A stretch of DNA of 64,000 nucleotides from Bugula neritina (Eukaryota > Bryozoa > Gymnolaemata > Cheilostomatida > Bugulidae): positions 3,713,251 to 3,777,250 of the forward strand of contig OZ037773.1 in assembly GCA_964035545.1 (NCBI GenBank), read 5' to 3'. Of this stretch, positions 1 to 64,000 are shown in pieces. The notes beneath the pieces were generated by a model that was not told the DNA's origin, made no database searches, and worked only from the letters and a program-made list of their open reading frames with translations. The position numbers and the translations under genes were made by a program. Positions within the stretch are counted from its first letter, which is position 1. Each line of letters opens with the position of its first letter.

Positions 1-2929
1 TGAAACTTATCCAAAAGATAATCAAAGAATACTGGCCAAATTGCACAACCGACAAAGGCTCCAGATACGCTGAGGGAAAAGGCTAGGTTTAGATGTTTGT
101 CAAAGTGATGTACCAATATCTGACAGCTAGCACTGTATGTCATGCATGTACCAAGCCCTAAAACAATATATGCTCTCCTGTTACACCGTTTCATCTTCAG
201 AGTTGCTTTACCTCTACACTGTAGTAAGAACTTATTACAGAATACTATATGCTCCGCCTTCTTATATGAAGGCGGTGCTGTGTCAGCAAACACACAGTTT
301 CAGGTTGATAGTATACACTTTTATACTATATGCTTTTAAAACACGGTATGCATTTTCATAGTACAATATTGTGCTTTTAAAATGTAGTATATATTTTCAT
401 AACACAACATTATACACTTTCATAGTATGGCACACACTTTTAAAATACAGCACAAGTTATTATAATGCAGTATATAATTCCAAATTACAATAATATACAC
501 TAATTTCTTGATACACTTTCATATTGCAATATACACTTTATAATATTGTATACACTTTATAATACAGTATACACTTTATAATATTGTATACACTTTATAA
601 TACAGTATACACTCTATAATACAGTATACACTTTATAATATATTATACACTCTATAATATTGTATACACTTTATAATATTGTATACACTTTATAATACCG
701 TATGCACTTTATAATATTGTATACACTTTATAATACAGTATACACTTTATAATATTGTATACACTTTATAATATTGTATAAATTTTATAACATTGTATAC
801 ACTTTATAATACAATATGCACTCTCATAATACAGTAGCCTATACAATTTAATAATACAGTGTTAACTCTTATCATAATAGTATATGTTATACGTATTTGT
901 AATGCATGATATTCAATGCTTAAACAATAATAATTTTATCCAGAACACTATCAGCAATCAGCTATCAATAGTTGATAATTTATTAGCTATCTTCAATCAG
1001 ATTAGAACCTTTGCTAAGTTGAAAACATAAGTGGATATTTTGTACATCTTTTGGAATCTTTGAGTTAATAAGAGAAAATTACAAATTATTAACTTATTCA
1101 CCAAGTTGTTTTAATTTCATTTAAAACTGCTGTACTTTTAAAAAATGATAAAGTTTTATTTATAATTAAATCAGCATTTTCTTTCACCAAAAAAAATGTT
1201 TGCAAAAGAGTGAAATTTGTGCACATCGACTTACAAATAGCTGCATAAAATGTGTTGAAAGCTAGCAGGTAAAATACTGCAGAAAAAATATTACCTGCAA
1301 GAAAGCTGAAGAGTAAAATTGCTTGCCAAGCTTCCGTAGCTAAAGTTGTGAGTAGTAAGCTAATGACCAAGCAGACACTTCCTAGAAGCTGTATAGACCG
1401 AACTCCATATTTCTTAATGGCTATTGATATGGGTGGGCCTACAACAGGTCCAACAATTATTCAACTTTAGTTATATCACTATATGATAACTGGGTTATAA
1501 ATTACAGCACCTTAGTAAATATTATGTTTAGAGAGTTCAACATGTGTTGAAAGATTTGAGGCAGAAGTGTGGTCTTGTGATCTCCAGTAGCCCCTATACA
1601 GTGTAATGAATTGCATGGTAGAAGCCCGAGGTCCAATTACTAATGTGGGTAGAAGTTTTAGTAAGCTCTTTTGGCCCAAGTAATGTGAATTACTACTCTT
1701 ACGGAGCTTAGAGGCCGGTAAAGCCCAGGACCTGACAGAAGAACAGGGGGGGGGGGGGTGCAGTGGAGTTCTAGAGAAGTGGGTGGAATGTGGTGGGGTG
1801 ATTCTTCAGTAGCCCTTGTAGTGTGATGGGTAGCCGGCTACTTGCAAGTTGGGGTCTGCAGTTTAATTCCTGGCAAGGAGCAACACTTTTTACAAAAAGA
1901 GGCTTCCAGGTCTGGCAAAGCTGCACAACGCTTCAAGAATATGAGAATACAACTCTTAATTTAACCAATGTACAATGCACTACAGAGCATTACATTAAAG
2001 CATTACCCAACAGGCTATGGAGATTTCCAGTGGAAAATTTTATCACCAAAAACTCCTTTTTTGGTATGAGTCTTTAATTCTTTGACAGTGTTTATAATAT
2101 TTGCAATTTGCAAAAAGTACTTGTTGACTTGTGATGAAAAATTTTAGGATGCTGTTTATGAACATTAAAAGTTGTATTTAGATGATATAGTTATCAGGAA
2201 AAGGTATCTTGTTGAATCGAAGGGTTGAAAATGATTAATCTTTTAAAACTTGTTAAATTTTGTTCACCAAAGTAGTATATTGTGTAAAATTGTAGTTGTT
2301 TTGACGTCATCCTTGAACTACTCAACCAATAGAAGTACATTGTCTGCCTGTCTGTCCACAATAGTCTGGAATTGTTAGACAAGTAGATCATGCCATGTTC
2401 AAAATATTATTACTAAAATTGTTATAATCAAAATTAGGCAACCTTAAGTTTTTTTTACAGAAACGTGTTGGTTGGCCATATTATTTCAAGAGCAGTTTTA
2501 TACAAATTTTATTCAGCTAAAAGGGACTACAAATACATGAAATTATTTTACATTCTAAAATGCCCAACTGCGACATTATTTTGATGCTTTTGACACTTTT
2601 GTCTTATTTCCAATTAACTTTATAGAAACTTTAGAATATTATACTAAATATAACATTAAAAGTCAAAATATGTTTGTAGTCTATTAGTCCTAATAGCCCG
2701 TATATGAATACTTACCGAAGATGTGCATGCAAGCGATGTAGGCCGAGCCAATAAGGCTGCTGAGTTGAAGGTCAATGTTAAAATAGTCCTTCTGCACGAT
2801 AGTTAGTCCGCCAGTCACCGAATTTGCAAATCCGTAATGAGCAAAACAGGAAATCGCTGTCATGCTCAACACTAGCCAAGCAAACCCGCTGTCTTTTTTC
2901 AAGACCGCTGGTTGCGGAAATTTCAGCAT
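1..2929 (-). CDS. SLC16/monocarboxylate-transporter-like gene, 5' three exons (partial)
   Basis: Major-facilitator membrane transporter of the SLC16 (MCT) type, which in characterised members carries monocarboxylates or related organic solutes across the plasma membrane; the substrate here is unknown. Exons are 2716-2929, 1295-1438 and 157 down to the window edge; all junctions are GT-AG and phase 1, and the frame stays open. Exon 1 begins with ATG and reads KKDSGFAWLVLSM, matching the family's PDGGWGWVV start of TM1, then TM2. Exon 2 has GPPISIAIKKYGVRSIQLLG, the conserved loop between TM2 and TM3 (family pattern GPisgalvnrfGcR). Exon 3 has GLGTCMTYSASCQILVHHFD then KHLNLAFSLSVSGAFVG, matching the TM4-TM5 pattern YFdkrralAnGlavaGs. 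The family's Asp-Gly in the first motif is replaced by Ser-Gly. About 175 of an expected 450-500 residues are visible; the rest lies left of base 1. A farther upstream 5' exon is possible. Confidence 0.75.
536..815. repeat. AT-rich 18-20 bp minisatellite in SLC16-like intron
   Basis: Direct tandem repeats built on TATACACTTTATAATATTG with an alternate ending ACAGTA; about 15 units with small changes. It lies in intron 2 of the SLC16-like gene. The degraded flanks (360-535 and 815-860) contain looser copies of the same word. Confidence 0.85.
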
Positions 2930-3811
2930 TTCTAGAATTTTCTTTTTACACTATAATAAGCTTGTTGGCTCATGGAAGACCATCGCCAAGCTTCTAAACT
3001 AACTCTTTACGTAGATTGTACGACAGGAATGATTTTCAGGATAACATAGGCTACACTTTGGATTTGAAGTAGATATGAGGTTATTAGCTTGATGATGTTT
3101 GGGAACGCATTGTTCAATATATTCAATCAGATAAGTATTATTAGATAAAAAACAAATAATGTCGAATACAGAATCGAAACATTATAGAATTGCTACATAA
3201 TGAAATTAAACAAGTTATTGTAGCAACTGTATAGCACAGTGAGTGATGAAACAAATAGATAACGTTGATCTTATAATAGATTAATTCTTATTAAAATGTA
3301 AGTACTGTTTTTGTTGACATTTCTTGAGTTTTAAATTATGCATAAAAACAATTTGAATAACACCGTGCTATAGTAACGATCAAGTAATAAGTTAGTAATT
3401 ATTAAAAATATTTAGTCGACAACACAGTTATAGAACAAAGTTACTTCACATATGCCCTTGCAGTATAAGCTTATATTGTATATGTAATATCAAATAATTT
3501 AAGAATAGTAGAAAGAACTGGCCCCAAGCCAACAGAGTTCAAAATTTCTCATCGCCAAGCATGGGCTGCAACTACCATCTAGTGTGTCTTTCTTATGAGT
3601 AATGATTATTTAAAAACATGAGTGCTTGTAACAAAAGTTTTTTTTAAATAGTTGAAGTAAAAAGAAAGCAAATTAATTTACTTTATTAGCTAGTTCTTTA
3701 AAACAAATGTGTAACCTCATGATTCAGCTATAAACTATAAATTTAATAAAAGTTGTTAATGGACATCTGCAACTATAAGCATATCAGTTTTATATAAAAC
3801 AACGTTGATGT

Positions 3812-3895
3812 GGATTCTAGTTGCCAGCTGCTAGTTGCTAGTTTCTATAAGTTGCTAGTTGCCAGTTGCCAATTGCCAACTGCTAGTTACTTATA
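3812..3895. repeat. Degenerate GTTGCYA tandem repeat
   Basis: Successive GTTGCCA, GTTGCTA and CTGCTA words in about 80 bases, likely slippage derived. Confidence 0.6.
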
Positions 3896-4949
3896 GATAC
3901 CTGTGCCAGAGAGATAATCCTGGCTGTTTAACTGAAAACATATTTGTTTACTTGTTTTTCTCAAGTTCTTATACAATAAATAATACTGGTATGTTTAAAG
4001 TCACCAGTTTTATCAATATAAATTCTTAATTGTTATCTTGAGTTTATATTGAATGAAGACTACGTTTTAGCAAATTAGCAGGCACCCCATTTTGCTGCAT
4101 TTATTTACTTTGAAAAATACTATTTGCTTTTCATTTCTTTTGTTAAACAAGTCTAGCTCTCTGAATTAGAGCTAGAGACAGAGATAGCCCTGTTCATAGT
4201 ACAAAGTCTGAATATCCACCAAAAAAATAAAACACAGCACAAATATCATTGTTATTTTCATTTTTACTAGAAAAAGGTTTTATTGGCAGAAGTTTTTTCA
4301 ATTAGCTATTTTATAATAATTTGACAAATTAAACATAATATATGTTTGTTAAATGCTACATTTTTTTCTGAATTAGTTTAAAGTTATACATTTTGATGAT
4401 TTTCCAGCATGATCTTTAGTCTGAATTTTTGAGACATGTTTTTCTTAGAGACAGCAACCTGTGAGAATTACTATTAACTTGATACAAGGGGCTGTTCATT
4501 TACAGCAAAGTTAGCTTGAAGTAAAGCCAACTGAGACTCTATACTCAAAGGTATTGCTTGATTGCCTGAAGGTCATCATTATCATTTATGCTGCCCATTG
4601 ACATGATCAGCTGCTGGCAAGATTTTTATTAGAACTTAAAGACGCAAGGATACAAGTTGAATTAAATCTGCATAATAAACAAGAATGGGACAAATTTTCC
4701 CAAACAGAGTTAAATATAGGAACAAGATGATGATTACTGGGTTTCAATTGAATTTTAAAACCAAAAGCTGAGCGTATTAGAGAAAATAAGGACATGAACA
4801 AAATTGAGTCCAATGCGTAGACAACATGTTACATCAACGTAAATATAATATATCAAAAAACATAATTTTTTTAAACTCCAATACAGCAAGAATGGAGTGT
4901 CCAGTACTCGGAGAAAGGGGATACATGGGAAGATTGTAGTTACTATGGT

Positions 4950-5090
4950 TACCAAAACAGACACATTTGAGTATCTATGTATTGTTACATTGAGCTAGTT
5001 CTGATTATCACTGAAGAGCTCATTGATTGGATGCAACATAAGTAGCTCTTTTGCAGCAGCAGAGGAGTTTTTTTTCAACTGAGATTAGAA
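4950..5090 (-). pseudogene. Possible remnant of a duplicated GPCR 3' end
   Basis: Two words from the end of the GPCR gene recur here with matching spacing: AACAGACACATTTGAGTA (also near 6783) and GCAGCAGC followed by GAG and a T-run (also near 6877). The words are about 91-94 bases apart in both places. This suggests a degraded duplicate of the receptor's last codons and 3' UTR. No clear receptor reading frame survives. Confidence 0.3.
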
Positions 5091-5334
5091 TTAAGATTAA
5101 CATTTAGCTGCCACAATTCTGGTATGAGTTGTTCACTCGCTAGAAAGAGAATGGCTAACTAAATGCTAGACATGCACCCATCATTATAAATTATTACTCT
5201 TTCAGTCTGTGCAGTTATTCAAACAGATTTGATAAATGGGGCGGGCTTAGCCTATTCTATTCATCGTCATGAAGTCGGTTAAATTGGGTAGACTGGCATA
5301 TACTCAAGTATTGTGACATGTACACAAATATTAG

Positions 5335-5660
5335 CGAGTCAGTATGGAGGTATGGAAGTTAATAATGCAATGTAATGGGTGGGAGAGAGAATAATTAGCA
5401 TAAGAGAATGAACAATGACTATAACAGAGCAAAAAATAGGGATATGAGAGTACATAATGGAAATATGGAACTGAATAATGAGCATATAAAAGAGAGAGAA
5501 ATAAGGGTACATGGGAAAGAATAATAACAGGATGAGACCAAATAATAGACCTAAGAGCATGAATAATGAGGGGATGAGAGTAAATTATAGACCAATGAGA
5601 GCATTTTGTGAGCATGAGAGAGAATAATGGCTAGATACTCTATTGTAAGCATATGAGATA
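5335..5660. repeat. Degenerate GAGAATAATGAGCAT repeat
   Basis: Loose direct repeats of GAGAATAATGAGCATAAGAG-like words, imperfect in length. The open frames here are artefacts of the repeat. Confidence 0.55.
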
Positions 5661-6847
5661 CAGTAATAAGTGAAACTTTGACCATTTAGCACTCCATACA
5701 AGGTGGATTCATTATCGAGTTGAAGCATGCAATTTGTAGTCTACTTAATGAGATGACAGGTTGATGAAGTTTTAGCTCATCTACATATAATAATATGTTA
5801 TAAATAGAAGTAGCATTATAGCATAACATATTTAGTGTCATGACTGAATGAGTATTTATTTGACAAAGAAATGTTGAAGCACTTGAAGTGTTATAATAAA
5901 ATGACATAATGATTTATTGCACTTGCATAGTGCTAGATGCGTTTCAATTTTAATTATTTTGCTGAAGCATTGAAACAAGCTACGTTACAGGTGGCAATTG
6001 TGATATACCGGTAATCTTCATGTTGCTGTTATCAGTTTTAGAAACTTGATAACCTCTATTATAGCTAGGTAAAATTAGAATATTATCTTTCTTCATAGCC
6101 TTAACGCTATAGCTAAAAACAGCTAAACCATTAAAGTGATTTGTTTAAATAGATTCAATCTGATTATTTAAAACATGTTGCGAGCTGATATAATACAATT
6201 TAGCACGTTATCATATACGGTACTTGCATATAACCAACAAGCTAAAGAAGCCAAATCAGCACGTTTGAAATACTGTTCACTAAGAGACAGCAACTCTGCA
6301 AAAATTATGATGTTTGATACATAATACCTGCATTAGTTGCATATACTTACTACTTTTGATAATGTATAATTATTATGCATGTTCAACAAGTCTTGGACTG
6401 TTGATTTACAGCCAAAGTAAACTGAGATAAAAGACAACTCAAACTGAAAACAGCTGCAGCACTGAAATTATAATATTATGCTTAGGCACAACAAAGATGT
6501 TTCAACTTTGTTCAGATGAAAGCAAAGCATTCTATTAATAATCATGAGCACTTTTATATAAACATTCGATTGGAACGATAGAGCCAGCAAATTAAAATAA
6601 ACAAAAAGAAATATCTAAATAAGACACTACATGATCTACACATAATGTAGAAAAAAAAAACATTTGTAAAATAAAACATATTTTTCTAAACTTCTATACA
6701 ACATTAATTATAAATTGTCTAGTACCAATTATTCAGAAAAAGGTGATGCATGCATGTGAATACAGTTGCTATATGGCTACAAAACAGACACATTTGAGTA
6801 GAAATTATTCTAAATAAAGATGAGGTCAACAAAACCTAGCAGCCATG

Positions 6848-7929
6848 TTAGTTTGGTGCAACAGCGGTTGTTCGTTTGCAGCAGCAAATGAGTTTTTTTA
6901 AATGAGCTCGATATCCGGCAACTATGTAAATGTACAAGAACATGTTAACTGTGCCGTAGAGTGATTGGCCGATAAGAAATGTCCACAGCATAGAAGAGAA
7001 CACATTTGGATCAACTTGGTCAAAAGCATTAGTAAAGATTGCAGCAAATGATGGAATGAAAAAGAGATAAAAAAGTAGACACGTCAGCATGATGTAATTC
7101 CCGGCACTTTTCATAGCATCGTCAGCATTTGTATTGTTTCCAAGTTTCATTCGTTGAAATTCTTGGATTACTTTGAAGGAGCAAACACCAATGATAATGG
7201 CAGGGACAGCCAGTGTAATACAGATGATAATGGTGTTGGCAAAATGAGGATTTTCTGGATATGAGCCTTAATCGTGGGCAAGAAGCCAAGAATTTCCCCA
7301 AGTACGAAACTAACAAGCCATACTAAGCCAAGGGAAATTGGAAACTTCTTAATTGCCCAGTTTGTTTCGCTTACCAGAGGAGTGCAGATCATGATGTACC
7401 TTTCATAGCTGCCTAAAGCCAGGATGCCGTTCCGAACAGCTGTAGCAGCAAACACTGACACAGCCGTGGTTTTGAGAATATTAGCAGCGTGTTGGTAATT
7501 CAGATGGTAAATGCCTTCAATCACATTGCAGCTCAACATGCAGATGTACGTCAGACTGGCCACAGCATCAGAAAAACCTATATTCACCAGGATCCAAATG
7601 AAATTAGTTTTTTTCTCAGTCTTCAGAAAGCAAAGCGCAATGATATGCAAAATGTTTATAAGAATACTTGCAGAGTTAGAGGCGACAGTGAAACCAGAAA
7701 GATATGGTTGGTCACACACTTCTGTTATGTTGTTGCATAAGATATCACCTTCCATTTTATTTCGTACAGTCGGCAACGTATAGCGTTGACTTTCTGACAC
7801 TTTTGCTGACTTTATGACAGCTTGCTGACTGCAGTGTCTTAAACGCAAATTGTAGATGCGCAGCAAAAGGTCTACGATTTCATTGGACGAAGCACCAACA
7901 TAATTATATACGTTTAAAACGTCTAACAT
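6848..7929 (-). pseudogene. Rhodopsin-like (class A) GPCR, intronless, one frame break
   Basis: Seven-transmembrane receptor expected in the plasma membrane, coupling an unknown ligand to G proteins. The first frame (7929 to about 7270) gives TM1 (FTVASNSASILINILHIIAL, containing the conserved Asn), TM2 (WILVNIGFSDAVASLTYICM, with the N-x4-D spacing), TM3 ending in YERYIMICTPL (ERY form of the DRY motif) and TM4 (GLVWLVSFVLGEILGFLP). Just after TM4 the frame is lost near 7255-7275. It resumes in another frame with YPENPHFANTIIICITLAVP (TM5), then TM6 (YIMLTCLLFYLFFIPSFAAI) and TM7 (GTVNMFLYIYIVAGY, an NxxxY form of NPxxY), and ends in a basic CCCKR tail at 6848. An extra base or two missing bases would explain the shift. 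Either a young pseudogene or an assembly error is possible, since the rest is well preserved. The start could be ATG at 7929 or an internal Met (MEGDILCNN) just before TM1. Confidence 0.75.
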
Positions 7930-8099
7930 TATATTTTTTGAATCACATGATCATGTCTGCATAACTTTATTAGTGTAAGAGCATAATTTTGCATTCAATT
8001 GATGATTCTCATTTTCCACTAGTAAATGCGTTAACTTTGCTGCGGCTAGAATCTGCATTTCAAAATTGCATCTTGTATACATTGGCCCGGCAACTCAAT

Positions 8100-8375
<276 letters not shown>

Positions 8376-8918
8376 GTGTGTGCTGATAAACTAAATACTT
8401 TTAGGTGTAGGGAGTATTTCGTAAGAGGTCAGTTTGAGAATGTGCGAGCAACCAACAGTCGCCCCAAACCTTAGAATCTCAATTGACCCTCTTTAAAAAA
8501 GAGAAATGCTAAAAAAATTAATTTATAATATATACTTTATTATCAAATATATATTACTTGTATCAATCCTTATATTCTATTAATAAATATCATTTATGTT
8601 CCTATTTCATATATAAATATATATTATTTCAATCCTTACATTCTATAAATATATTATATTATTAAACAATTAAAAACTGCACCTGAATACTATTTAAGAA
8701 TCAATAAGAATGCCTATGTTTCTTATCGTATGCAAGTGTGATTGTAGGAATAAAAAAAATTGAACATGATACAATAAATGAGTGACTCCACAAAACAAGC
8801 AAGTGTGCCCTATAGCAGTATAACAACGGTATTTTATCAGTTGTTATGTAACTTTAGAGAACAGCATAGAATAATAATAAAAAAGTACATGCAGTGTGAA
8901 AGTAGAGAGTAGATAACT

Positions 8919-11900
8919 TCAGCTGTGCTCAGTGTCTTCTGCTATTACCTCATCAATCTGCAAATAAATCACATGAAATGCTGATAATTGACTGATAGGC
9001 ATAAGAGTTGTGTGCTCTAGCAAATTTCAAAAGAGTAGCAAGAAAACTGTGACTAAACCTGGGTGCCCGGGTTTTCGTTAGTTTTCTATTTTTAGAAATC
9101 TCATATGTATTGTAATTTAGAAACAAGATAAAAGTTTAAGCAGTTTGAATAATAGCCTGGTTTAAGCTTTCTGATCAGCCTGTCGGCATCATACATGATA
9201 TGCTATTAGTGTGAATAGAACAAATTTAACTTTTTAGCCTGTCTGACAAATAAACTTGACATATGAAGTGATTCATGAAACGAAGCGCTAATGAAATACT
9301 AAACACAGTACGTCATTCATGAGAAGCTGTTTGTGGTGCAGAGAGCTGTACTAAAAGTTTCAATAGAAAATTATTCTTTTTATGTTTTCATTATGAGAAT
9401 TGCCAAATATACTTATCAATTTAGGTTTAAAAGGAAAGCTGCATTGTGACAAAGCATGTGTACTGTGACAGAACATGTGTACTGTGACAGAACATGTGTA
9501 CTGTGACAGAACATGTATACTGTGACAGAACATGTGTACTGTGACAGAACATGTGTACTGTGACAGAACATGTGTACTGTGACACAACATGTGTACTGTT
9601 ACAGAACATGTGTACTGTTACAGAACATGTATACTGTGACACAACATGTGTACTGTGACAGAGCATGTATACTGTGACACAGCACCAAACAAAAGCAGAG
9701 ACAAGATTTTTAGTTGCAGTGGATAAACAGAGCAACACTCACATCTCTTAGTTGAGATTCCAAAGAGTCGGGATACTCAGCATTGGAAGGGGCCACCACA
9801 CCTCCCGCATGCAGCGGCTGAGAGAGCTGGTCGCCATGGTCTAAAGTGAGACCGTCAGTCGACCATCTGAAAGGTGCATCGCAAGAGTTGCTGAAAGTTG
9901 CTTCTTCCTGAAGAGAAAGTATGTTATTCCTGTGAGTCGCGAGAGACTGTCGTATCGGGAAACTTGCAGATGTGTGTAAGGTGCTTGGGGCTCCGTTGAG
10001 CATGTTTGTTGTGACGTATTGCGGCTGAGAGAGATTGGTCAGACCCAGTTGGCAGGAAGTCGCTGCGTAGTCTGTGTGAGTTGGAGAGAACAACTCTGAA
10101 AAACCGTTATTGACATTTAAACCGTTAGATTCATTGTTTCCTAGATTGGGCAGCTCACCGCTGGTATCCGAGGTGGGGTATGACACCTGCTGAGCAAAGG
10201 ATGTTTGTGATGAGTGAGCCGATGATGACGTAGAACTGAGGCTAGATAAACTCGATCTAGAGGCTTTTGATCTGCGGGGAGTCGCTATAGGCCGTTTGGA
10301 CATCTCGGCCGCAAAGCACTGGCTTGGTGGTAAACTGTTGGACGAACCAGAAAATTTAAACAAACTTTCAGCACTTGAAGATGGGTTCGACGCCATAAAA
10401 GGCTGTCCAAATGCGTTGAATTTTATATTGATTGGCTGTGAGTCGGATGAGTTGTTTGTTGCCCCAGTGCTGTGGCTAAGTACATTACCAGTATGACTCA
10501 TGGGCTGTAGGTTAAAGGTATACTGCATAGCGTGACCATTGTTTGTATCTTGTGTAGCCTGACTTATATCTTGTGTAGCCTGACTTATATCTTGTGTAGC
10601 CTGACCTATTAGGGTGGCATGACCTAAACCTTGTGCAGTGTGACCTAGATCTTGGGTGGTGTGTCCTAAACCTTGTGCAGTGTGACCTAAATCTTGGGTA
10701 GCATGACCTAGATCTTGGGTGGCATGACCTAGATCTTGGGTGGCATGACCTAGATCTTGGGTGGCATGACCTAGATCTTGGGTGGCATGACCTAGATCTT
10801 GGGTGGTGTAGGCGTGGCTATTAGCTTGGGTGTGGTTAACTGGCTGCATGCTGTTGGTAATATCCATGTTTTGCGGGGTCATAGCATTGCTGACATCCAA
10901 TCCAGACTGTAAGGGAGACAGGCTGGCAGCATTCCAGATTTGGCTGAGGAGGTCATTGTCAGGGGGGAGAGCATGAGGTGAAACCTGCAGTTAAGAAATT
11001 GAATAACAATGAAACATTCAGTTGTACTCGTGAAATGATTAGAAACATCAACTAAAGTAGAGTCTGTGTAGGACAGTCGAACAGAACGCAAACACAACAA
11101 GTGGCAAAGCAGAACAATTATAGACACCTCTGAATGATTTGTCTCTTGAGAACTTGTGGGCATTGGGGACAGTCCAGAGGTATCTGTGACTGGACTCTCG
11201 TCTAAAACAATGATATAGTGATATGATGATACAGTGATATGATAATACAGTGATATGATGACATAGTGATATGATGATACAGTGATATGATGATATAGTG
11301 ATATGATGATACAGTGATATGATGGTACAGTGATATGATGATACAGTGATATGATAATACAGTGATATGATGATACAGTGATGTGATGATATAGTGATAT
11401 GATGATACAGTGATATAATGATACAGCGATATGATGATACAGTGATATGATAATACAGTGATATGATGATACAGTGATATGATGATACAGTGATATGATG
11501 ATACAGTGATATGATGATACAGTGATGTGATGATATAGTGATATGATGATACAGTGATATAATGATACAGTGATATGATGATACAGTGATATGATGATAC
11601 AGTGATATGATAATACAGTGATATGATGATACAGTGATATGATGATATGAAATAACTAATAAGACAGCTGAGTAAGTGATCAAAAACAGTGGTAATAGGA
11701 AACATGCTGTGTGACCATCAGTTATAAAAAAAATACTCTCTTTAGTGTGCATTTATACAAAAACCAATACAATAACAAAACAATATTATTAGGTATTGAA
11801 AAAAAAAACCGGTTACCAACTCACTAGAATATGGGTTGGTGGAGGGCGTGTCTTGACCACCCTCAGCTCCCTGAACAGCCTGAGAGCTGGCTCCATCCAT

Positions 11901-14900
11901 AGATGAGTTATAGGCGCCAGAGTCCTGTCAATACAAGTAAATCCTAAGTTAATAAACGTTAAGTTCGACTATTTGCTGTTAGGAGTTGTCCCGCTGCAGC
12001 AGCAGAGGCCTGCATGGAAAACCGAATCTCACTACTTTACCTTCACAGGTGGTAAATCTTTCACTAGAATGGACAGCCTATGTTGTTGTAAAGCAGACTT
12101 TTGGAAAGTTACTTGATGCTTACTTTATAACTATTCTTCACTTCTAACAACTGTTGCACTGTATAGTAATATATTTACATCATTACAATATTACTACCAC
12201 AGTGCCACAATTACTACTATCCTGTACCGATTAGGACATGGCGGTGAAAGGTGAGAATATTACTACTACTCTAATATTACTACTATATTACTACTATATA
12301 ATTACTTCGTTATTACTATATTATTACTATATTATTACTATATTATTACTATATTATTACTACTCTAATATTACAGCTATATAATTACCACTTATCATTA
12401 TTACTATATTATAACTACTATAATTATTATAATAACTACATTACTGTATTCATAGCAATACTGTATTATTAGCACAATATTACTGGATTATTAGCACAAT
12501 ATGATTGTATTAGTAGCACTATATTACTGTATTATTAGCACAATATTACTGTAGTAGTAAGCACTATATTACTGTATTAGTAAGCACTATATTACTGTAT
12601 TAGTAAGCACTATATTACTGTATTAGTAAGCATTATATTACTGTATTATTAGCACTATATTACTGTATTACAACTAGACAGAACATACCCTAGCCCGGCT
12701 GTCACTGTAATATATAGCACTGCCACTATCAGGTACCACTGAAGGAATATCTGCAGCTGAAACAGATACAAAAACTCATCGCCTGAACAATGACGATAGA
12801 ATTAGGGCTGCAGATAACTCGGTTGAGTTTAAACAACTTTTTTAATTCAAATTTTCAACAAAAGTGAAGTTCCAAAAAAGTAACGTCTTCAAACAACTTT
12901 AATAGAGCTAATTGCCAGGATATTGCTAAAGTTAGCTAAGTGTTTGATTTGTACCATAAACAGCTATTCCATAACCACCTATTACAGCATGCCTTGAGCT
13001 GGTCTCTGGATAAGCCAAAGAATAAATCTACCATGTATAAAATGGAATGGGCAGTTACACTAGCTTTTTATAAGGAATGTATCAGCATACAAACCAGATG
13101 TAGGCCAGGTTCCAGTTGTTAAAGTTCTGCAACTCTAGAGGGAGCGGCAGTAGTCTAGGGGTTAGAGCATTAACTTAGTATACATGAGTCATGGGTTCAA
13201 ACCCCAGTAAAGGTCATTGGCGATATTAGGAAAAACATCCAGTCACAATAGAGGGGTTTCAAACATCCCTCTAGAGGAATTTGCATTTTAAAGTTGTCTC
13301 CCCCTAAAGGTATTGGGGGCAGTCTCCATAATATATAGAAGGCCCATAAAATAAGTAGAAATGTAAGGTTTGAGTGAAGACTACTACTAGTATAAGTTTC
13401 ATTTTTTCTGAGATTAATATTTTGGCATAAGTACACATATGAGCAGTTTCAAAAACTTTTTAAAAAATTTTGTCAATGATAAATGGCACAAAAACAAAAC
13501 TTCAAAGCATATTTGTGGTTTTGGTTATTGAGCAAATCTGAAGCTGGCAGCTGTCATTATTATTTGCTTTGCTGACTGTAACCAGTCTGTTTAGAGCTGC
13601 TAACCTTTCAACTCTTAGAACAATAATAACATGCTCGTAGACTATATAGCTGCACTAGTGGGCTCTGTCTTACTGAACTCCAAATGCTCCAAATTATGGG
13701 TTGGAACACATGCCTGTAAGTTTATGAAGGCACTGGCTCATTTGTATTAACATGTTCACGTACTTACACACCTATACTATGAAAATAACTAAGCCACCCT
13801 ACTATCTAATATTTCTATATATCAAAAAAATTATTATAAATATAAAGATATGTATTAAAATAGATAGATTAAATTTGTAATTTCAAACAACATCTTATCT
13901 AAAAATGCTAAACACTGTATAACTATAAATATGTTTTAAAAGCATTTGTTTACATGGCATGCCTGCAAGTCAATGAAAATATTTAGAGAACAGTAAAAAG
14001 AAGCATATAAATTTCAGAATAGTTAATTTTTTTCTGAGATAAATATTTTGGAAATGTCCCACAATTCAACGTTTAAATTAAGTCTGTAAAGAAAATTTCA
14101 CAGTGTATTTTCAATAAATAATTATTCTTGCAAGCTGGTTTGCGTTTGTTCTGGCATGCCATTTTACCTCCAGTTAGGTGCAGAAATGGAGATTTTGACC
14201 AAAAAATTCCCCCCTGAATAGCATACTGTTAAAAGTTTTGGGCTTGTGTTAGATAGGCCCTACTAACCTCCATTTTACAGTGGTCTAGTTAACTAGGTCA
14301 AAGTTCATTGAGGTGGAATTGTTTTATTAACCTCGTGTGTTGATAAAATACTATTATTAGATTTAGAACTTCTCTAAACAACTTCACAGTCTGATTAAAT
14401 ATCTGCGATACTTGCCTAGTAGACGATCCAAACTTAAAAAATAATATACTAAATCTTTGTATTACATGTATGGATAAAAAATAATGCAACAAATTGGCTA
14501 AAGCATGTTCAAGTAATGTGAAAAACTCGAAATATAAATGAGTCAAACTAGAGCTAGTCAAGTGTGTAGTGTTTTTGGCCGATTTATATGTGCTGTTTAA
14601 TCAGCTTATTATGTAGTGATATAATCCTATATAATGTAATTTAAGTTAGACAGCTAAAGTTGGACAGTTCTCATCGTGCACTTTCTTGAACAAGCAGTTA
14701 TGTAATATAGAAAGACAGCTACTCAACAGAGAGCTTCAAGCAAACAAAATTCTTGCACCGAGGTTGATTGAATACAAAACAGCTGCTGTTATTCTTATAG
14801 CAGCATGCATTGTATAAGAGATAGCCTGATGGTTCACATAGTTTACATCAATGAACTCAATAATTATTAAGCTATTCCAGCTCAGTGGTTTACATACAGT

Positions 14901-17900
14901 GACATACCACTGAAAATTATTAGAAACCACAGAAAAGATATAAAGGAGAGAATGCTGGCACAAAGGAAGTATAGCAATGTGGTTAAATATATGGCTGAAA
15001 ACTGACTTAGAGATAAATAAGTACAAAATGTACATAATATAGCTAAATCAGCAAAGCCAAATGATTTGATATAAAAAGTATTATCTGGGAATTTAGTGAA
15101 ACTTTGTAGTATTATTTAAAATTCCACCTTTGAGCAAGACCCGTATGGAGTAAAGCCAATCTTAATTTCATTAGTGTCATAAGAATGCAGTCATTATGAC
15201 ATAGTTCGTTCTTTCTATACTTTACAGCTGGTACTAAATGTACATTCCAACTCTTTTTTGGAAACAAGCCAAGTTGCTTTGGCTGAAAAGTGCTTTTTTT
15301 GATGATTTTTTTTCTGCAATGCAGCAGTATATAATTTACAATGCTCCAAAAACATTTCTGTATTAGGAATGTTGGTATACCAACAGCTTGCAAGAATATT
15401 TATTTATTGAAAATACACTGTGAAATTTTTTTTACAGACTTAATGTAAACGTTGAATTGTGGGACATTTCCAAAATATTTATCTCAGAAAAAAGAAACTA
15501 TTCTGAAATTTATATGCTTCTTTTTACTGTTCTCTAAATATTTTTATTGACTTGCAGGCATGCCATGTAAACAAATGCTTTTAAAACATATTTATAGTTA
15601 TACAGTGTTTAGCATTTTTAGATAAGATGTTGTTTGAAATTACAAATTTAATCTATCTATTTTAATACATATCTTTATATTTATAATAATTTTTTTGATA
15701 TATAGAAATATTAGATAGTAGGGTGGCTTAGTTATTTTCATAGTATAGGTGTGTAAGTACGTGAACATGTTAATACAAATGAGCCAGTGCCTTCATAAAC
15801 TTACAGGCATGTGTTTCAACTCATAATTTGGAGCATTTGGAGTTTAGCAAGACAGAGCCCACTAGTGCAGCTATATAGTCTACGAGCATGTTATTATTGT
15901 TCTAAGAGTTGAAAGGTTAGCAACTCTAAACAGACTGGTTACAGTCAGCAAAGCAAATAATAATGACAGCTGCCAGCTTCAGATTTGCTCAATAACCAAA
16001 ACCACAAATATGCTTTGAAGTTTTGTTTTTGTGCCATTTATCATTGACAAAATTTTTTAAAAAGTTTTTGAAACTGCTCATATGTGTACTTATGCCAAAA
16101 TATTAATCTCAGAAAAAATGAAACTTATACCAGTAGTAGTCTTCACTCAAACCTTACATTTCTACTTATTTTATGGGCCTTCTATATATTATGGAGACTG
16201 CCCCCAATACCTTTAGGGGGAGACAACTTTAAAATACAAATTCCTCTAGAGGGATGTTTGAAACCCCTCTATTGCTTCTTTGCCCCAGCTGGATAAGTCC
16301 TTAGCCTGATTTAACAAAAAGCTCTTTCCATCAGGGATGGTGACTATAAACTTGCGTGAGTTTTTATATTCTAACTGAAGAGATCATTAGTATAGCACTT
16401 ACACAAAATACAAGAGTTTACCAAATCGCCACTCACCTGCAAGACGCTCGATTGCCGGCGTACTCTGCATACGTCGCTCCTTCCTCGACTGGCCTCTTCC
16501 TTCAACTGCAACACAACAGTTTCTATGTGGGAGTTGTTTCCTTAACTTATATATATTGCATGTTAACACAACTCCACAATTATACACCAGTTGGCTAGCA
16601 AACGAGATTATGAACTTGAATACCATCAGTTTTAAGTTGATAAGTCTAAATCATTTAATCCAAACCATCAATTTGAACAACCAACGGAACAAAAGTCGTG
16701 TGAATTAATCATAAACCTGAATTACTTGACCAGCAAGTATTTGGTTGACGTAAGATCAGCTTGAACTGTAAACCAGAACAACTGATGGCTAATTGAAAAA
16801 ACTTCCAGTGAAAGTTCATTATCTTCAACTCCGAAATTCATCCTCATTGAATAAACTTCGCTGTGCCAGGTTGACAAAAAATATCTTACAGTCGAGAACA
16901 AGTGGAGTTGCCTTACCAGGGTTATATGTAAACTTGAGTGTGCTGGACACCCCTCTTTCAGTAACCAGCTGCACATTCACAGTGCGCTGTTTTAGTAGCT
17001 GTTTGCCAGAGGGTGGCTTGTACTCGGGATACACTAGCTGAATGGCAGCACATTCGTGGATGTCCTTTTCCCTGTAACGACCTTCAGCTTCCCAACTGGT
17101 CGCCTCGTCATAGAAACGGATCTTCTTGATATCACCTGCATATAGGATACCATAGTGTCACAGTAGCATGTAAACCTTTATTTATTTCCTCACAGGTGAG
17201 GATGACACACCCGTAGGTGAGGATGACACGCCCACAGGTGATGATGACACACCCACAAGAGAGAATGACACACCCACAGGTGAGGGTGACACATTAGGCC
17301 AGTGACCAGGACAAATAGAAAAAAACTTCTGTAATTGAATAACCACAAGCTGTGTTGTAATTATAGAAAGCTCATTGTGTATTGGATCAAAGTACTATGT
17401 ATTTCTACAAACATGCAGTGCCGATCTCGTGTTTTTACAGCTCTTTAGGCTAGGGCCACACGGTGTGGACTCCCCATACATGCAGAAAATCTGTCTAGCC
17501 CAGAAATGGGCTGTTGTGTCTGGATTTTCGTGTGAATAACATGCTGAGCGGAGAGTACATACGGCTCGTTCGAGTTTAATCTAATTGGCTGGTTTCGATT
17601 AGCGAGCACACTTTTTGAATTTCAAGCTACGTTTTGATTTTTAGCGAATTTGATAAAAACATTCGTCAATAATTTGCATTTCCACCTTTATAATATCTAA
17701 ATTTGCATTGCTTACGATGTAGATTTTAAAACAAACCCTCGTAGGCGAGCAGTTAAGTTAAATGCCATCATTAGCTAATAAATTTCCGCACCCACTATCA
17801 ACGCATTGTGTGTGGCAGGTCATTCCCGGGAACGCAATTTTTACTAATTTGGACCTGCAGGTAGAAAATCATGTCTTTGGCCCTAGCATTAAGACCACCT

Positions 17901-20900
17901 CACAGCAATAACACAGATAAAGTTATTATAGCATTACATTGGAATTTTCATGTTTGAAAACATTGAATGACACCACAACCATAGGTTCATGCAAACCCCA
18001 GACCGCAATTAATCCTACCAGCATCCATCTGCAGCCATGAAAACTCAGTGTAGAAGAAAGAAGCAGTATTTGCCTAAGTTCTCTCTCTGGCACCATTAAA
18101 GTACAGGGTGCAGGATACAGGACCCTATCTCCTACTAGACACAAAGTAAATTCACTCACCTTTTCTAGTGACTCCATTTATAAGCATGAGCATTTGCTTG
18201 TTACCCGAAGCGGGGCCATGTGTTGGAGTCATCTTCACAATTGCGAGGCTAGCTTTGGCTACAAATATAAGGTTACCTCTACACACGCAAGACATGAGGA
18301 GATAACATTCATATTACTGTTACTGCTGTCACTACTGTCGCTACTACCACTGCCGCTACTACTACTACTACTACCACCACTGCTTTTGCTGATACTACTA
18401 TTACTACTACCACGGCTACTAAAACTGCTACTATTACCACCACTATCATTACAACTGCTACAATCACTGCTACTATTAGCACTACCACTATATCTGCTAC
18501 TATCACTATATCTAGTACTATCACTACTACTATTACTACTCTCACTATTAAGATAAACGCTGATACTCATGTTACATAAGACAAGAATGAAGCATTAAAT
18601 GATTAAATAATAAAACTGAAACTCACAGGTGGAGTTGTGGATGGGATCAGAACAAACTGGTTGAAGCAGTTGCCACCTGTTATTCTTTACGAATGCCAAC
18701 TGAAAGCATATCTGCACATAATTTCTGTCTATCTTGTTTAGAGGATTATCATCTGCGTCTGCAATGAGAGAATATGTTTGCAATAAGAGAATACGTCTGC
18801 AATGAGAGAATACGTCTGCAATAAGAGAATACATCTGTAATTAGAGAATACATCTGCAATGAGAGAATACGTCTGCAATGAAAGAATACATCTGCAATAA
18901 GAGAATACGTCTGCAATGAGAGAATACATCTGCAACAAGAGAATACGTCTGCAATGAGAGAATACATCTGCAATTAGAGAATACGTCTGCAATGAGAGAA
19001 TACATCTGCAATGAGAGAATATGTCTGCAATAAGAGAATACATCTGCAATGAGAGAATACATCTGCAACAAGAGAATACGTCTGCAATGAGAGAATACAT
19101 CTGCAATGAGAGAATACATCTGCAATATGAGAATACGTCTGCAATGAGAGAATACATCCGCAATGAGATAATATGCCTGCAATGAGAGAATACATCTGCA
19201 ATGAGATAATATGCCGGCAATAAGCAAATACTTGCATATACAATAAGAATGACGAAAACAGCATAGCTATAAACTATGGAAAAAATATAAAGTCACCCAA
19301 GGCATTTCTTTCAGTAGTTTACACACTAAAAATAAGCCACAAAATTCTAAAAATTCATTGAAATCGACCTTTTACATTGTATTGAGCAAAGCAGCTTTTG
19401 TTCAACATTGGTAAAAAGTTGGAGTTGTACCACTTTACCTACTGTAGAGCACACAACTCTACAAGGTCTTACACTAGTAGCCGCTCTGTATATTTATTAG
19501 ATAGCTTATGCCTACTTAATAAAGTTAGCTAGAGAAATGTTTATTAGAAATATATATACCTTGACAGATAGCAGCAAGACATGCTTTATAAAACTACAGG
19601 TTGGCTGATCCTTTGAATAAACATATTTTTAAAGTGTTTGTTTGTGTACATTGTAGAAGTTAATTAAAACCAAGTAACCCTCAAGTATTACTGTGACACT
19701 GATACCACACTAACAAGTAACCCTCAAGTATTACTCTGACACTGATACCACACTAACAACAAGTAACTCTCAAGTATTACTCTGACACTGATACCGCACT
19801 AACAAGTAACCCTCAAGTATTACTCTGACACTGATACCACACTAACAACAAGTAACTCTCAAGTATTACTCTGACACTGATACCACACTAACAAGTAACC
19901 CTCAAGTATTACTCTGACACTAATACCACACTAACAACAAGTAAAAATATCATGCATATATGTTGATAGCTAAGGAAACCCACTTCCATAAGGATCCACT
20001 TTCAACTTCTTGCGCTTGTCCAACTGGGGTTGCCAATCTCTGTTCTTAGCATTGTTCTTACTGGCCACCAGATAGACTTTGTCCAGCCTACGATAGAAGA
20101 GCATCTAACCAATCAGCACGGACAAGACAACCAAATGAATCAATAAAGTGAAGACACTAGTAGCAGGGGTGTAGCAGTAACTAGTAGCAGGGGTGTAGCA
20201 ATAACTAGTAGCAGGGGTGTAGCAGTAACTAGTAGCAGGGGTGTAAAAGTAACTAGTAGCAGGGGTGTAGAAGTAACTAGTAGCAGGGGTGTAGCAGTAA
20301 CTAGTAGCAGGGGTGTAGAAGTGACTATTAGCAGAGGTGTAGAAGTGACTAGTACCAGGGGTGTAGAGTTAGGCCAAGTTTTATCTGCCCCCCCTCCCCC
20401 GCGTGTCATTTTTAGGCGGTTATTAGTAGTGTATACATCATCAGTCCAATAAAAGCATTGCACTACTAGACTGCAGAGAAAATTCAACAATATCAGCTGC
20501 TCCAATGCCACTTCCCTTATCTCAACTACCATATATATACTACATACTGTATCTCAACTACCACATATATACTACATACTGTATCTCAACTACCACACAT
20601 ATACTACATACTGTATCTCAACTACCATATATATACTACATACTGTATCTCAACTACCACACATATACTACATACTGTATCTCAACTACCACATATATAC
20701 TACATACTGTATCTCAACTACCACACATATACTACATACTGTATCTCAACTACTACATATATACTACATACTGTATCTCAACTACCACACATATACTACA
20801 TACTGTATCTCAACTACCATATATATACTACATAGGCTACTGTATCTCAACTACCACATATATACTACATACTGTATCTCAACTACCACACATATACTAC

Positions 20901-23900
20901 ATACTGTATCTCAACTACCACACATATACTACATACTGTATCTCAACTACTACATATATACTACATACTGTATCTCAACTACCACACATATACTACATAC
21001 TGTATCTCAACTACCATATATATACTACATAGGCTACTGTATCTCAACTACCACATATATACTACATACTGTATCTCAACTACCACACATATACTACATA
21101 CTGTATCTCAACTACCATATATATACTACATACTGTATCTCAACTATCACATATATACTACATACTGTATCTCAACTACCACATATATACTACATACTGT
21201 ATCTCAACTACTACATATATACTACATACTGTATCTCAACTACCACATATATACTACATACTGTATCTCAACTACCACATATATACTACATACTGTATCT
21301 CAACTACCACACATATACTACATACTGTATCTCAACTACCACACATATACTACATACTGTATCTCAACTACCACATATATACTACTTACTGTATCTCAAC
21401 TACCACATATATACTACATACTGTATCTCAACTACTACATATATACTACATACTGTATCTCAACTACCACATATATACTACATACTGTATCTCAACTACC
21501 ACATATATACTACATACTGTATCTCAACTACCACACATATACTACATACTGTATCTCAACTACCATATATATACTACATACTGTATCTCAACTACCACAT
21601 ATATACTACATACTGTATCTCAACTACCACACATATACTACATACTGTATCTCAACTACCACACATATACTACATACTGTATCTCAACTACCATATATAT
21701 ACTACATACTGTATCTCAACTACCACATATATACTACATACTGTATCTCAACTACCACATATATACTACATACTGTATCTCAACTACCACACATATACTA
21801 CATACTGTATCTCAACTACCACACATATACTACATACTGTATCTCAACTACCACATATATACTACTTACTGTATCTCAACTACCACATATATACTACATA
21901 CTGTATCTCAACTACTACATATATACTACATACTGTATCTCAACTACTACATATATACTACATACTGTATCTCAACTACTACATATATACTACATACTGT
22001 ATCTCAACTACCACATATATACTACATACTGTATCTCAACTACCACATATATACTACATACTGTATCTCAACTACCACACATATACTACATACTGTATCT
22101 CAACTACCATATATATACTACATACTGTATCTCAACTACCACACATATACTACATACTGTATCTCAACTACCACATATATACTACATACTGTATCTCAAC
22201 TACCACATATATACTACATACTGTATCTCAACTACCACATATATACTACATACTGTATCTCAACTACTACATATATACTACATACTGTATCTCAACTACC
22301 ACATATATACTACATACTGTATCTCAACTACCACATATATACTACATACTGTATCTCAACTACCACATATATACTACATACTGTATCTCAACTACCACAC
22401 ATATACTACATACTGTATCTCAACTACCATACATATACTACATACTGTATCTCAACTACCACACATATACTACATACTGTATCTCAACTACCACATATAT
22501 ACTACATACTGTATCTCAACTACCACACATATACTACATACTGTATCTCAACTACCACATATATACTACATACTGTATCTCAACTACCACACATATACTA
22601 CATACTGTATCTCAACTACCACATATATACTACATACTGTATCTCAACTACCACATATACACCACACATCTGACAGACCGACACTCATGTAGGAAATGCA
22701 GCATTCTTACTGAATTATGTTATTCTCTGAAGTTATTTCCAAGTTCTTTTTAACAACAACTCCATTTTCTGCATTTTCACCCTCTAGTCTGTGAGGATGG
22801 GGCTTGGGGTTTTCATCACTGGACTCTGGAACTGAGACTAAAGAAGCCATGAGAGTTGCCTTTCCCTGGTAACCTATGACCTTGAAAAACAAATAGCTGA
22901 ACAGATTAAGAAAATGTTTAGAGATATTCAGTAACTTGACTTCTGATATTTTATACATGTTTATATATAATAACATTAATATAATATAATAAATTATAAA
23001 GGAATCAAAACATTTACTTTCATTATAACAAAATAAAACCCTTTCATCGGTCACATCCTTGTTTAAGTGATAGTCAAGGTTTGTCTCTATTAACTGAATG
23101 CCAGCTCTAATATTTATCACCTAAAAACAGTGTTTGTTTCCTGGAGATATTACTAACAATGTGACATCACATCACCAGGTGTTAGAGGATGGTGTATGTT
23201 TATGTTTGGTGTCTGCTTACTAAACAAACACAGCTGCCGGATTTCACCTCAATTGTAGAGGTTTCACTTTTTGTATATTTCAAACCAGTGCTGTTCGAAA
23301 TCATTTGTCTGGAGGTTAGAGGGTCAAAAGCAAACTTATGGAGTACAGAATAAGCAACAACAGCCGCTACACTAAGTTCCTGGTTTATCTTTTTTATTAC
23401 TGCCAGTGACCATTGCACATGGAGGCAGATATCAGCGTCAAGAGAAAGTAAAGTAAACATAATATCTGGTGCAGAACATCTATTTGTAGATACCTAACAA
23501 CGAGACTGTTGGACCATTGCATATAGCATTGGGTCAACTGTACTTTATATACCAGGAAGATATGTGGTGTTCTGACAATAATATAATATTCAGTTCAACT
23601 GTAACTGTATAATAAGTATCCTAATAAATGGAAGTATTTTAATTCTAATAAGATAAGAGTGAGGTTGTTCAGTGCAGAGGTGAATATAGTTACATGCGTT
23701 CAGTCAATATCTTCTTTACATTCTGGAGTAATGTGACACCCTGAGCTTTGTTGTTATCGATACAAGGAAATGTTGCCCTCTGCGTGTTTAAATATTATGA
23801 TCAGATATTCAAGAGTTCGGGTATGATCAGTTGTACATCATTATGTAAAATATCCCATAGGTAAAAGCATCATTTGGCAGTTGATTTGCCCATTAATTCA

Positions 23901-25469
23901 CCCTGTATACTATGTTCCAGGTCTCAGCACCATACAGTAAGGCAGCAAGCACCTAGTTTACTATATTCATTATATTGCTCTCTGTAGTATTGAGGGGACA
24001 GTGCAGGATAGTAAATGCAAAGGTGTAGTTTACTGGGGGTAGTATAGCTGGATGGGGAAACCAAAGTGCCACAGCAAACATACCATATCCAACTACCAGG
24101 CATTGACAGAAAGCCATTGTGTGAGCACCCACAGAATCCGGAAAAAGTTACTAGTTTTTATTTGATTAAGTGAACAAGGAAGTTAATAACTGCAAGTAGT
24201 GAACTGAGAGGTTGTTTGTCACAGCAGAGTATAACTGGTGGAATGACGTATTAGTAAGTTATTAGGCATGCGCGTACAAGTTTGACGAGCCAGCTATCTT
24301 CAACGGTATCTTTACGGAATGGCTTTACAACACGGTGGAAGTTTCCAAACTATTACGTATGGGAAAATTTATTTCCCAGGAAAGTTGACTCGTGTAATAA
24401 AATGATGCAATGCCACGGCTAGCATAACTTAATCAATAGTCTAACTGGCCTTCTATAGAGTATCAGTATGATTTAAGCAGCCGCTTATATTACACTTTGA
24501 TATTACAGATAATCTTTCTTCACAGTTTTTTATAGAACATAAATGGTAAACTGCTAATATATTTGCTTACTGTTCACCAAGCATTCAAAATCCAAAAACT
24601 ACTAAAAATGACAAGTTTCAACAAGCCCTTGGCATTGACCTTACCAATCTATCTCGCAGTTAATTTGAAATATACCAGAGATAAACTATACCTGCCATAT
24701 AAAACAAATAACTTTAAGCAGTTTACCTGGCAGTAAACTAAGGATAGGCTGCACAGAGCAGTAATTAACAAAATATATAAATAATGAGAAAATCAACATC
24801 ATTACTACTCTACTGGAAAGACTTCGCTATAAAACATGAGCCGGAGAGTACTCTAGGGCAACCAGTGCCCTGTCCAACAGGAGGCCCCAGGACCGGGTGA
24901 GGGAAAGGGGAAAAGGGGAAAAGCCTGCATTTATATGGCCCTCAAAGGTATAACAGCTAATTAATTAGATTGGAAAAACCACTTATTCATATACATGTAT
25001 GCTACAAGACATGCAGCTTGCAGTAGTTATTGGGACTTCATTGTGTAATGATAAGTAGGAGTTTTGAAAAATACTGATGTTGTGGCCCCCAGCTATAGTT
25101 TAAAAAGTGACCCTCGTCACTGGAATATTCTAGTTCAGTGGCCCTTGATCTGAATAGGCTGGACACCCCCTCCCCCCCTCTAGACACTTAGCCATCTTGG
25201 AAAACGAGCTTACCTTCACTGTAGGCCAAGGTTTATCACCAGCTCCAGTGATGTTTGCTCTACCCGCTTCAGAACTGTAACGGTACCTGCAGGTAATATT
25301 TCAAAGCAATAAATTAATAAACACCCGCAGCAAATGACAGCAAAATAAATGACAGCTAAATTGTAGACAACTAAGTATAACAGACGACAGGAAATACAAA
25401 CCTGAGAGATGGGATGGGCTGGGTCTCAACCACCAGCTTGCCATGTTCCTCGGAGAGAGCTTGTGGCAT
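8919..25469 (-). CDS. Rel: Rel/NF-kB family transcription factor (Rel gene 1), 13 exons
   Basis: DNA-binding transcription factor of the Rel/Dorsal type, normally held in the cytoplasm by IkB and released to the nucleus by Toll-like signalling (family knowledge). Exons: 25402-25469 (acceptor two bases upstream), 25214-25286, 22711-22880, 19984-20087, 18627-18758, 18160-18258, 16917-17135, 16437-16505, 12689-12756, 11825-11924, 11128-11201, 9743-10984, 8919-8957. Total 2457 nt, in frame, 818 aa. RHD-N is about residues 10-182, with the recognition loop RYRYSSE at 23-29 where the family has RFRYxCE, and PKPHPHRL in exon 3. Exon 5 has QLLQPVCSDPIHNST, the family hinge. The IPT/dimerisation domain (residues 183-288) holds LAIVKMTPTHGPASGNKQML and IRFYDEATSWEAEGRYREKD. 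RKERRM in exon 8 is the NLS. The Ser/Gln-rich C-terminal half (393-806) has QDLGHAT repeats. There are no ankyrin repeats. ATG follows directly on a splice acceptor, so an upstream coding exon is possible. A polyadenylation-like AATAAA lies near 8541-8536. Confidence 0.92.
9447..9680. repeat. 19-bp minisatellite in last intron of Rel gene 1
   Basis: About 12 direct copies of ACTGTGACAGAACATGTGT with minor variants, between the large C-terminal exon and the final 39-nt exon. Confidence 0.92.
10550..10815 (-). repeat. 21-bp coding repeat (QDLGHAT) in Rel gene 1
   Basis: In-frame tandem units of CATGACCTAGATCTTGGGTG plus one base encode repeated QDLGHAT, grading into ATQDISQ copies. The 21-bp length keeps the frame whatever the copy number. 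It lies in the presumed transactivation region. Confidence 0.9.
11205..11650. repeat. 16-bp minisatellite in Rel gene 1 intron
   Basis: About 28 direct copies of GATACAGTGATATGAT. It begins a few bases from the acceptor of the exon starting at 11201. Frames reading YHHITVSS are artefacts. Confidence 0.92.
12270..12670. repeat. Degenerate TATTAC-type AT-rich repeat in Rel gene 1 intron
   Basis: TATTACTATAT and GCACTATATTACTGTATTAG words recur many times immediately downstream (minus sense) of the exon at 12689-12756. Confidence 0.8.
13138..13250 (+). mobile_element. tRNA-derived SINE, 5' part (split by insertion)
   Basis: tRNA-like head with an A-box-like TAGTCTAGGGG and a B box GGTTCAAACCC, then the family body ACATCCAGTCA. 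The remainder of the same SINE resumes at 16271 after a 3 kb transposon. Compare the uninterrupted copy at 31979-32205. Confidence 0.8.
13251..16270. mobile_element. 3 kb DNA transposon with about 0.8 kb terminal inverted repeats, inserted in a SINE
   Basis: The ends are GAGGGGTTTCAAACATCCCT on the left and its complement on the right. The arms (about 13251-14065 and 15465-16270) match almost base for base in inverted orientation. TA flanks both ends and the SINE sequence continues across the insertion, so the boundaries and a TA target duplication are well supported. The core holds fragments of a minus-strand transposase of the helix-turn-helix/DDE_Tnp_4 sort. No DDE core was found, so this copy is not autonomous. 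Confidence 0.85.
14298..15393 (-). pseudogene. Degenerate transposase fragments in the 3 kb transposon
   Basis: At 15393-15112 the frame reads GIPTFLIQKCFWSI and, further on, CILMTLMKLRLALLHTGLAQ. The latter matches the helix preceding the DDE domain in THAP-type transposases (compare DELLLALMKLRQGLQ in the intact copy at 59.3 kb). At 14561-14298 the frame reads FGSSTRQVSQIFNQTVK, which looks like the next helix-turn-helix segment. The two pieces are separated by about 550 bases of unrelated DNA, and the catalytic region is absent. Confidence 0.5.
16271..16375 (+). mobile_element. tRNA-derived SINE, 3' part
   Basis: Continuation of the SINE begun at 13138: ATTGCTTCTTTGCCC, then TTTAACAAAAAGCTCTTTCC and GGTGACTATAAACTTGCGTG. 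It is colinear with the complete copy at 31979-32205. Confidence 0.78.
17196..17292. repeat. About 21-bp tandem repeat in Rel gene 1 intron
   Basis: Five copies of AGGTGAGGATGACACACCCA, close upstream (minus sense) of the IPT exon. Confidence 0.8.
17448..17892. mobile_element. MITE-like element with GGCCCTAG ends
   Basis: Begins CTAGGGCCACACGGTGTGG and ends CTTTGGCCCTAG, giving short inverted ends over about 445 bases with no coding capacity. A second copy with the same start and the word CTAATTGGCTGG begins near 63801. It lies in a Rel gene 1 intron. Confidence 0.55.
18306..18548. repeat. (ACT)n trinucleotide repeat
   Basis: Long imperfect run of ACT/GCT/ACC triplets in a Rel gene 1 intron. 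Leucine, serine and valine runs in the frames are artefacts. Confidence 0.92.
18757..19215 (-). repeat. 19-bp array of tandem 3' splice-site copies
   Basis: About 24 direct units. On the minus (sense) strand each reads GTATTCTCTCATTGCAGAC, i.e. a pyrimidine tract followed by CAG. The last unit is the actual acceptor of Rel gene 1 exon 5, whose first bases (AC) are the end of the unit. All three minus frames are open through most of the array. Confidence 0.93.
19674..19945. repeat. 43-46 bp tandem repeat in Rel gene 1 intron
   Basis: Six copies of a unit starting AAGTAACCCTCAAGTATTAC and ending CCACACTAAC, with an optional extra AAC. It sits just downstream (minus sense) of the exon at 19984-20087. 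Confidence 0.9.
20152..20358. repeat. 24-bp tandem repeat in Rel gene 1 intron
   Basis: About eight copies of a unit starting AGTAGCAGGGGTGTAGCAGT. Confidence 0.9.
20519..22668. repeat. 2.1 kb satellite-like array, 32-bp unit
   Basis: About 67 direct copies of a 32-bp unit starting CTCAACTACCACATATATAC and ending CATACTGTAT. Variants alternate between ACACATAT, ATATATAT and TACATATA at one position, and two units carry an AGGCT insertion, suggesting higher-order duplication. It fills most of the intron between Rel gene 1 exons 3 and 4. Confidence 0.97.
23020..23460 (-). CDS. Unidentified coding-like segment, two possible exons
   Basis: On the minus strand, 23460 to about 23215 is open and reads INQELSVAAVVAYSVLHKFA and STIEVKSGSCVCL, followed by a good donor GTAAGC. 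A strong acceptor (CTGTTTTTAG) follows at about 23121, and the frame continues as VINIRAGIQLIETNLDYHLN and DVTDERVLFCYNE to a GTAAAT donor near 23020. Frames match (phase 0). The composition looks coding. I do not recognise the family. It lies in Rel gene 1 intron 2 on the same strand but cannot be inserted into the Rel frame without breaking the RHD, so it may be a nested gene, an old retrocopy or an exon relic. Confidence 0.3.
23905..23952 (-). mobile_element. Short LINE reverse-transcriptase relic
   Basis: The minus strand reads VLAALLYGAETWNIVYR, close to the LLYGAEAW motif after the RT domain of the LINE at 55.3-58.3 kb. The flanks are degraded. Confidence 0.4.
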
Positions 25470-28002
25470 CTCTGGTAGAATTGGATAAAGGGCAAAGTTG
25501 TTATACAGCAGCACCTGATTGCTGCCAGAATGCATATGAAGGGTCAGCCGTCATGGGGAGAAGGAAGGCCAGTCTGAAACACAAGGAGATAGATTTACTG
25601 ACAATGTCAAAATGGCAGCACCATGGCAGCTTATGTCATCTGCTTGTTTCTCCTGAGCTCATTTAGTTAAAGCAGTGATCTGTATGCTTATTGTTTTCCA
25701 AATAGAGAAAATGGCAACGACCCCAAAATAGATAACTAATACAGTATTGGACAATATTCTATTTGTGGATCACTTCTTACCATCCTTTTTTGACAAACAT
25801 ATCTTTATGATATGCAGCTGGTCTTCGGCCTTCTATTTATATAAAAATAGTATAGAAATGGTGACGATGGAAAACATGAATTTCTTATCAAGTGTCCACT
25901 ACATTCCTTAATTGCAACATCAAGTTACTAACAAAGTTACACTGCATCATCTACTGCATAAGGTTAAACATTGATTTGAATTAAGAAGCTAATGAAGGTG
26001 GTTAAGTCAAAGCAAATCAAGTCAATGGCAAATCAAGGCAAGTGCTGTCTTGTCATTTCCCAGTAACAACTTTGAAATCTTTCAAGACCACAAGCTGGCT
26101 GTCAACCCCAAGTGACCAGACCAAGTCCACAATACATAATGCCTTCACAATACATAATATTTACTCGAATGATTATACACAACTAATAGAGATTGGCAAG
26201 TAGTTGCATGTACATCAACATTAATAGAAACAATTTGAAGCACCGATCCACCTATTTTGAAAGCACTATTAAGCGAAGCCCACCTACTAAAGATCTATAT
26301 CTTAAAAACTAGATAATAATTAAACCTCATTGAATAATGAGAACCTTTGAATCTTCAACAGCGTCAAAATTATGTTTGAGAGCAAAAATTACTGTTGAAA
26401 CCTTAAAGGATCAATCAATATGATTAGCAATTAATTTCTGCAAGTGCTAAATAAGCAATTGGTATAATGTCTTAAAGAAATTCCAGTGACTTGCCACCTA
26501 AAATTTTCATGTGAAATGGCATTAAGTCAATTAGATAAGCAAATCAATGAATTTTCAATTACTAAATGGCATCTAGTTCTACCGAACAATTATATGACAC
26601 TACTGATGTGTTAATTTTCTTAAGAGAACTTTCATGACTGATGGTGCGCATCAAAATAATGAGATTTGTAAATCTTTCCAGTGTAGATTCCTATATATAA
26701 CAGAGTAACTCAATATAATTATGCTAACATGAAAAATCCTTTTATGACATAATATTTAAAAACTTTGCTTTAATGATGTCATCACCGAGCAGAGACTATT
26801 TATACTACAGATACAAAATTTTTTTTAGTACAACTGATGACTGCAAACAACATAGAATAGACTACAGATTGCGTATTAGTATGGAATGGGTTCCTGCCGT
26901 TTTGTTCACAAGTTGTTTAGTACACAAACTATTGTAAACAAAATCAATAATGAATTAACCTTAAACCCAAATGATAAATAAATGTACAAAATTATTTATT
27001 TTAGTTAATTTATACTGATGTGTACGAAAGGACCTAACAAGTGGGTACGAAACGACTTATGTACGAAATGACCTGTACCCCCTTGATCTTCATATTCATA
27101 TTGAATGGGTTAAGCCCTAAGACCTCTCGAAGAGAGTTATTTTGTCTGAGTTATATGTTAATATTACTAACAGCATAGTAGTAGTACTGTTAGTGTTACT
27201 GTGTAACTGTAAGACTAAGTGTTGAGTGTCTCCGTTGGTGAATAACTATAAGTTTTATCTTTCGAATTGATCGTGTTGCTGTTACTGTTACTGTTAGTGT
27301 TTCAATAGATTAGTTTATCGACGATAATCAGATCAACTTGAACAACAACATCATGATCAACATGAACCTGAACATTATGATTAATACAGATTATATTTAT
27401 TCATTAACTTTAAGTTCAACTCATAACTTATTAACTCAATAACTGGAAGTTATAACTTATAACTATAACTATAAGTTATAACTAATTTACTCATAGTAAT
27501 TACTAATAAAATTTAATGAATAATTAAATTATAACCACAATGCAGTTTTCTTTGTATAATAATAAATTAGTAACTAATGAATCTCATAATTTCGTCAGCT
27601 ACGTGACAGTAGTTTCTACTTACTAGCAATAGTTATACTTATAGTTGTAGTACACATACTGATACCGATGGCGTTAGTGATACTGATAGTAACACTCGCA
27701 CTCCGAATCAGAATGAGAGTTACCACACCAAAATGTTCTGGAACAGGCTCGCTATATTTTATGCGTATTGACTTCAGTCATCGACAGACGATCGTGCGTG
27801 GATGCGGTCCAAATAATATTATTACTGTATCAATAAAATTGCGTGCTAAGCGCAGTTGTCGACTTTTTTTACCGACTTTTCCTACAAAACCAACAATGGC
27901 TTTGTTACGAACCTTTACCTGATCACCCGTATTATCCCTTAAAAAATAATAACCGATAACGAGTCAAGCATTAATTTTAGTACCGCTCAACTTTTAAGAT
28001 AA

Positions 28003-28012
28003 GGGAATTCCC
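28003..28012. promoter_or_regulatory. Perfect palindromic kB site
   Basis: GGGAATTCCC fits the NF-kB consensus GGGRNNYYCC and is self-complementary. It lies 2.5 kb upstream of the gene 1 start and 1.8 kb upstream of the gene 2 start. That Rel proteins regulate their own loci through it is inference. Confidence 0.5.
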
Positions 28013-28607
28013 CAAATCCAACTGATTTGGTCTGGAAATGAGTCACGTTATTTTTTCAATTTATAGTGGGCTGCTTTCATCAATGCCAGTGTTTTCATGA
28101 AAGGTGAATCTAATTATATTACACAAGACTTTCGTGCCTATTTCTTTTAGCTTTACTTCTAGTTTTATATTCTCCCGTTTAACTAAAACTTTAGGTACAA
28201 GACCAAGTTGAAGTGGCAAGTGGTACTACTAGTACTAGTACTTAGAGTTAATAGTTGCTATCAGTATCACATTTACAATTACTGAGTATAAGTATTACTA
28301 TTACTATTAGTATTACTGTATTAATATCACTATTATTCTTACTATTGTATTAGACACTAGTAGTGTAGTACTACTAGTACCAGATCATTAGTATTTAAGT
28401 AATACTAATAGTATTCACTTTCAGATTGAAATTCTTTATTTATTAAATTGAATTGACATGATTCAGTCATTTGATTATAGTTAACCTGAGCCCGTATTTA
28501 CACCCATCCCATTATTCTTCTTAACGTGAGAGTGGGCTAAGAGGAGCAAACTAGTCGCTTATAGTTATTTAACCCCAATAATGTAGCATGCAAATGTATG
28601 CCTAATA

Positions 28608-28740
28608 CTAATACAGTAATAGAGTTTTAAAAGCAAGTACAGAGCTAGCATCAATTGCTGTCTGGGGAGGTGCGTTCCAAACATCAATTACTCTTTGGGA
28701 GAAAAATTGTTTTCTAATGTTTGTTCTTGCATTTACGGAT
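28608..28740 (-). mobile_element. LINE reverse-transcriptase C-terminal relic
   Basis: The minus frame reads RKQFFSQRVIDVWNAPPQTA then IDASSVLAFKTLLLY and stops. This matches the family ending FFsqRVi..WN.LP...v..aps...FK..L of jockey/CR1-type LINEs. Confidence 0.55.
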
Positions 28741-29639
28741 CATTATTAATAATGTTTACTAATACTAATAGTGATATTAATACTTATAGTTATACTTAAT
28801 ATTATAGTTATACTAAGTTAATGTTAGTGTTACTTATAATAATAATTACAGTTTCACTTTATAGTTTATTGAAAATGTCAATGACTCATTCAATGAGTGA
28901 TCTATGGTTCAGATTGAAATTGACGGTTTGGGTTTGACCTTTTCGGATTACTAAGCATTGCCATTAGCTGGTCATTCATGCACTCCACTTGACCACTGTT
29001 GGAGTATTTTTATCTTCAATGCATGATAGTTTAATTTAAGTCAGACTAAAGTTTAAACCATGTAGGCTCATAAATCACTTTATCATAATGATAACTTGAC
29101 TGGAAAATCAATTCGTTTTCAACACTTACTGTGACATTAAACTTATCTGTAAAATGTAATGTAAGCAGTAATGACTAATTTAATGTGTGATATTATAAGC
29201 ATTACTATCACTGTGACTATAAGTATAGCCAAATTCGTGTTCATAATCATATTGATGTTAAATATGAGACCACGATTGTGATTTTTACGTTGAGTGATTG
29301 TAAGTGTAAAACTAAGGATACATAGATTTTATATAAATAATATTATATAAGTATTACATTACTTAACTATTTGTATAAATATAAGTATTGGTTTTACTTT
29401 TAGCAATTGCCAATGCTAGACTACTATTGGTACTATTCATTTTATAATTGGACCAACAGTATCATAGTTGCACTAAATATATTTCGGTAATAATCAAGGT
29501 CATAGTTGTGAAGTAAATGTGAATACGATGTATTTACTATGAGTATTACTATGTTAACTATTCTAAACTTTGCAGCTGTCAATCATGGTTAAAATGTTAT
29601 TGTGACTAAGTTCAAGTTAACGCTAGGTCACAGTTGTAT

Positions 29640-29800
29640 AAAGTCGGGTAATCGCCCAGATGGCAAAGTTGAACGTTGGTCGGACAATAAATTGCTCCTA
29701 TGCCGTATTAGAAGACGTCCTTAGCCCGCTCTAAAAAGGCCTTTTCCATTCTTTCTCACAGACATAGTGATTATAACCTCAAGTGAGTTTTATGTACTAA
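29640..29800 (+). mobile_element. SINE 3' fragment upstream of Rel gene 2
   Basis: Carries ATTGCTCCTATGCC, TTAGCCC and TAGTGATTATAACCTCAAGTG, colinear with the 3' body of the complete SINE at 31979-32205. It ends about 50 bases before the gene 2 ATG. Confidence 0.6.
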
Positions 29801-29851
29801 TACTGTGAATTATTTTAAAGGGGGTCAGCAATTTATATAGTAACAACAGAA

Positions 29852-32800
29852 ATGACTACCAACGAACTGCTTGAAGTTACTATTGCCGCTCAACCACCCG
29901 AATGTATTGGGTGAGTTATATTGACAGTCTAAGCCAAATTTATAGAATATTTGTTTTTAAGTTACTGCTCCCAATACTTTTTTAAAAACAGTTGAAGTTT
30001 TCTTGTAAATTGATCACTAAATAGTGCAACTGTATTTGTAGCAAAATTCGATATTTAGATAAAGATGGTAAAGGAGGCGGGCCCATAAAATGTTACCATG
30101 ATTCAAATAGAACAGGCTTTTCTGTTCAGGTAAGGAAAACATTAGCCATAGCTAGAGCAACTTTACTAAACAATTTGAATATTAAGTAGACCTTCAAATC
30201 ATCTCAGTTGTACATAGTATTGACACATAATTGCTAAAATAAAAAAAATGTTGTATAACGTTTAATAGTTACCAGATTTTTCATATTCATAGTTATTTAT
30301 TGAAAATTTTATTTCAATATAGAACTTTAACTGAAGTTGTTATGATGGTGACAATGTTTCTACCTAATCGAAAAATACGATGAAATATTCTAATTCTACT
30401 GTGTAGGTGGAGTTGAAGAAGCTAAACCTTTCATATAAAATTTTTGCGACTTTTCTCTCTGCTTTAGTCATCTTCATAGGGTTTATCTTGTTTTTTGATA
30501 TAATTAATATTCTCTTTAGTCAAGCCAAGTAGTTTTTGTAGCTTTGATGCACAATACCAAATTGTTAAATATTATTAAAAAAAAATGGTCAAAATAGCCT
30601 GCGTTTGGCCACCTGGTGGCTTAATGTGTGCTACACTATCATGTGACCGCCCTGCCACATAAGCAGGTTCTAAGAAGGCTATCAATTGAATGCCGAGGCA
30701 GATATCCTTGAATATTTATTCTAGCCTATGGCCCAGTACATAGGGGTCTCTGCCTAGTGTGTATCAGCTAGGTTGCTCAATCAGCTATTTTCAAGGTCAC
30801 CAGCAATGTCAGGAAAAGCATTCCCCATAAGGCACTAATTAGAAACGCCTTAGGCACATTGTAGTGTTTGGCAGAGATTGTGGCTTGTCTGAGTGTGCTT
30901 GGAATTTCCGAGGGGGATTTTACATTACGTAATGTTACCCTTGAATGCATACTCACTTCAAACTCTTTACGCATATACATTAATACGTGTAGAATATAAG
31001 CACTCACTATAGTTAGAAGAATATCAATGCCACAATTACTGTTGCTTGTTGCAGGTCAAATCAAATTCTCCTCAGCCTCATGGCAGCCAGGTCAAGGTTA
31101 TAGCTTTCTGTGTGACGGACACGCAGCCCGTGGCGTACCACCCTCTACTGCTCATAGAAAATGGTGGAGGCACAGACCAGGTGCATGGAGTAGTCACTAG
31201 AGATCTCTGTCTGACGGATAGAGTGAAGAACATCAGGTATAACACGCCCATTTCCTTCTGGGTAGTTTATTTCATCAGCAGATGGGCTATCCTTGCTGAT
31301 TTCATAGTTGTAGCTGATATCGAGAGTTGCTGCTTACAGTGTAAAAGAAATGAAAGGTTTGTAGAGACAATATTGAAAAAGTTGGTATCCGTTTTGTACA
31401 GTGACCACAAATATGCCATGCTATTTCGCACTGGGCCCCATCATCACTTCTGACAGCTTTATTTTTATATACTGTTATTTGTTATTATGTTTCCTTTCTA
31501 ATTGTTTGTCTGCTCTTGTAACTTATGCTAGTTGTGAAACACTGTATTATGATGAAAATAAAACACACACACACACACACACATGCTGGTTCAAGAATTG
31601 TTTCACAGTCATGCATGCGTGTTGGGTTTCTTCCTCAGCCACCACCACAAGGGGATGGGGTGTTGAGTCATTACAATATTTCGTAGACAGGTTTTATTAA
31701 AACTATTCAAATAGTATTCAAATAGTAATATAATCGGTATATTTAATGAAGTCATTTTAGTAATATTAGAAACTTTTCACAAAAGTTTAAACAAGTTTCA
31801 AAGACAAAAATTTCAAAAGGGTGACTCAATGTTTTTATTTGTACAGGGCAACTGAAACGGAAAAGTTTCCCCTTCCAGTAAGACTTTTGTGTGCATTTGC
31901 TCTTAAATTAGAAAGTTTAAAAGTACTGACACACAATGTGTAAACAGTCTCTTTACTGGCTCACTTCCTGTTATACATAAGGGAGCAGCCGTGATCTAGG
32001 GGTTAGAGCGTTTGCCTAGTAAGCTCGAAAGTCATGGGTTCGAGCCCGGACAAAGGCCATCGGTCATGTTAGGAAGAGCATCCAGTCATAATTGCTCCTG
32101 TGCCTCATTTAAATAAGTCATTAGCCCCATTTAACAAAAAAACTTTTCATCAGGGGTTTTCTCACAGGGATAGTGACTATAAACTTACGTGAGTTTTTTC
32201 CTATTATATACACTTTATGTTCTGTTGTCAAAGTACTAGTAAAACATTTTCTCTTCAATGTTGAATTTTTTTAATTAATTATTGTTGATTAACCTTGCTG
32301 TAATAGTGATTTGGTCTGCATACTGCACCTGTAGTCACTACTAAACGGTTGTAGTCACTACTAAACGGTTGTAGTTGCTACTAGACGGTTGTAGTCACTA
32401 CTAGACGGTTGTAGTTACTAATGTACAGCTGTAGTTACTCCCAAACAGCTGTAGGTGGTACATTAACTAGCAGTTACAAAAACTCATAACTACATTATCT
32501 TAAGTTGTAAGTACCGTTACTGATTCTAGCAATAAAGGTTAAAATCTGAATTACTGTGTCAAGCTGTCAACCCCCCCCCCCTTAATGCTGGTAAAGGGGG
32601 GGGGCTAAAACTAGTTGATTGGCTGCAAAGGACAGGAGTTGAACTGACATGTTTTATTTCTACTGGAATATAACAACAGTTTAAAATTCATGCAGTGATT
32701 GATGTTGAGTGTGTTATATTTTGCAGTTTTGGCAGAATCAAGATAGCTCAATGTAGCAAGGACCTTGTTAGAAAGTGTCTTGAGGAAAGGGAGAGGCATT

Positions 32801-35800
32801 TGAACATGCTTGGAATCAATGGTGTGTAAAGAATAGAATTAGCCAAAGTTTGTCTAGAGGCAGGGTATTCATCGAAGCTGTCTAGATAATTGTTAACATA
32901 GCTGTCTTCTCTTGTTTTAGTGTGTTTTTTCTGTCTATTTATATTTTATAATAATAGTTGGTATAGTCAGTAAATCAGTATAGCAGTCAGTAAACTCATG
33001 AATGAGTGTTTTTCCTATTAGAAATTTATATTTAACTTATTTTCATCTCCCCTGTAACTTTGAACCATTCCAAACAATGCAAAGTGTGGAATATAATTTT
33101 TTAAATTGAAATAAAATATATAAAGTGTATAAATAAATTTTGGACCTTGGCTCCGTATTGACTCTGATTGTATTATATTTATTCTCAGCACAACCTGGTG
33201 CCGTGCAGTCTGGGACAGTCTCGAAGAACAACGAGTTTAAAATAGCTGTATATGTCGTGGAGACAACTCCAGATAGTGGAAAGAAACTCATAAACTCTGT
33301 AATGACCGACTCCGTGGAAATTATTAGTGAGTTAGAGTTATCTCCCCTGTTGCATAATCTGTATATTGGATATAGTCAGATAACTTTTCTATATATGACT
33401 TGTTTTTAATGTTTTAGAATTGTTTAGTTCAGTCCTGATCCTTTGTAGCAAAATTTCGAGTCTAAGCAAGGATTGTACATAAAAACCAAAGTCAATTTTT
33501 TTAATTATTTGCATGAGATTATATTACATTGGAGTTTTACAGTTTTTTTTTCTGTTCTCCAACAATAACTTTTCATAAACAAAATTCGAAAAAATGTGAC
33601 TAACCTAAATAATCTTTCCCTAGTATCCAATGTTTCCACTAAATAATTATATTATTTACTTTTATCAATACAAGTACATCCATTTTTTAAGATTTTACAT
33701 AAAATAATTTATTGTTCCGTTAATCTTGTTATACTTGTCTCCTATAAATTTCCAACATACATTGATGTTTGTGACATCAATTATAGTGTTGAGCCTTTGA
33801 AGTAGTCTTGAAGTACTGTTATGTTTTGCTTTCAGCTGATTCGTTCAAAATAAAAAAAGTTGTGCCCTGTGAGATTTCAGCCAATGGTGGAGAAATTGTC
33901 TTAATTTGTCAACCTTTCAAGTCAAGCGCAGGTAAATGTTTTTTAATTTCACGATATTACCACTATTAAATTTTAGCAAAATAAAGCTGCCCTCTGTCAA
34001 ATATATGAAAATATTATGTTGCTTTATTTAGAAAAATGTTTAGATTTAGATGGCTTTCGATGCAATAGACCCATTTCAGCACTGATCAGTAACTAAAACC
34101 ACAAAAATGCTTTCAAGTTTATTTCCGTCAAATTATGCATGAAGAAATATTTTTAAAAAATCTTCTGAACTGCTAATACATGTGCATATATCAAAATATC
34201 TATCTCCTAAAATAACAATTTTATAACATAATTAGAATTTTAAGTAGCCAAACTTTAAATTTTTAATGAGTTTGCTCTTTATACAAAGGTTCAACCTATT
34301 CACTTTGGGAGGACACAACTTTTAATTATAAAGGGGATATCAGGGACGACTGAAAAGGGTCTATTATTTTAAAAAGTTGTAAAAGATTGTCAAATCTCTA
34401 CAACATTACAACAACTGTAAAACCACCTGCTTGATCAGGAAGAAAAATGATGAAATAATAAATTTAAAGATCTTCTGTTGAAGTCGTTTTGTTAGCTGCT
34501 TTGTAAAATATTCTGATTTTTAAGTCTAATTTCACTTGTAAAAAGCTGTTTCTTCTATATATCAACAATATTATTGAGTTGTTTATCAATAAAAACAGTT
34601 GAAAATCTTGTGATGAGGACAACTCCTAATCTGTTGTTTTATTACTGGTAGTTATATGTCATATTCCTGTAAGCAATGGTGATTTAGACACAATGGCTGT
34701 TAAATTTTGTGACACATTTGGCTGGGAGATTACGAAACCATTGAATAAGAAGAATATTCATGAAAGTTCAGTCATTAAACTGGATGCCCCGAAATATCCT
34801 TCTCCGCAAAGTAGACGCTCCAAAGTGTTTATCAAGCTGTGCTCAATGACCTTGAGAAAACCTAATGCAAGTCCTGGTTTCCCTTTTACTTACAGTAAGC
34901 ATTCAACTAGCAACTAGTTGCTACTAGTAAATAGTAACTAGTTGCTAGTAACTAATAATTAATTACTAGCAACTAGTTACTAGTCGCTAATAACTAGTTG
35001 CTAGTAACTAGTTGCTACTAGTAAATAGTAATTAATTACTAGTAACTAGTTGCTAGTAACTAGTTGCTAGTAAATAGTTACTAGTTGCTAGTAAATATTA
35101 ACTAGTTGCTAGTAAATATTAACTAGTTGCTAGTAACTAGTTGCTAGTAACTAGTTGCTAGTAACTAGTTGCTAGTAAATAGTTGCTAGTTACTAGTGAT
35201 TAGTTACCAAAATACTAGTAACTAGTCTCCACAAACCATTGATGTTCTTATTTTATTGTTAATATCTTGTTTTGAAGTGAGTGTAATCCTCAATATAGTG
35301 GTCTTGAAGTGAATACTGTATATGCATATAATATTAACAACTATTTCTGAAAGGTATTTCATGGTGATTTCACTATTGTTCTGTTATTAGCTATTGTTAG
35401 TTTGTTTTTCTCATTAAAAATAAGTCTTATATATTCAAATTGTATAATATAATTGTTTTTAATTTAGTTTCTGATGAGAGTGTATGCAGACCTGATCGAA
35501 AAAGAAGGAGAATGAAAGGAAATATTGAGGTTAGCAATATACCTATAAAATATTTGTATCGAAATGTGTGTAAGCGTAAGTGTGTATGTATAATGTATAT
35601 GTGGGTGGGTTTGCATGTATGCAGCATGTATGGATATATACATAGATGTAAGCATCAGTGAGTTCATACATTGTGCAAATACAATTGGTGGACATCTTGT
35701 GTTAATATAGTAAGTCAAAGTTACTTTCTAAACATGTTGAAGTTATATTAATAGATCATCAGTTATTTCAAATAACTAAAAGATAATCAGATTGTTGTCC

Positions 35801-38094
35801 AGTAGTAATGGCATTGGATTAGTAATGGAACAAATGGCAAAGTAGGTAAAAATGGCACATTTTCAATATTAAGGTTCAGGGTAGTGGTTTAGGTTTGGGG
35901 TTGAGGGTTTGAGTTTGAGATTGGGAAAATTTAACAAACTGTGCCGTTTTACCTACTTCTCTATTTGTAGCATTATTACCTGTGCCATTATTATCTGTGC
36001 CATTATTACCGGACACCCATTTGATTATCTGTGCTACTTTTACCTAAAATCAATAAAATGATCAGTTCATTGATATCAAATTACGTTTTTATTACCATTC
36101 CTTGTTCATAGGTTGTGAAGAAAAAGCTGGCAGTTGTTGCGGACAATGAAGACGTGCCGGCTGTACTCAACAGCATCTCCTTGTCTTCTGGTTCCTCTGC
36201 CGGCTCCTTTCCGAGTAACGAGAAGTCGGTGATCGAGTCAGCCATTACGAAGTCACTTGAGTCAGAAACTGGTGCTGCTTACCAACACACTTCCATTCAG
36301 ACATGCGCCAACTCCGTTGACATCGGACAAAGTCGCAACATTGAAAGTGAACTTCTAAGCGCTGCTTCACAAGGTGAAAGCCCTGAAAACAGAGCCGAAG
36401 TCGGTGGTCTGTTAAATGTGGTGGTTGGCTCAATGCTGCACCAAACTCAACGTGTCTCTAATTTCCACTGCTCTGATCAGAATCAAAATTACTTCTCTCC
36501 GAGCTCTGCTGGGAAGGGTGCTGCAACTCTACCACCCCATCCTTCTAATGTGGCTTGTGGGTTCTCTTCTCAAGATACTGGATTCCTACCAGTTGGTTTC
36601 TACGCTTCTCCGATTCACCAAATCAGCAACTCTCAAGGCTCAGCTGTTACTAACTCTCACACAGATGGTTTTATGACCAACCACCTTGCTACTGCTGTCC
36701 ACTCCCACACGAATGGTGTCATGACCAACCACTTTACTCCTGGTGTCAACTCCTATACGAATGATGTCATGACCAACCACCTTGCTACTGGTGTCAACTC
36801 CTATACGAATGATGTCATGACCAACCACTTTACTCCTGGTGTCAACTCACACACGGATGGTGTTGCTGCTGCTACATCTCATCATGTAGCTCATACCAAA
36901 GCAGAGAGCAACCAAGCTCCATATTCCAATCATACTCCATTAATGTCAAATCAACGGAGTCTTTGTTCGTTAGACATTGCATCTGACCTGCACCCCTGGC
37001 CTTCGTTCAGTGCCGTGAGTAGACAACAGACCACCAAGGTGTCTGGGGGAGATAATTCGAGTCTGAATCTGAGCGAAGAAGTAAGTTAAATAATGCAAAT
37101 GTATGTTAAACAGTGCAGCTGTAAGTTAACCGGTGAAGCTGTAAGTTAAATAGTGCAGGTGTGAGTTTAACAGTACCTTTGTGAGTTTCAGTAAAGTACA
37201 TACAGTTGGTGCATACTCTGATAGGTTAGTACTCTGTATATGAATATATGAAAGCCTTAAAGTATTTAAGATAAAGTTTTACAGTAAGTTATAATCAATT
37301 CACTAGGTTCATATTGTTACCTACAAACTATACTGTTACAACGTGATACTTGGTTTTACTTCCAACTCTGTATCTTTTGTTTTAGCTGAATGATAAACTT
37401 TCTTTTCGGGAACTGTTATCTTCAGACAAGGTTTGTTTTAATCAATTTAAATCTTTGTGTTTTTATTCAAGGAGTTAATACTACTTTGATGTAGAGTCCA
37501 TTTTTACATTTTGCATCCTGGTTCATTTTTTTCCAATGAAAATGTGTGCCACTCCTTGGTCATAATTCAGGTATTTTTAGTTTACTTTTATCTACAACTC
37601 TTAGTAACATATAATATCAATAATTTTGTATAATATATAATATAATATAATGTATGGCATACTATATAATATATAAGGGTATATTATATAATGCATATTC
37701 ATTATCATCAGAACCATAAAATATGTATTTATCCAGGGTTATTCTCTCTTGTTTTAGAATTTAGATAGTGTGATGAGTACGGGCTCCAGCTTATCCACCC
37801 CGCCATCTAGTCTAGGTCAACCCAAAGAAAAATCTGTACGAGACGTGGTAAGTTGGCATCTGGGTGCCAGTTTGACAGTGTTTTATCTTATTACCAGAGC
37901 TAGTAATACTTTAGTGAGTAAGGTATAGTCACTAAATAACTGGTAGAGTCACTGGTAGTGGTAGTAGCAGCAGTAGTGGTGGTGCAGTAGTGGTAGTAGT
38001 AGAAGTAGTAGTAGTAGTAGTAGTAGTGGTAGTAGCAGCAGTAGTGGTAGTAGTAGTAGTAGTAGTAGTGGTAGTAGTGGTAGTAGTAGTAGTG

Positions 38095-38148
<54 letters not shown>

Positions 38149-38153
38149 ATAGC

Positions 38154-38184
<31 letters not shown>

Positions 38185-38240
38185 ATAGTAGTAGCAGTAG
38201 CAGCAGTAGTAGTAGTAGTAGCAGTAGTAGTAGTAGTAGC

Positions 38241-38272
<32 letters not shown>

Positions 38273-38482
38273 CAGCAGTAGTAGTAGTAGTGGCGGTAGT
38301 GGCGGCAGTGGCAGTAGTAGTGATAGGGGTGGTGGTAGTAGAGGTGCTAGTTGTAGTTTAGTCACTGCAGTAAGGGTATTTGTAGTAGTGTAGTCCCTAG
38401 GACACAGGTGCTTGGGGTAGTATAGTCACTAGGGCGCAGGTACTTGTAATTTCCTCTGTATTTGCAGATTATGGGCCAATAA
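29852..38482 (+). CDS. Divergent Rel/NF-kB-like protein (Rel gene 2), 13 exons
   Basis: Predicted nuclear RHD protein, 707 aa (2124 nt). Exons: 29852-29910, 30042-30129, 31055-31236, 31847-31888, 32727-32821, 33189-33326, 33836-33931, 34652-34894, 35468-35529, 36112-37080, 37386-37430, 37758-37847, 38468-38482. RHD-N spans residues 9-200 with the eroded loop KIRYLDKDG (21-29) where RFRYxCEG is expected. QVKVIAFCVTD is the following beta strand, and GRIKIAQCSKDLVRKCLEER matches the family LGIxxVxKKxVxExLxxR. The IPT domain (about 203-314) has FKIKKVVPCEISANGGEIVL and FGWEITKPLNKKNIHESSVI. RKRRRMKG in exon 9 is the NLS at the family position. The 323-residue C-terminal exon is Ser/Asn/Thr rich with a 16-residue repeat. 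There are no ankyrin repeats. Exon 4 needs the weak donor GTGTGC. Only part of the DNA-contact loop remains, so DNA binding is uncertain. Confidence 0.88.
31562..31583. repeat. (AC)n microsatellite
   Basis: Eleven AC units in intron 3 of Rel gene 2. Confidence 0.9.
31979..32205 (+). mobile_element. Complete tRNA-derived SINE
   Basis: Head GGGAGCAGCCGTGATCTAGG with A-box-like GATCTAGGGG and B box GGTTCGAGCCC, body AGCATCCAGTCATAATTGC, then TTTAACAAAAAAACTTTTCA and GTGACTATAAACTTACGTGA. This is the reference copy for the split or partial copies elsewhere in the window. Confidence 0.82.
32334..32458. repeat. 20-bp tandem repeat in Rel gene 2 intron
   Basis: About six copies of GTAGTCACTACTAAACGGTT with drift. 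Confidence 0.88.
32571..32604. repeat. C-run/G-run inverted pair
   Basis: Eleven C, a 14-base spacer containing TTAATGCTGG, then nine or more G. It can form a GC hairpin in an intron of Rel gene 2. Confidence 0.7.
34898..35225. repeat. CTAGTAA/CTAGTTG degenerate repeat
   Basis: Dense alternation of CTAGTTG and CTAGTAA words that are nearly self-complementary at CTAG. It begins right at the donor of the gene 2 IPT exon. Confidence 0.88.
35795..36014. mobile_element. MITE with TAATGGCA inverted ends in Rel gene 2 intron
   Basis: Left end GTCCAGTAGTAATGGCA and right end TGCCATTATTACCGGAC form imperfect terminal inverted repeats. A second inner pair, GAAGTAGGTAAAA-like, faces itself. The middle is G-rich and telomere-like (TTAGGTTTGGGGTTGAGGG). 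It has no coding capacity. Confidence 0.6.
36640..36860 (+). repeat. 48-bp coding repeat in Rel gene 2
   Basis: In-frame 16-residue units of the type TNHFTPGVNSYTNDVM, four to five copies, in the C-terminal exon. The 48-bp length preserves the frame. Confidence 0.88.
37945..38345. repeat. (AGT)n trinucleotide repeat, about 400 bp
   Basis: Nearly pure AGT/GGT/AGC triplets in the last intron of Rel gene 2, ending about 120 bases before the final 15-nt exon. Confidence 0.96.
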
Positions 38483-41400
38483 TCTACAACTGGAAGGCAG
38501 TCTCTCTATATCCCAGAACCATGGCTATGCTTGCCATCTCTTTGAATCTGATAACAGCGTGGAATATCAGTTAACTCTTATTGTCACAACACAACCTTAC
38601 ACATTATTTTATATTTATTATGCCGCTTGTTATTTTTCTTCTCTTTAACTACCTTTTACAGTCAGTATATTGCAATGTCTTGAGATACAATGTAATTGTG
38701 GAACCTTGTTTTTGCCGTTTTCCAACTATTCTTTATAATATGTTGTATATTGGCAGTATAGTTTTATTTGACTGTAAGAGTTATAAAAATTTGTCAGAAT
38801 TGTAAAGTTTATATTTCAATTCGAAAAAATTAATTTGCATTTTTTTTTTCATTTTGAAGTAATATGTCTGCTAGTTGTGGGTTTGAAGGTGACTGTTTGT
38901 CCGGTTCTTTATTCGCATCTCTTAAGGGAGTCAAAACTGTCAGAGATCCATCTTTCTGTACAAGAATATTTTCACCCCCTGATGTACTTTGGCTTTCCAT
39001 CTGGTTGCAGTTTTGGTGCTGTACATCTATGGGTTGAGGGTAAAAAACAGTGATTGAGATAATATTTTAGTTTTATGGATTTGCCTACTTCTTGCCTCAT
39101 TTAATTTTCCTGAGTTTTTTCAACATCTATTACTTTTCATTCCGATAATAATATGACCTGTTTCCACCTGTTGGTGTGCTATTGATAAGCATTTCAGACT
39201 GACTGTGGATAGTATTTGTCTGGCATTCTGACCATTGTACGAATAATAAAGCTTCTTTGCTTATATTCCAGCAATTTGATTGGTTGATGGTATGTCATCC
39301 AAGCTTTAAATCATCGATCAGAGGTGCAGGCGAAACAGCTCGATGTATCTTTATCGTGATGCTTGTTATTAGATTTAGACTTCACATTTCTGGGTTTGCC
39401 ACAGAAGATACGAGAATGTTCTGTTTCAGTACCAACGTTAGCATTTGATGAGATCGTATTTCCTGGCTAGTTGTTAACGTTTTCTACAAACTTCCATTTA
39501 CTCTAAATGCTTGTGTCTCGTTAGATTGGCTTTGGTTGATAAAGTAGCCGGGTTTCCTTGGTAGCTATAGCTTGAGATCTTTGATAGAATAAACATAGTC
39601 GAGTTTCTTCATAGTCGTCTCTCTGTCTTCTTTGGTTTGAGTGATAGTTTCATTGTATTAGCATGTCACAGTTTTTGTTCGGCTTGCCTCCCTCCGTTTT
39701 GAGAAGTTATAAAATGTCTATGTTAAGTCTGTGCTTCATATTAATGCAAACTTTCAACCTCAGATTCGAACCAATAGTTAGACTAGAGTCGCTTGCTGAT
39801 CCATAGCCAGCAGATGAAAAAGTGGATAACAGCGAAAGGTTTAAATATATAAGTTTCGAATATTCTTCGTGTTGCAAGTTTTGTCTGAGAAATGTATAAT
39901 TTCTCGATTTATTAAAATGAAAGCAGAAAACAGTTTACTATTCGAAGGGATGTTGATGCAAACAGGTTCTTCAAGTTGTCTGCCCTGGCAGTAGTGGGAT
40001 ATAATAATTTCAGAGTTAATATGACATTAGTAAGTCCTTGCATCCTTCAACTTTATTTTCATTATATGATGACTATTGTCAAAGGTTGAATATATTTTTT
40101 ATGAATGTCTACCAAATGTCTAAGGTGGACATTGTATTATGCTAATTTGTGCTTTTCCTACATAGTTGTGTTGTGAAATTAAACTCGTCAGCAGTCATGC
40201 AAAGATCATAATAAATAATATCTACAGAAACAATGCAGCAAAATTTTTCAATCTCTTCACTAGGTTTATAATGGTTTTACCTATTTTAGTTTTCCACGGT
40301 TGAGCTATGCATGTATCTTGTATTTTAATCAAGAAACTTGTTGCAGACACAACTTTGATACTTATTTAATTCATTCTTCAATATACGGATTTTCAGTTTT
40401 TGCTGTGCTGTCTTATTGTTGAATTGTTATGTGCACCTATCAAAAAACAGTTATGCTGATAGGCATAACTCAAAATTAAGTAAAGTTGTTCTCAGTGGTA
40501 TGAAATATAGTGTGTAGGTGGACTTATAAATAACATGGATAATATGCAAATAGAGCAGAGCTGTGAATACATAAAAAATACAAGTTGAAGGGACTTGGGT
40601 TGTCAAAGCAAGTGATCAACCTAGAATTGTAAAGCACAACCAGACCGAAGCCCTAATCCGAATAGGAGCTAGAGCTAAAGCTAACAAAGTTTGGTTGGGA
40701 CACCAAGTCCTGAGCTTCGTCGAAGATTATTGGTCAATAATTGAAGATAATAATTACCAAAATTTATTGGTTAATTAATATTTCGTAAATCTATTTTAAT
40801 ATTAATTTTTCTGGTAGTTTTTGTTGGTTTTTATATGATAGCTGGCATTACCAGCAGAAAAATAACAAAATTCAATTCTGAGTATCCAGAACGAATCGCA
40901 CTTAGTGTCACGCGAGTAGGCCTAATAATATTACTACCCGTAGCTAACGTCATGCTGTAGACATTAAGTACAAGTAAACATTGTTTAACAAAATATCGGT
41001 GTGTTAAATAATTTGTTTTATTACGGTTTGCGCTAAAATATTTTTCTAATTAAGCGATAATGTTATAAAAAAAAATAACTTTTAAAATTAAATTTACAAA
41101 AACCATTCTGTACGTCATCAAGTATACAAAGTAAACTAAACTAAAAGTGTAATACAAGGGAGATTAATCCTAAATCTCATTTGTACAGAATTTTGAGTCC
41201 TCCGTATATTTGTGTAAAAAATAATTTTGAAACATTTAGGAGTTGTCTTCTTTAAAAATTATTCGCAATCAATAATTCTTTCTGTTATTGACAGAATTCG
41301 TAGCGGAATTACATCTCTATCAGCTCATAACATCTACATACAAAGGGTCAAAGTTTACTACAAACTCGATCACTGAAAAAAACTGAAGATTTTTAGCTCG

Positions 41401-42627
41401 AAAACTAATAATAGGCGATTGTGCAGGTTTGTGCGGGTTTGTGCGGGCCTCGAAATCGATTTTTTAGTTTTTTAGGTCTTAGAATCAGGGGAAATTATCA
41501 TAATTATAACTAAACTTTATTCCATTTCTGAATTTAATGATACAATTACTTGATACTGATACTCACTTGATAGTAATAATAATAGTAATGCTGATGACAT
41601 TTATATTCATAGTTTTAAATTTAATCAAAGTACTTCAGAATAAATAGAATTAAGTAACCATTGAGGCGCAGTTTCAGTTTGAGTTAGTCAGTTACTGTTA
41701 GTGTTAGTGTTACGCTTACTGTTACTTTTAGTTTTAGTGTTATTCTTATTGTTAGTGTTACTCATACTGTTAGTGTTACACTTGCAGTTAGCGTTACAGT
41801 CACACTTAGACTTAGAGTTAGTCTTACTCTTAAGCCTTAGTCTTACAGTTACTCATAGTCATAGTCATACTGATGGTCATGGTGATACTCATACTGGTTA
41901 CATCAGTCTCAGACTTGCTCTTGGTGATAGTTTCCATTACTCATTAGTCATTAGTCTTTATGGTTGAGTTATTACTTATTAGTTACAAATATTAGTATTA
42001 CTTATTACTATAAGATTAGCCTTAGGTCTATAGCTATAAGTTAAATTTATAGTAATAACTAATACTAATACTAACACTGCAGATAAGCTCTTCCATCTGA
42101 TGTAAATGTTAATACATAGCAGCCAGTAACCTATTTATGTAACAGTAATAGGCTAATAGTTAAATACTAATAGTAATAGTAATACTGATAGGCAATAGCT
42201 ATTGCATATACTTCATATTATAGTTTTTCATTATAATTTTATTGTAAAACTAAATCTTAATCTATTACTATTACTATAAAATTAAACCTAAAGTTCTATA
42301 AGTATAACTATTATTATTAGTTTTATACTTAGTCTTATAGTTATACTAATGCTTACTCTTAATATTTTTGTCAAATTCAATGACTATTACTATTAGTATT
42401 ACTGTTAGTATTACTTTTAGACATTTCGATTTAGTATTTGGTATCACTTTTGCTATCGCTTTTACTATTATTCGTACTAATAGTATTATTAATTGTTTTT
42501 TATTTATTTTAATTTTATAAATACAATTAGTAATATTTATCCATTACTATTAATTATTCATTATGAATATAATAGCATTATATCATTGCAATATAACCAT
42601 TAATGATCTTTTTAGTTGATCTTTATT
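38483..42627. other. Gap between Rel genes 2 and 3, no gene recognised
   Basis: Contains the gene 2 3' UTR (AATAAA near 39245) and unrecognised AT-rich DNA. From about 41560 there is degenerate TTACTATTAGT-type simple sequence up to the gene 3 start, resembling that at 27.1-29.5 kb before gene 2. Confidence 0.55.
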
Positions 42628-45600
42628 ATGTCTGAACCAAAGCCACCCTCAGGAGCAAAACCAGCATCTTATAACCGGTCACTAACCAAACCAGTTCAAG
42701 CGACAGGTGAAGGAGAGGGAAACTCCACACTTGAGAATCTGAGTCAGCTGAAGTCTTCTGTTGGGTAAAAAATCTGCTTAAATCTTTGAAAACATTTATC
42801 TTTTTGTTTTTTTTCAAGCTGGAGTTAATAATTTTTAATGGCCAAAAGCATTTATTCATCCACAAAAACTAAGAATTCAGTTTTTTGATGTTATACAGCA
42901 CTACATTTAGCCTTGTTTTTTTCTGACTATCAGCTGTTGAAAAAGCATTATCTATTTTAGTGACTGGTTTGTTTTGTTAGGTTCAAATCTCGTGAGCATG
43001 GTGGAGTGCACATTGGTACATTTAAGTGCGTGGTGAGTATGTACGCATATTTTCAGTACTTTGCTTTTTACAATGAGTACATGAGTACTATATAGAAGTA
43101 ACTACCTGTATATGCTCGCTTACTAATCAGTCTGCTGTTACAGGCCCGCAATGTGCCAGAGGAGTACCTCTCTTCTCAATGCTTGAAATGGCAAGTGGCT
43201 TTCTGTGATCTAAAAAAGTCAATTAGCGAGCATGACTTGTTTTCTGTAGAGAACTCTTGCCTCTTCAGTGTTTCGTTTGATCCTCAGACAAAGACGTAAG
43301 ATTTGTTTTAATAATGTATAACTAACTGGTTTTTCATGTAAATATTATTCATTGCATCTTAGCCCATACATAAACGCCTGGAGTTATTTTTTTAGATTAT
43401 GCATTAAATAGAAAGTGCAACTCTATCACGTTGAGTAAGTAAACTTTAGTTCCCATTTCCATCCCCTTTAGATTGTTTTATTGGTACTAACTATGTTTTA
43501 TGTTTAAATATTAATGTTTGGGTGGTAACACTTCTACTAGTCTTACTATTGTGTGGGCTCTTTTGGATATATCTGTTGTCTGAAAATATCTGGTGTTTCT
43601 ATCAGAATTGGAATGAGGTCTTCTTTCCTGGTAGATAATAGTCATAGATAGTAGAGCTGCGTGATATAGAGGAACTTTATTATCTAATAGTGCAAATAAA
43701 GTGCTAGCTTAATACAGTAATCTGGAAAAGGATCTTGCGTTTAACATTGCCCATGGATCATGTAGAAACATTATTCATTTAGTATAATAAAATATGACCA
43801 AGCATGTAAACAGCTATTGCTAATTAATAGCTTTGTCTAACTACCATATTAACAATAGATTATAAAACTGCAGCATGCTAATATTAGATGAGTATAATAT
43901 TGGATTGAGTAGAAGAATTTGTGTTAGTAAGTTGTCTTACCTATCCCACATCCTATCACTCAAACTCAACTCCTCTTCTGTTATTCAGTTGTGGCTGTTG
44001 CTAGTTATTGAGATTTGTGATATTTTTTTATTAAGTTATTTCATATTTTTTTATATTCATTTCTTTTCATTTTAATGTAAGAATTTGACTAAACTTTCCT
44101 GATATTGTATAAATGAATTAGAACTCACTCATCCAAGTTTATAGTCGCTATCCCTGTGAGAAAACTCATGATGTAATTTTTTTTTAAAATCAGGCTAAGG
44201 ACTTATTCAGATATGGCACAGGAACAATGATGACTGGATGCTCTTCCTAACATCTCCAATGGCCTTTACTGGGTTCAAACCCATGACTCCGCGTTTACTA
44301 AGCCAGCGCTCTAACTCCTAGACCACAGCTGCTCCTTATTTATTATTGAAATTAGAACTGATTCGGTCTATGCCAATGCCTGGGTCAGATTAAATATTGA
44401 TTCAACATTATTTTAAACATGCTTCTTTCGACATTGTACGAAGGCTGTTATTGCAGGTTGGAAGTGAAAGTGAAACTGGGTATGTGTGGCTCAACGGACC
44501 CTGAAAAGATAGAAGAGCGGAGGAGAAAGCACAAACTTCTTCATGGTAACTCTTAGCATTAAAGGTTTACTTTTAGTGTGAAGTATTTTCTTAACTTTTC
44601 AGGCAATCTTTTTTATGAGCTCTGGACTTGAAGATGTAAACATATTTTCACTTAAAATCCTTTCACTTAAGGATACAAACTATTTAATAGTTTTTCCAAT
44701 TTTACACCTCTACCCTCAGTATGTTGCACGCAACCCTTGTGTTGGCTATTTCTATTTGCTATTTAGTACTTTAGTGTCACACATCTTTAGGGTTCTTATC
44801 ATTATTAATATGTGCATAGTTTTCAGTTCAAGGATTGTTTACTTTGTTCACAAGTATTTCCAGTCTTACAAGTTTGGTTTCTTTCTATAAGGCTTTGGTG
44901 AAGTTGAAGAGCATTATGGGGTAGGAGATGGTCATGTCGTTGTGCCGTTTGTAAGGCTTATCAACATACACACCAAGAAGGACATCTGCCGTGTACTCTA
45001 CCTGCCACCTATTTATGACTCCAGTAAGTAGTCTTTTGCTTTTTTGTTTCCTCTAAGTTTCATCCCCTCGGCTTTAGAGAGAATCTAATGTTTCCGTCAG
45101 AAGACTCCTATTTCATCATAAGTCTCTGAAACTAGTCATTTGCAGTGTTTAACATTTTTACATTTCGGCAAGTTTAAGCCATAAATTCACCACTGTTGGG
45201 ACAAGTTTCAAGGTCACTCATGATATCGTGATGAACTATTAATATTATGCGCACCAATGGTATCGATAGCATTTGTATTCAATATGTTTTAAGGTGTTAT
45301 AATAAATATTATTCGGGGGAGGAAACTTGCATATATCTACGATCTTCAATATGTTGAAAAGTGTTGTAGTGTGTTTTACCTTTGTATATTTCCTGTAAGT
45401 ATGATATTTCGTGCTGCCGTTTATACCATAATTATAATATGCATGTTGACAGTTTGGAAGAATATTCATTATTTTTCATTAGTCTGTTGGTTGTTGCAGA
45501 TGTATATGTTACTCCTATTGTGAAGGGCTGTCAGGCTGAGGAAGAGAGCTCTACTCTAGTTTTTCATCTCAAGACGTCAGCCAAGACCAGTGAGTTGGGA

Positions 45601-48600
45601 AATCAATTCTTTCATTTCCATAAGTAGACGTAGATAAAAGCTGTTCAAATATAGACTGGGCACCTGTTTTTTCTTTACTCTCTGGAAGACAGGCTGTGTT
45701 TTAGCCACGCTGTGTTTTGTAGTTGAATGGGTTGTGCTGAGCAATGAGTTGAAAGAGTTGGAACGGATTAAGATTCCCTCAAACAAATTTTTGGATAAGA
45801 AAGTAGAGGTTAGCTATAATTCCGAGGCCCTTCGAGGTTGCACTGATGTCTATGCTTCTCTTATGACCGTGAATGAACTGAGGAGTGAACCAGCCACAAA
45901 ACTCTGGTTCAACGGCCAAAGACTTCAGAAGCCAGGTACTGCGATATCTGCCACATTCATCAATATTATTTATTTATTTATTGTTATTATTTGTGTTAAA
46001 TCAAACTGATTATAAGTATTATTTTTATTTATTTCTGAGTATGTTGAAAAACGTAATATACTGATTGTTTGTTACTAGACAATGCCGCTCCTGTGACACC
46101 GGCTGTCCCACAGCAGGTCTCTCACACAACTGTAAGTCTTCTACTTGTCATATTCAAGTGTTAACTTAATATATTTCAATTGTTAATCAACTGCTCTATA
46201 CAGCATATTGTTTGTTGGAACAAGTGGCTATGGTTGTAATATAAGTAGTTATGGTTGTAATATAAGTGACTGTGGTTGTAATATAGGTAGCTAAAGTTGT
46301 AATACAAATGGCTATGGTTGTAATATAAGTGACTGTGGTTGTAATATAAGTAGCTATAGTAGTAATATGAGTTGCTATGCACTAATGTATTTTTTCTCGT
46401 TTTCATAACTGTTGACATTTGTTTTGATGCTGAAAATTTAGTGTTGCTACAACTCTGCCCAATCATGAAGGGGTATTGTCCAATTACATGGGGGGATATG
46501 TCTAGTTAGTAGTTTGTATTTGGAACTGGGTTTGTTAAACGATCCTTGAGATCATCTGGTGTGTCTGTTCCAGGCTGTCAGCACGCACCCCGTTGAAGTA
46601 GATGAGGTGGAAGTAGATGTTGAAGAAGATGACCTTGAAGAAGGTGACCTTGAAGCAGATGGCACCAGAACAAATGTTATGGCTGTTGATTTGGAAGATG
46701 TTCAGGTTAGTTGTGACGTAGTTGACCAATGCTTCACTGTGTCAGTTATAGATGCTTTGTAGAGCATATGAAATACATTGAAGTTTTATGCAACTATTTA
46801 TCCTGTATACTATTTTTCACCTTGATATTAATAGGATTCATGTATTACTGGTGATGGTGTGGTTACACATGAAGTCCACCCAAACCAAGGTACAGCCTTC
46901 CAACTATACTATCCTATGTTATTCTTGTTTTATGATTATGGAAATAGTATTTCCATGTAGTATTGCCAGCCTTGAGTGGTAATCAAATAATACAATAAAA
47001 CCCCAGTTTACATGGTCACACAGCTTTCAAAGCTCTCTCTAAGTAACTGTGTGGGAGAATAGAAGTACCACTCTCATACTAAGGTTGTTTTATGGTTAAA
47101 CAAATATTTATATTTTCATCAAAGTTTGTTGAGAAATCTAGAATTTTATATACCTAGTAATGAGTGTTGAAATTTTCTTGTTGCTTTTTTCTGTCTACAC
47201 GTTGTGTATCGGTGTTTATGTTAAATTGTAGATGCTATAGCAAGTCAGGCAGACATTCTTAGAGATGCTATTACGGAAGCAAGCATTGCAGATGAGATTA
47301 AAAGAGTAAGTAAATCTGCTTGTCATTTGATAGATTTCACTTTTTTCATAGAGTTTTAATTTCTTTCAAGAATTTCAGTTCGTTGAATTAAATTATCTAC
47401 TTGTCAGCAGCGGTGGTTTAGTGGTTATAAAGCTGGCTTAGCAAAAACAAGGTCAAGGGTTCAAATCTTACATTGTGTGTATTTAATTGGTGTTGTACTT
47501 CATTTTTCATAATTATAAACTGGTGTATCAGAATTATGTGCATTTGTTAAAGTGTGCCTTATCTGAGGAACCGCACTGTGGAAATTCTTCCCTTGCTGAA
47601 GACTTCAAGCCACGTCTTTGTGTAAGTTATCCCAAGCTTAAATGCAAGTTATTGCATGTTCGTGTGTAAGTTTTCTTATATTCCCGAGTAAGATATTTAC
47701 GGCTACGTGCAGATAATATGCTTCTGATTAGCTGGAAGCTCTTTTGATTCCCAGGATGTTACTTTTGTTCTGTTTTTGTCTTCTTCAGGCTCTAAGCGCA
47801 AACCCAGTAGACGAAGATGATGGGAAGTTGAGTCTTTTTGGTTCAGCTAAAGAGGTTAGTTTTTGGAGTTATCTTCTTTGCAGCATGTATGTTTGTAAGG
47901 CAAGTATTTCAATGAGATGGAAGTGAATAATCTTAAATAGTTTTTTAACTTGCATAATTTTATTGCAGTGAAATTTACTAAGTCTACCTTTTATAAGGCA
48001 TATGCATTAGAATATGTATCATATTGAAGGGTAAATATGGACTATGAGTGCATTAAATAATGTACCTGATACACATTTGTCTTCAATCACCAAAGAGTAT
48101 TGTTTACATATGATTATGTCAGTTAGAATGGGTATATCTCATGCTCTCTAATAATCCATGAGAGTGCAGGAAATATCTCACAATTGTGATAAAACTCAAA
48201 CTGACCTTTATTTGGTCTAAGGATAATATCTAGCTCTTAATTTTGTGTTTCTATTGAAAGAATGAGATTATGCGTCTCCCATGGGTTGAGGAGACTTTTC
48301 AGGAAGTGATGTCATCGGATAGCTGTGAGAATTACGACATGATGAAAGGATTCCCAGATTTGGGTTTGTAGATACCAGCACTATCTAATACAGTGCAAGA
48401 GCTCAGTCTAGAATCCTGTTGCGTTAGCCTTAAAATCTAAAGTTTAACTCACAGGTTGAAAGTGGAACTACACATTTCTGTACTTATATTCCTTAAAACT
48501 ATGCTATTTAAGCCTTGTTATTGTGATTAGTGTTATTATTAAAGACGTAATATATAAATTAGGTTTCTCTGATATTCTTATACTATTCTAGATGATGATG

Positions 48601-51600
48601 CCAATACTCCCTATGCTGTCGTTGAGACATATGGTGAGGTGAGTGTTTCAATTACCATGATTGGTTTTGCATTCTGCTGTCATTGTCGTAATATTTGAGC
48701 TATTTCAAGTGAAGCATATTACTCATAGGAGTAGACTGTGTTACATCCTGAATTATCTAACTATAAAATAGCCCTGTTTCTGCTTTGAGTTTGGTTAGTA
48801 GTTTAGTTTGTTAGTGATGTACAAGATTCTCTGAATTACATGCGTGTTATAGACAAGTGCTTTGTCCTATGGTTTTGAACAAACCAATCTATTCTTATAA
48901 GCTATAAGCTAACAAATGAACTAAATAAGTTATAAGTTAATAAATCTACTAGATATGTTTATAAGGTAGGGTAGGGTGAGGCTAGTTGAACAAAAACTTG
49001 CATTTTTGAGCGCAAGTTTCAAAGAATGTTTTACCAATCGAAGAACAGCACTATGAAAGTCAGTCATATGGTGCTGTCTTTGTCTATTGAAACCAAATGG
49101 ATAAACATTTTATTAACTATTCTGTGGTGAAAGATGAATGTGTTATGTTTATCTGCTTTAGGTTGAAAGTGAGTATACGGTTGAAACAGAAGATAAAAGA
49201 AGAGCATACGATGGAGGGGAAGGTGATGGAGGCGTGCTCAGTGAAGTAAGATTTGCAATAATTATCCCTTTGAATGAGCTTTTTTTCTGCATTCAGTGTA
49301 TCCTGAAGTTTATAACCAGTAAAATATTGACGTTGGTGTACGTTATAGCTCCAAAGGTAAACTAGAGATGACAGGCTGACTATCTATGATGTGGTTATTT
49401 GCTTGACAATTTACTACAATTTTCAGTGAAGAACTTTTGTCTTAATTCAAAGCCGTTTTGAAAGTTTTATATCTCAAGATTGAAAAGAAACTGTAACAAG
49501 TCACATAAAGGGCTAATTCAGATTTTCTCCTATTTTCAGCACAATAAGGCCGTGTTGGATGGACCGGTTATGATGGAGCTGTTAGGGTCTATCCAACCTC
49601 CAGGTTGTAGCAGTCATGCACATCCAAGAAAAGATTTACAAATTCCAAAGAAACTCCTGATTGAGCCACAGAGTACGAGAAGTTATGAAATGACTTTCAA
49701 GTCTTCAACCACCGTACGACCGCCACAACGTGATTCGCCATCCAACTGTGTGACTGATATACTAGGACAAAACTGGGGATTGGATCAGTTATTTGGTTGT
49801 GATAATTCAGGAGTAAGTGTGCTTCAACTTACCCATATCTAGTTGAAATCCGTAACTTACTCATATCTGGTCACAATCAATAACTTACTACCTAATTTCT
49901 AATTAATATTTCTCTCACGAGTGTGTGTGTAAATTAGTCAGTATGACAATTTATTTTAAGGGATATATTTGTAGAAACAGAGGGTTTAAGGATCTTAATC
50001 TGGGTTTTCTAGCTTGTAATTGAAGGTAGACTTGTTGGGAAAGTTAAGTTGCGTTTATACCTCTGCTGAAAAAAGTACCGAGTTTAAGTTAATAATGCTT
50101 GTCCGGGTACCCCTTTATAGTCAAGCTGAAACTCGTTGAAATCATATTGATGCGGTTGCTCACTTTCTGAAATTGAAATTTGACTCGCATAATAGCTATT
50201 TGATGCCCTTTGTAAACGTCGTGAATTAGTGAAGCGGAAAGCATAAAAGCGATAATTGAGAAGGCGTAGGTTATATAATTATAACCGTATAAGTACGTTG
50301 TCTAATCGCCAAAGTAATAACTAAATAACGATGTTTACAAGGAGTTATTACTCCTATTCTAAAATTGGCCGATTAAGTTATCACAGTACAAAAATTTCAA
50401 CGAGTGGCTTTTACAATGCAATGCAACTCGGAGAAATTTCAACCCGGCCAAATTGAATTTTTGACCGAAAATCGTGAAGGTATAAACGCAACTTTAAGCT
50501 AACAGTTAAGTTCGTAGTAGAAGGACTTGTCTATTTGATTATAGTAGTGCTACTAGTAATAAGGCTTCTAGGCTTTGTAGTAACTGAAAAATTATTCCAG
50601 ATTCCCAATTTACATACTGTTAGGCTGGGACATTGTTGGGTTCACTATTAAATAAAACTTGAAATAACGGATTTATACAATTTGGAAGCACTTTTTTCAA
50701 CTTATACTGTTTTGACCAAGAAAACCGGTAGCAATTTGACTTTCATATCACGTGTTAAGGAACCATCTGAACATGTTTTATTTATTCACGATATTTATTT
50801 AGAGTGAATTAATTATTTTGCGTCAAAGTTACTTTTAGAAAATAAGTTAGCATGAAGGAGTACTTCACAAGATTCACTCATTTCACAGTCAGTTACAAGA
50901 AGTGATGTAATCAATAGTTGATATTTTGTCTGGTGAATTACAGGTGTGCAATGACAGTACAAGACATGACCCAGGCACTGGAGCTACCACTCAACCAAGT
51001 GGTGGAGCAACCACTGGTCCAGCTGGTGGAGCCAACACTGGTCCAGCTGGTGGATCCAACACTGGTCCAGCTGGTGGATCCAACATTGGCCCAGGATACA
51101 CCGTCAACCAAAACTCTGCAGCTAATGAGAGTTATAGGGATGAATCAATACGTCTTGCGTGTACAGAGATGGTTAGTTGTGACATAACTACTTAGTTATT
51201 AGTTGGATGCTCTTTTGTTTCATGGAATATTCTTTGTTGAAAAAAACTTCAAAAATTGGCTCCAAATTAAAGTTTGAGAAAAGAATTTAAAAGTGAAATA
51301 CTTCCAGTGGTTTCATCTCAGATAGATGCTTCCCAAACCCCACATAAAATACATATATTGTACCAAAATAAATAAATTGCCATGTGGGAAGCGTTTAAGT
51401 TGGAAACTTAGCCTTGCGCCTAACTGGGAAGCATCTATCTGCAATGGCACCCTTCTAGTAACTACTAATTATAGGTGAGTGGAGGTCGTAAACTGTTGCA
51501 CTTTGCTTTGTGTTTTTTTAGTCCCTTTCTTTCTTGTAGCATTTGTCCTATGTAATATATCAAGAAATTTATCTTTCTGCATTATTTTTATCATTCTATT

Positions 51601-53147
51601 TAAAATGCTTTTATAACGGATTGTTTTGTAGCCACTGAAGCCTGTTGGCAACCCACACCACCGTACCAGGATGCAGAATCATGATACTGCTGCTCCATCT
51701 TCTACTGTCACCAAGATAAAGGTAGCTTTTTGTTTTATTGTGCAGAAGAAGCCACAGGCAGTTGATTAACCTGGTGTTGCTAGGATCTACTTTTCTTTTG
51801 AACAAAATCTTTTTCATCTGGTGTGCCATTTAGAACAGTTAATTAAGTTGTTTAGACTGTTGAGTAAAGTGTCAGCTGTTTAGAATGCGGAATAAAGTGT
51901 CAGAGTGGGGACAACACCTACACACCACTCATATGCACTAGTATAAACACTGGCTATACTGCAATATGTCACATTATCATTTTTCCTCTGCAATGTTTTC
52001 TCTTTCTTCATATAATAGCGTCCAGCGCTTACTGATGGCTTACAGCATTGGAGAAAAACACAGACTAAAACAGCTAAACCTGTGGCTGACCCACCTTTCC
52101 GCTGTGCTCTTGAAAAAAGACAAAGTTCCAGCCCTGAGCAAAGTAGCAGTTCTCGTGGCTGTAAGGTAGAGTATATCTACTGTGCTTGTCATCTCTCTCA
52201 CAATATATACTTCATGTATACAGCAGTTGATGCTGGGACCTCTTTTATAGATGCTTGTCATAGTAATAGTTCTATAAAACTGGCTCATGGATACCAGTAC
52301 ATAGCTTTGGCTGTGTTGTCTTCGCGTTGCCTTGTGTTCAAGTAATTGTTACAGAGTGGTAGCTCTGTGTTACCAGCTGATTGTACAGAGCTGCTCTGTC
52401 AATGTTATGTCTGTCTGTCTGTATCAGGAAAGGAAGATGTCATGCACCGAACCCCCTAAACCTGTCCCTATTACTGTGGAGTTTGCCTTGTCTCCTAAAG
52501 CCACTGGCGGTGGTGATTTTCCGCCCACAGTTCTGGATGATATTAGCCCACCGACCTCTCCGGAGTTGTTTCCCCTATGTACTGCTCCTCATATACAGCT
52601 GATGCAGGTAACAATCAATATGTCCATATGCTATATACATATATACATGTCTGATGTTGGTCGGAGGTCAACAGGCTATGAAATAGATTGTTAGTAATTT
52701 TTCAACAGAATTTTTCCAGGTACTTCCTTTATAAGAAAGCAGTTTCATGAAGCAATCAGTTGAGCTTCTCTTTCTTTTACTAAAATTTAACCTGAGTGTA
52801 ATGGCAAAGTGATCACTTCCACAGCAAATTCAGTGAATTGTTCAAATATTACTCCATAATATAACGGCTTTGTTGTTATGTCATTGCTCTCTTCCGTTTT
52901 AGTAATTCCTGGTTCAAAATGGTTGCCAAGATGCTGCTGTTGCTAGGTTATGTGTGCTTTGGTTGCTAGGGTGCAGTTGCTAGGTTATGTATGTTTTAGT
53001 TGCTGGGGTGGTGCTGTTGCTAGGTTATGTATGCTTTGGTTGCTAGGTTGCTGCTGTTTCTAGCAAATATTATGTGATGCTTGTTTTCAGGGAGACAGAA
53101 GAATCGCGAAAAAGAGTCCAGCTAAAAGAAAATCCAAGAAAAAGTGA
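42628..53147 (+). CDS. Highly divergent Rel-homology protein (Rel gene 3), 21 exons
   Basis: Predicted 817-aa protein (2454 nt). Exons: 42628-42764, 42981-43032, 43144-43295, 44457-44545, 44892-45023, 45500-45589, 45723-45935, 46079-46131, 46574-46705, 46835-46889, 47232-47305, 47789-47854, 48261-48363, 48592-48638, 49162-49245, 49540-49812, 50944-51171, 51632-51721, 52019-52165, 52428-52607, 53091-53147. All junctions are GT-AG and in frame. Exons 1-7 (residues 1-288) match genes 1 and 2 in intron phases and lengths, and weakly in sequence: CLKWQVAFCDL for the RHD-N strand, VVVPFVRLINIHTKKDICRV and LPPIYDS for the hinge, and KVEVSYNSEALRGCTDVYAS for the end of the IPT domain. The RxRYxC loop is not recognisable. 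Exon 9 is strongly acidic (VEEDDLEEGDLEADG), exon 17 carries GPAGGSNT repeats, and the C-terminus is basic (AKKSPAKRKSKKK), a probable NLS at an unusual place. Function unknown; it may dimerise without binding kB DNA. Confidence 0.82.
44134..44335 (-). mobile_element. SINE, minus orientation, in Rel gene 3 intron
   Basis: The reverse complement gives GGAGCAGCTGTGGTCTAGGA, then B box GGTTTGAACCC and the AGCATCCAGTCATCATTG body, ending in GATAGCGACTATAAACTTGG. It is colinear with the complete copy at 31979-32205. Confidence 0.78.
46215..46375. repeat. 21-bp tandem repeat in Rel gene 3 intron
   Basis: About seven copies of TGGTTGTAATATAAGTAGCTA with drift. Confidence 0.85.
47405..47475 (+). mobile_element. 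tRNA-like SINE head
   Basis: AGCAGCGGTGGTTTAGTGG with B box GGTTCAAATC. The SINE body is not evident, so it could be a separate tRNA relic. Confidence 0.4.
50985..51090 (+). repeat. 24-bp coding repeat in Rel gene 3
   Basis: Four in-frame units encoding GPAGGxNT in exon 17. The 24-bp length keeps the frame. Confidence 0.88.
52915..53065. repeat. About 40-bp degenerate repeat in last intron of Rel gene 3
   Basis: Copies of TTGCTAGGTTATGTATGCTT with GGTTGCTAGGGTGCTGCTG between them. Confidence 0.75.
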
Positions 53148-53169
53148 CTCATGGTGTTCGAAATGTCAC

Positions 53170-53640
53170 TGTTGATGTATCATCAATTACTATCACTGCT
53201 GTCGCTGTCAGTGTATCTACATATACTACTACTGTCAGTGTATCTGCATATGCTACCACTACTGTCAGTGTATCTACATATACTACTACTACTGTCAGTG
53301 TATCTTCGTATGCTACCACTGTCAGTGTATCTACATATACTACTACTACTGTCAGTGTATCTACGTATGCTACCACTGTCAGTGTATCTACATATACTAC
53401 CACTACTGTCAGTGTATCTGCATATGCTACCACTACTGTCAGTGTATCTACATATACTACTACTACTGTCAGTGTATCTACGTATGCTACCACTGTCAGT
53501 GTATCTATGTATGCTACCACTGTCAGTGTATCTATGTATGCTACTACTGTCAGTGTATCTACATATACTACCACTACTGTCAGTGTATCTACATACACTA
53601 CTACTGTCAGTGTATCTGCATATACTACCACTGCTGTCGT
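53170..53640. repeat. 27-30 bp minisatellite in the 3' flank of Rel gene 3
   Basis: About 16 copies of ACTGTCAGTGTATCTACATA followed by TACTACTACT or TGCTACC. It begins about 25 bases after the stop codon and therefore probably lies in the 3' UTR. Confidence 0.92.
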
Positions 53641-53849
53641 TCTATGGTCTCCTGTCACACATGTTAACATTTCATTCTTGCTTATTCCATATCATATATA
53701 GCAAAGCATGCTTCCGCATTTTTCTAGTAAGATTTATATTTTCTTACATATTTTCTAGGTTGCATGTTATTATTTTTAACCTGCACCGACTTTAATGTTT
53801 TAATTTGCATATCATTCCAGCAATAGACCATGTAAGATTGGTACATTTA

Positions 53850-54847
53850 GTACCTTGAACCAATTCTAGATACTCACCACTATAACTTATATAAACTTCT
53901 GCAAGTTCAAATGCAAAATGCATACTTCTAGGAAATAGCTGTGCAACTTTTATTACATGCATTATTTTATTTCATATCTTAAATTTATGAATCATGAGTT
54001 CATTTTTCAAAATGTTTAAATTAAGTGCTTAAAAATCCATTTAAAGAATGTATTCCTGAAAAAATACCCTGGAGCAGTTTGACCACAACCCCAGCTGTTC
54101 TGGCAAAACACATTTAATGACATTTTTATTGACATAGTGGTAAATAAGCTGGTTGTTTTTGGCAGTTGGGTATCCACACGCTGTTCTGCAATTTTATACA
54201 ATTCTGATTGGCTGGACTCTACATGACCAGCTAATGATTGTATCTGATTGGCCTAATAATGCATTTGCATTTGAAAATGTAGAGTTTTTTATAAGTTATA
54301 GCGGTGATATTTTAGAGTTGGTACACGCCCCTTTTTGGTTAGGTTTTATAGTCCGATCATGCTGTAGTCATCTACAACACTTCAGTGTATGGGAAAATTA
54401 TTAGTATTACGAAATCTGTTCTGACTTAGTTTGTAAGCAACTATGTAGGCAGTTATAACTTAGGGTGATTTCATCAAAAGGCCTTAGAACATCAAATCAA
54501 CCAGTACTGCTACTTAGTTGTATTGTAAAGTAGTAGTGAGAGCATAGCACACTAGCACAGTCACTGAGCTGCAATGACAGTGGCTACACCAAACTTATCA
54601 GTTCTATTATAATATCTCATGTAAGGCATGTAAAAACACTAGGCTAGTCTGTTAGTATGTAGAGCAGTAGCACAGTTACAGCAGTCACACCACTCTATCC
54701 TGTCTACCAAGCGCAGAGGTTGCAATAATGATAATCATTTCATGATTTAGTTTTAAATCAATGCATACTACTAAATACATTCTCATAGCCTGGTTACTTT
54801 GCGTGCTTCAGTTTACTTTAATGTAATTATTTGAGAAATTATTTTAC
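53850..54847 (+). repeat. Left terminal inverted repeat of 10 kb transposon
   Basis: Inverted match to 62797-63796. The inner limit is set where AATTATTTGAGAAATT diverges from the opposite arm. It contains an internal inverted copy of its outer part (53876-53925 against 54260-54309). Confidence 0.9.
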
Positions 54848-55333
54848 ATGCTCATTACAAATGCATTAGCCTACGCTATAACCGTAAATTATTTGCTTGT
54901 GTACCCACTACTATTTTATTTTAAATTTGTAGAACAGCAGTTGGTATTATCACCATGGTACCATGTTGATAACGCTTTCTTGTATACGATTTACTTAGCT
55001 AAACAGCATGATTATTCTACAAATGTAATGACATCAGCCATGCATGGGACAATATAGTCTAGTTTCTTTTAACTGTGAAGTAATGTTTTATGCAATTTGC
55101 CATGTTTTTGTATAAGTGATATTCAAGTTGAACTTCTCAGCCTCAAGCCATTGCTGGATGAAATATATGTACTTAGCTCTGAAACTAATGCAATAACTTT
55201 ACTAATGAGTTTTCAATACATGTTTTAGTCAGTTGAGAAAAATACAAAGGCTCTCTCCTAATAATTTGAAATGTTGAATAAATGGTCATTAAACATTGGG
55301 CTTGAACATTTTTTCATATTGTGTGATGCAACA

Positions 55334-58317
55334 TGATCATCATCATCATCATCATTAGCTGTCCTTCGTGTCCGAAGATGACTTCCGGTGAATCATGGTC
55401 CTCCATTTACATCTGTCTTTGCTGAGAGATTGCCAGCTACCAATAGGGATCTTCAGGTCTTTTAGATTGCGTTTAACGGTATCTTTGAATCTCAGTCGCG
55501 GCCTGCCAACACCACGGGTGCCTTCTTTCAGTTGTGAATAGAGAATTTGTTTAGGTAATCTAGAGTTATCCATTCGATGCACATGACCAGCCCATCTCAG
55601 GTTTTTTTGAATGAGTAGTTCATACATGCTGGGTAGATTTGCCTGTGCTAGAGTCTCCTCATTCGAGATGAAATCCCACCACTTCACGTTCAAGATCTGG
55701 CGTAGATGTCTCATCATATAGGTGTTGAATTTGTGAGCGGCTATCCTGTATACAGGCCAGGCCTCCGCTCCATAGAGCAGAGAGGACAGGACAATGGCTC
55801 TGTACACTGTACACTTGGTCTTGAATGACAGATCCTTATTGTACCACACTTTGGTCTTTAGTCTGCCGAATGAGATTGAAGCATTGGACATCCTTGTATG
55901 AATCTCTTCATCCATCTTGTTGTTGCACATCACTGTAGACCCAAGATATTTAAACTTATTGACGTTGGCAAGGTCTTCATTATCTATGCAGATACTGTCA
56001 CCACTGTCATGGGCTCCAGGTGCCGGTTGGTAGAGCGTTTCCGTTTTCTTGATATTGATCTTCAGACCAAAAGCTTTGGAAGCTCTGGCGAATCTGTCGA
56101 CTAATTCCTGTGCATTGCCATGGCTGTGTGCAACGAAGGCAGTGTCGTCAGCAAACATGAGTTCTCTAACCAATACTTTCTGTGTTATTGTTGTTGACTT
56201 GTATTGGTTCACATTGAACAGATCAGCTCCAGGTCTACTTTGAATCCAGACGCCTTTATCACAGTTTTCAAATGCGTGCTGTAGAACGGCCGATAAGAAA
56301 ATAGAGAATAGCGTTGGAGCCAACACATATCCTTGTTTCACACCATTGTTGACCTGGAACGACTCATATAACTCCTCCTTCAGCTTGACTGAGGCCTTCA
56401 TGCCAGTATGGAGAGCGCTGATAAGATTGGTGAAGTGACTGGGAAAACCGAGTTTCTGTAAGATCTTCCACAGGGTCGCCCGATCAACAGTATCGAACGC
56501 TTTGGTGAAGTCAATGAAGACCATGTACAGGGGCATATTTTGCTCGATGCATTTTTCCTGTATCTGCTTCAGTGCAAATATCATGTCTGCTGTTCCCCTT
56601 CCACTACGGAATCCACACTGAGTTTCGGGTAGGAAGTTTTCTGCATATGATGTCAGTCTATTTAGAAGGACACGAGCAAAAATTTTACCGGGAATTGAGA
56701 GCAGGGAGATACCTCTGTAGTTACCGCACAGCTTCCGATCACCCTTTTTGAAGATGGTTATAAGTTGGGCATCTTTCCAATCTTTAGGGACTACAGCAGT
56801 TTTCCATGCCTCCTTTATTATCTCATGGAGAGTACTTATTAGTTTGGGCCCTCCCCTTTTGATAACCTCAGGGTGAATACCATCAGAGCCAGGTGATTTC
56901 CCTTCACTTAGCATCGAAGTTGCCTTGATGATCTCTTCAATATCTGGGCAATCGTCCATCCAGTCCTGAATGGGAGCTTGTCTCAGGTTCTCAATGATGT
57001 TGTCATCAATATCTGGAGTCTCGTTTAGTAGCTTGCTGAAATGCTCTGTCCATCTAGCTAGAAGATCTTGTTTTTCTGTCAGGAGTGTTGAGCTGTCACT
57101 GGCCAGGAGCTGGTCAGGATGACTCACTCTTGGACCCCAAACAGTTTTCGTGCTTTGGTAAAAGCCTTTCATGTCGTTAGTGTCAGCAAACCGTTGCAGT
57201 TCAGCAGCTTTTGCCAACCACCAGTCGTTCTTGAGCTCCCTGCATCTTCCTGTGAGTTTTCTGCCAGCCATTCTAAGCTTTGACTTGTTCGAGCGAGTAT
57301 TCCTGGTTAACATGTCTGCTCTGGCCTTGTTTCTCTTCTGGATGAGTTCTTGAAGCTCATCATTATTCTCGTCAAACCAGTCCTTATGCTTCCTGCTGAC
57401 AGTGCCGAGGTGCACTTTTGACTCTGCATAAACTATCTCTTTGAATGCTCTCCACTTATTCTCTACGCCCTCTGGAGCAGAGTTCAGTTTCCCAGCAAGG
57501 GACTTTTCCAGTTCTTGTCTTACTTCCTCATTCTTAAGTCGAGAAACGTCCAGCTTCTGGCAAGGTGTTCTCCCTTTCTTCATTTTTCTCCTCACTCTGA
57601 GCTTAGCTTTTGACCTGATCATGATGTGGTCAGTACTGCAATTCGCCCCTCTCATCGCCCTTGTGTCCAGAATGTCTGGTAGATCACGTTGTCGTGTGAT
57701 AACAAAGTCGATGAGATGCCAGTTCTTGCTTCTCGGGTGCATCCAAGAAAACTTGTGAGCTGGTTTATGCTTGAAGAAGGTGTTGGTAATGCACAGTTGA
57801 TGTTCACTACAGACTGAGATCAGAAGTTCACCATTGGAGTTCAGGTTTCCGCAGCCATACTTGCCTATCACACCGGGCCAGGTTGAGTGATCTTGTCCAA
57901 CCCTAGCATTGAAGTCCCCCATGAGTAAGATCTTATCGGCTGCTGGGACTGATCTTAGAGCCTGATTCAGTTGGTCATAGAATCTGTTGATGTTTTCTTG
58001 GCTGTTTGTCATCGTGGGAGCATAGACAGCTATCACAGTGCACCGTCGCTCATCAGACAGAGGAACCCTGAGTGACATCAGTCTGTCGCTTATAGCCTTT
58101 GGCTCTTCGATTAGTCTCGAAACAAGTTCGTTCCTGATAGCAAGAGCCACGCCTGACTCACTGCGCTCAGATGCAGTTTTGCCACTCCAATAAATGGTGT
58201 GGCCTGACTCTTCACGAATGTTACCGGTATCTTTGAATCTGATTTCACTCAGTGCTGCAATGTCGATGCCATACTTCTGTAGTTCAGATGAAATGATTGC
58301 ACTTCTTCTCTCAGGTC
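55334..58317 (-). mobile_element. LINE (non-LTR retrotransposon), slightly 5' truncated, nested in transposon
   Basis: The minus strand carries one long open frame (below) and ends in a (TGA)n-type microsatellite tail at 55334-55356, as in several LINE clades. The flanks share CATGAT on both sides (55330-55335 and near 58318), a possible target duplication. Confidence 0.85.
55355..58317 (-). CDS. LINE endonuclease-reverse transcriptase ORF
   Basis: Encodes an apurinic-type endonuclease followed by reverse transcriptase, which cut the target and copy the element's RNA. The frame is open from 58317 and lacks only the first residues of the endonuclease. An internal ATG at 58150 gives 931 aa, but the EN domain clearly begins upstream (SELQKYGIDIAALSEIRFKD). 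EN motifs include LLMGDFNARVG and STDHIMI. RT motifs: KDWKDAQLITIFKKGD, NYRGISLLSIPGKIF, FIDFTKAFDTVDR (first catalytic Asp), GVKQGYVLAPTLFS and LMFADDTAFVAHS (catalytic FADD). LLYGAEAW and a basic tail follow. No stop or frameshift is seen, so the copy is young. The clade (CR1/L2/RTE-like) cannot be fixed by eye. Confidence 0.9.
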
Positions 58318-58613
58318 ATGATAGCTACAGAAAAAATGCCGATACCACCAAAATGAAGGCATTATATTTCAACACTGACTGCATACAATATTGATACTAT
58401 ATAACAGAATATTATGTACACATGAGTTAGCATTTTGTAAAATGAGTATCACGTCTGAGCTGCCATTTACTTTCACCCAAAATCCTTTTCAACAATCATT
58501 GAGGCAAGCAGATATGACAAAGTATAATAATATCAGACTTTTATTTACAAAGCATAGTGGTATAGCACATGCGTATACAATAGCACATCAAGAAGAATAT
58601 TATTATAAAAGTG

Positions 58614-59856
58614 CTACACTTCATCGGTTACCAACGGTGGCTGCAGATTACAGAGAGCACAACAGACTACCATTATCTTATCTAAAAGAGGTGCCAACAG
58701 TAAGCTTACACCCCCAGGACTATTTGAAATATTAAATTCCTTTATCCGTTTTATTGCTCTTTCAACGTGGAATCTAAGGTTAGCAATCAACTTAGTTTGC
58801 AGTAACTGCGCTCTAGTCATTTGAGAATGGCCTCTCTTCTCAGGTGGCATGGCCAACTTGGCTCCAGCTCCTATTAGCTCTTCTTCAATAATAAAGCCTT
58901 TATCTGCCATGACCACATCACCTGGGTTTATGAGACCCAAAAAGCCAGAATCATTAACTATGCACTTGTCTGAGGCTCTACCTCCCATTCCAGGTAAAAG
59001 GAAGCATATAGTGCCTCTGGGTGTGATTGCAACAAGGTATTTGATTGTATTTGATTTTTTATATTCACTCCACGTCAAGGCTTGTGCCAACTTCGACTGT
59101 AGCTTGCATATAAATATTTCTGTGCAATCAATAATGCACCGAATGTTGGGATACTGACTTTGAAAATTGAGAGGAGTGTTCAATTTCTCTCTAGGGGGAA
59201 AAATAATGAGATTTTTTAATTCTGTTGCTAGAATGGTTAATGTATCTTTGAAGATTTTTCTTGCTAGCATTCTAGAAATATAAAAAAGGTCAGCAGGCAT
59301 TTGAAACTGCAGACCTTGACGCAGCTTCATCAAAGCCAACAAAAGCTCATCTTGTCTTGTTAACTTTTTTCTGAGAGTAAGACACCTCATCTTTGGGCAT
59401 ATAAATCTATATAAAAGAATAAAAAATAAATTAACAGCTGGAAATTATATCAGTGTATGTTCAACATTTATTTAGTTACTCAGTTTATATTCATTTAGCT
59501 TAATCTGTGTCTAATAATTATAAAAATGGAATAAAAACTGTTATAGCCTCAAATAATTGTGCTAACTATAATCATTCCTTTATAATATTTTATGTTTAAA
59601 ATATTTCATAAGTGTTGCTATTTATTTTAGACACACAGCAGTAACTTTAATGCCACAGTTGCCTGTTGAGCCTTGATGCATAAAATTTTCAATTTTTGAG
59701 ATGGGTAAACATATTTTTAACACCTTAAACTTACAATATTTATATTTAATGATGATTTAATTTAATATATTATATTTTACTTAATTTTGTTTATTTTTAG
59801 TGCAGTTAATTACTGTATGAAACTATATAGTAGGGTGAGACTTTTTTAAATAAAAA

Positions 59857-59908
<52 letters not shown>

Positions 59909-60600
59909 AATGTGTGTGTGTTTTTAATAGTACGGTAATAAACTTTAAACTTTTACCTCGCTAAAGAAAAATATAGAGATCGTGTAGGTATTCCAGTGTA
60001 AAACTTGGTTCTTTCATCTGTTGTGGTAAATGTTTTGAAAACTTTAATTTTCCTAATAGCTGCCTTTTGTTTATACTTGGAAAATCCTGAGCTTTTTCTT
60101 ATAACTTTTGGTCCAATATTTAAACGCCTAGGACTCTTTTTTGCATTAGCTAGCAAAGTTTCTTCTTGCTCAGTTACCTCTAATGAAGTTTGACTACAAG
60201 GCTGGCTGTAAGATGAATTCTGTTGCTTTACATTTGTTGAATATATTTTCTGTTCTTTTCTTTTTCCAGCTGTTTTGTCAAAACCACTGTTTTCTGTGCC
60301 TCTTGAACTATAAGTTTTGGTGCATTTGTATCCCAAGTGAAGGGTTGGGTTTAGATTTCGCTTAGTTGGCTGACCATCTTTAAAATGTAAGGAGCAAACT
60401 CTAGAATGCTGTTTTGGAGTCCATAAATTTCCTAATTCATCCTTCCGATTTATTAAAACACACCAGTCGTGACGCTGTTGCTCATTTTTTCGTGGAAACG
60501 TATAGAGAGTGAAAAGATTCAATTGTGCAGGGTTGCTCTTTCGAAACTTTTGAAGTTTATAATCTCCATTATGACAGTTTTTAACTGCGCAGATTCTCAT
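58614..60600 (-). CDS. THAP-domain DDE transposase, two exons
   Basis: Transposase of the 10 kb element: the THAP zinc finger binds the element's ends and the DDE domain cuts and joins DNA. Exon 1 is 59957-60600 and exon 2 is 58614-59406; the intron is GT-AG and the junction is in frame (AG|A), total 478 aa. Residues 1-90 form the THAP domain: MRICAVKNC, the WCVLINR segment, and SRVCSLHFKDGQP giving the C2CH ligands. KFYTGIPTRSLYFSLAR precedes the helix-turn-helix KLTRQDELLLALMKLRQG. The DDE domain follows with IRCIIDCTEIFI (first Asp), GDVVMADKGFIIEEEL (second Asp) and FHVERAIKRIKEF (Glu). All three catalytic residues are present and no break is seen. An upstream exon is possible because the ATG lies just after a TTTTACAG acceptor. 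Confidence 0.85.
59858..59906. repeat. (TA)n microsatellite in transposase intron
   Basis: About 24 TA units followed by TGTGTGTG. Confidence 0.95.
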
Positions 60601-61984
60601 GCCAATCTGTAAAATGCCAAACAAAATATTCAGTATTGGATTAGATTCCTACCAGAACAAAACCTGATATAACTAAATGTGTATTACAAAAGGTAGTAAG
60701 ATTTTTTTTCCCCAACATAAATGCTTGCATGCTGTAAAGTTGAGGAATATATCACAGATCTTTTGGAATATAAGTTGTGAACACAGTTTTGTGCTAAAGC
60801 CAGTAATTAATGTAGCCAATATTTGTGACTTTGAGTAAGTAAAAGTTGAGGAAATTTGATATAGTAGCCATTGTTGACTGAAACCTTCACCTGTTTTCAA
60901 AAAGTTGTGCATTTAATAAGAACAGCATTTGAATAATTGCTCACAAACATCTCAGCCCTTCACAGTAAACTGATTTAAATAAATCTATTTTTAGCCAGAT
61001 CTAGTTGGAAATGCGAAAAGTGAGAGACTAACAAATTTTTATCTATTACTAAAATACATAGACTGCATATGCTCAATAAATTTCTGTATTTTGCTACAGA
61101 ACTATCCAAATGTAGACAGAAATCACATGTTCAGCGACTGACTTTAGTTAATTATTGTTGTAATAGTTACTCACCTTTTGTGTAGCTACTATAATCCACT
61201 AAATCTTGTTATGAGATGAGTGTTAGTACCAGCATGCCAGAGTATGGTACAAACTAATGACGTACGCTGGGGAAACTATATTTTCTAAATTAGTTTCTGT
61301 TGTAAGTTTCTAACAGAAGGTATTTGTATTATAATAGCAAGCAAAACATAAGTGATATCCTTAGCAGATTTTACATTTACAGCATGAATGTTATTTCATC
61401 AACTCTGGTGTGATAATACCACAAAGTACCACATAAAAGTTTCAATTTGCTATTTATTCCTAACCCATCTAACATAAATATAGGCCATTGGTTGAGCTGG
61501 ATTTATGTAAATGATTGCAAGACACCCACAGTATTATTCACTCATGCTGTTGCAACAACGAATTTCTCATTAAAATTCCTGGTTCCCATTAGGTAGAATA
61601 TGTCAGCAAGCTCTGTGATGTGATTCATTTGCTTTCTGTTTACTGTTGGATTTAGGGTTATACCATTATTGTTAGGGTTACTGTCCTTATTTCCCTACCT
61701 CTGCTGGCTATGTAGCTACCTTTGGGCTATGCAGTGAATGTATACCATAGTTTGATACTCATCAGCTGCAGTAGTCTTAGAGATACAGCAAAACGCAGCT
61801 CAGTTTGAAAACTCCTCACAACTTTATCAAGTTAAGGACACACGTACTGACATGAGCAAATTAGTAAGCTCATTAATAAGCCCAGGAGACATAAGGTCTG
61901 TACTTTCCATTCAGCACGGGCCGCTCAATGGAAGCTAAAGCAAAACAGACATACTTAAATTTAAACAGCCCTCATCACAAGAAA
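60601..61984. other. Transposon interior without recognised gene
   Basis: Separates the divergent transposase and nuclease remnant. Probably holds 5' regulatory sequence for both and the degraded 5' part of the nuclease gene. No exon can be supported. Confidence 0.5.
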
Positions 61985-62370
61985 CTAACTGTTAGGGACT
62001 GTGGACTATTTTTGTCCACAGATTTTGCATTTTTAGGTGCTTCCCCTGATGGGATAGTGAGCTGTGAGTGTCACGGGAAGGCATTCTAGAAATTAAGTGC
62101 CCGGCTTTAGATGATTTCCCATCATTCAACACAGTTTCCTTTCTAAAAAAATCTTTTGATGGCACAAAGTCAATTCTCAAAAAGAAACACCAATATTATG
62201 GCCAAGTACAAGGTCAGCTTAAAATAACTAAAGCCGAATATTGTGACTTTTTTGTATTTACTGTAAGGGGAAGTCTAACTCAACGCATAACACATGACTT
62301 GAGATTTACGGAAACCATGTTTATCAAACTGTCCAGATTTTTTACTGATTATCTGAGCCCAGCATTTTAG
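61985..62370 (+). pseudogene. YqaJ-type nuclease remnant of the transposon
   Basis: Plus strand reads FAFLGASPDGIVSCECHGK in one frame, then LEIKCPALDDFP, HQYYGQVQGQLKITKAEYCD and FFVFT in the next. These are the PDG, ExK and QxQ motifs of YqaJ/lambda-exonuclease-like nucleases found as the second protein of ISL2EU-type elements. A single-base frame break near 62085 separates the PDG and ExK motifs, and no start or upstream part is clear, so it is inactive. Confidence 0.72.
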
Positions 62371-62796
62371 CTGCAGCATAATTAAAATGAGAAACCTTCG
62401 AAAAGCAGACCTGTTTTTCAGAATTGGAAACAAAGCCTTTAGCTGCAGCAAATATGCAGTGAAAATTAAAATACTGAAAGTAGGTCTTCCTTTGACAATG
62501 ATGTAAACATAAAGCCTTTATTTTGGACTGAGGTTTTGTGTAACTGCCACTGATTTAATATAAATATATGCATATTTTGTTTATATACATTAAATATTTC
62601 ATTGTTTTGAAATATATTATTTTTATATCAAGCCTTATTTTAATAAATAAATAGTTAATACAAAACTAGGTCAAATATGATCTGAAGATATTATAGAAAT
62701 GTAAATGGTTTTAATTTCTAATATATAGAACGCACACACACATAGATAAAAGTCTACATGCATTGTCTGTTGTTAACAACTGTTGACAAAATGCTA

Positions 62797-63796
62797 GCTA
62801 AAACAATTTTTTAAATAATTACATTAAAGTAAACTAAAGCACGCAAAGTAACCAGGCTATGAGAATGTATTTAGTAGTATGCATTGATTTAAAACTAAAT
62901 CATGAAATGATTATCATTATTGCTACCTCTGCGCTTGGTAGGCAGGATAGAGTGGTGTGACTGCTGTAACTGTGCTACTGCTCTACATACTAACAGACTA
63001 GCCTAGTGTTTTTACATGCCTTACATAAGATATTATAATGGAACTGATAAGTTTGGTGTAGCCACTGTCATTGCAGCTCAGTGACTGTGCTAGTGTGCTA
63101 TGCTCTCACTACTGCTTTACAATACAACCAAGTAGCAGTACTGGTTGATTTGATGTTCTAAGGCCTTTTGATGAAATCACCCTAAGTTATAACTGCCTAC
63201 ATAGTTGCTTACAAACTAAGACAGAACAGATTTCGTAATACTAATAATTTTCCCATACACTGAAGTGTTGTAGATGACTACAGCATGATCAGACTATAAA
63301 ACCTAACCAAAAAGGGGCGTGTACCAACTCTAAAATATCACCGCTATAACTTATATAAAACTCTACATTTTCAAATGCAAATGCATTATTAGGCCAATCA
63401 GATACAATCATTAGCTGGTCATGTAGAGTCCAGCCAATCAGAATTGTATAAAATTGCAGAACAGCGTGTGGATACCCAACTGCCAAAAACAACCAGCTTA
63501 TTTACCACTATGTCAATAAAAATGTCATTAAATGTGTTTTGCCAGAACAGCTGGGGTTGTGGTCAAACTGCTCCAGGGTATTTTTTCAGGAATACATTCT
63601 TTAAATGGATTTTTTAAGCACTTAATTTAAACATTTTGAAAAATGAACTCATGATTCATAAATTTAAGATATGAAATAAAATAATGCATGTAATAAAAGT
63701 TGCACAGCTATTTCCTAGAAGTATGCATTTTGCATTTGAACTTGCAGAAGTTTATATAAGTTATAGTGGTGAGTATCTAGAATTGGTTCAAGGTAC
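62797..63796 (-). repeat. Right terminal inverted repeat of 10 kb transposon
   Basis: Inverted counterpart of 53850-54847. Identical ORF-like stretches of more than 60 codons in the two arms show very high identity. Confidence 0.9.
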
Positions 63797-63800
63797 TAAG

Positions 63801-64000
63801 CCTAGGGCCACACAGTGCGTATTTTCGCATGCGAAAATTGAAATCACAAGTAGCAAAGGTGTCCACTGTGCGCGTTGAGAAAACCTTCGCACTTGTCGCT
63901 CTGCATTTTCAACGCAAGTGCGAATCGTCTCTGTCGTCGTCACCTAATTGGCTGGTAGCTATTCAGCGAGCCCAATTTGTTTATTTTAGTGCTACATTCC
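63801..64000. mobile_element. Start of a MITE like that at 17448
   Basis: CCTAGGGCCACACAGTGCG and CTAATTGGCTGG match the element in Rel gene 1. It abuts the transposon end within five bases and runs off the window. Confidence 0.5.

Follow-up and report, generated by a model that had tools for sequence, protein, structure and literature searches.

Three clustered genes with the Rel intron layout in the bryozoan Bugula neritina, one of them beyond recognition by sequence searches

The stretch of Bugula neritina chromosome 9 analysed here (64,000 nt, hereafter the window) holds three neighbouring genes that share the same succession of intron phases across the Rel homology domain (RHD). We conclude that they are three Rel-family genes, which most likely arose when a Rel-type gene was duplicated locally within the bryozoan lineage. 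Gene 1, encoding a Rel protein (8919..25535, minus strand, 13 coding exons, 840 aa), and gene 2, encoding a divergent Rel (29852..38482, plus strand, 12 coding exons, 681 aa), are arranged head-to-head, and gene 3, apparently a cryptic Rel derivative (42628..53147, plus strand, 21 coding exons, 817 aa), follows in tandem to gene 2. All three spliced frames are open to the stop and every modelled intron is GT-AG, which bears out the positions given for the genes by a sequence-only reading of this DNA. The seven RHD introns have phases 2,0,2,1,1,1,1 in genes 1, 2 and 3, again as that reading had proposed, and the corrected RHD exon lengths for genes 1/2/3 are 73/88/52, 170/182/152, 104/95/89, 132/138/132, 99/96/90 and 219/207/213 nt. 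The lengths first listed were right for genes 1 and 3, and two of those for gene 2 had to be changed (exon 4 from 42+95 to 95 nt, exon 7 from 243 to 207 nt). The head-to-head plus tandem arrangement of a trio with fast-evolving members is real.

Gene 1 is near-certainly a Rel gene as judged from its domains, since both Pfam models checked, as had been suggested, were found above cut-off: RHD_DNA_bind (PF00554) at 80.3 bits (cut-off 27) and RHD_dimer (PF16179) at 48.5 bits (cut-off 28.3). On the minus strand, exon 1 (25402..25535, 134 nt) ends in phase 2, exon 2 (25214..25286, 73 nt), which carries the recognition loop RYRYSSE, in phase 0, and exon 3 (22711..22880, 170 nt) in phase 2, while exon 4 (19984..20087, 104 nt), exon 5 (18627..18758, 132 nt), exon 6 (18160..18258, 99 nt) and exon 7 (16917..17135, 219 nt) all end in phase 1. 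Exon 7 encodes the dimerisation domain and was also picked up with PF16179 when the genome was searched; exon 8 (16437..16505) encodes a basic stretch, RKERR, after the RHD. The tail, Gln-, Ser- and Thr-rich by eye, occupies exons 9-13 (8919..12756, minus strand: 12756-12689, 11924-11825, 11201-11128, 10984-9743 and 8957-8919). At E<=0.001, gene 1 matched 51 distinct PDB sequences, one of them a fusion, and all were Rel/NF-kB, with p65 the best (3.1e-20); an assignment to NFAT was rejected on these matches, and an NFAT5-like exon of the genome lies elsewhere, on chromosome 1 at 3.55 Mb. No counterpart of gene 1 was found in the protein database, where the sole match, P0004, covered 10% in a repeat stretch and was dismissed as noise. 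In the alignment, gene 1 keeps four of the four residues R33, R35, Y36 and E39 (p65 numbering), which we take to be the base-reading loop residues of Rel/NF-kB. The further DNA-contact positions are identical at 1/8 in gene 1, 1/8 in gene 2 and 5/8 in the canonical Rel of the same genome. As these other contacts are mostly changed in gene 1, its normal DNA binding is not assured.

Gene 2 is likewise near-certainly Rel according to profile comparison: its hhalign result against canonical RHDs was 97.4% with E 1.1e-11 over 273 columns, and the alignment covers both RHD halves (columns 9-306). Pfam gave no PF00554 match, and PF16179 rose from 18.4 to 25.1 bits (E 1.8e-5) after correction of exon 7, below the cut-off of 28.3. 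The correction comes from a protein of the B. neritina draft genome, P0003, which is 81% identical over 83% of gene 2. P0003 ruled out the 243-nt form of exon 7 in favour of one of 207 nt with another acceptor, and it reads across the supposed 42-nt exon (31847-31888) as NISFGKIKIAQC, so exon 4 of gene 2 is 95 nt long and the extra intron formerly ascribed to this gene is refuted; a minor transcript may include the 42-nt exon. The plus-strand exons are exon 1 (29852..29910, 59 nt, ending in phase 2), exon 2 (30042..30129, 88 nt, phase 0), exon 3 (31055..31236, 182 nt, phase 2) and, each ending in phase 1, exon 4 (32727..32821), exon 5 (33189..33326, 138 nt), exon 6 (33836..33931, 96 nt) and exon 7 (34688..34894), which encodes the dimerisation domain. 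Exon 2 carries an altered recognition loop, KIRYLDKDG, in which two of the four loop residues are identical (R35, Y36), R33 being replaced by K and E39 by D. Exon 8 (35468..35529) encodes a nuclear-signal-like stretch, DRKRRRMK, conserved in P0003, and tail exons 9-12 (36112..38482, plus strand: 36112-37080, 37386-37430, 37758-37847 and 38468-38482) encode an array of 16-residue repeats. The predicted structure of P0003 has its RHD under pLDDT 50 and a high score in the repeat tail alone, which was taken for an artefact of the repeats.

The same genome contains a canonical Rel gene (Dorsal/c-Rel type), whose RHD part lies on chromosome 9 at 4685094-4690877. It resembles the trio in all seven RHD phases (2,0,2,1,1,1,1) and in near-equal exon lengths (88/155/92/147/99/231). 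In contrast to the trio, it has the full recognition loop RFRYECEG, lies 0.92 Mb outside the cluster, and scores 192 bits for RHD_DNA_bind, against 80 for gene 1 and no match for genes 2 and 3. The NF-kB gene of the genome (RHD part on chromosome 1 at 16852700-16856621; dimer domain 103 bits) shares six of the seven introns in the same phase and order, but lacks the first and has one extra; the shared introns align within 3 columns of those of Rel, except one that is 10 columns off. No ankyrin tail was seen in the 9 kb downstream of it with a crude motif. The phase pattern is the ancestral, general Rel layout and, because the canonical Rel 0.92 Mb away has all seven phases, it marks Rel descent and not local duplication, which is suggested by the clustering instead.

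Gene 3 has the same RHD exon series on the plus strand: exon 1 (42628..42764, 137 nt, ending in phase 2), exon 2 (42981..43032, 52 nt, phase 0), shortened at the place of the recognition loop, exon 3 (43144..43295, 152 nt, phase 2), and then, all ending in phase 1, exon 4 (44457..44545, 89 nt; EKIEERRRKHKLL), exon 5 (44892..45023, 132 nt), exon 6 (45500..45589, 90 nt) and exon 7 (45723..45935, 213 nt). Exon 8 (46079..46131) has no basic nuclear-signal-like stretch, and tail exons 9-21 (46574..53147) are acidic at first and end in AKKSPAKRKSKKK. A second draft-genome protein of B. neritina, P0002, is 70% identical over 34% of gene 3, with 86/90/76% identity in exons 5/6/7. P0002 is partial and begins at exon 5, so exons 1-4 of gene 3 are without a comparator. 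Its predicted structure has a mean pLDDT of 27.9, and its match to PF15633 in Pfam (E 0.06) was dismissed as noise.

The view that gene 3 is hard to recognise as Rel from sequence held good. No Pfam family and no PDB chain matched it at E<=10, and hhalign against canonical RHDs and gene 2 gave no signal (probability 0.07-0.21%), with a score of 12.0 vs 17.3-21.9 for the ten best of 60 shuffles. Gene 3 might accordingly be unrelated to Rel and match its intron layout by chance, genes 1 and 2 still being Rel, and the shuffle-like scores of its exons 6 and 7, including the dimer-domain exon, would fit such a view. We consider it very unlikely, since seven ordered phases and six exon lengths match jointly in a gene beside gene 2. 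All 7/7 intron phases agree with Rel in order, with a chance of 1.6e-4 to 1.2e-3 depending on the assumed phase frequencies; the chance of the six exon lengths, by reference gene and length model, is 6e-5 to 3.9e-3, and they are closer to Rel than 99.6-99.99% of random sets. The exon-anchored similarity of gene 3 to gene 2 also speaks against coincidence (z 3.1, p 0.004 in 1000 shuffles; z 4.2, reached by 0/3000 draws of real segments), as does the end of exon 5, where PPIYDS sits in the place of NPIYDN in c-Rel. The same score was not significant against gene 1 (p 0.21) or the canonical Rel (p 0.07). Plain three-protein and free eight-way alignments were not usable for gene 3; in the latter, 1/7 of its introns fell in a Rel intron column. 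Its loss of recognisable RHD sequence and its shortened exon 2 might also be those of a decaying pseudogene, which is hardly credible for a gene with 21 open exons in one frame, GT-AG introns and a conserved draft-genome protein, P0002, 76-90% identical over exons 5-7. We therefore regard the case for Rel descent of gene 3, drawn from intron order, phases, exon lengths and the weak exon-anchored similarity to gene 2, as strong but indirect. The gene structure, put forward earlier as proof of common descent, supports Rel descent, for gene 3 indirectly, while its phases do not show local duplication.

Local expansion of putative immune regulators, which had also been proposed, is plausible: searches with genes 1, 2 and 3 each turned up no further copy, and gene 2 is the nearest relative of gene 3. 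The trees do not place genes 1 and 2 firmly. Identity to the canonical Rel is 30% for gene 1 and 23% for gene 2, and both have long branches. Neither was firmly placed in the tree containing both, and a grouping of gene 1 with Rel (90/97 support) appeared solely in the tree without gene 2; Gambif1 and gene 3 were excluded from both trees. Such strong divergence and long branches would also be expected if the trio were an old Rel cluster from early lophotrochozoan or bryozoan history, lost elsewhere, with no recent local expansion. We hold this to be possible but on the unlikely side, given that a transcriptome study of the nemertean Lineus ruber (PMC9835746), a single comparator, reports one gene of each kind, Dorsal-like and Relish-like. 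Among the titles listed in a limited search of the bryozoan and lophotrochozoan Rel/NF-kB literature, none concerned bryozoan Rel genes.

The trio has kept the ancestral Rel intron layout, and its proteins form a series of increasing change, in which the base-reading loop is intact in gene 1, changed in gene 2 and apparently lost in gene 3. Gene 1, with this loop and both RHD halves, is probably a Rel transcription activator. Gene 2 seems to keep the fold and the nuclear-signal-like stretch, and its changed contact residues suggest that it probably recognises an altered site or serves mainly as a partner. Gene 3, from which most recognisable RHD sequence has gone, survives as a protein, probably one that can no longer read kB sites. 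Genes 1 and 2 start divergently on either side of a 4.3-kb gap, which contains one perfect kB palindrome, GGGAATTCCC (28003..28012); Rel proteins may therefore control both genes, possibly as feedback. The palindrome occurs once in the window and 302 times in the genome, against 12 genomic copies of the reversed control, and its flank is single-copy; its rarity is partly post hoc, as the site was noticed during reading. The looser motif GGGRNWYYCC has four matches in the window, three of them this palindrome, a count reached by 6/100 shuffles. A rather improbable suggestion is that gene 3 has become a Rel protein that does not bind DNA and instead partners or inhibits its own Rel neighbours, the trio making up a closed feedback module under the control of the palindrome in the divergent promoter of genes 1 and 2. 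Duplication order, changes in DNA binding, feedback and any immune role are matters that we only infer.

The B. neritina genome holds counterparts of the Dorsal-like and Relish-like genes described for L. ruber, another spiralian, plus three linked, fast-changing Rel relatives. A published transcriptome survey of B. neritina found no Toll-like receptors (PMC8609888), which raises the question of what activates its Rel proteins. If our reading of gene 3 is true, exon structure can recover a relative of transcription factors after the sequence signal has gone. Gene 3 is invisible to domain searches, and counts of immune regulators made in that way can miss members. The trio would also be a concrete case in which to test how DNA recognition is lost by a Rel protein.

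Drosophila dorsal and Dif are neighbouring, physically linked Rel paralogues, and both retain a readable RHD. The trio is similar in its physical linkage, and differs in having one member beyond sequence detection and two arranged head-to-head. A lineage-specific set of three is also described for the choanoflagellate Acanthoeca spectabilis, whose NF-kB1-3 are unequal in DNA binding (PMC8677719); the consulted portion of that report gives no evidence on clustering or introns.

The trio was spliced by hand from the sequence, and all three models were then checked by script. Gene 1 (25535-8919, minus strand) has 13 coding exons and encodes 840 aa, gene 2 (29852-38482, plus strand) has 12 coding exons and 681 aa, and gene 3 (42628-53147, plus strand) has 21 coding exons and 817 aa. 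Every modelled intron is GT-AG, and the reading frames are open up to the stop. The script bore out the claim of the sequence-only reading that the three Rel homology domains (RHDs) share their intron phases, with introns 1-7 in phases 2,0,2,1,1,1,1 in each spliced model. The exon lengths listed there stood except for gene 2, where alignment with its draft-genome counterpart, P0003, skips a 42-nt exon and the first 36 nt of a 243-nt exon. The longer version was rejected on this alignment, so that 42+95 became 95, 243 became 207 and the extra intron attributed to gene 2 disappeared; the Pfam RHD_dimer score of gene 2 rose from 18.4 to 25.1 bits with the corrected join. The RHD exon lengths of genes 1/2/3 are now 73/88/52, 170/182/152, 104/95/89, 132/138/132, 99/96/90 and 219/207/213 nt. 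At the start of gene 1 (minus strand, 25501-25580), a short upstream open frame from 25554 was seen by eye to overlap the start codon. It is preceded by a sequence resembling a splice acceptor, with its end at 25574, which suggests an upstream untranslated exon.

Gene 1 matched both Pfam halves of the RHD above cut-off (RHD_DNA_bind, 80.3 bits; RHD_dimer, 48.5 bits), and the 51 different PDB sequences that it hit at E<=0.001 were Rel/NF-kB without exception, one being a fusion. The sole Pfam match of gene 2 was a sub-threshold RHD_dimer and its best PDB E was 0.037, with hhalign values of 96.4-97.4% against five or six canonical RHDs. Gene 3 had no Pfam or PDB match at E<=10, and its hhalign values were 0.07-0.21%, with the best shuffles scoring above it. 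The proposed Pfam comparison matched gene 1 in both halves, gene 2 below threshold in the dimerisation half and gene 3 not at all, in agreement with the expectation that gene 3 would be hard to recognise as Rel by sequence. In the predicted structures, P0002 (the draft-genome counterpart of gene 3 from exon 5 on) had a mean pLDDT of 27.9, and P0003 was below 50 across the RHD, high values being confined to its repeat tail.

The affinity of gene 3 was examined through its structure and by scoring it exon with exon against gene 2, gene 1, Rel and NF-kB. Its phase pattern would arise by chance with a probability of 1.6e-4 under generic phase frequencies and 1.2e-3 under the most favourable ones, and exon lengths this near to canonical Rel, gene 1 or gene 2 with 6e-5 to 3.9e-3. 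With 1000 shuffles, gene 3 resembled gene 2 (z 3.1, p 0.004, uncorrected for four references) and the four references summed (p 0.015), and gave p 0.09-0.35 (uncorrected) against each of the other three references taken alone. In shuffles the signal sits in exons 2 (p 0.022) and 5 (p 0.006), is weak in exons 3 and 4 (p 0.155 and 0.124) and is absent from exons 6 and 7 (p 0.72 and 0.58). When segments were instead drawn from five unrelated stretches, the score with gene 2 (z 4.2) was reached in 0/3000 draws, and p was 0.027 for NF-kB, 0.07 for Rel and 0.21 for gene 1 (all uncorrected for four references). Exon 5 ends in PPIYDS, its c-Rel counterpart being NPIYDN. Gene 3 very probably descends from Rel.

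Four p65 residues, R33, R35, Y36 and E39, which we take to be DNA contacts, are all kept in the alignment of gene 1; gene 2 keeps two and has K and D in place of the remaining pair. Gene 3, for which this alignment is not valid, has gaps at three of the positions and E at one. At eight further contact positions, canonical Rel keeps five, and genes 1 and 2 one each. With so few of the further contacts kept, the DNA binding of gene 1 itself may be different, and altered or lost binding is an inference. A basic stretch follows the RHD in gene 1 (RKERR) and gene 2 (RKRRRMK); none follows that of gene 3, which has a basic tail at the protein end instead.

Between genes 1 and 2, the kB palindrome GGGAATTCCC occurs as the single copy in the window (28003-28012), 2468 bases upstream of the gene 1 ATG and 1840 upstream of that of gene 2, in a single-copy flank. 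At genome density, the chance of one copy in the 4.3-kb gap is about 0.6%, although the site was first spotted by eye in the sequence and its rarity is partly post hoc. The looser motif GGGRNWYYCC has four matches in the window, three being the palindrome, and 6/100 shuffles reach four. The palindrome was absent from 26 loci examined, including 20 kb each at the Rel and NF-kB genes. Genome-wide it has 302 copies against 12 for the reversed control, a 25-fold excess that could reflect a family of repeats or genuine use of kB sites. As a candidate control site it is a lead.

Several repeats also lie in the window. An inverted repeat of 787 nt in a gene 1 intron (arms 13246-14032 and 15488-16274, 99% complementary, 1455 nt apart) looks like a recent foldback element. 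Intron 3 of this gene holds a 32-bp tandem array (20518-22666; 67 copies, 95% matches), and several further arrays lie in other introns. Just past gene 3, a 986-aa open frame (55355-58315, minus strand) reads by eye as coding for an endonuclease and a reverse transcriptase, as in a LINE-like element.

Although both draft-genome proteins are labelled B. neritina, identity over aligned parts is 70% for P0002 with gene 3 and 81% for P0003 with gene 2; the gene 2 RHD differs by 13%, and gene 3 exons 5-7 by 10-24%. Cryptic species or very rapid change would fit this divergence. The gene 2 tail carries a 48-bp (16-residue) repeat in 4.4 copies (36652-36863), and P0003 has clearly more by eye; tail length therefore varies between B. 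neritina sources.

Across the genome (215,847,546 bases, 295 contigs), in which the window spans C9:3713251-3777250, two Pfam RHD searches each gave four exon matches, which lay in canonical Rel, the NF-kB gene, gene 1 and an NFAT5-like gene (C1, 3.55 Mb; top match NFAT5, E 5.5e-11). Searches with genes 2 and 3 returned self-matches only (eight each), and gene 1 found itself (eight) and, weakly, canonical Rel (two); as these score the best candidates only, further decayed copies could be missed. A tree of seven rows including gene 2 and P0003 did not resolve gene 1 and Rel, whereas without these two (five rows) gene 1 joined Rel with support of 90/97, long branches weakening both trees. Family membership makes a putative immune role of the trio plausible. 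TIR domains are present in other proteins besides Toll-like receptors. Nine TIR-domain exon matches, some with internal stops, lie on C2, C3 and C7. A published survey of a B. neritina transcriptome (PMC8609888) found no Toll-like receptors.

The RHD part of canonical Rel (C9:4685094-4690877; exons 88/155/92/147/99/231) has phases 2,0,2,1,1,1,1, all seven as in the trio, whereas that of the NF-kB gene (C1:16852700-16856621) matches in six, the first intron missing and one added. When the proteins are aligned freely, Rel, gene 1 and gene 2 have their introns no more than five columns apart, and the shared NF-kB introns lie at most three columns from those of Rel, except one at ten; just one of the seven gene 3 introns coincides with a Rel intron column, because this alignment fails for gene 3. 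The Rel phase pattern is ancestral; it shows Rel family membership and speaks against a retrocopy. Since canonical Rel carries all of it and NF-kB six of the seven introns, the intron structure once offered as proof of common descent supports membership but does not by itself show local duplication. The trio is a real, unusual Rel-family cluster with one cryptic member, a variation on a known gene kind and not a new kind.
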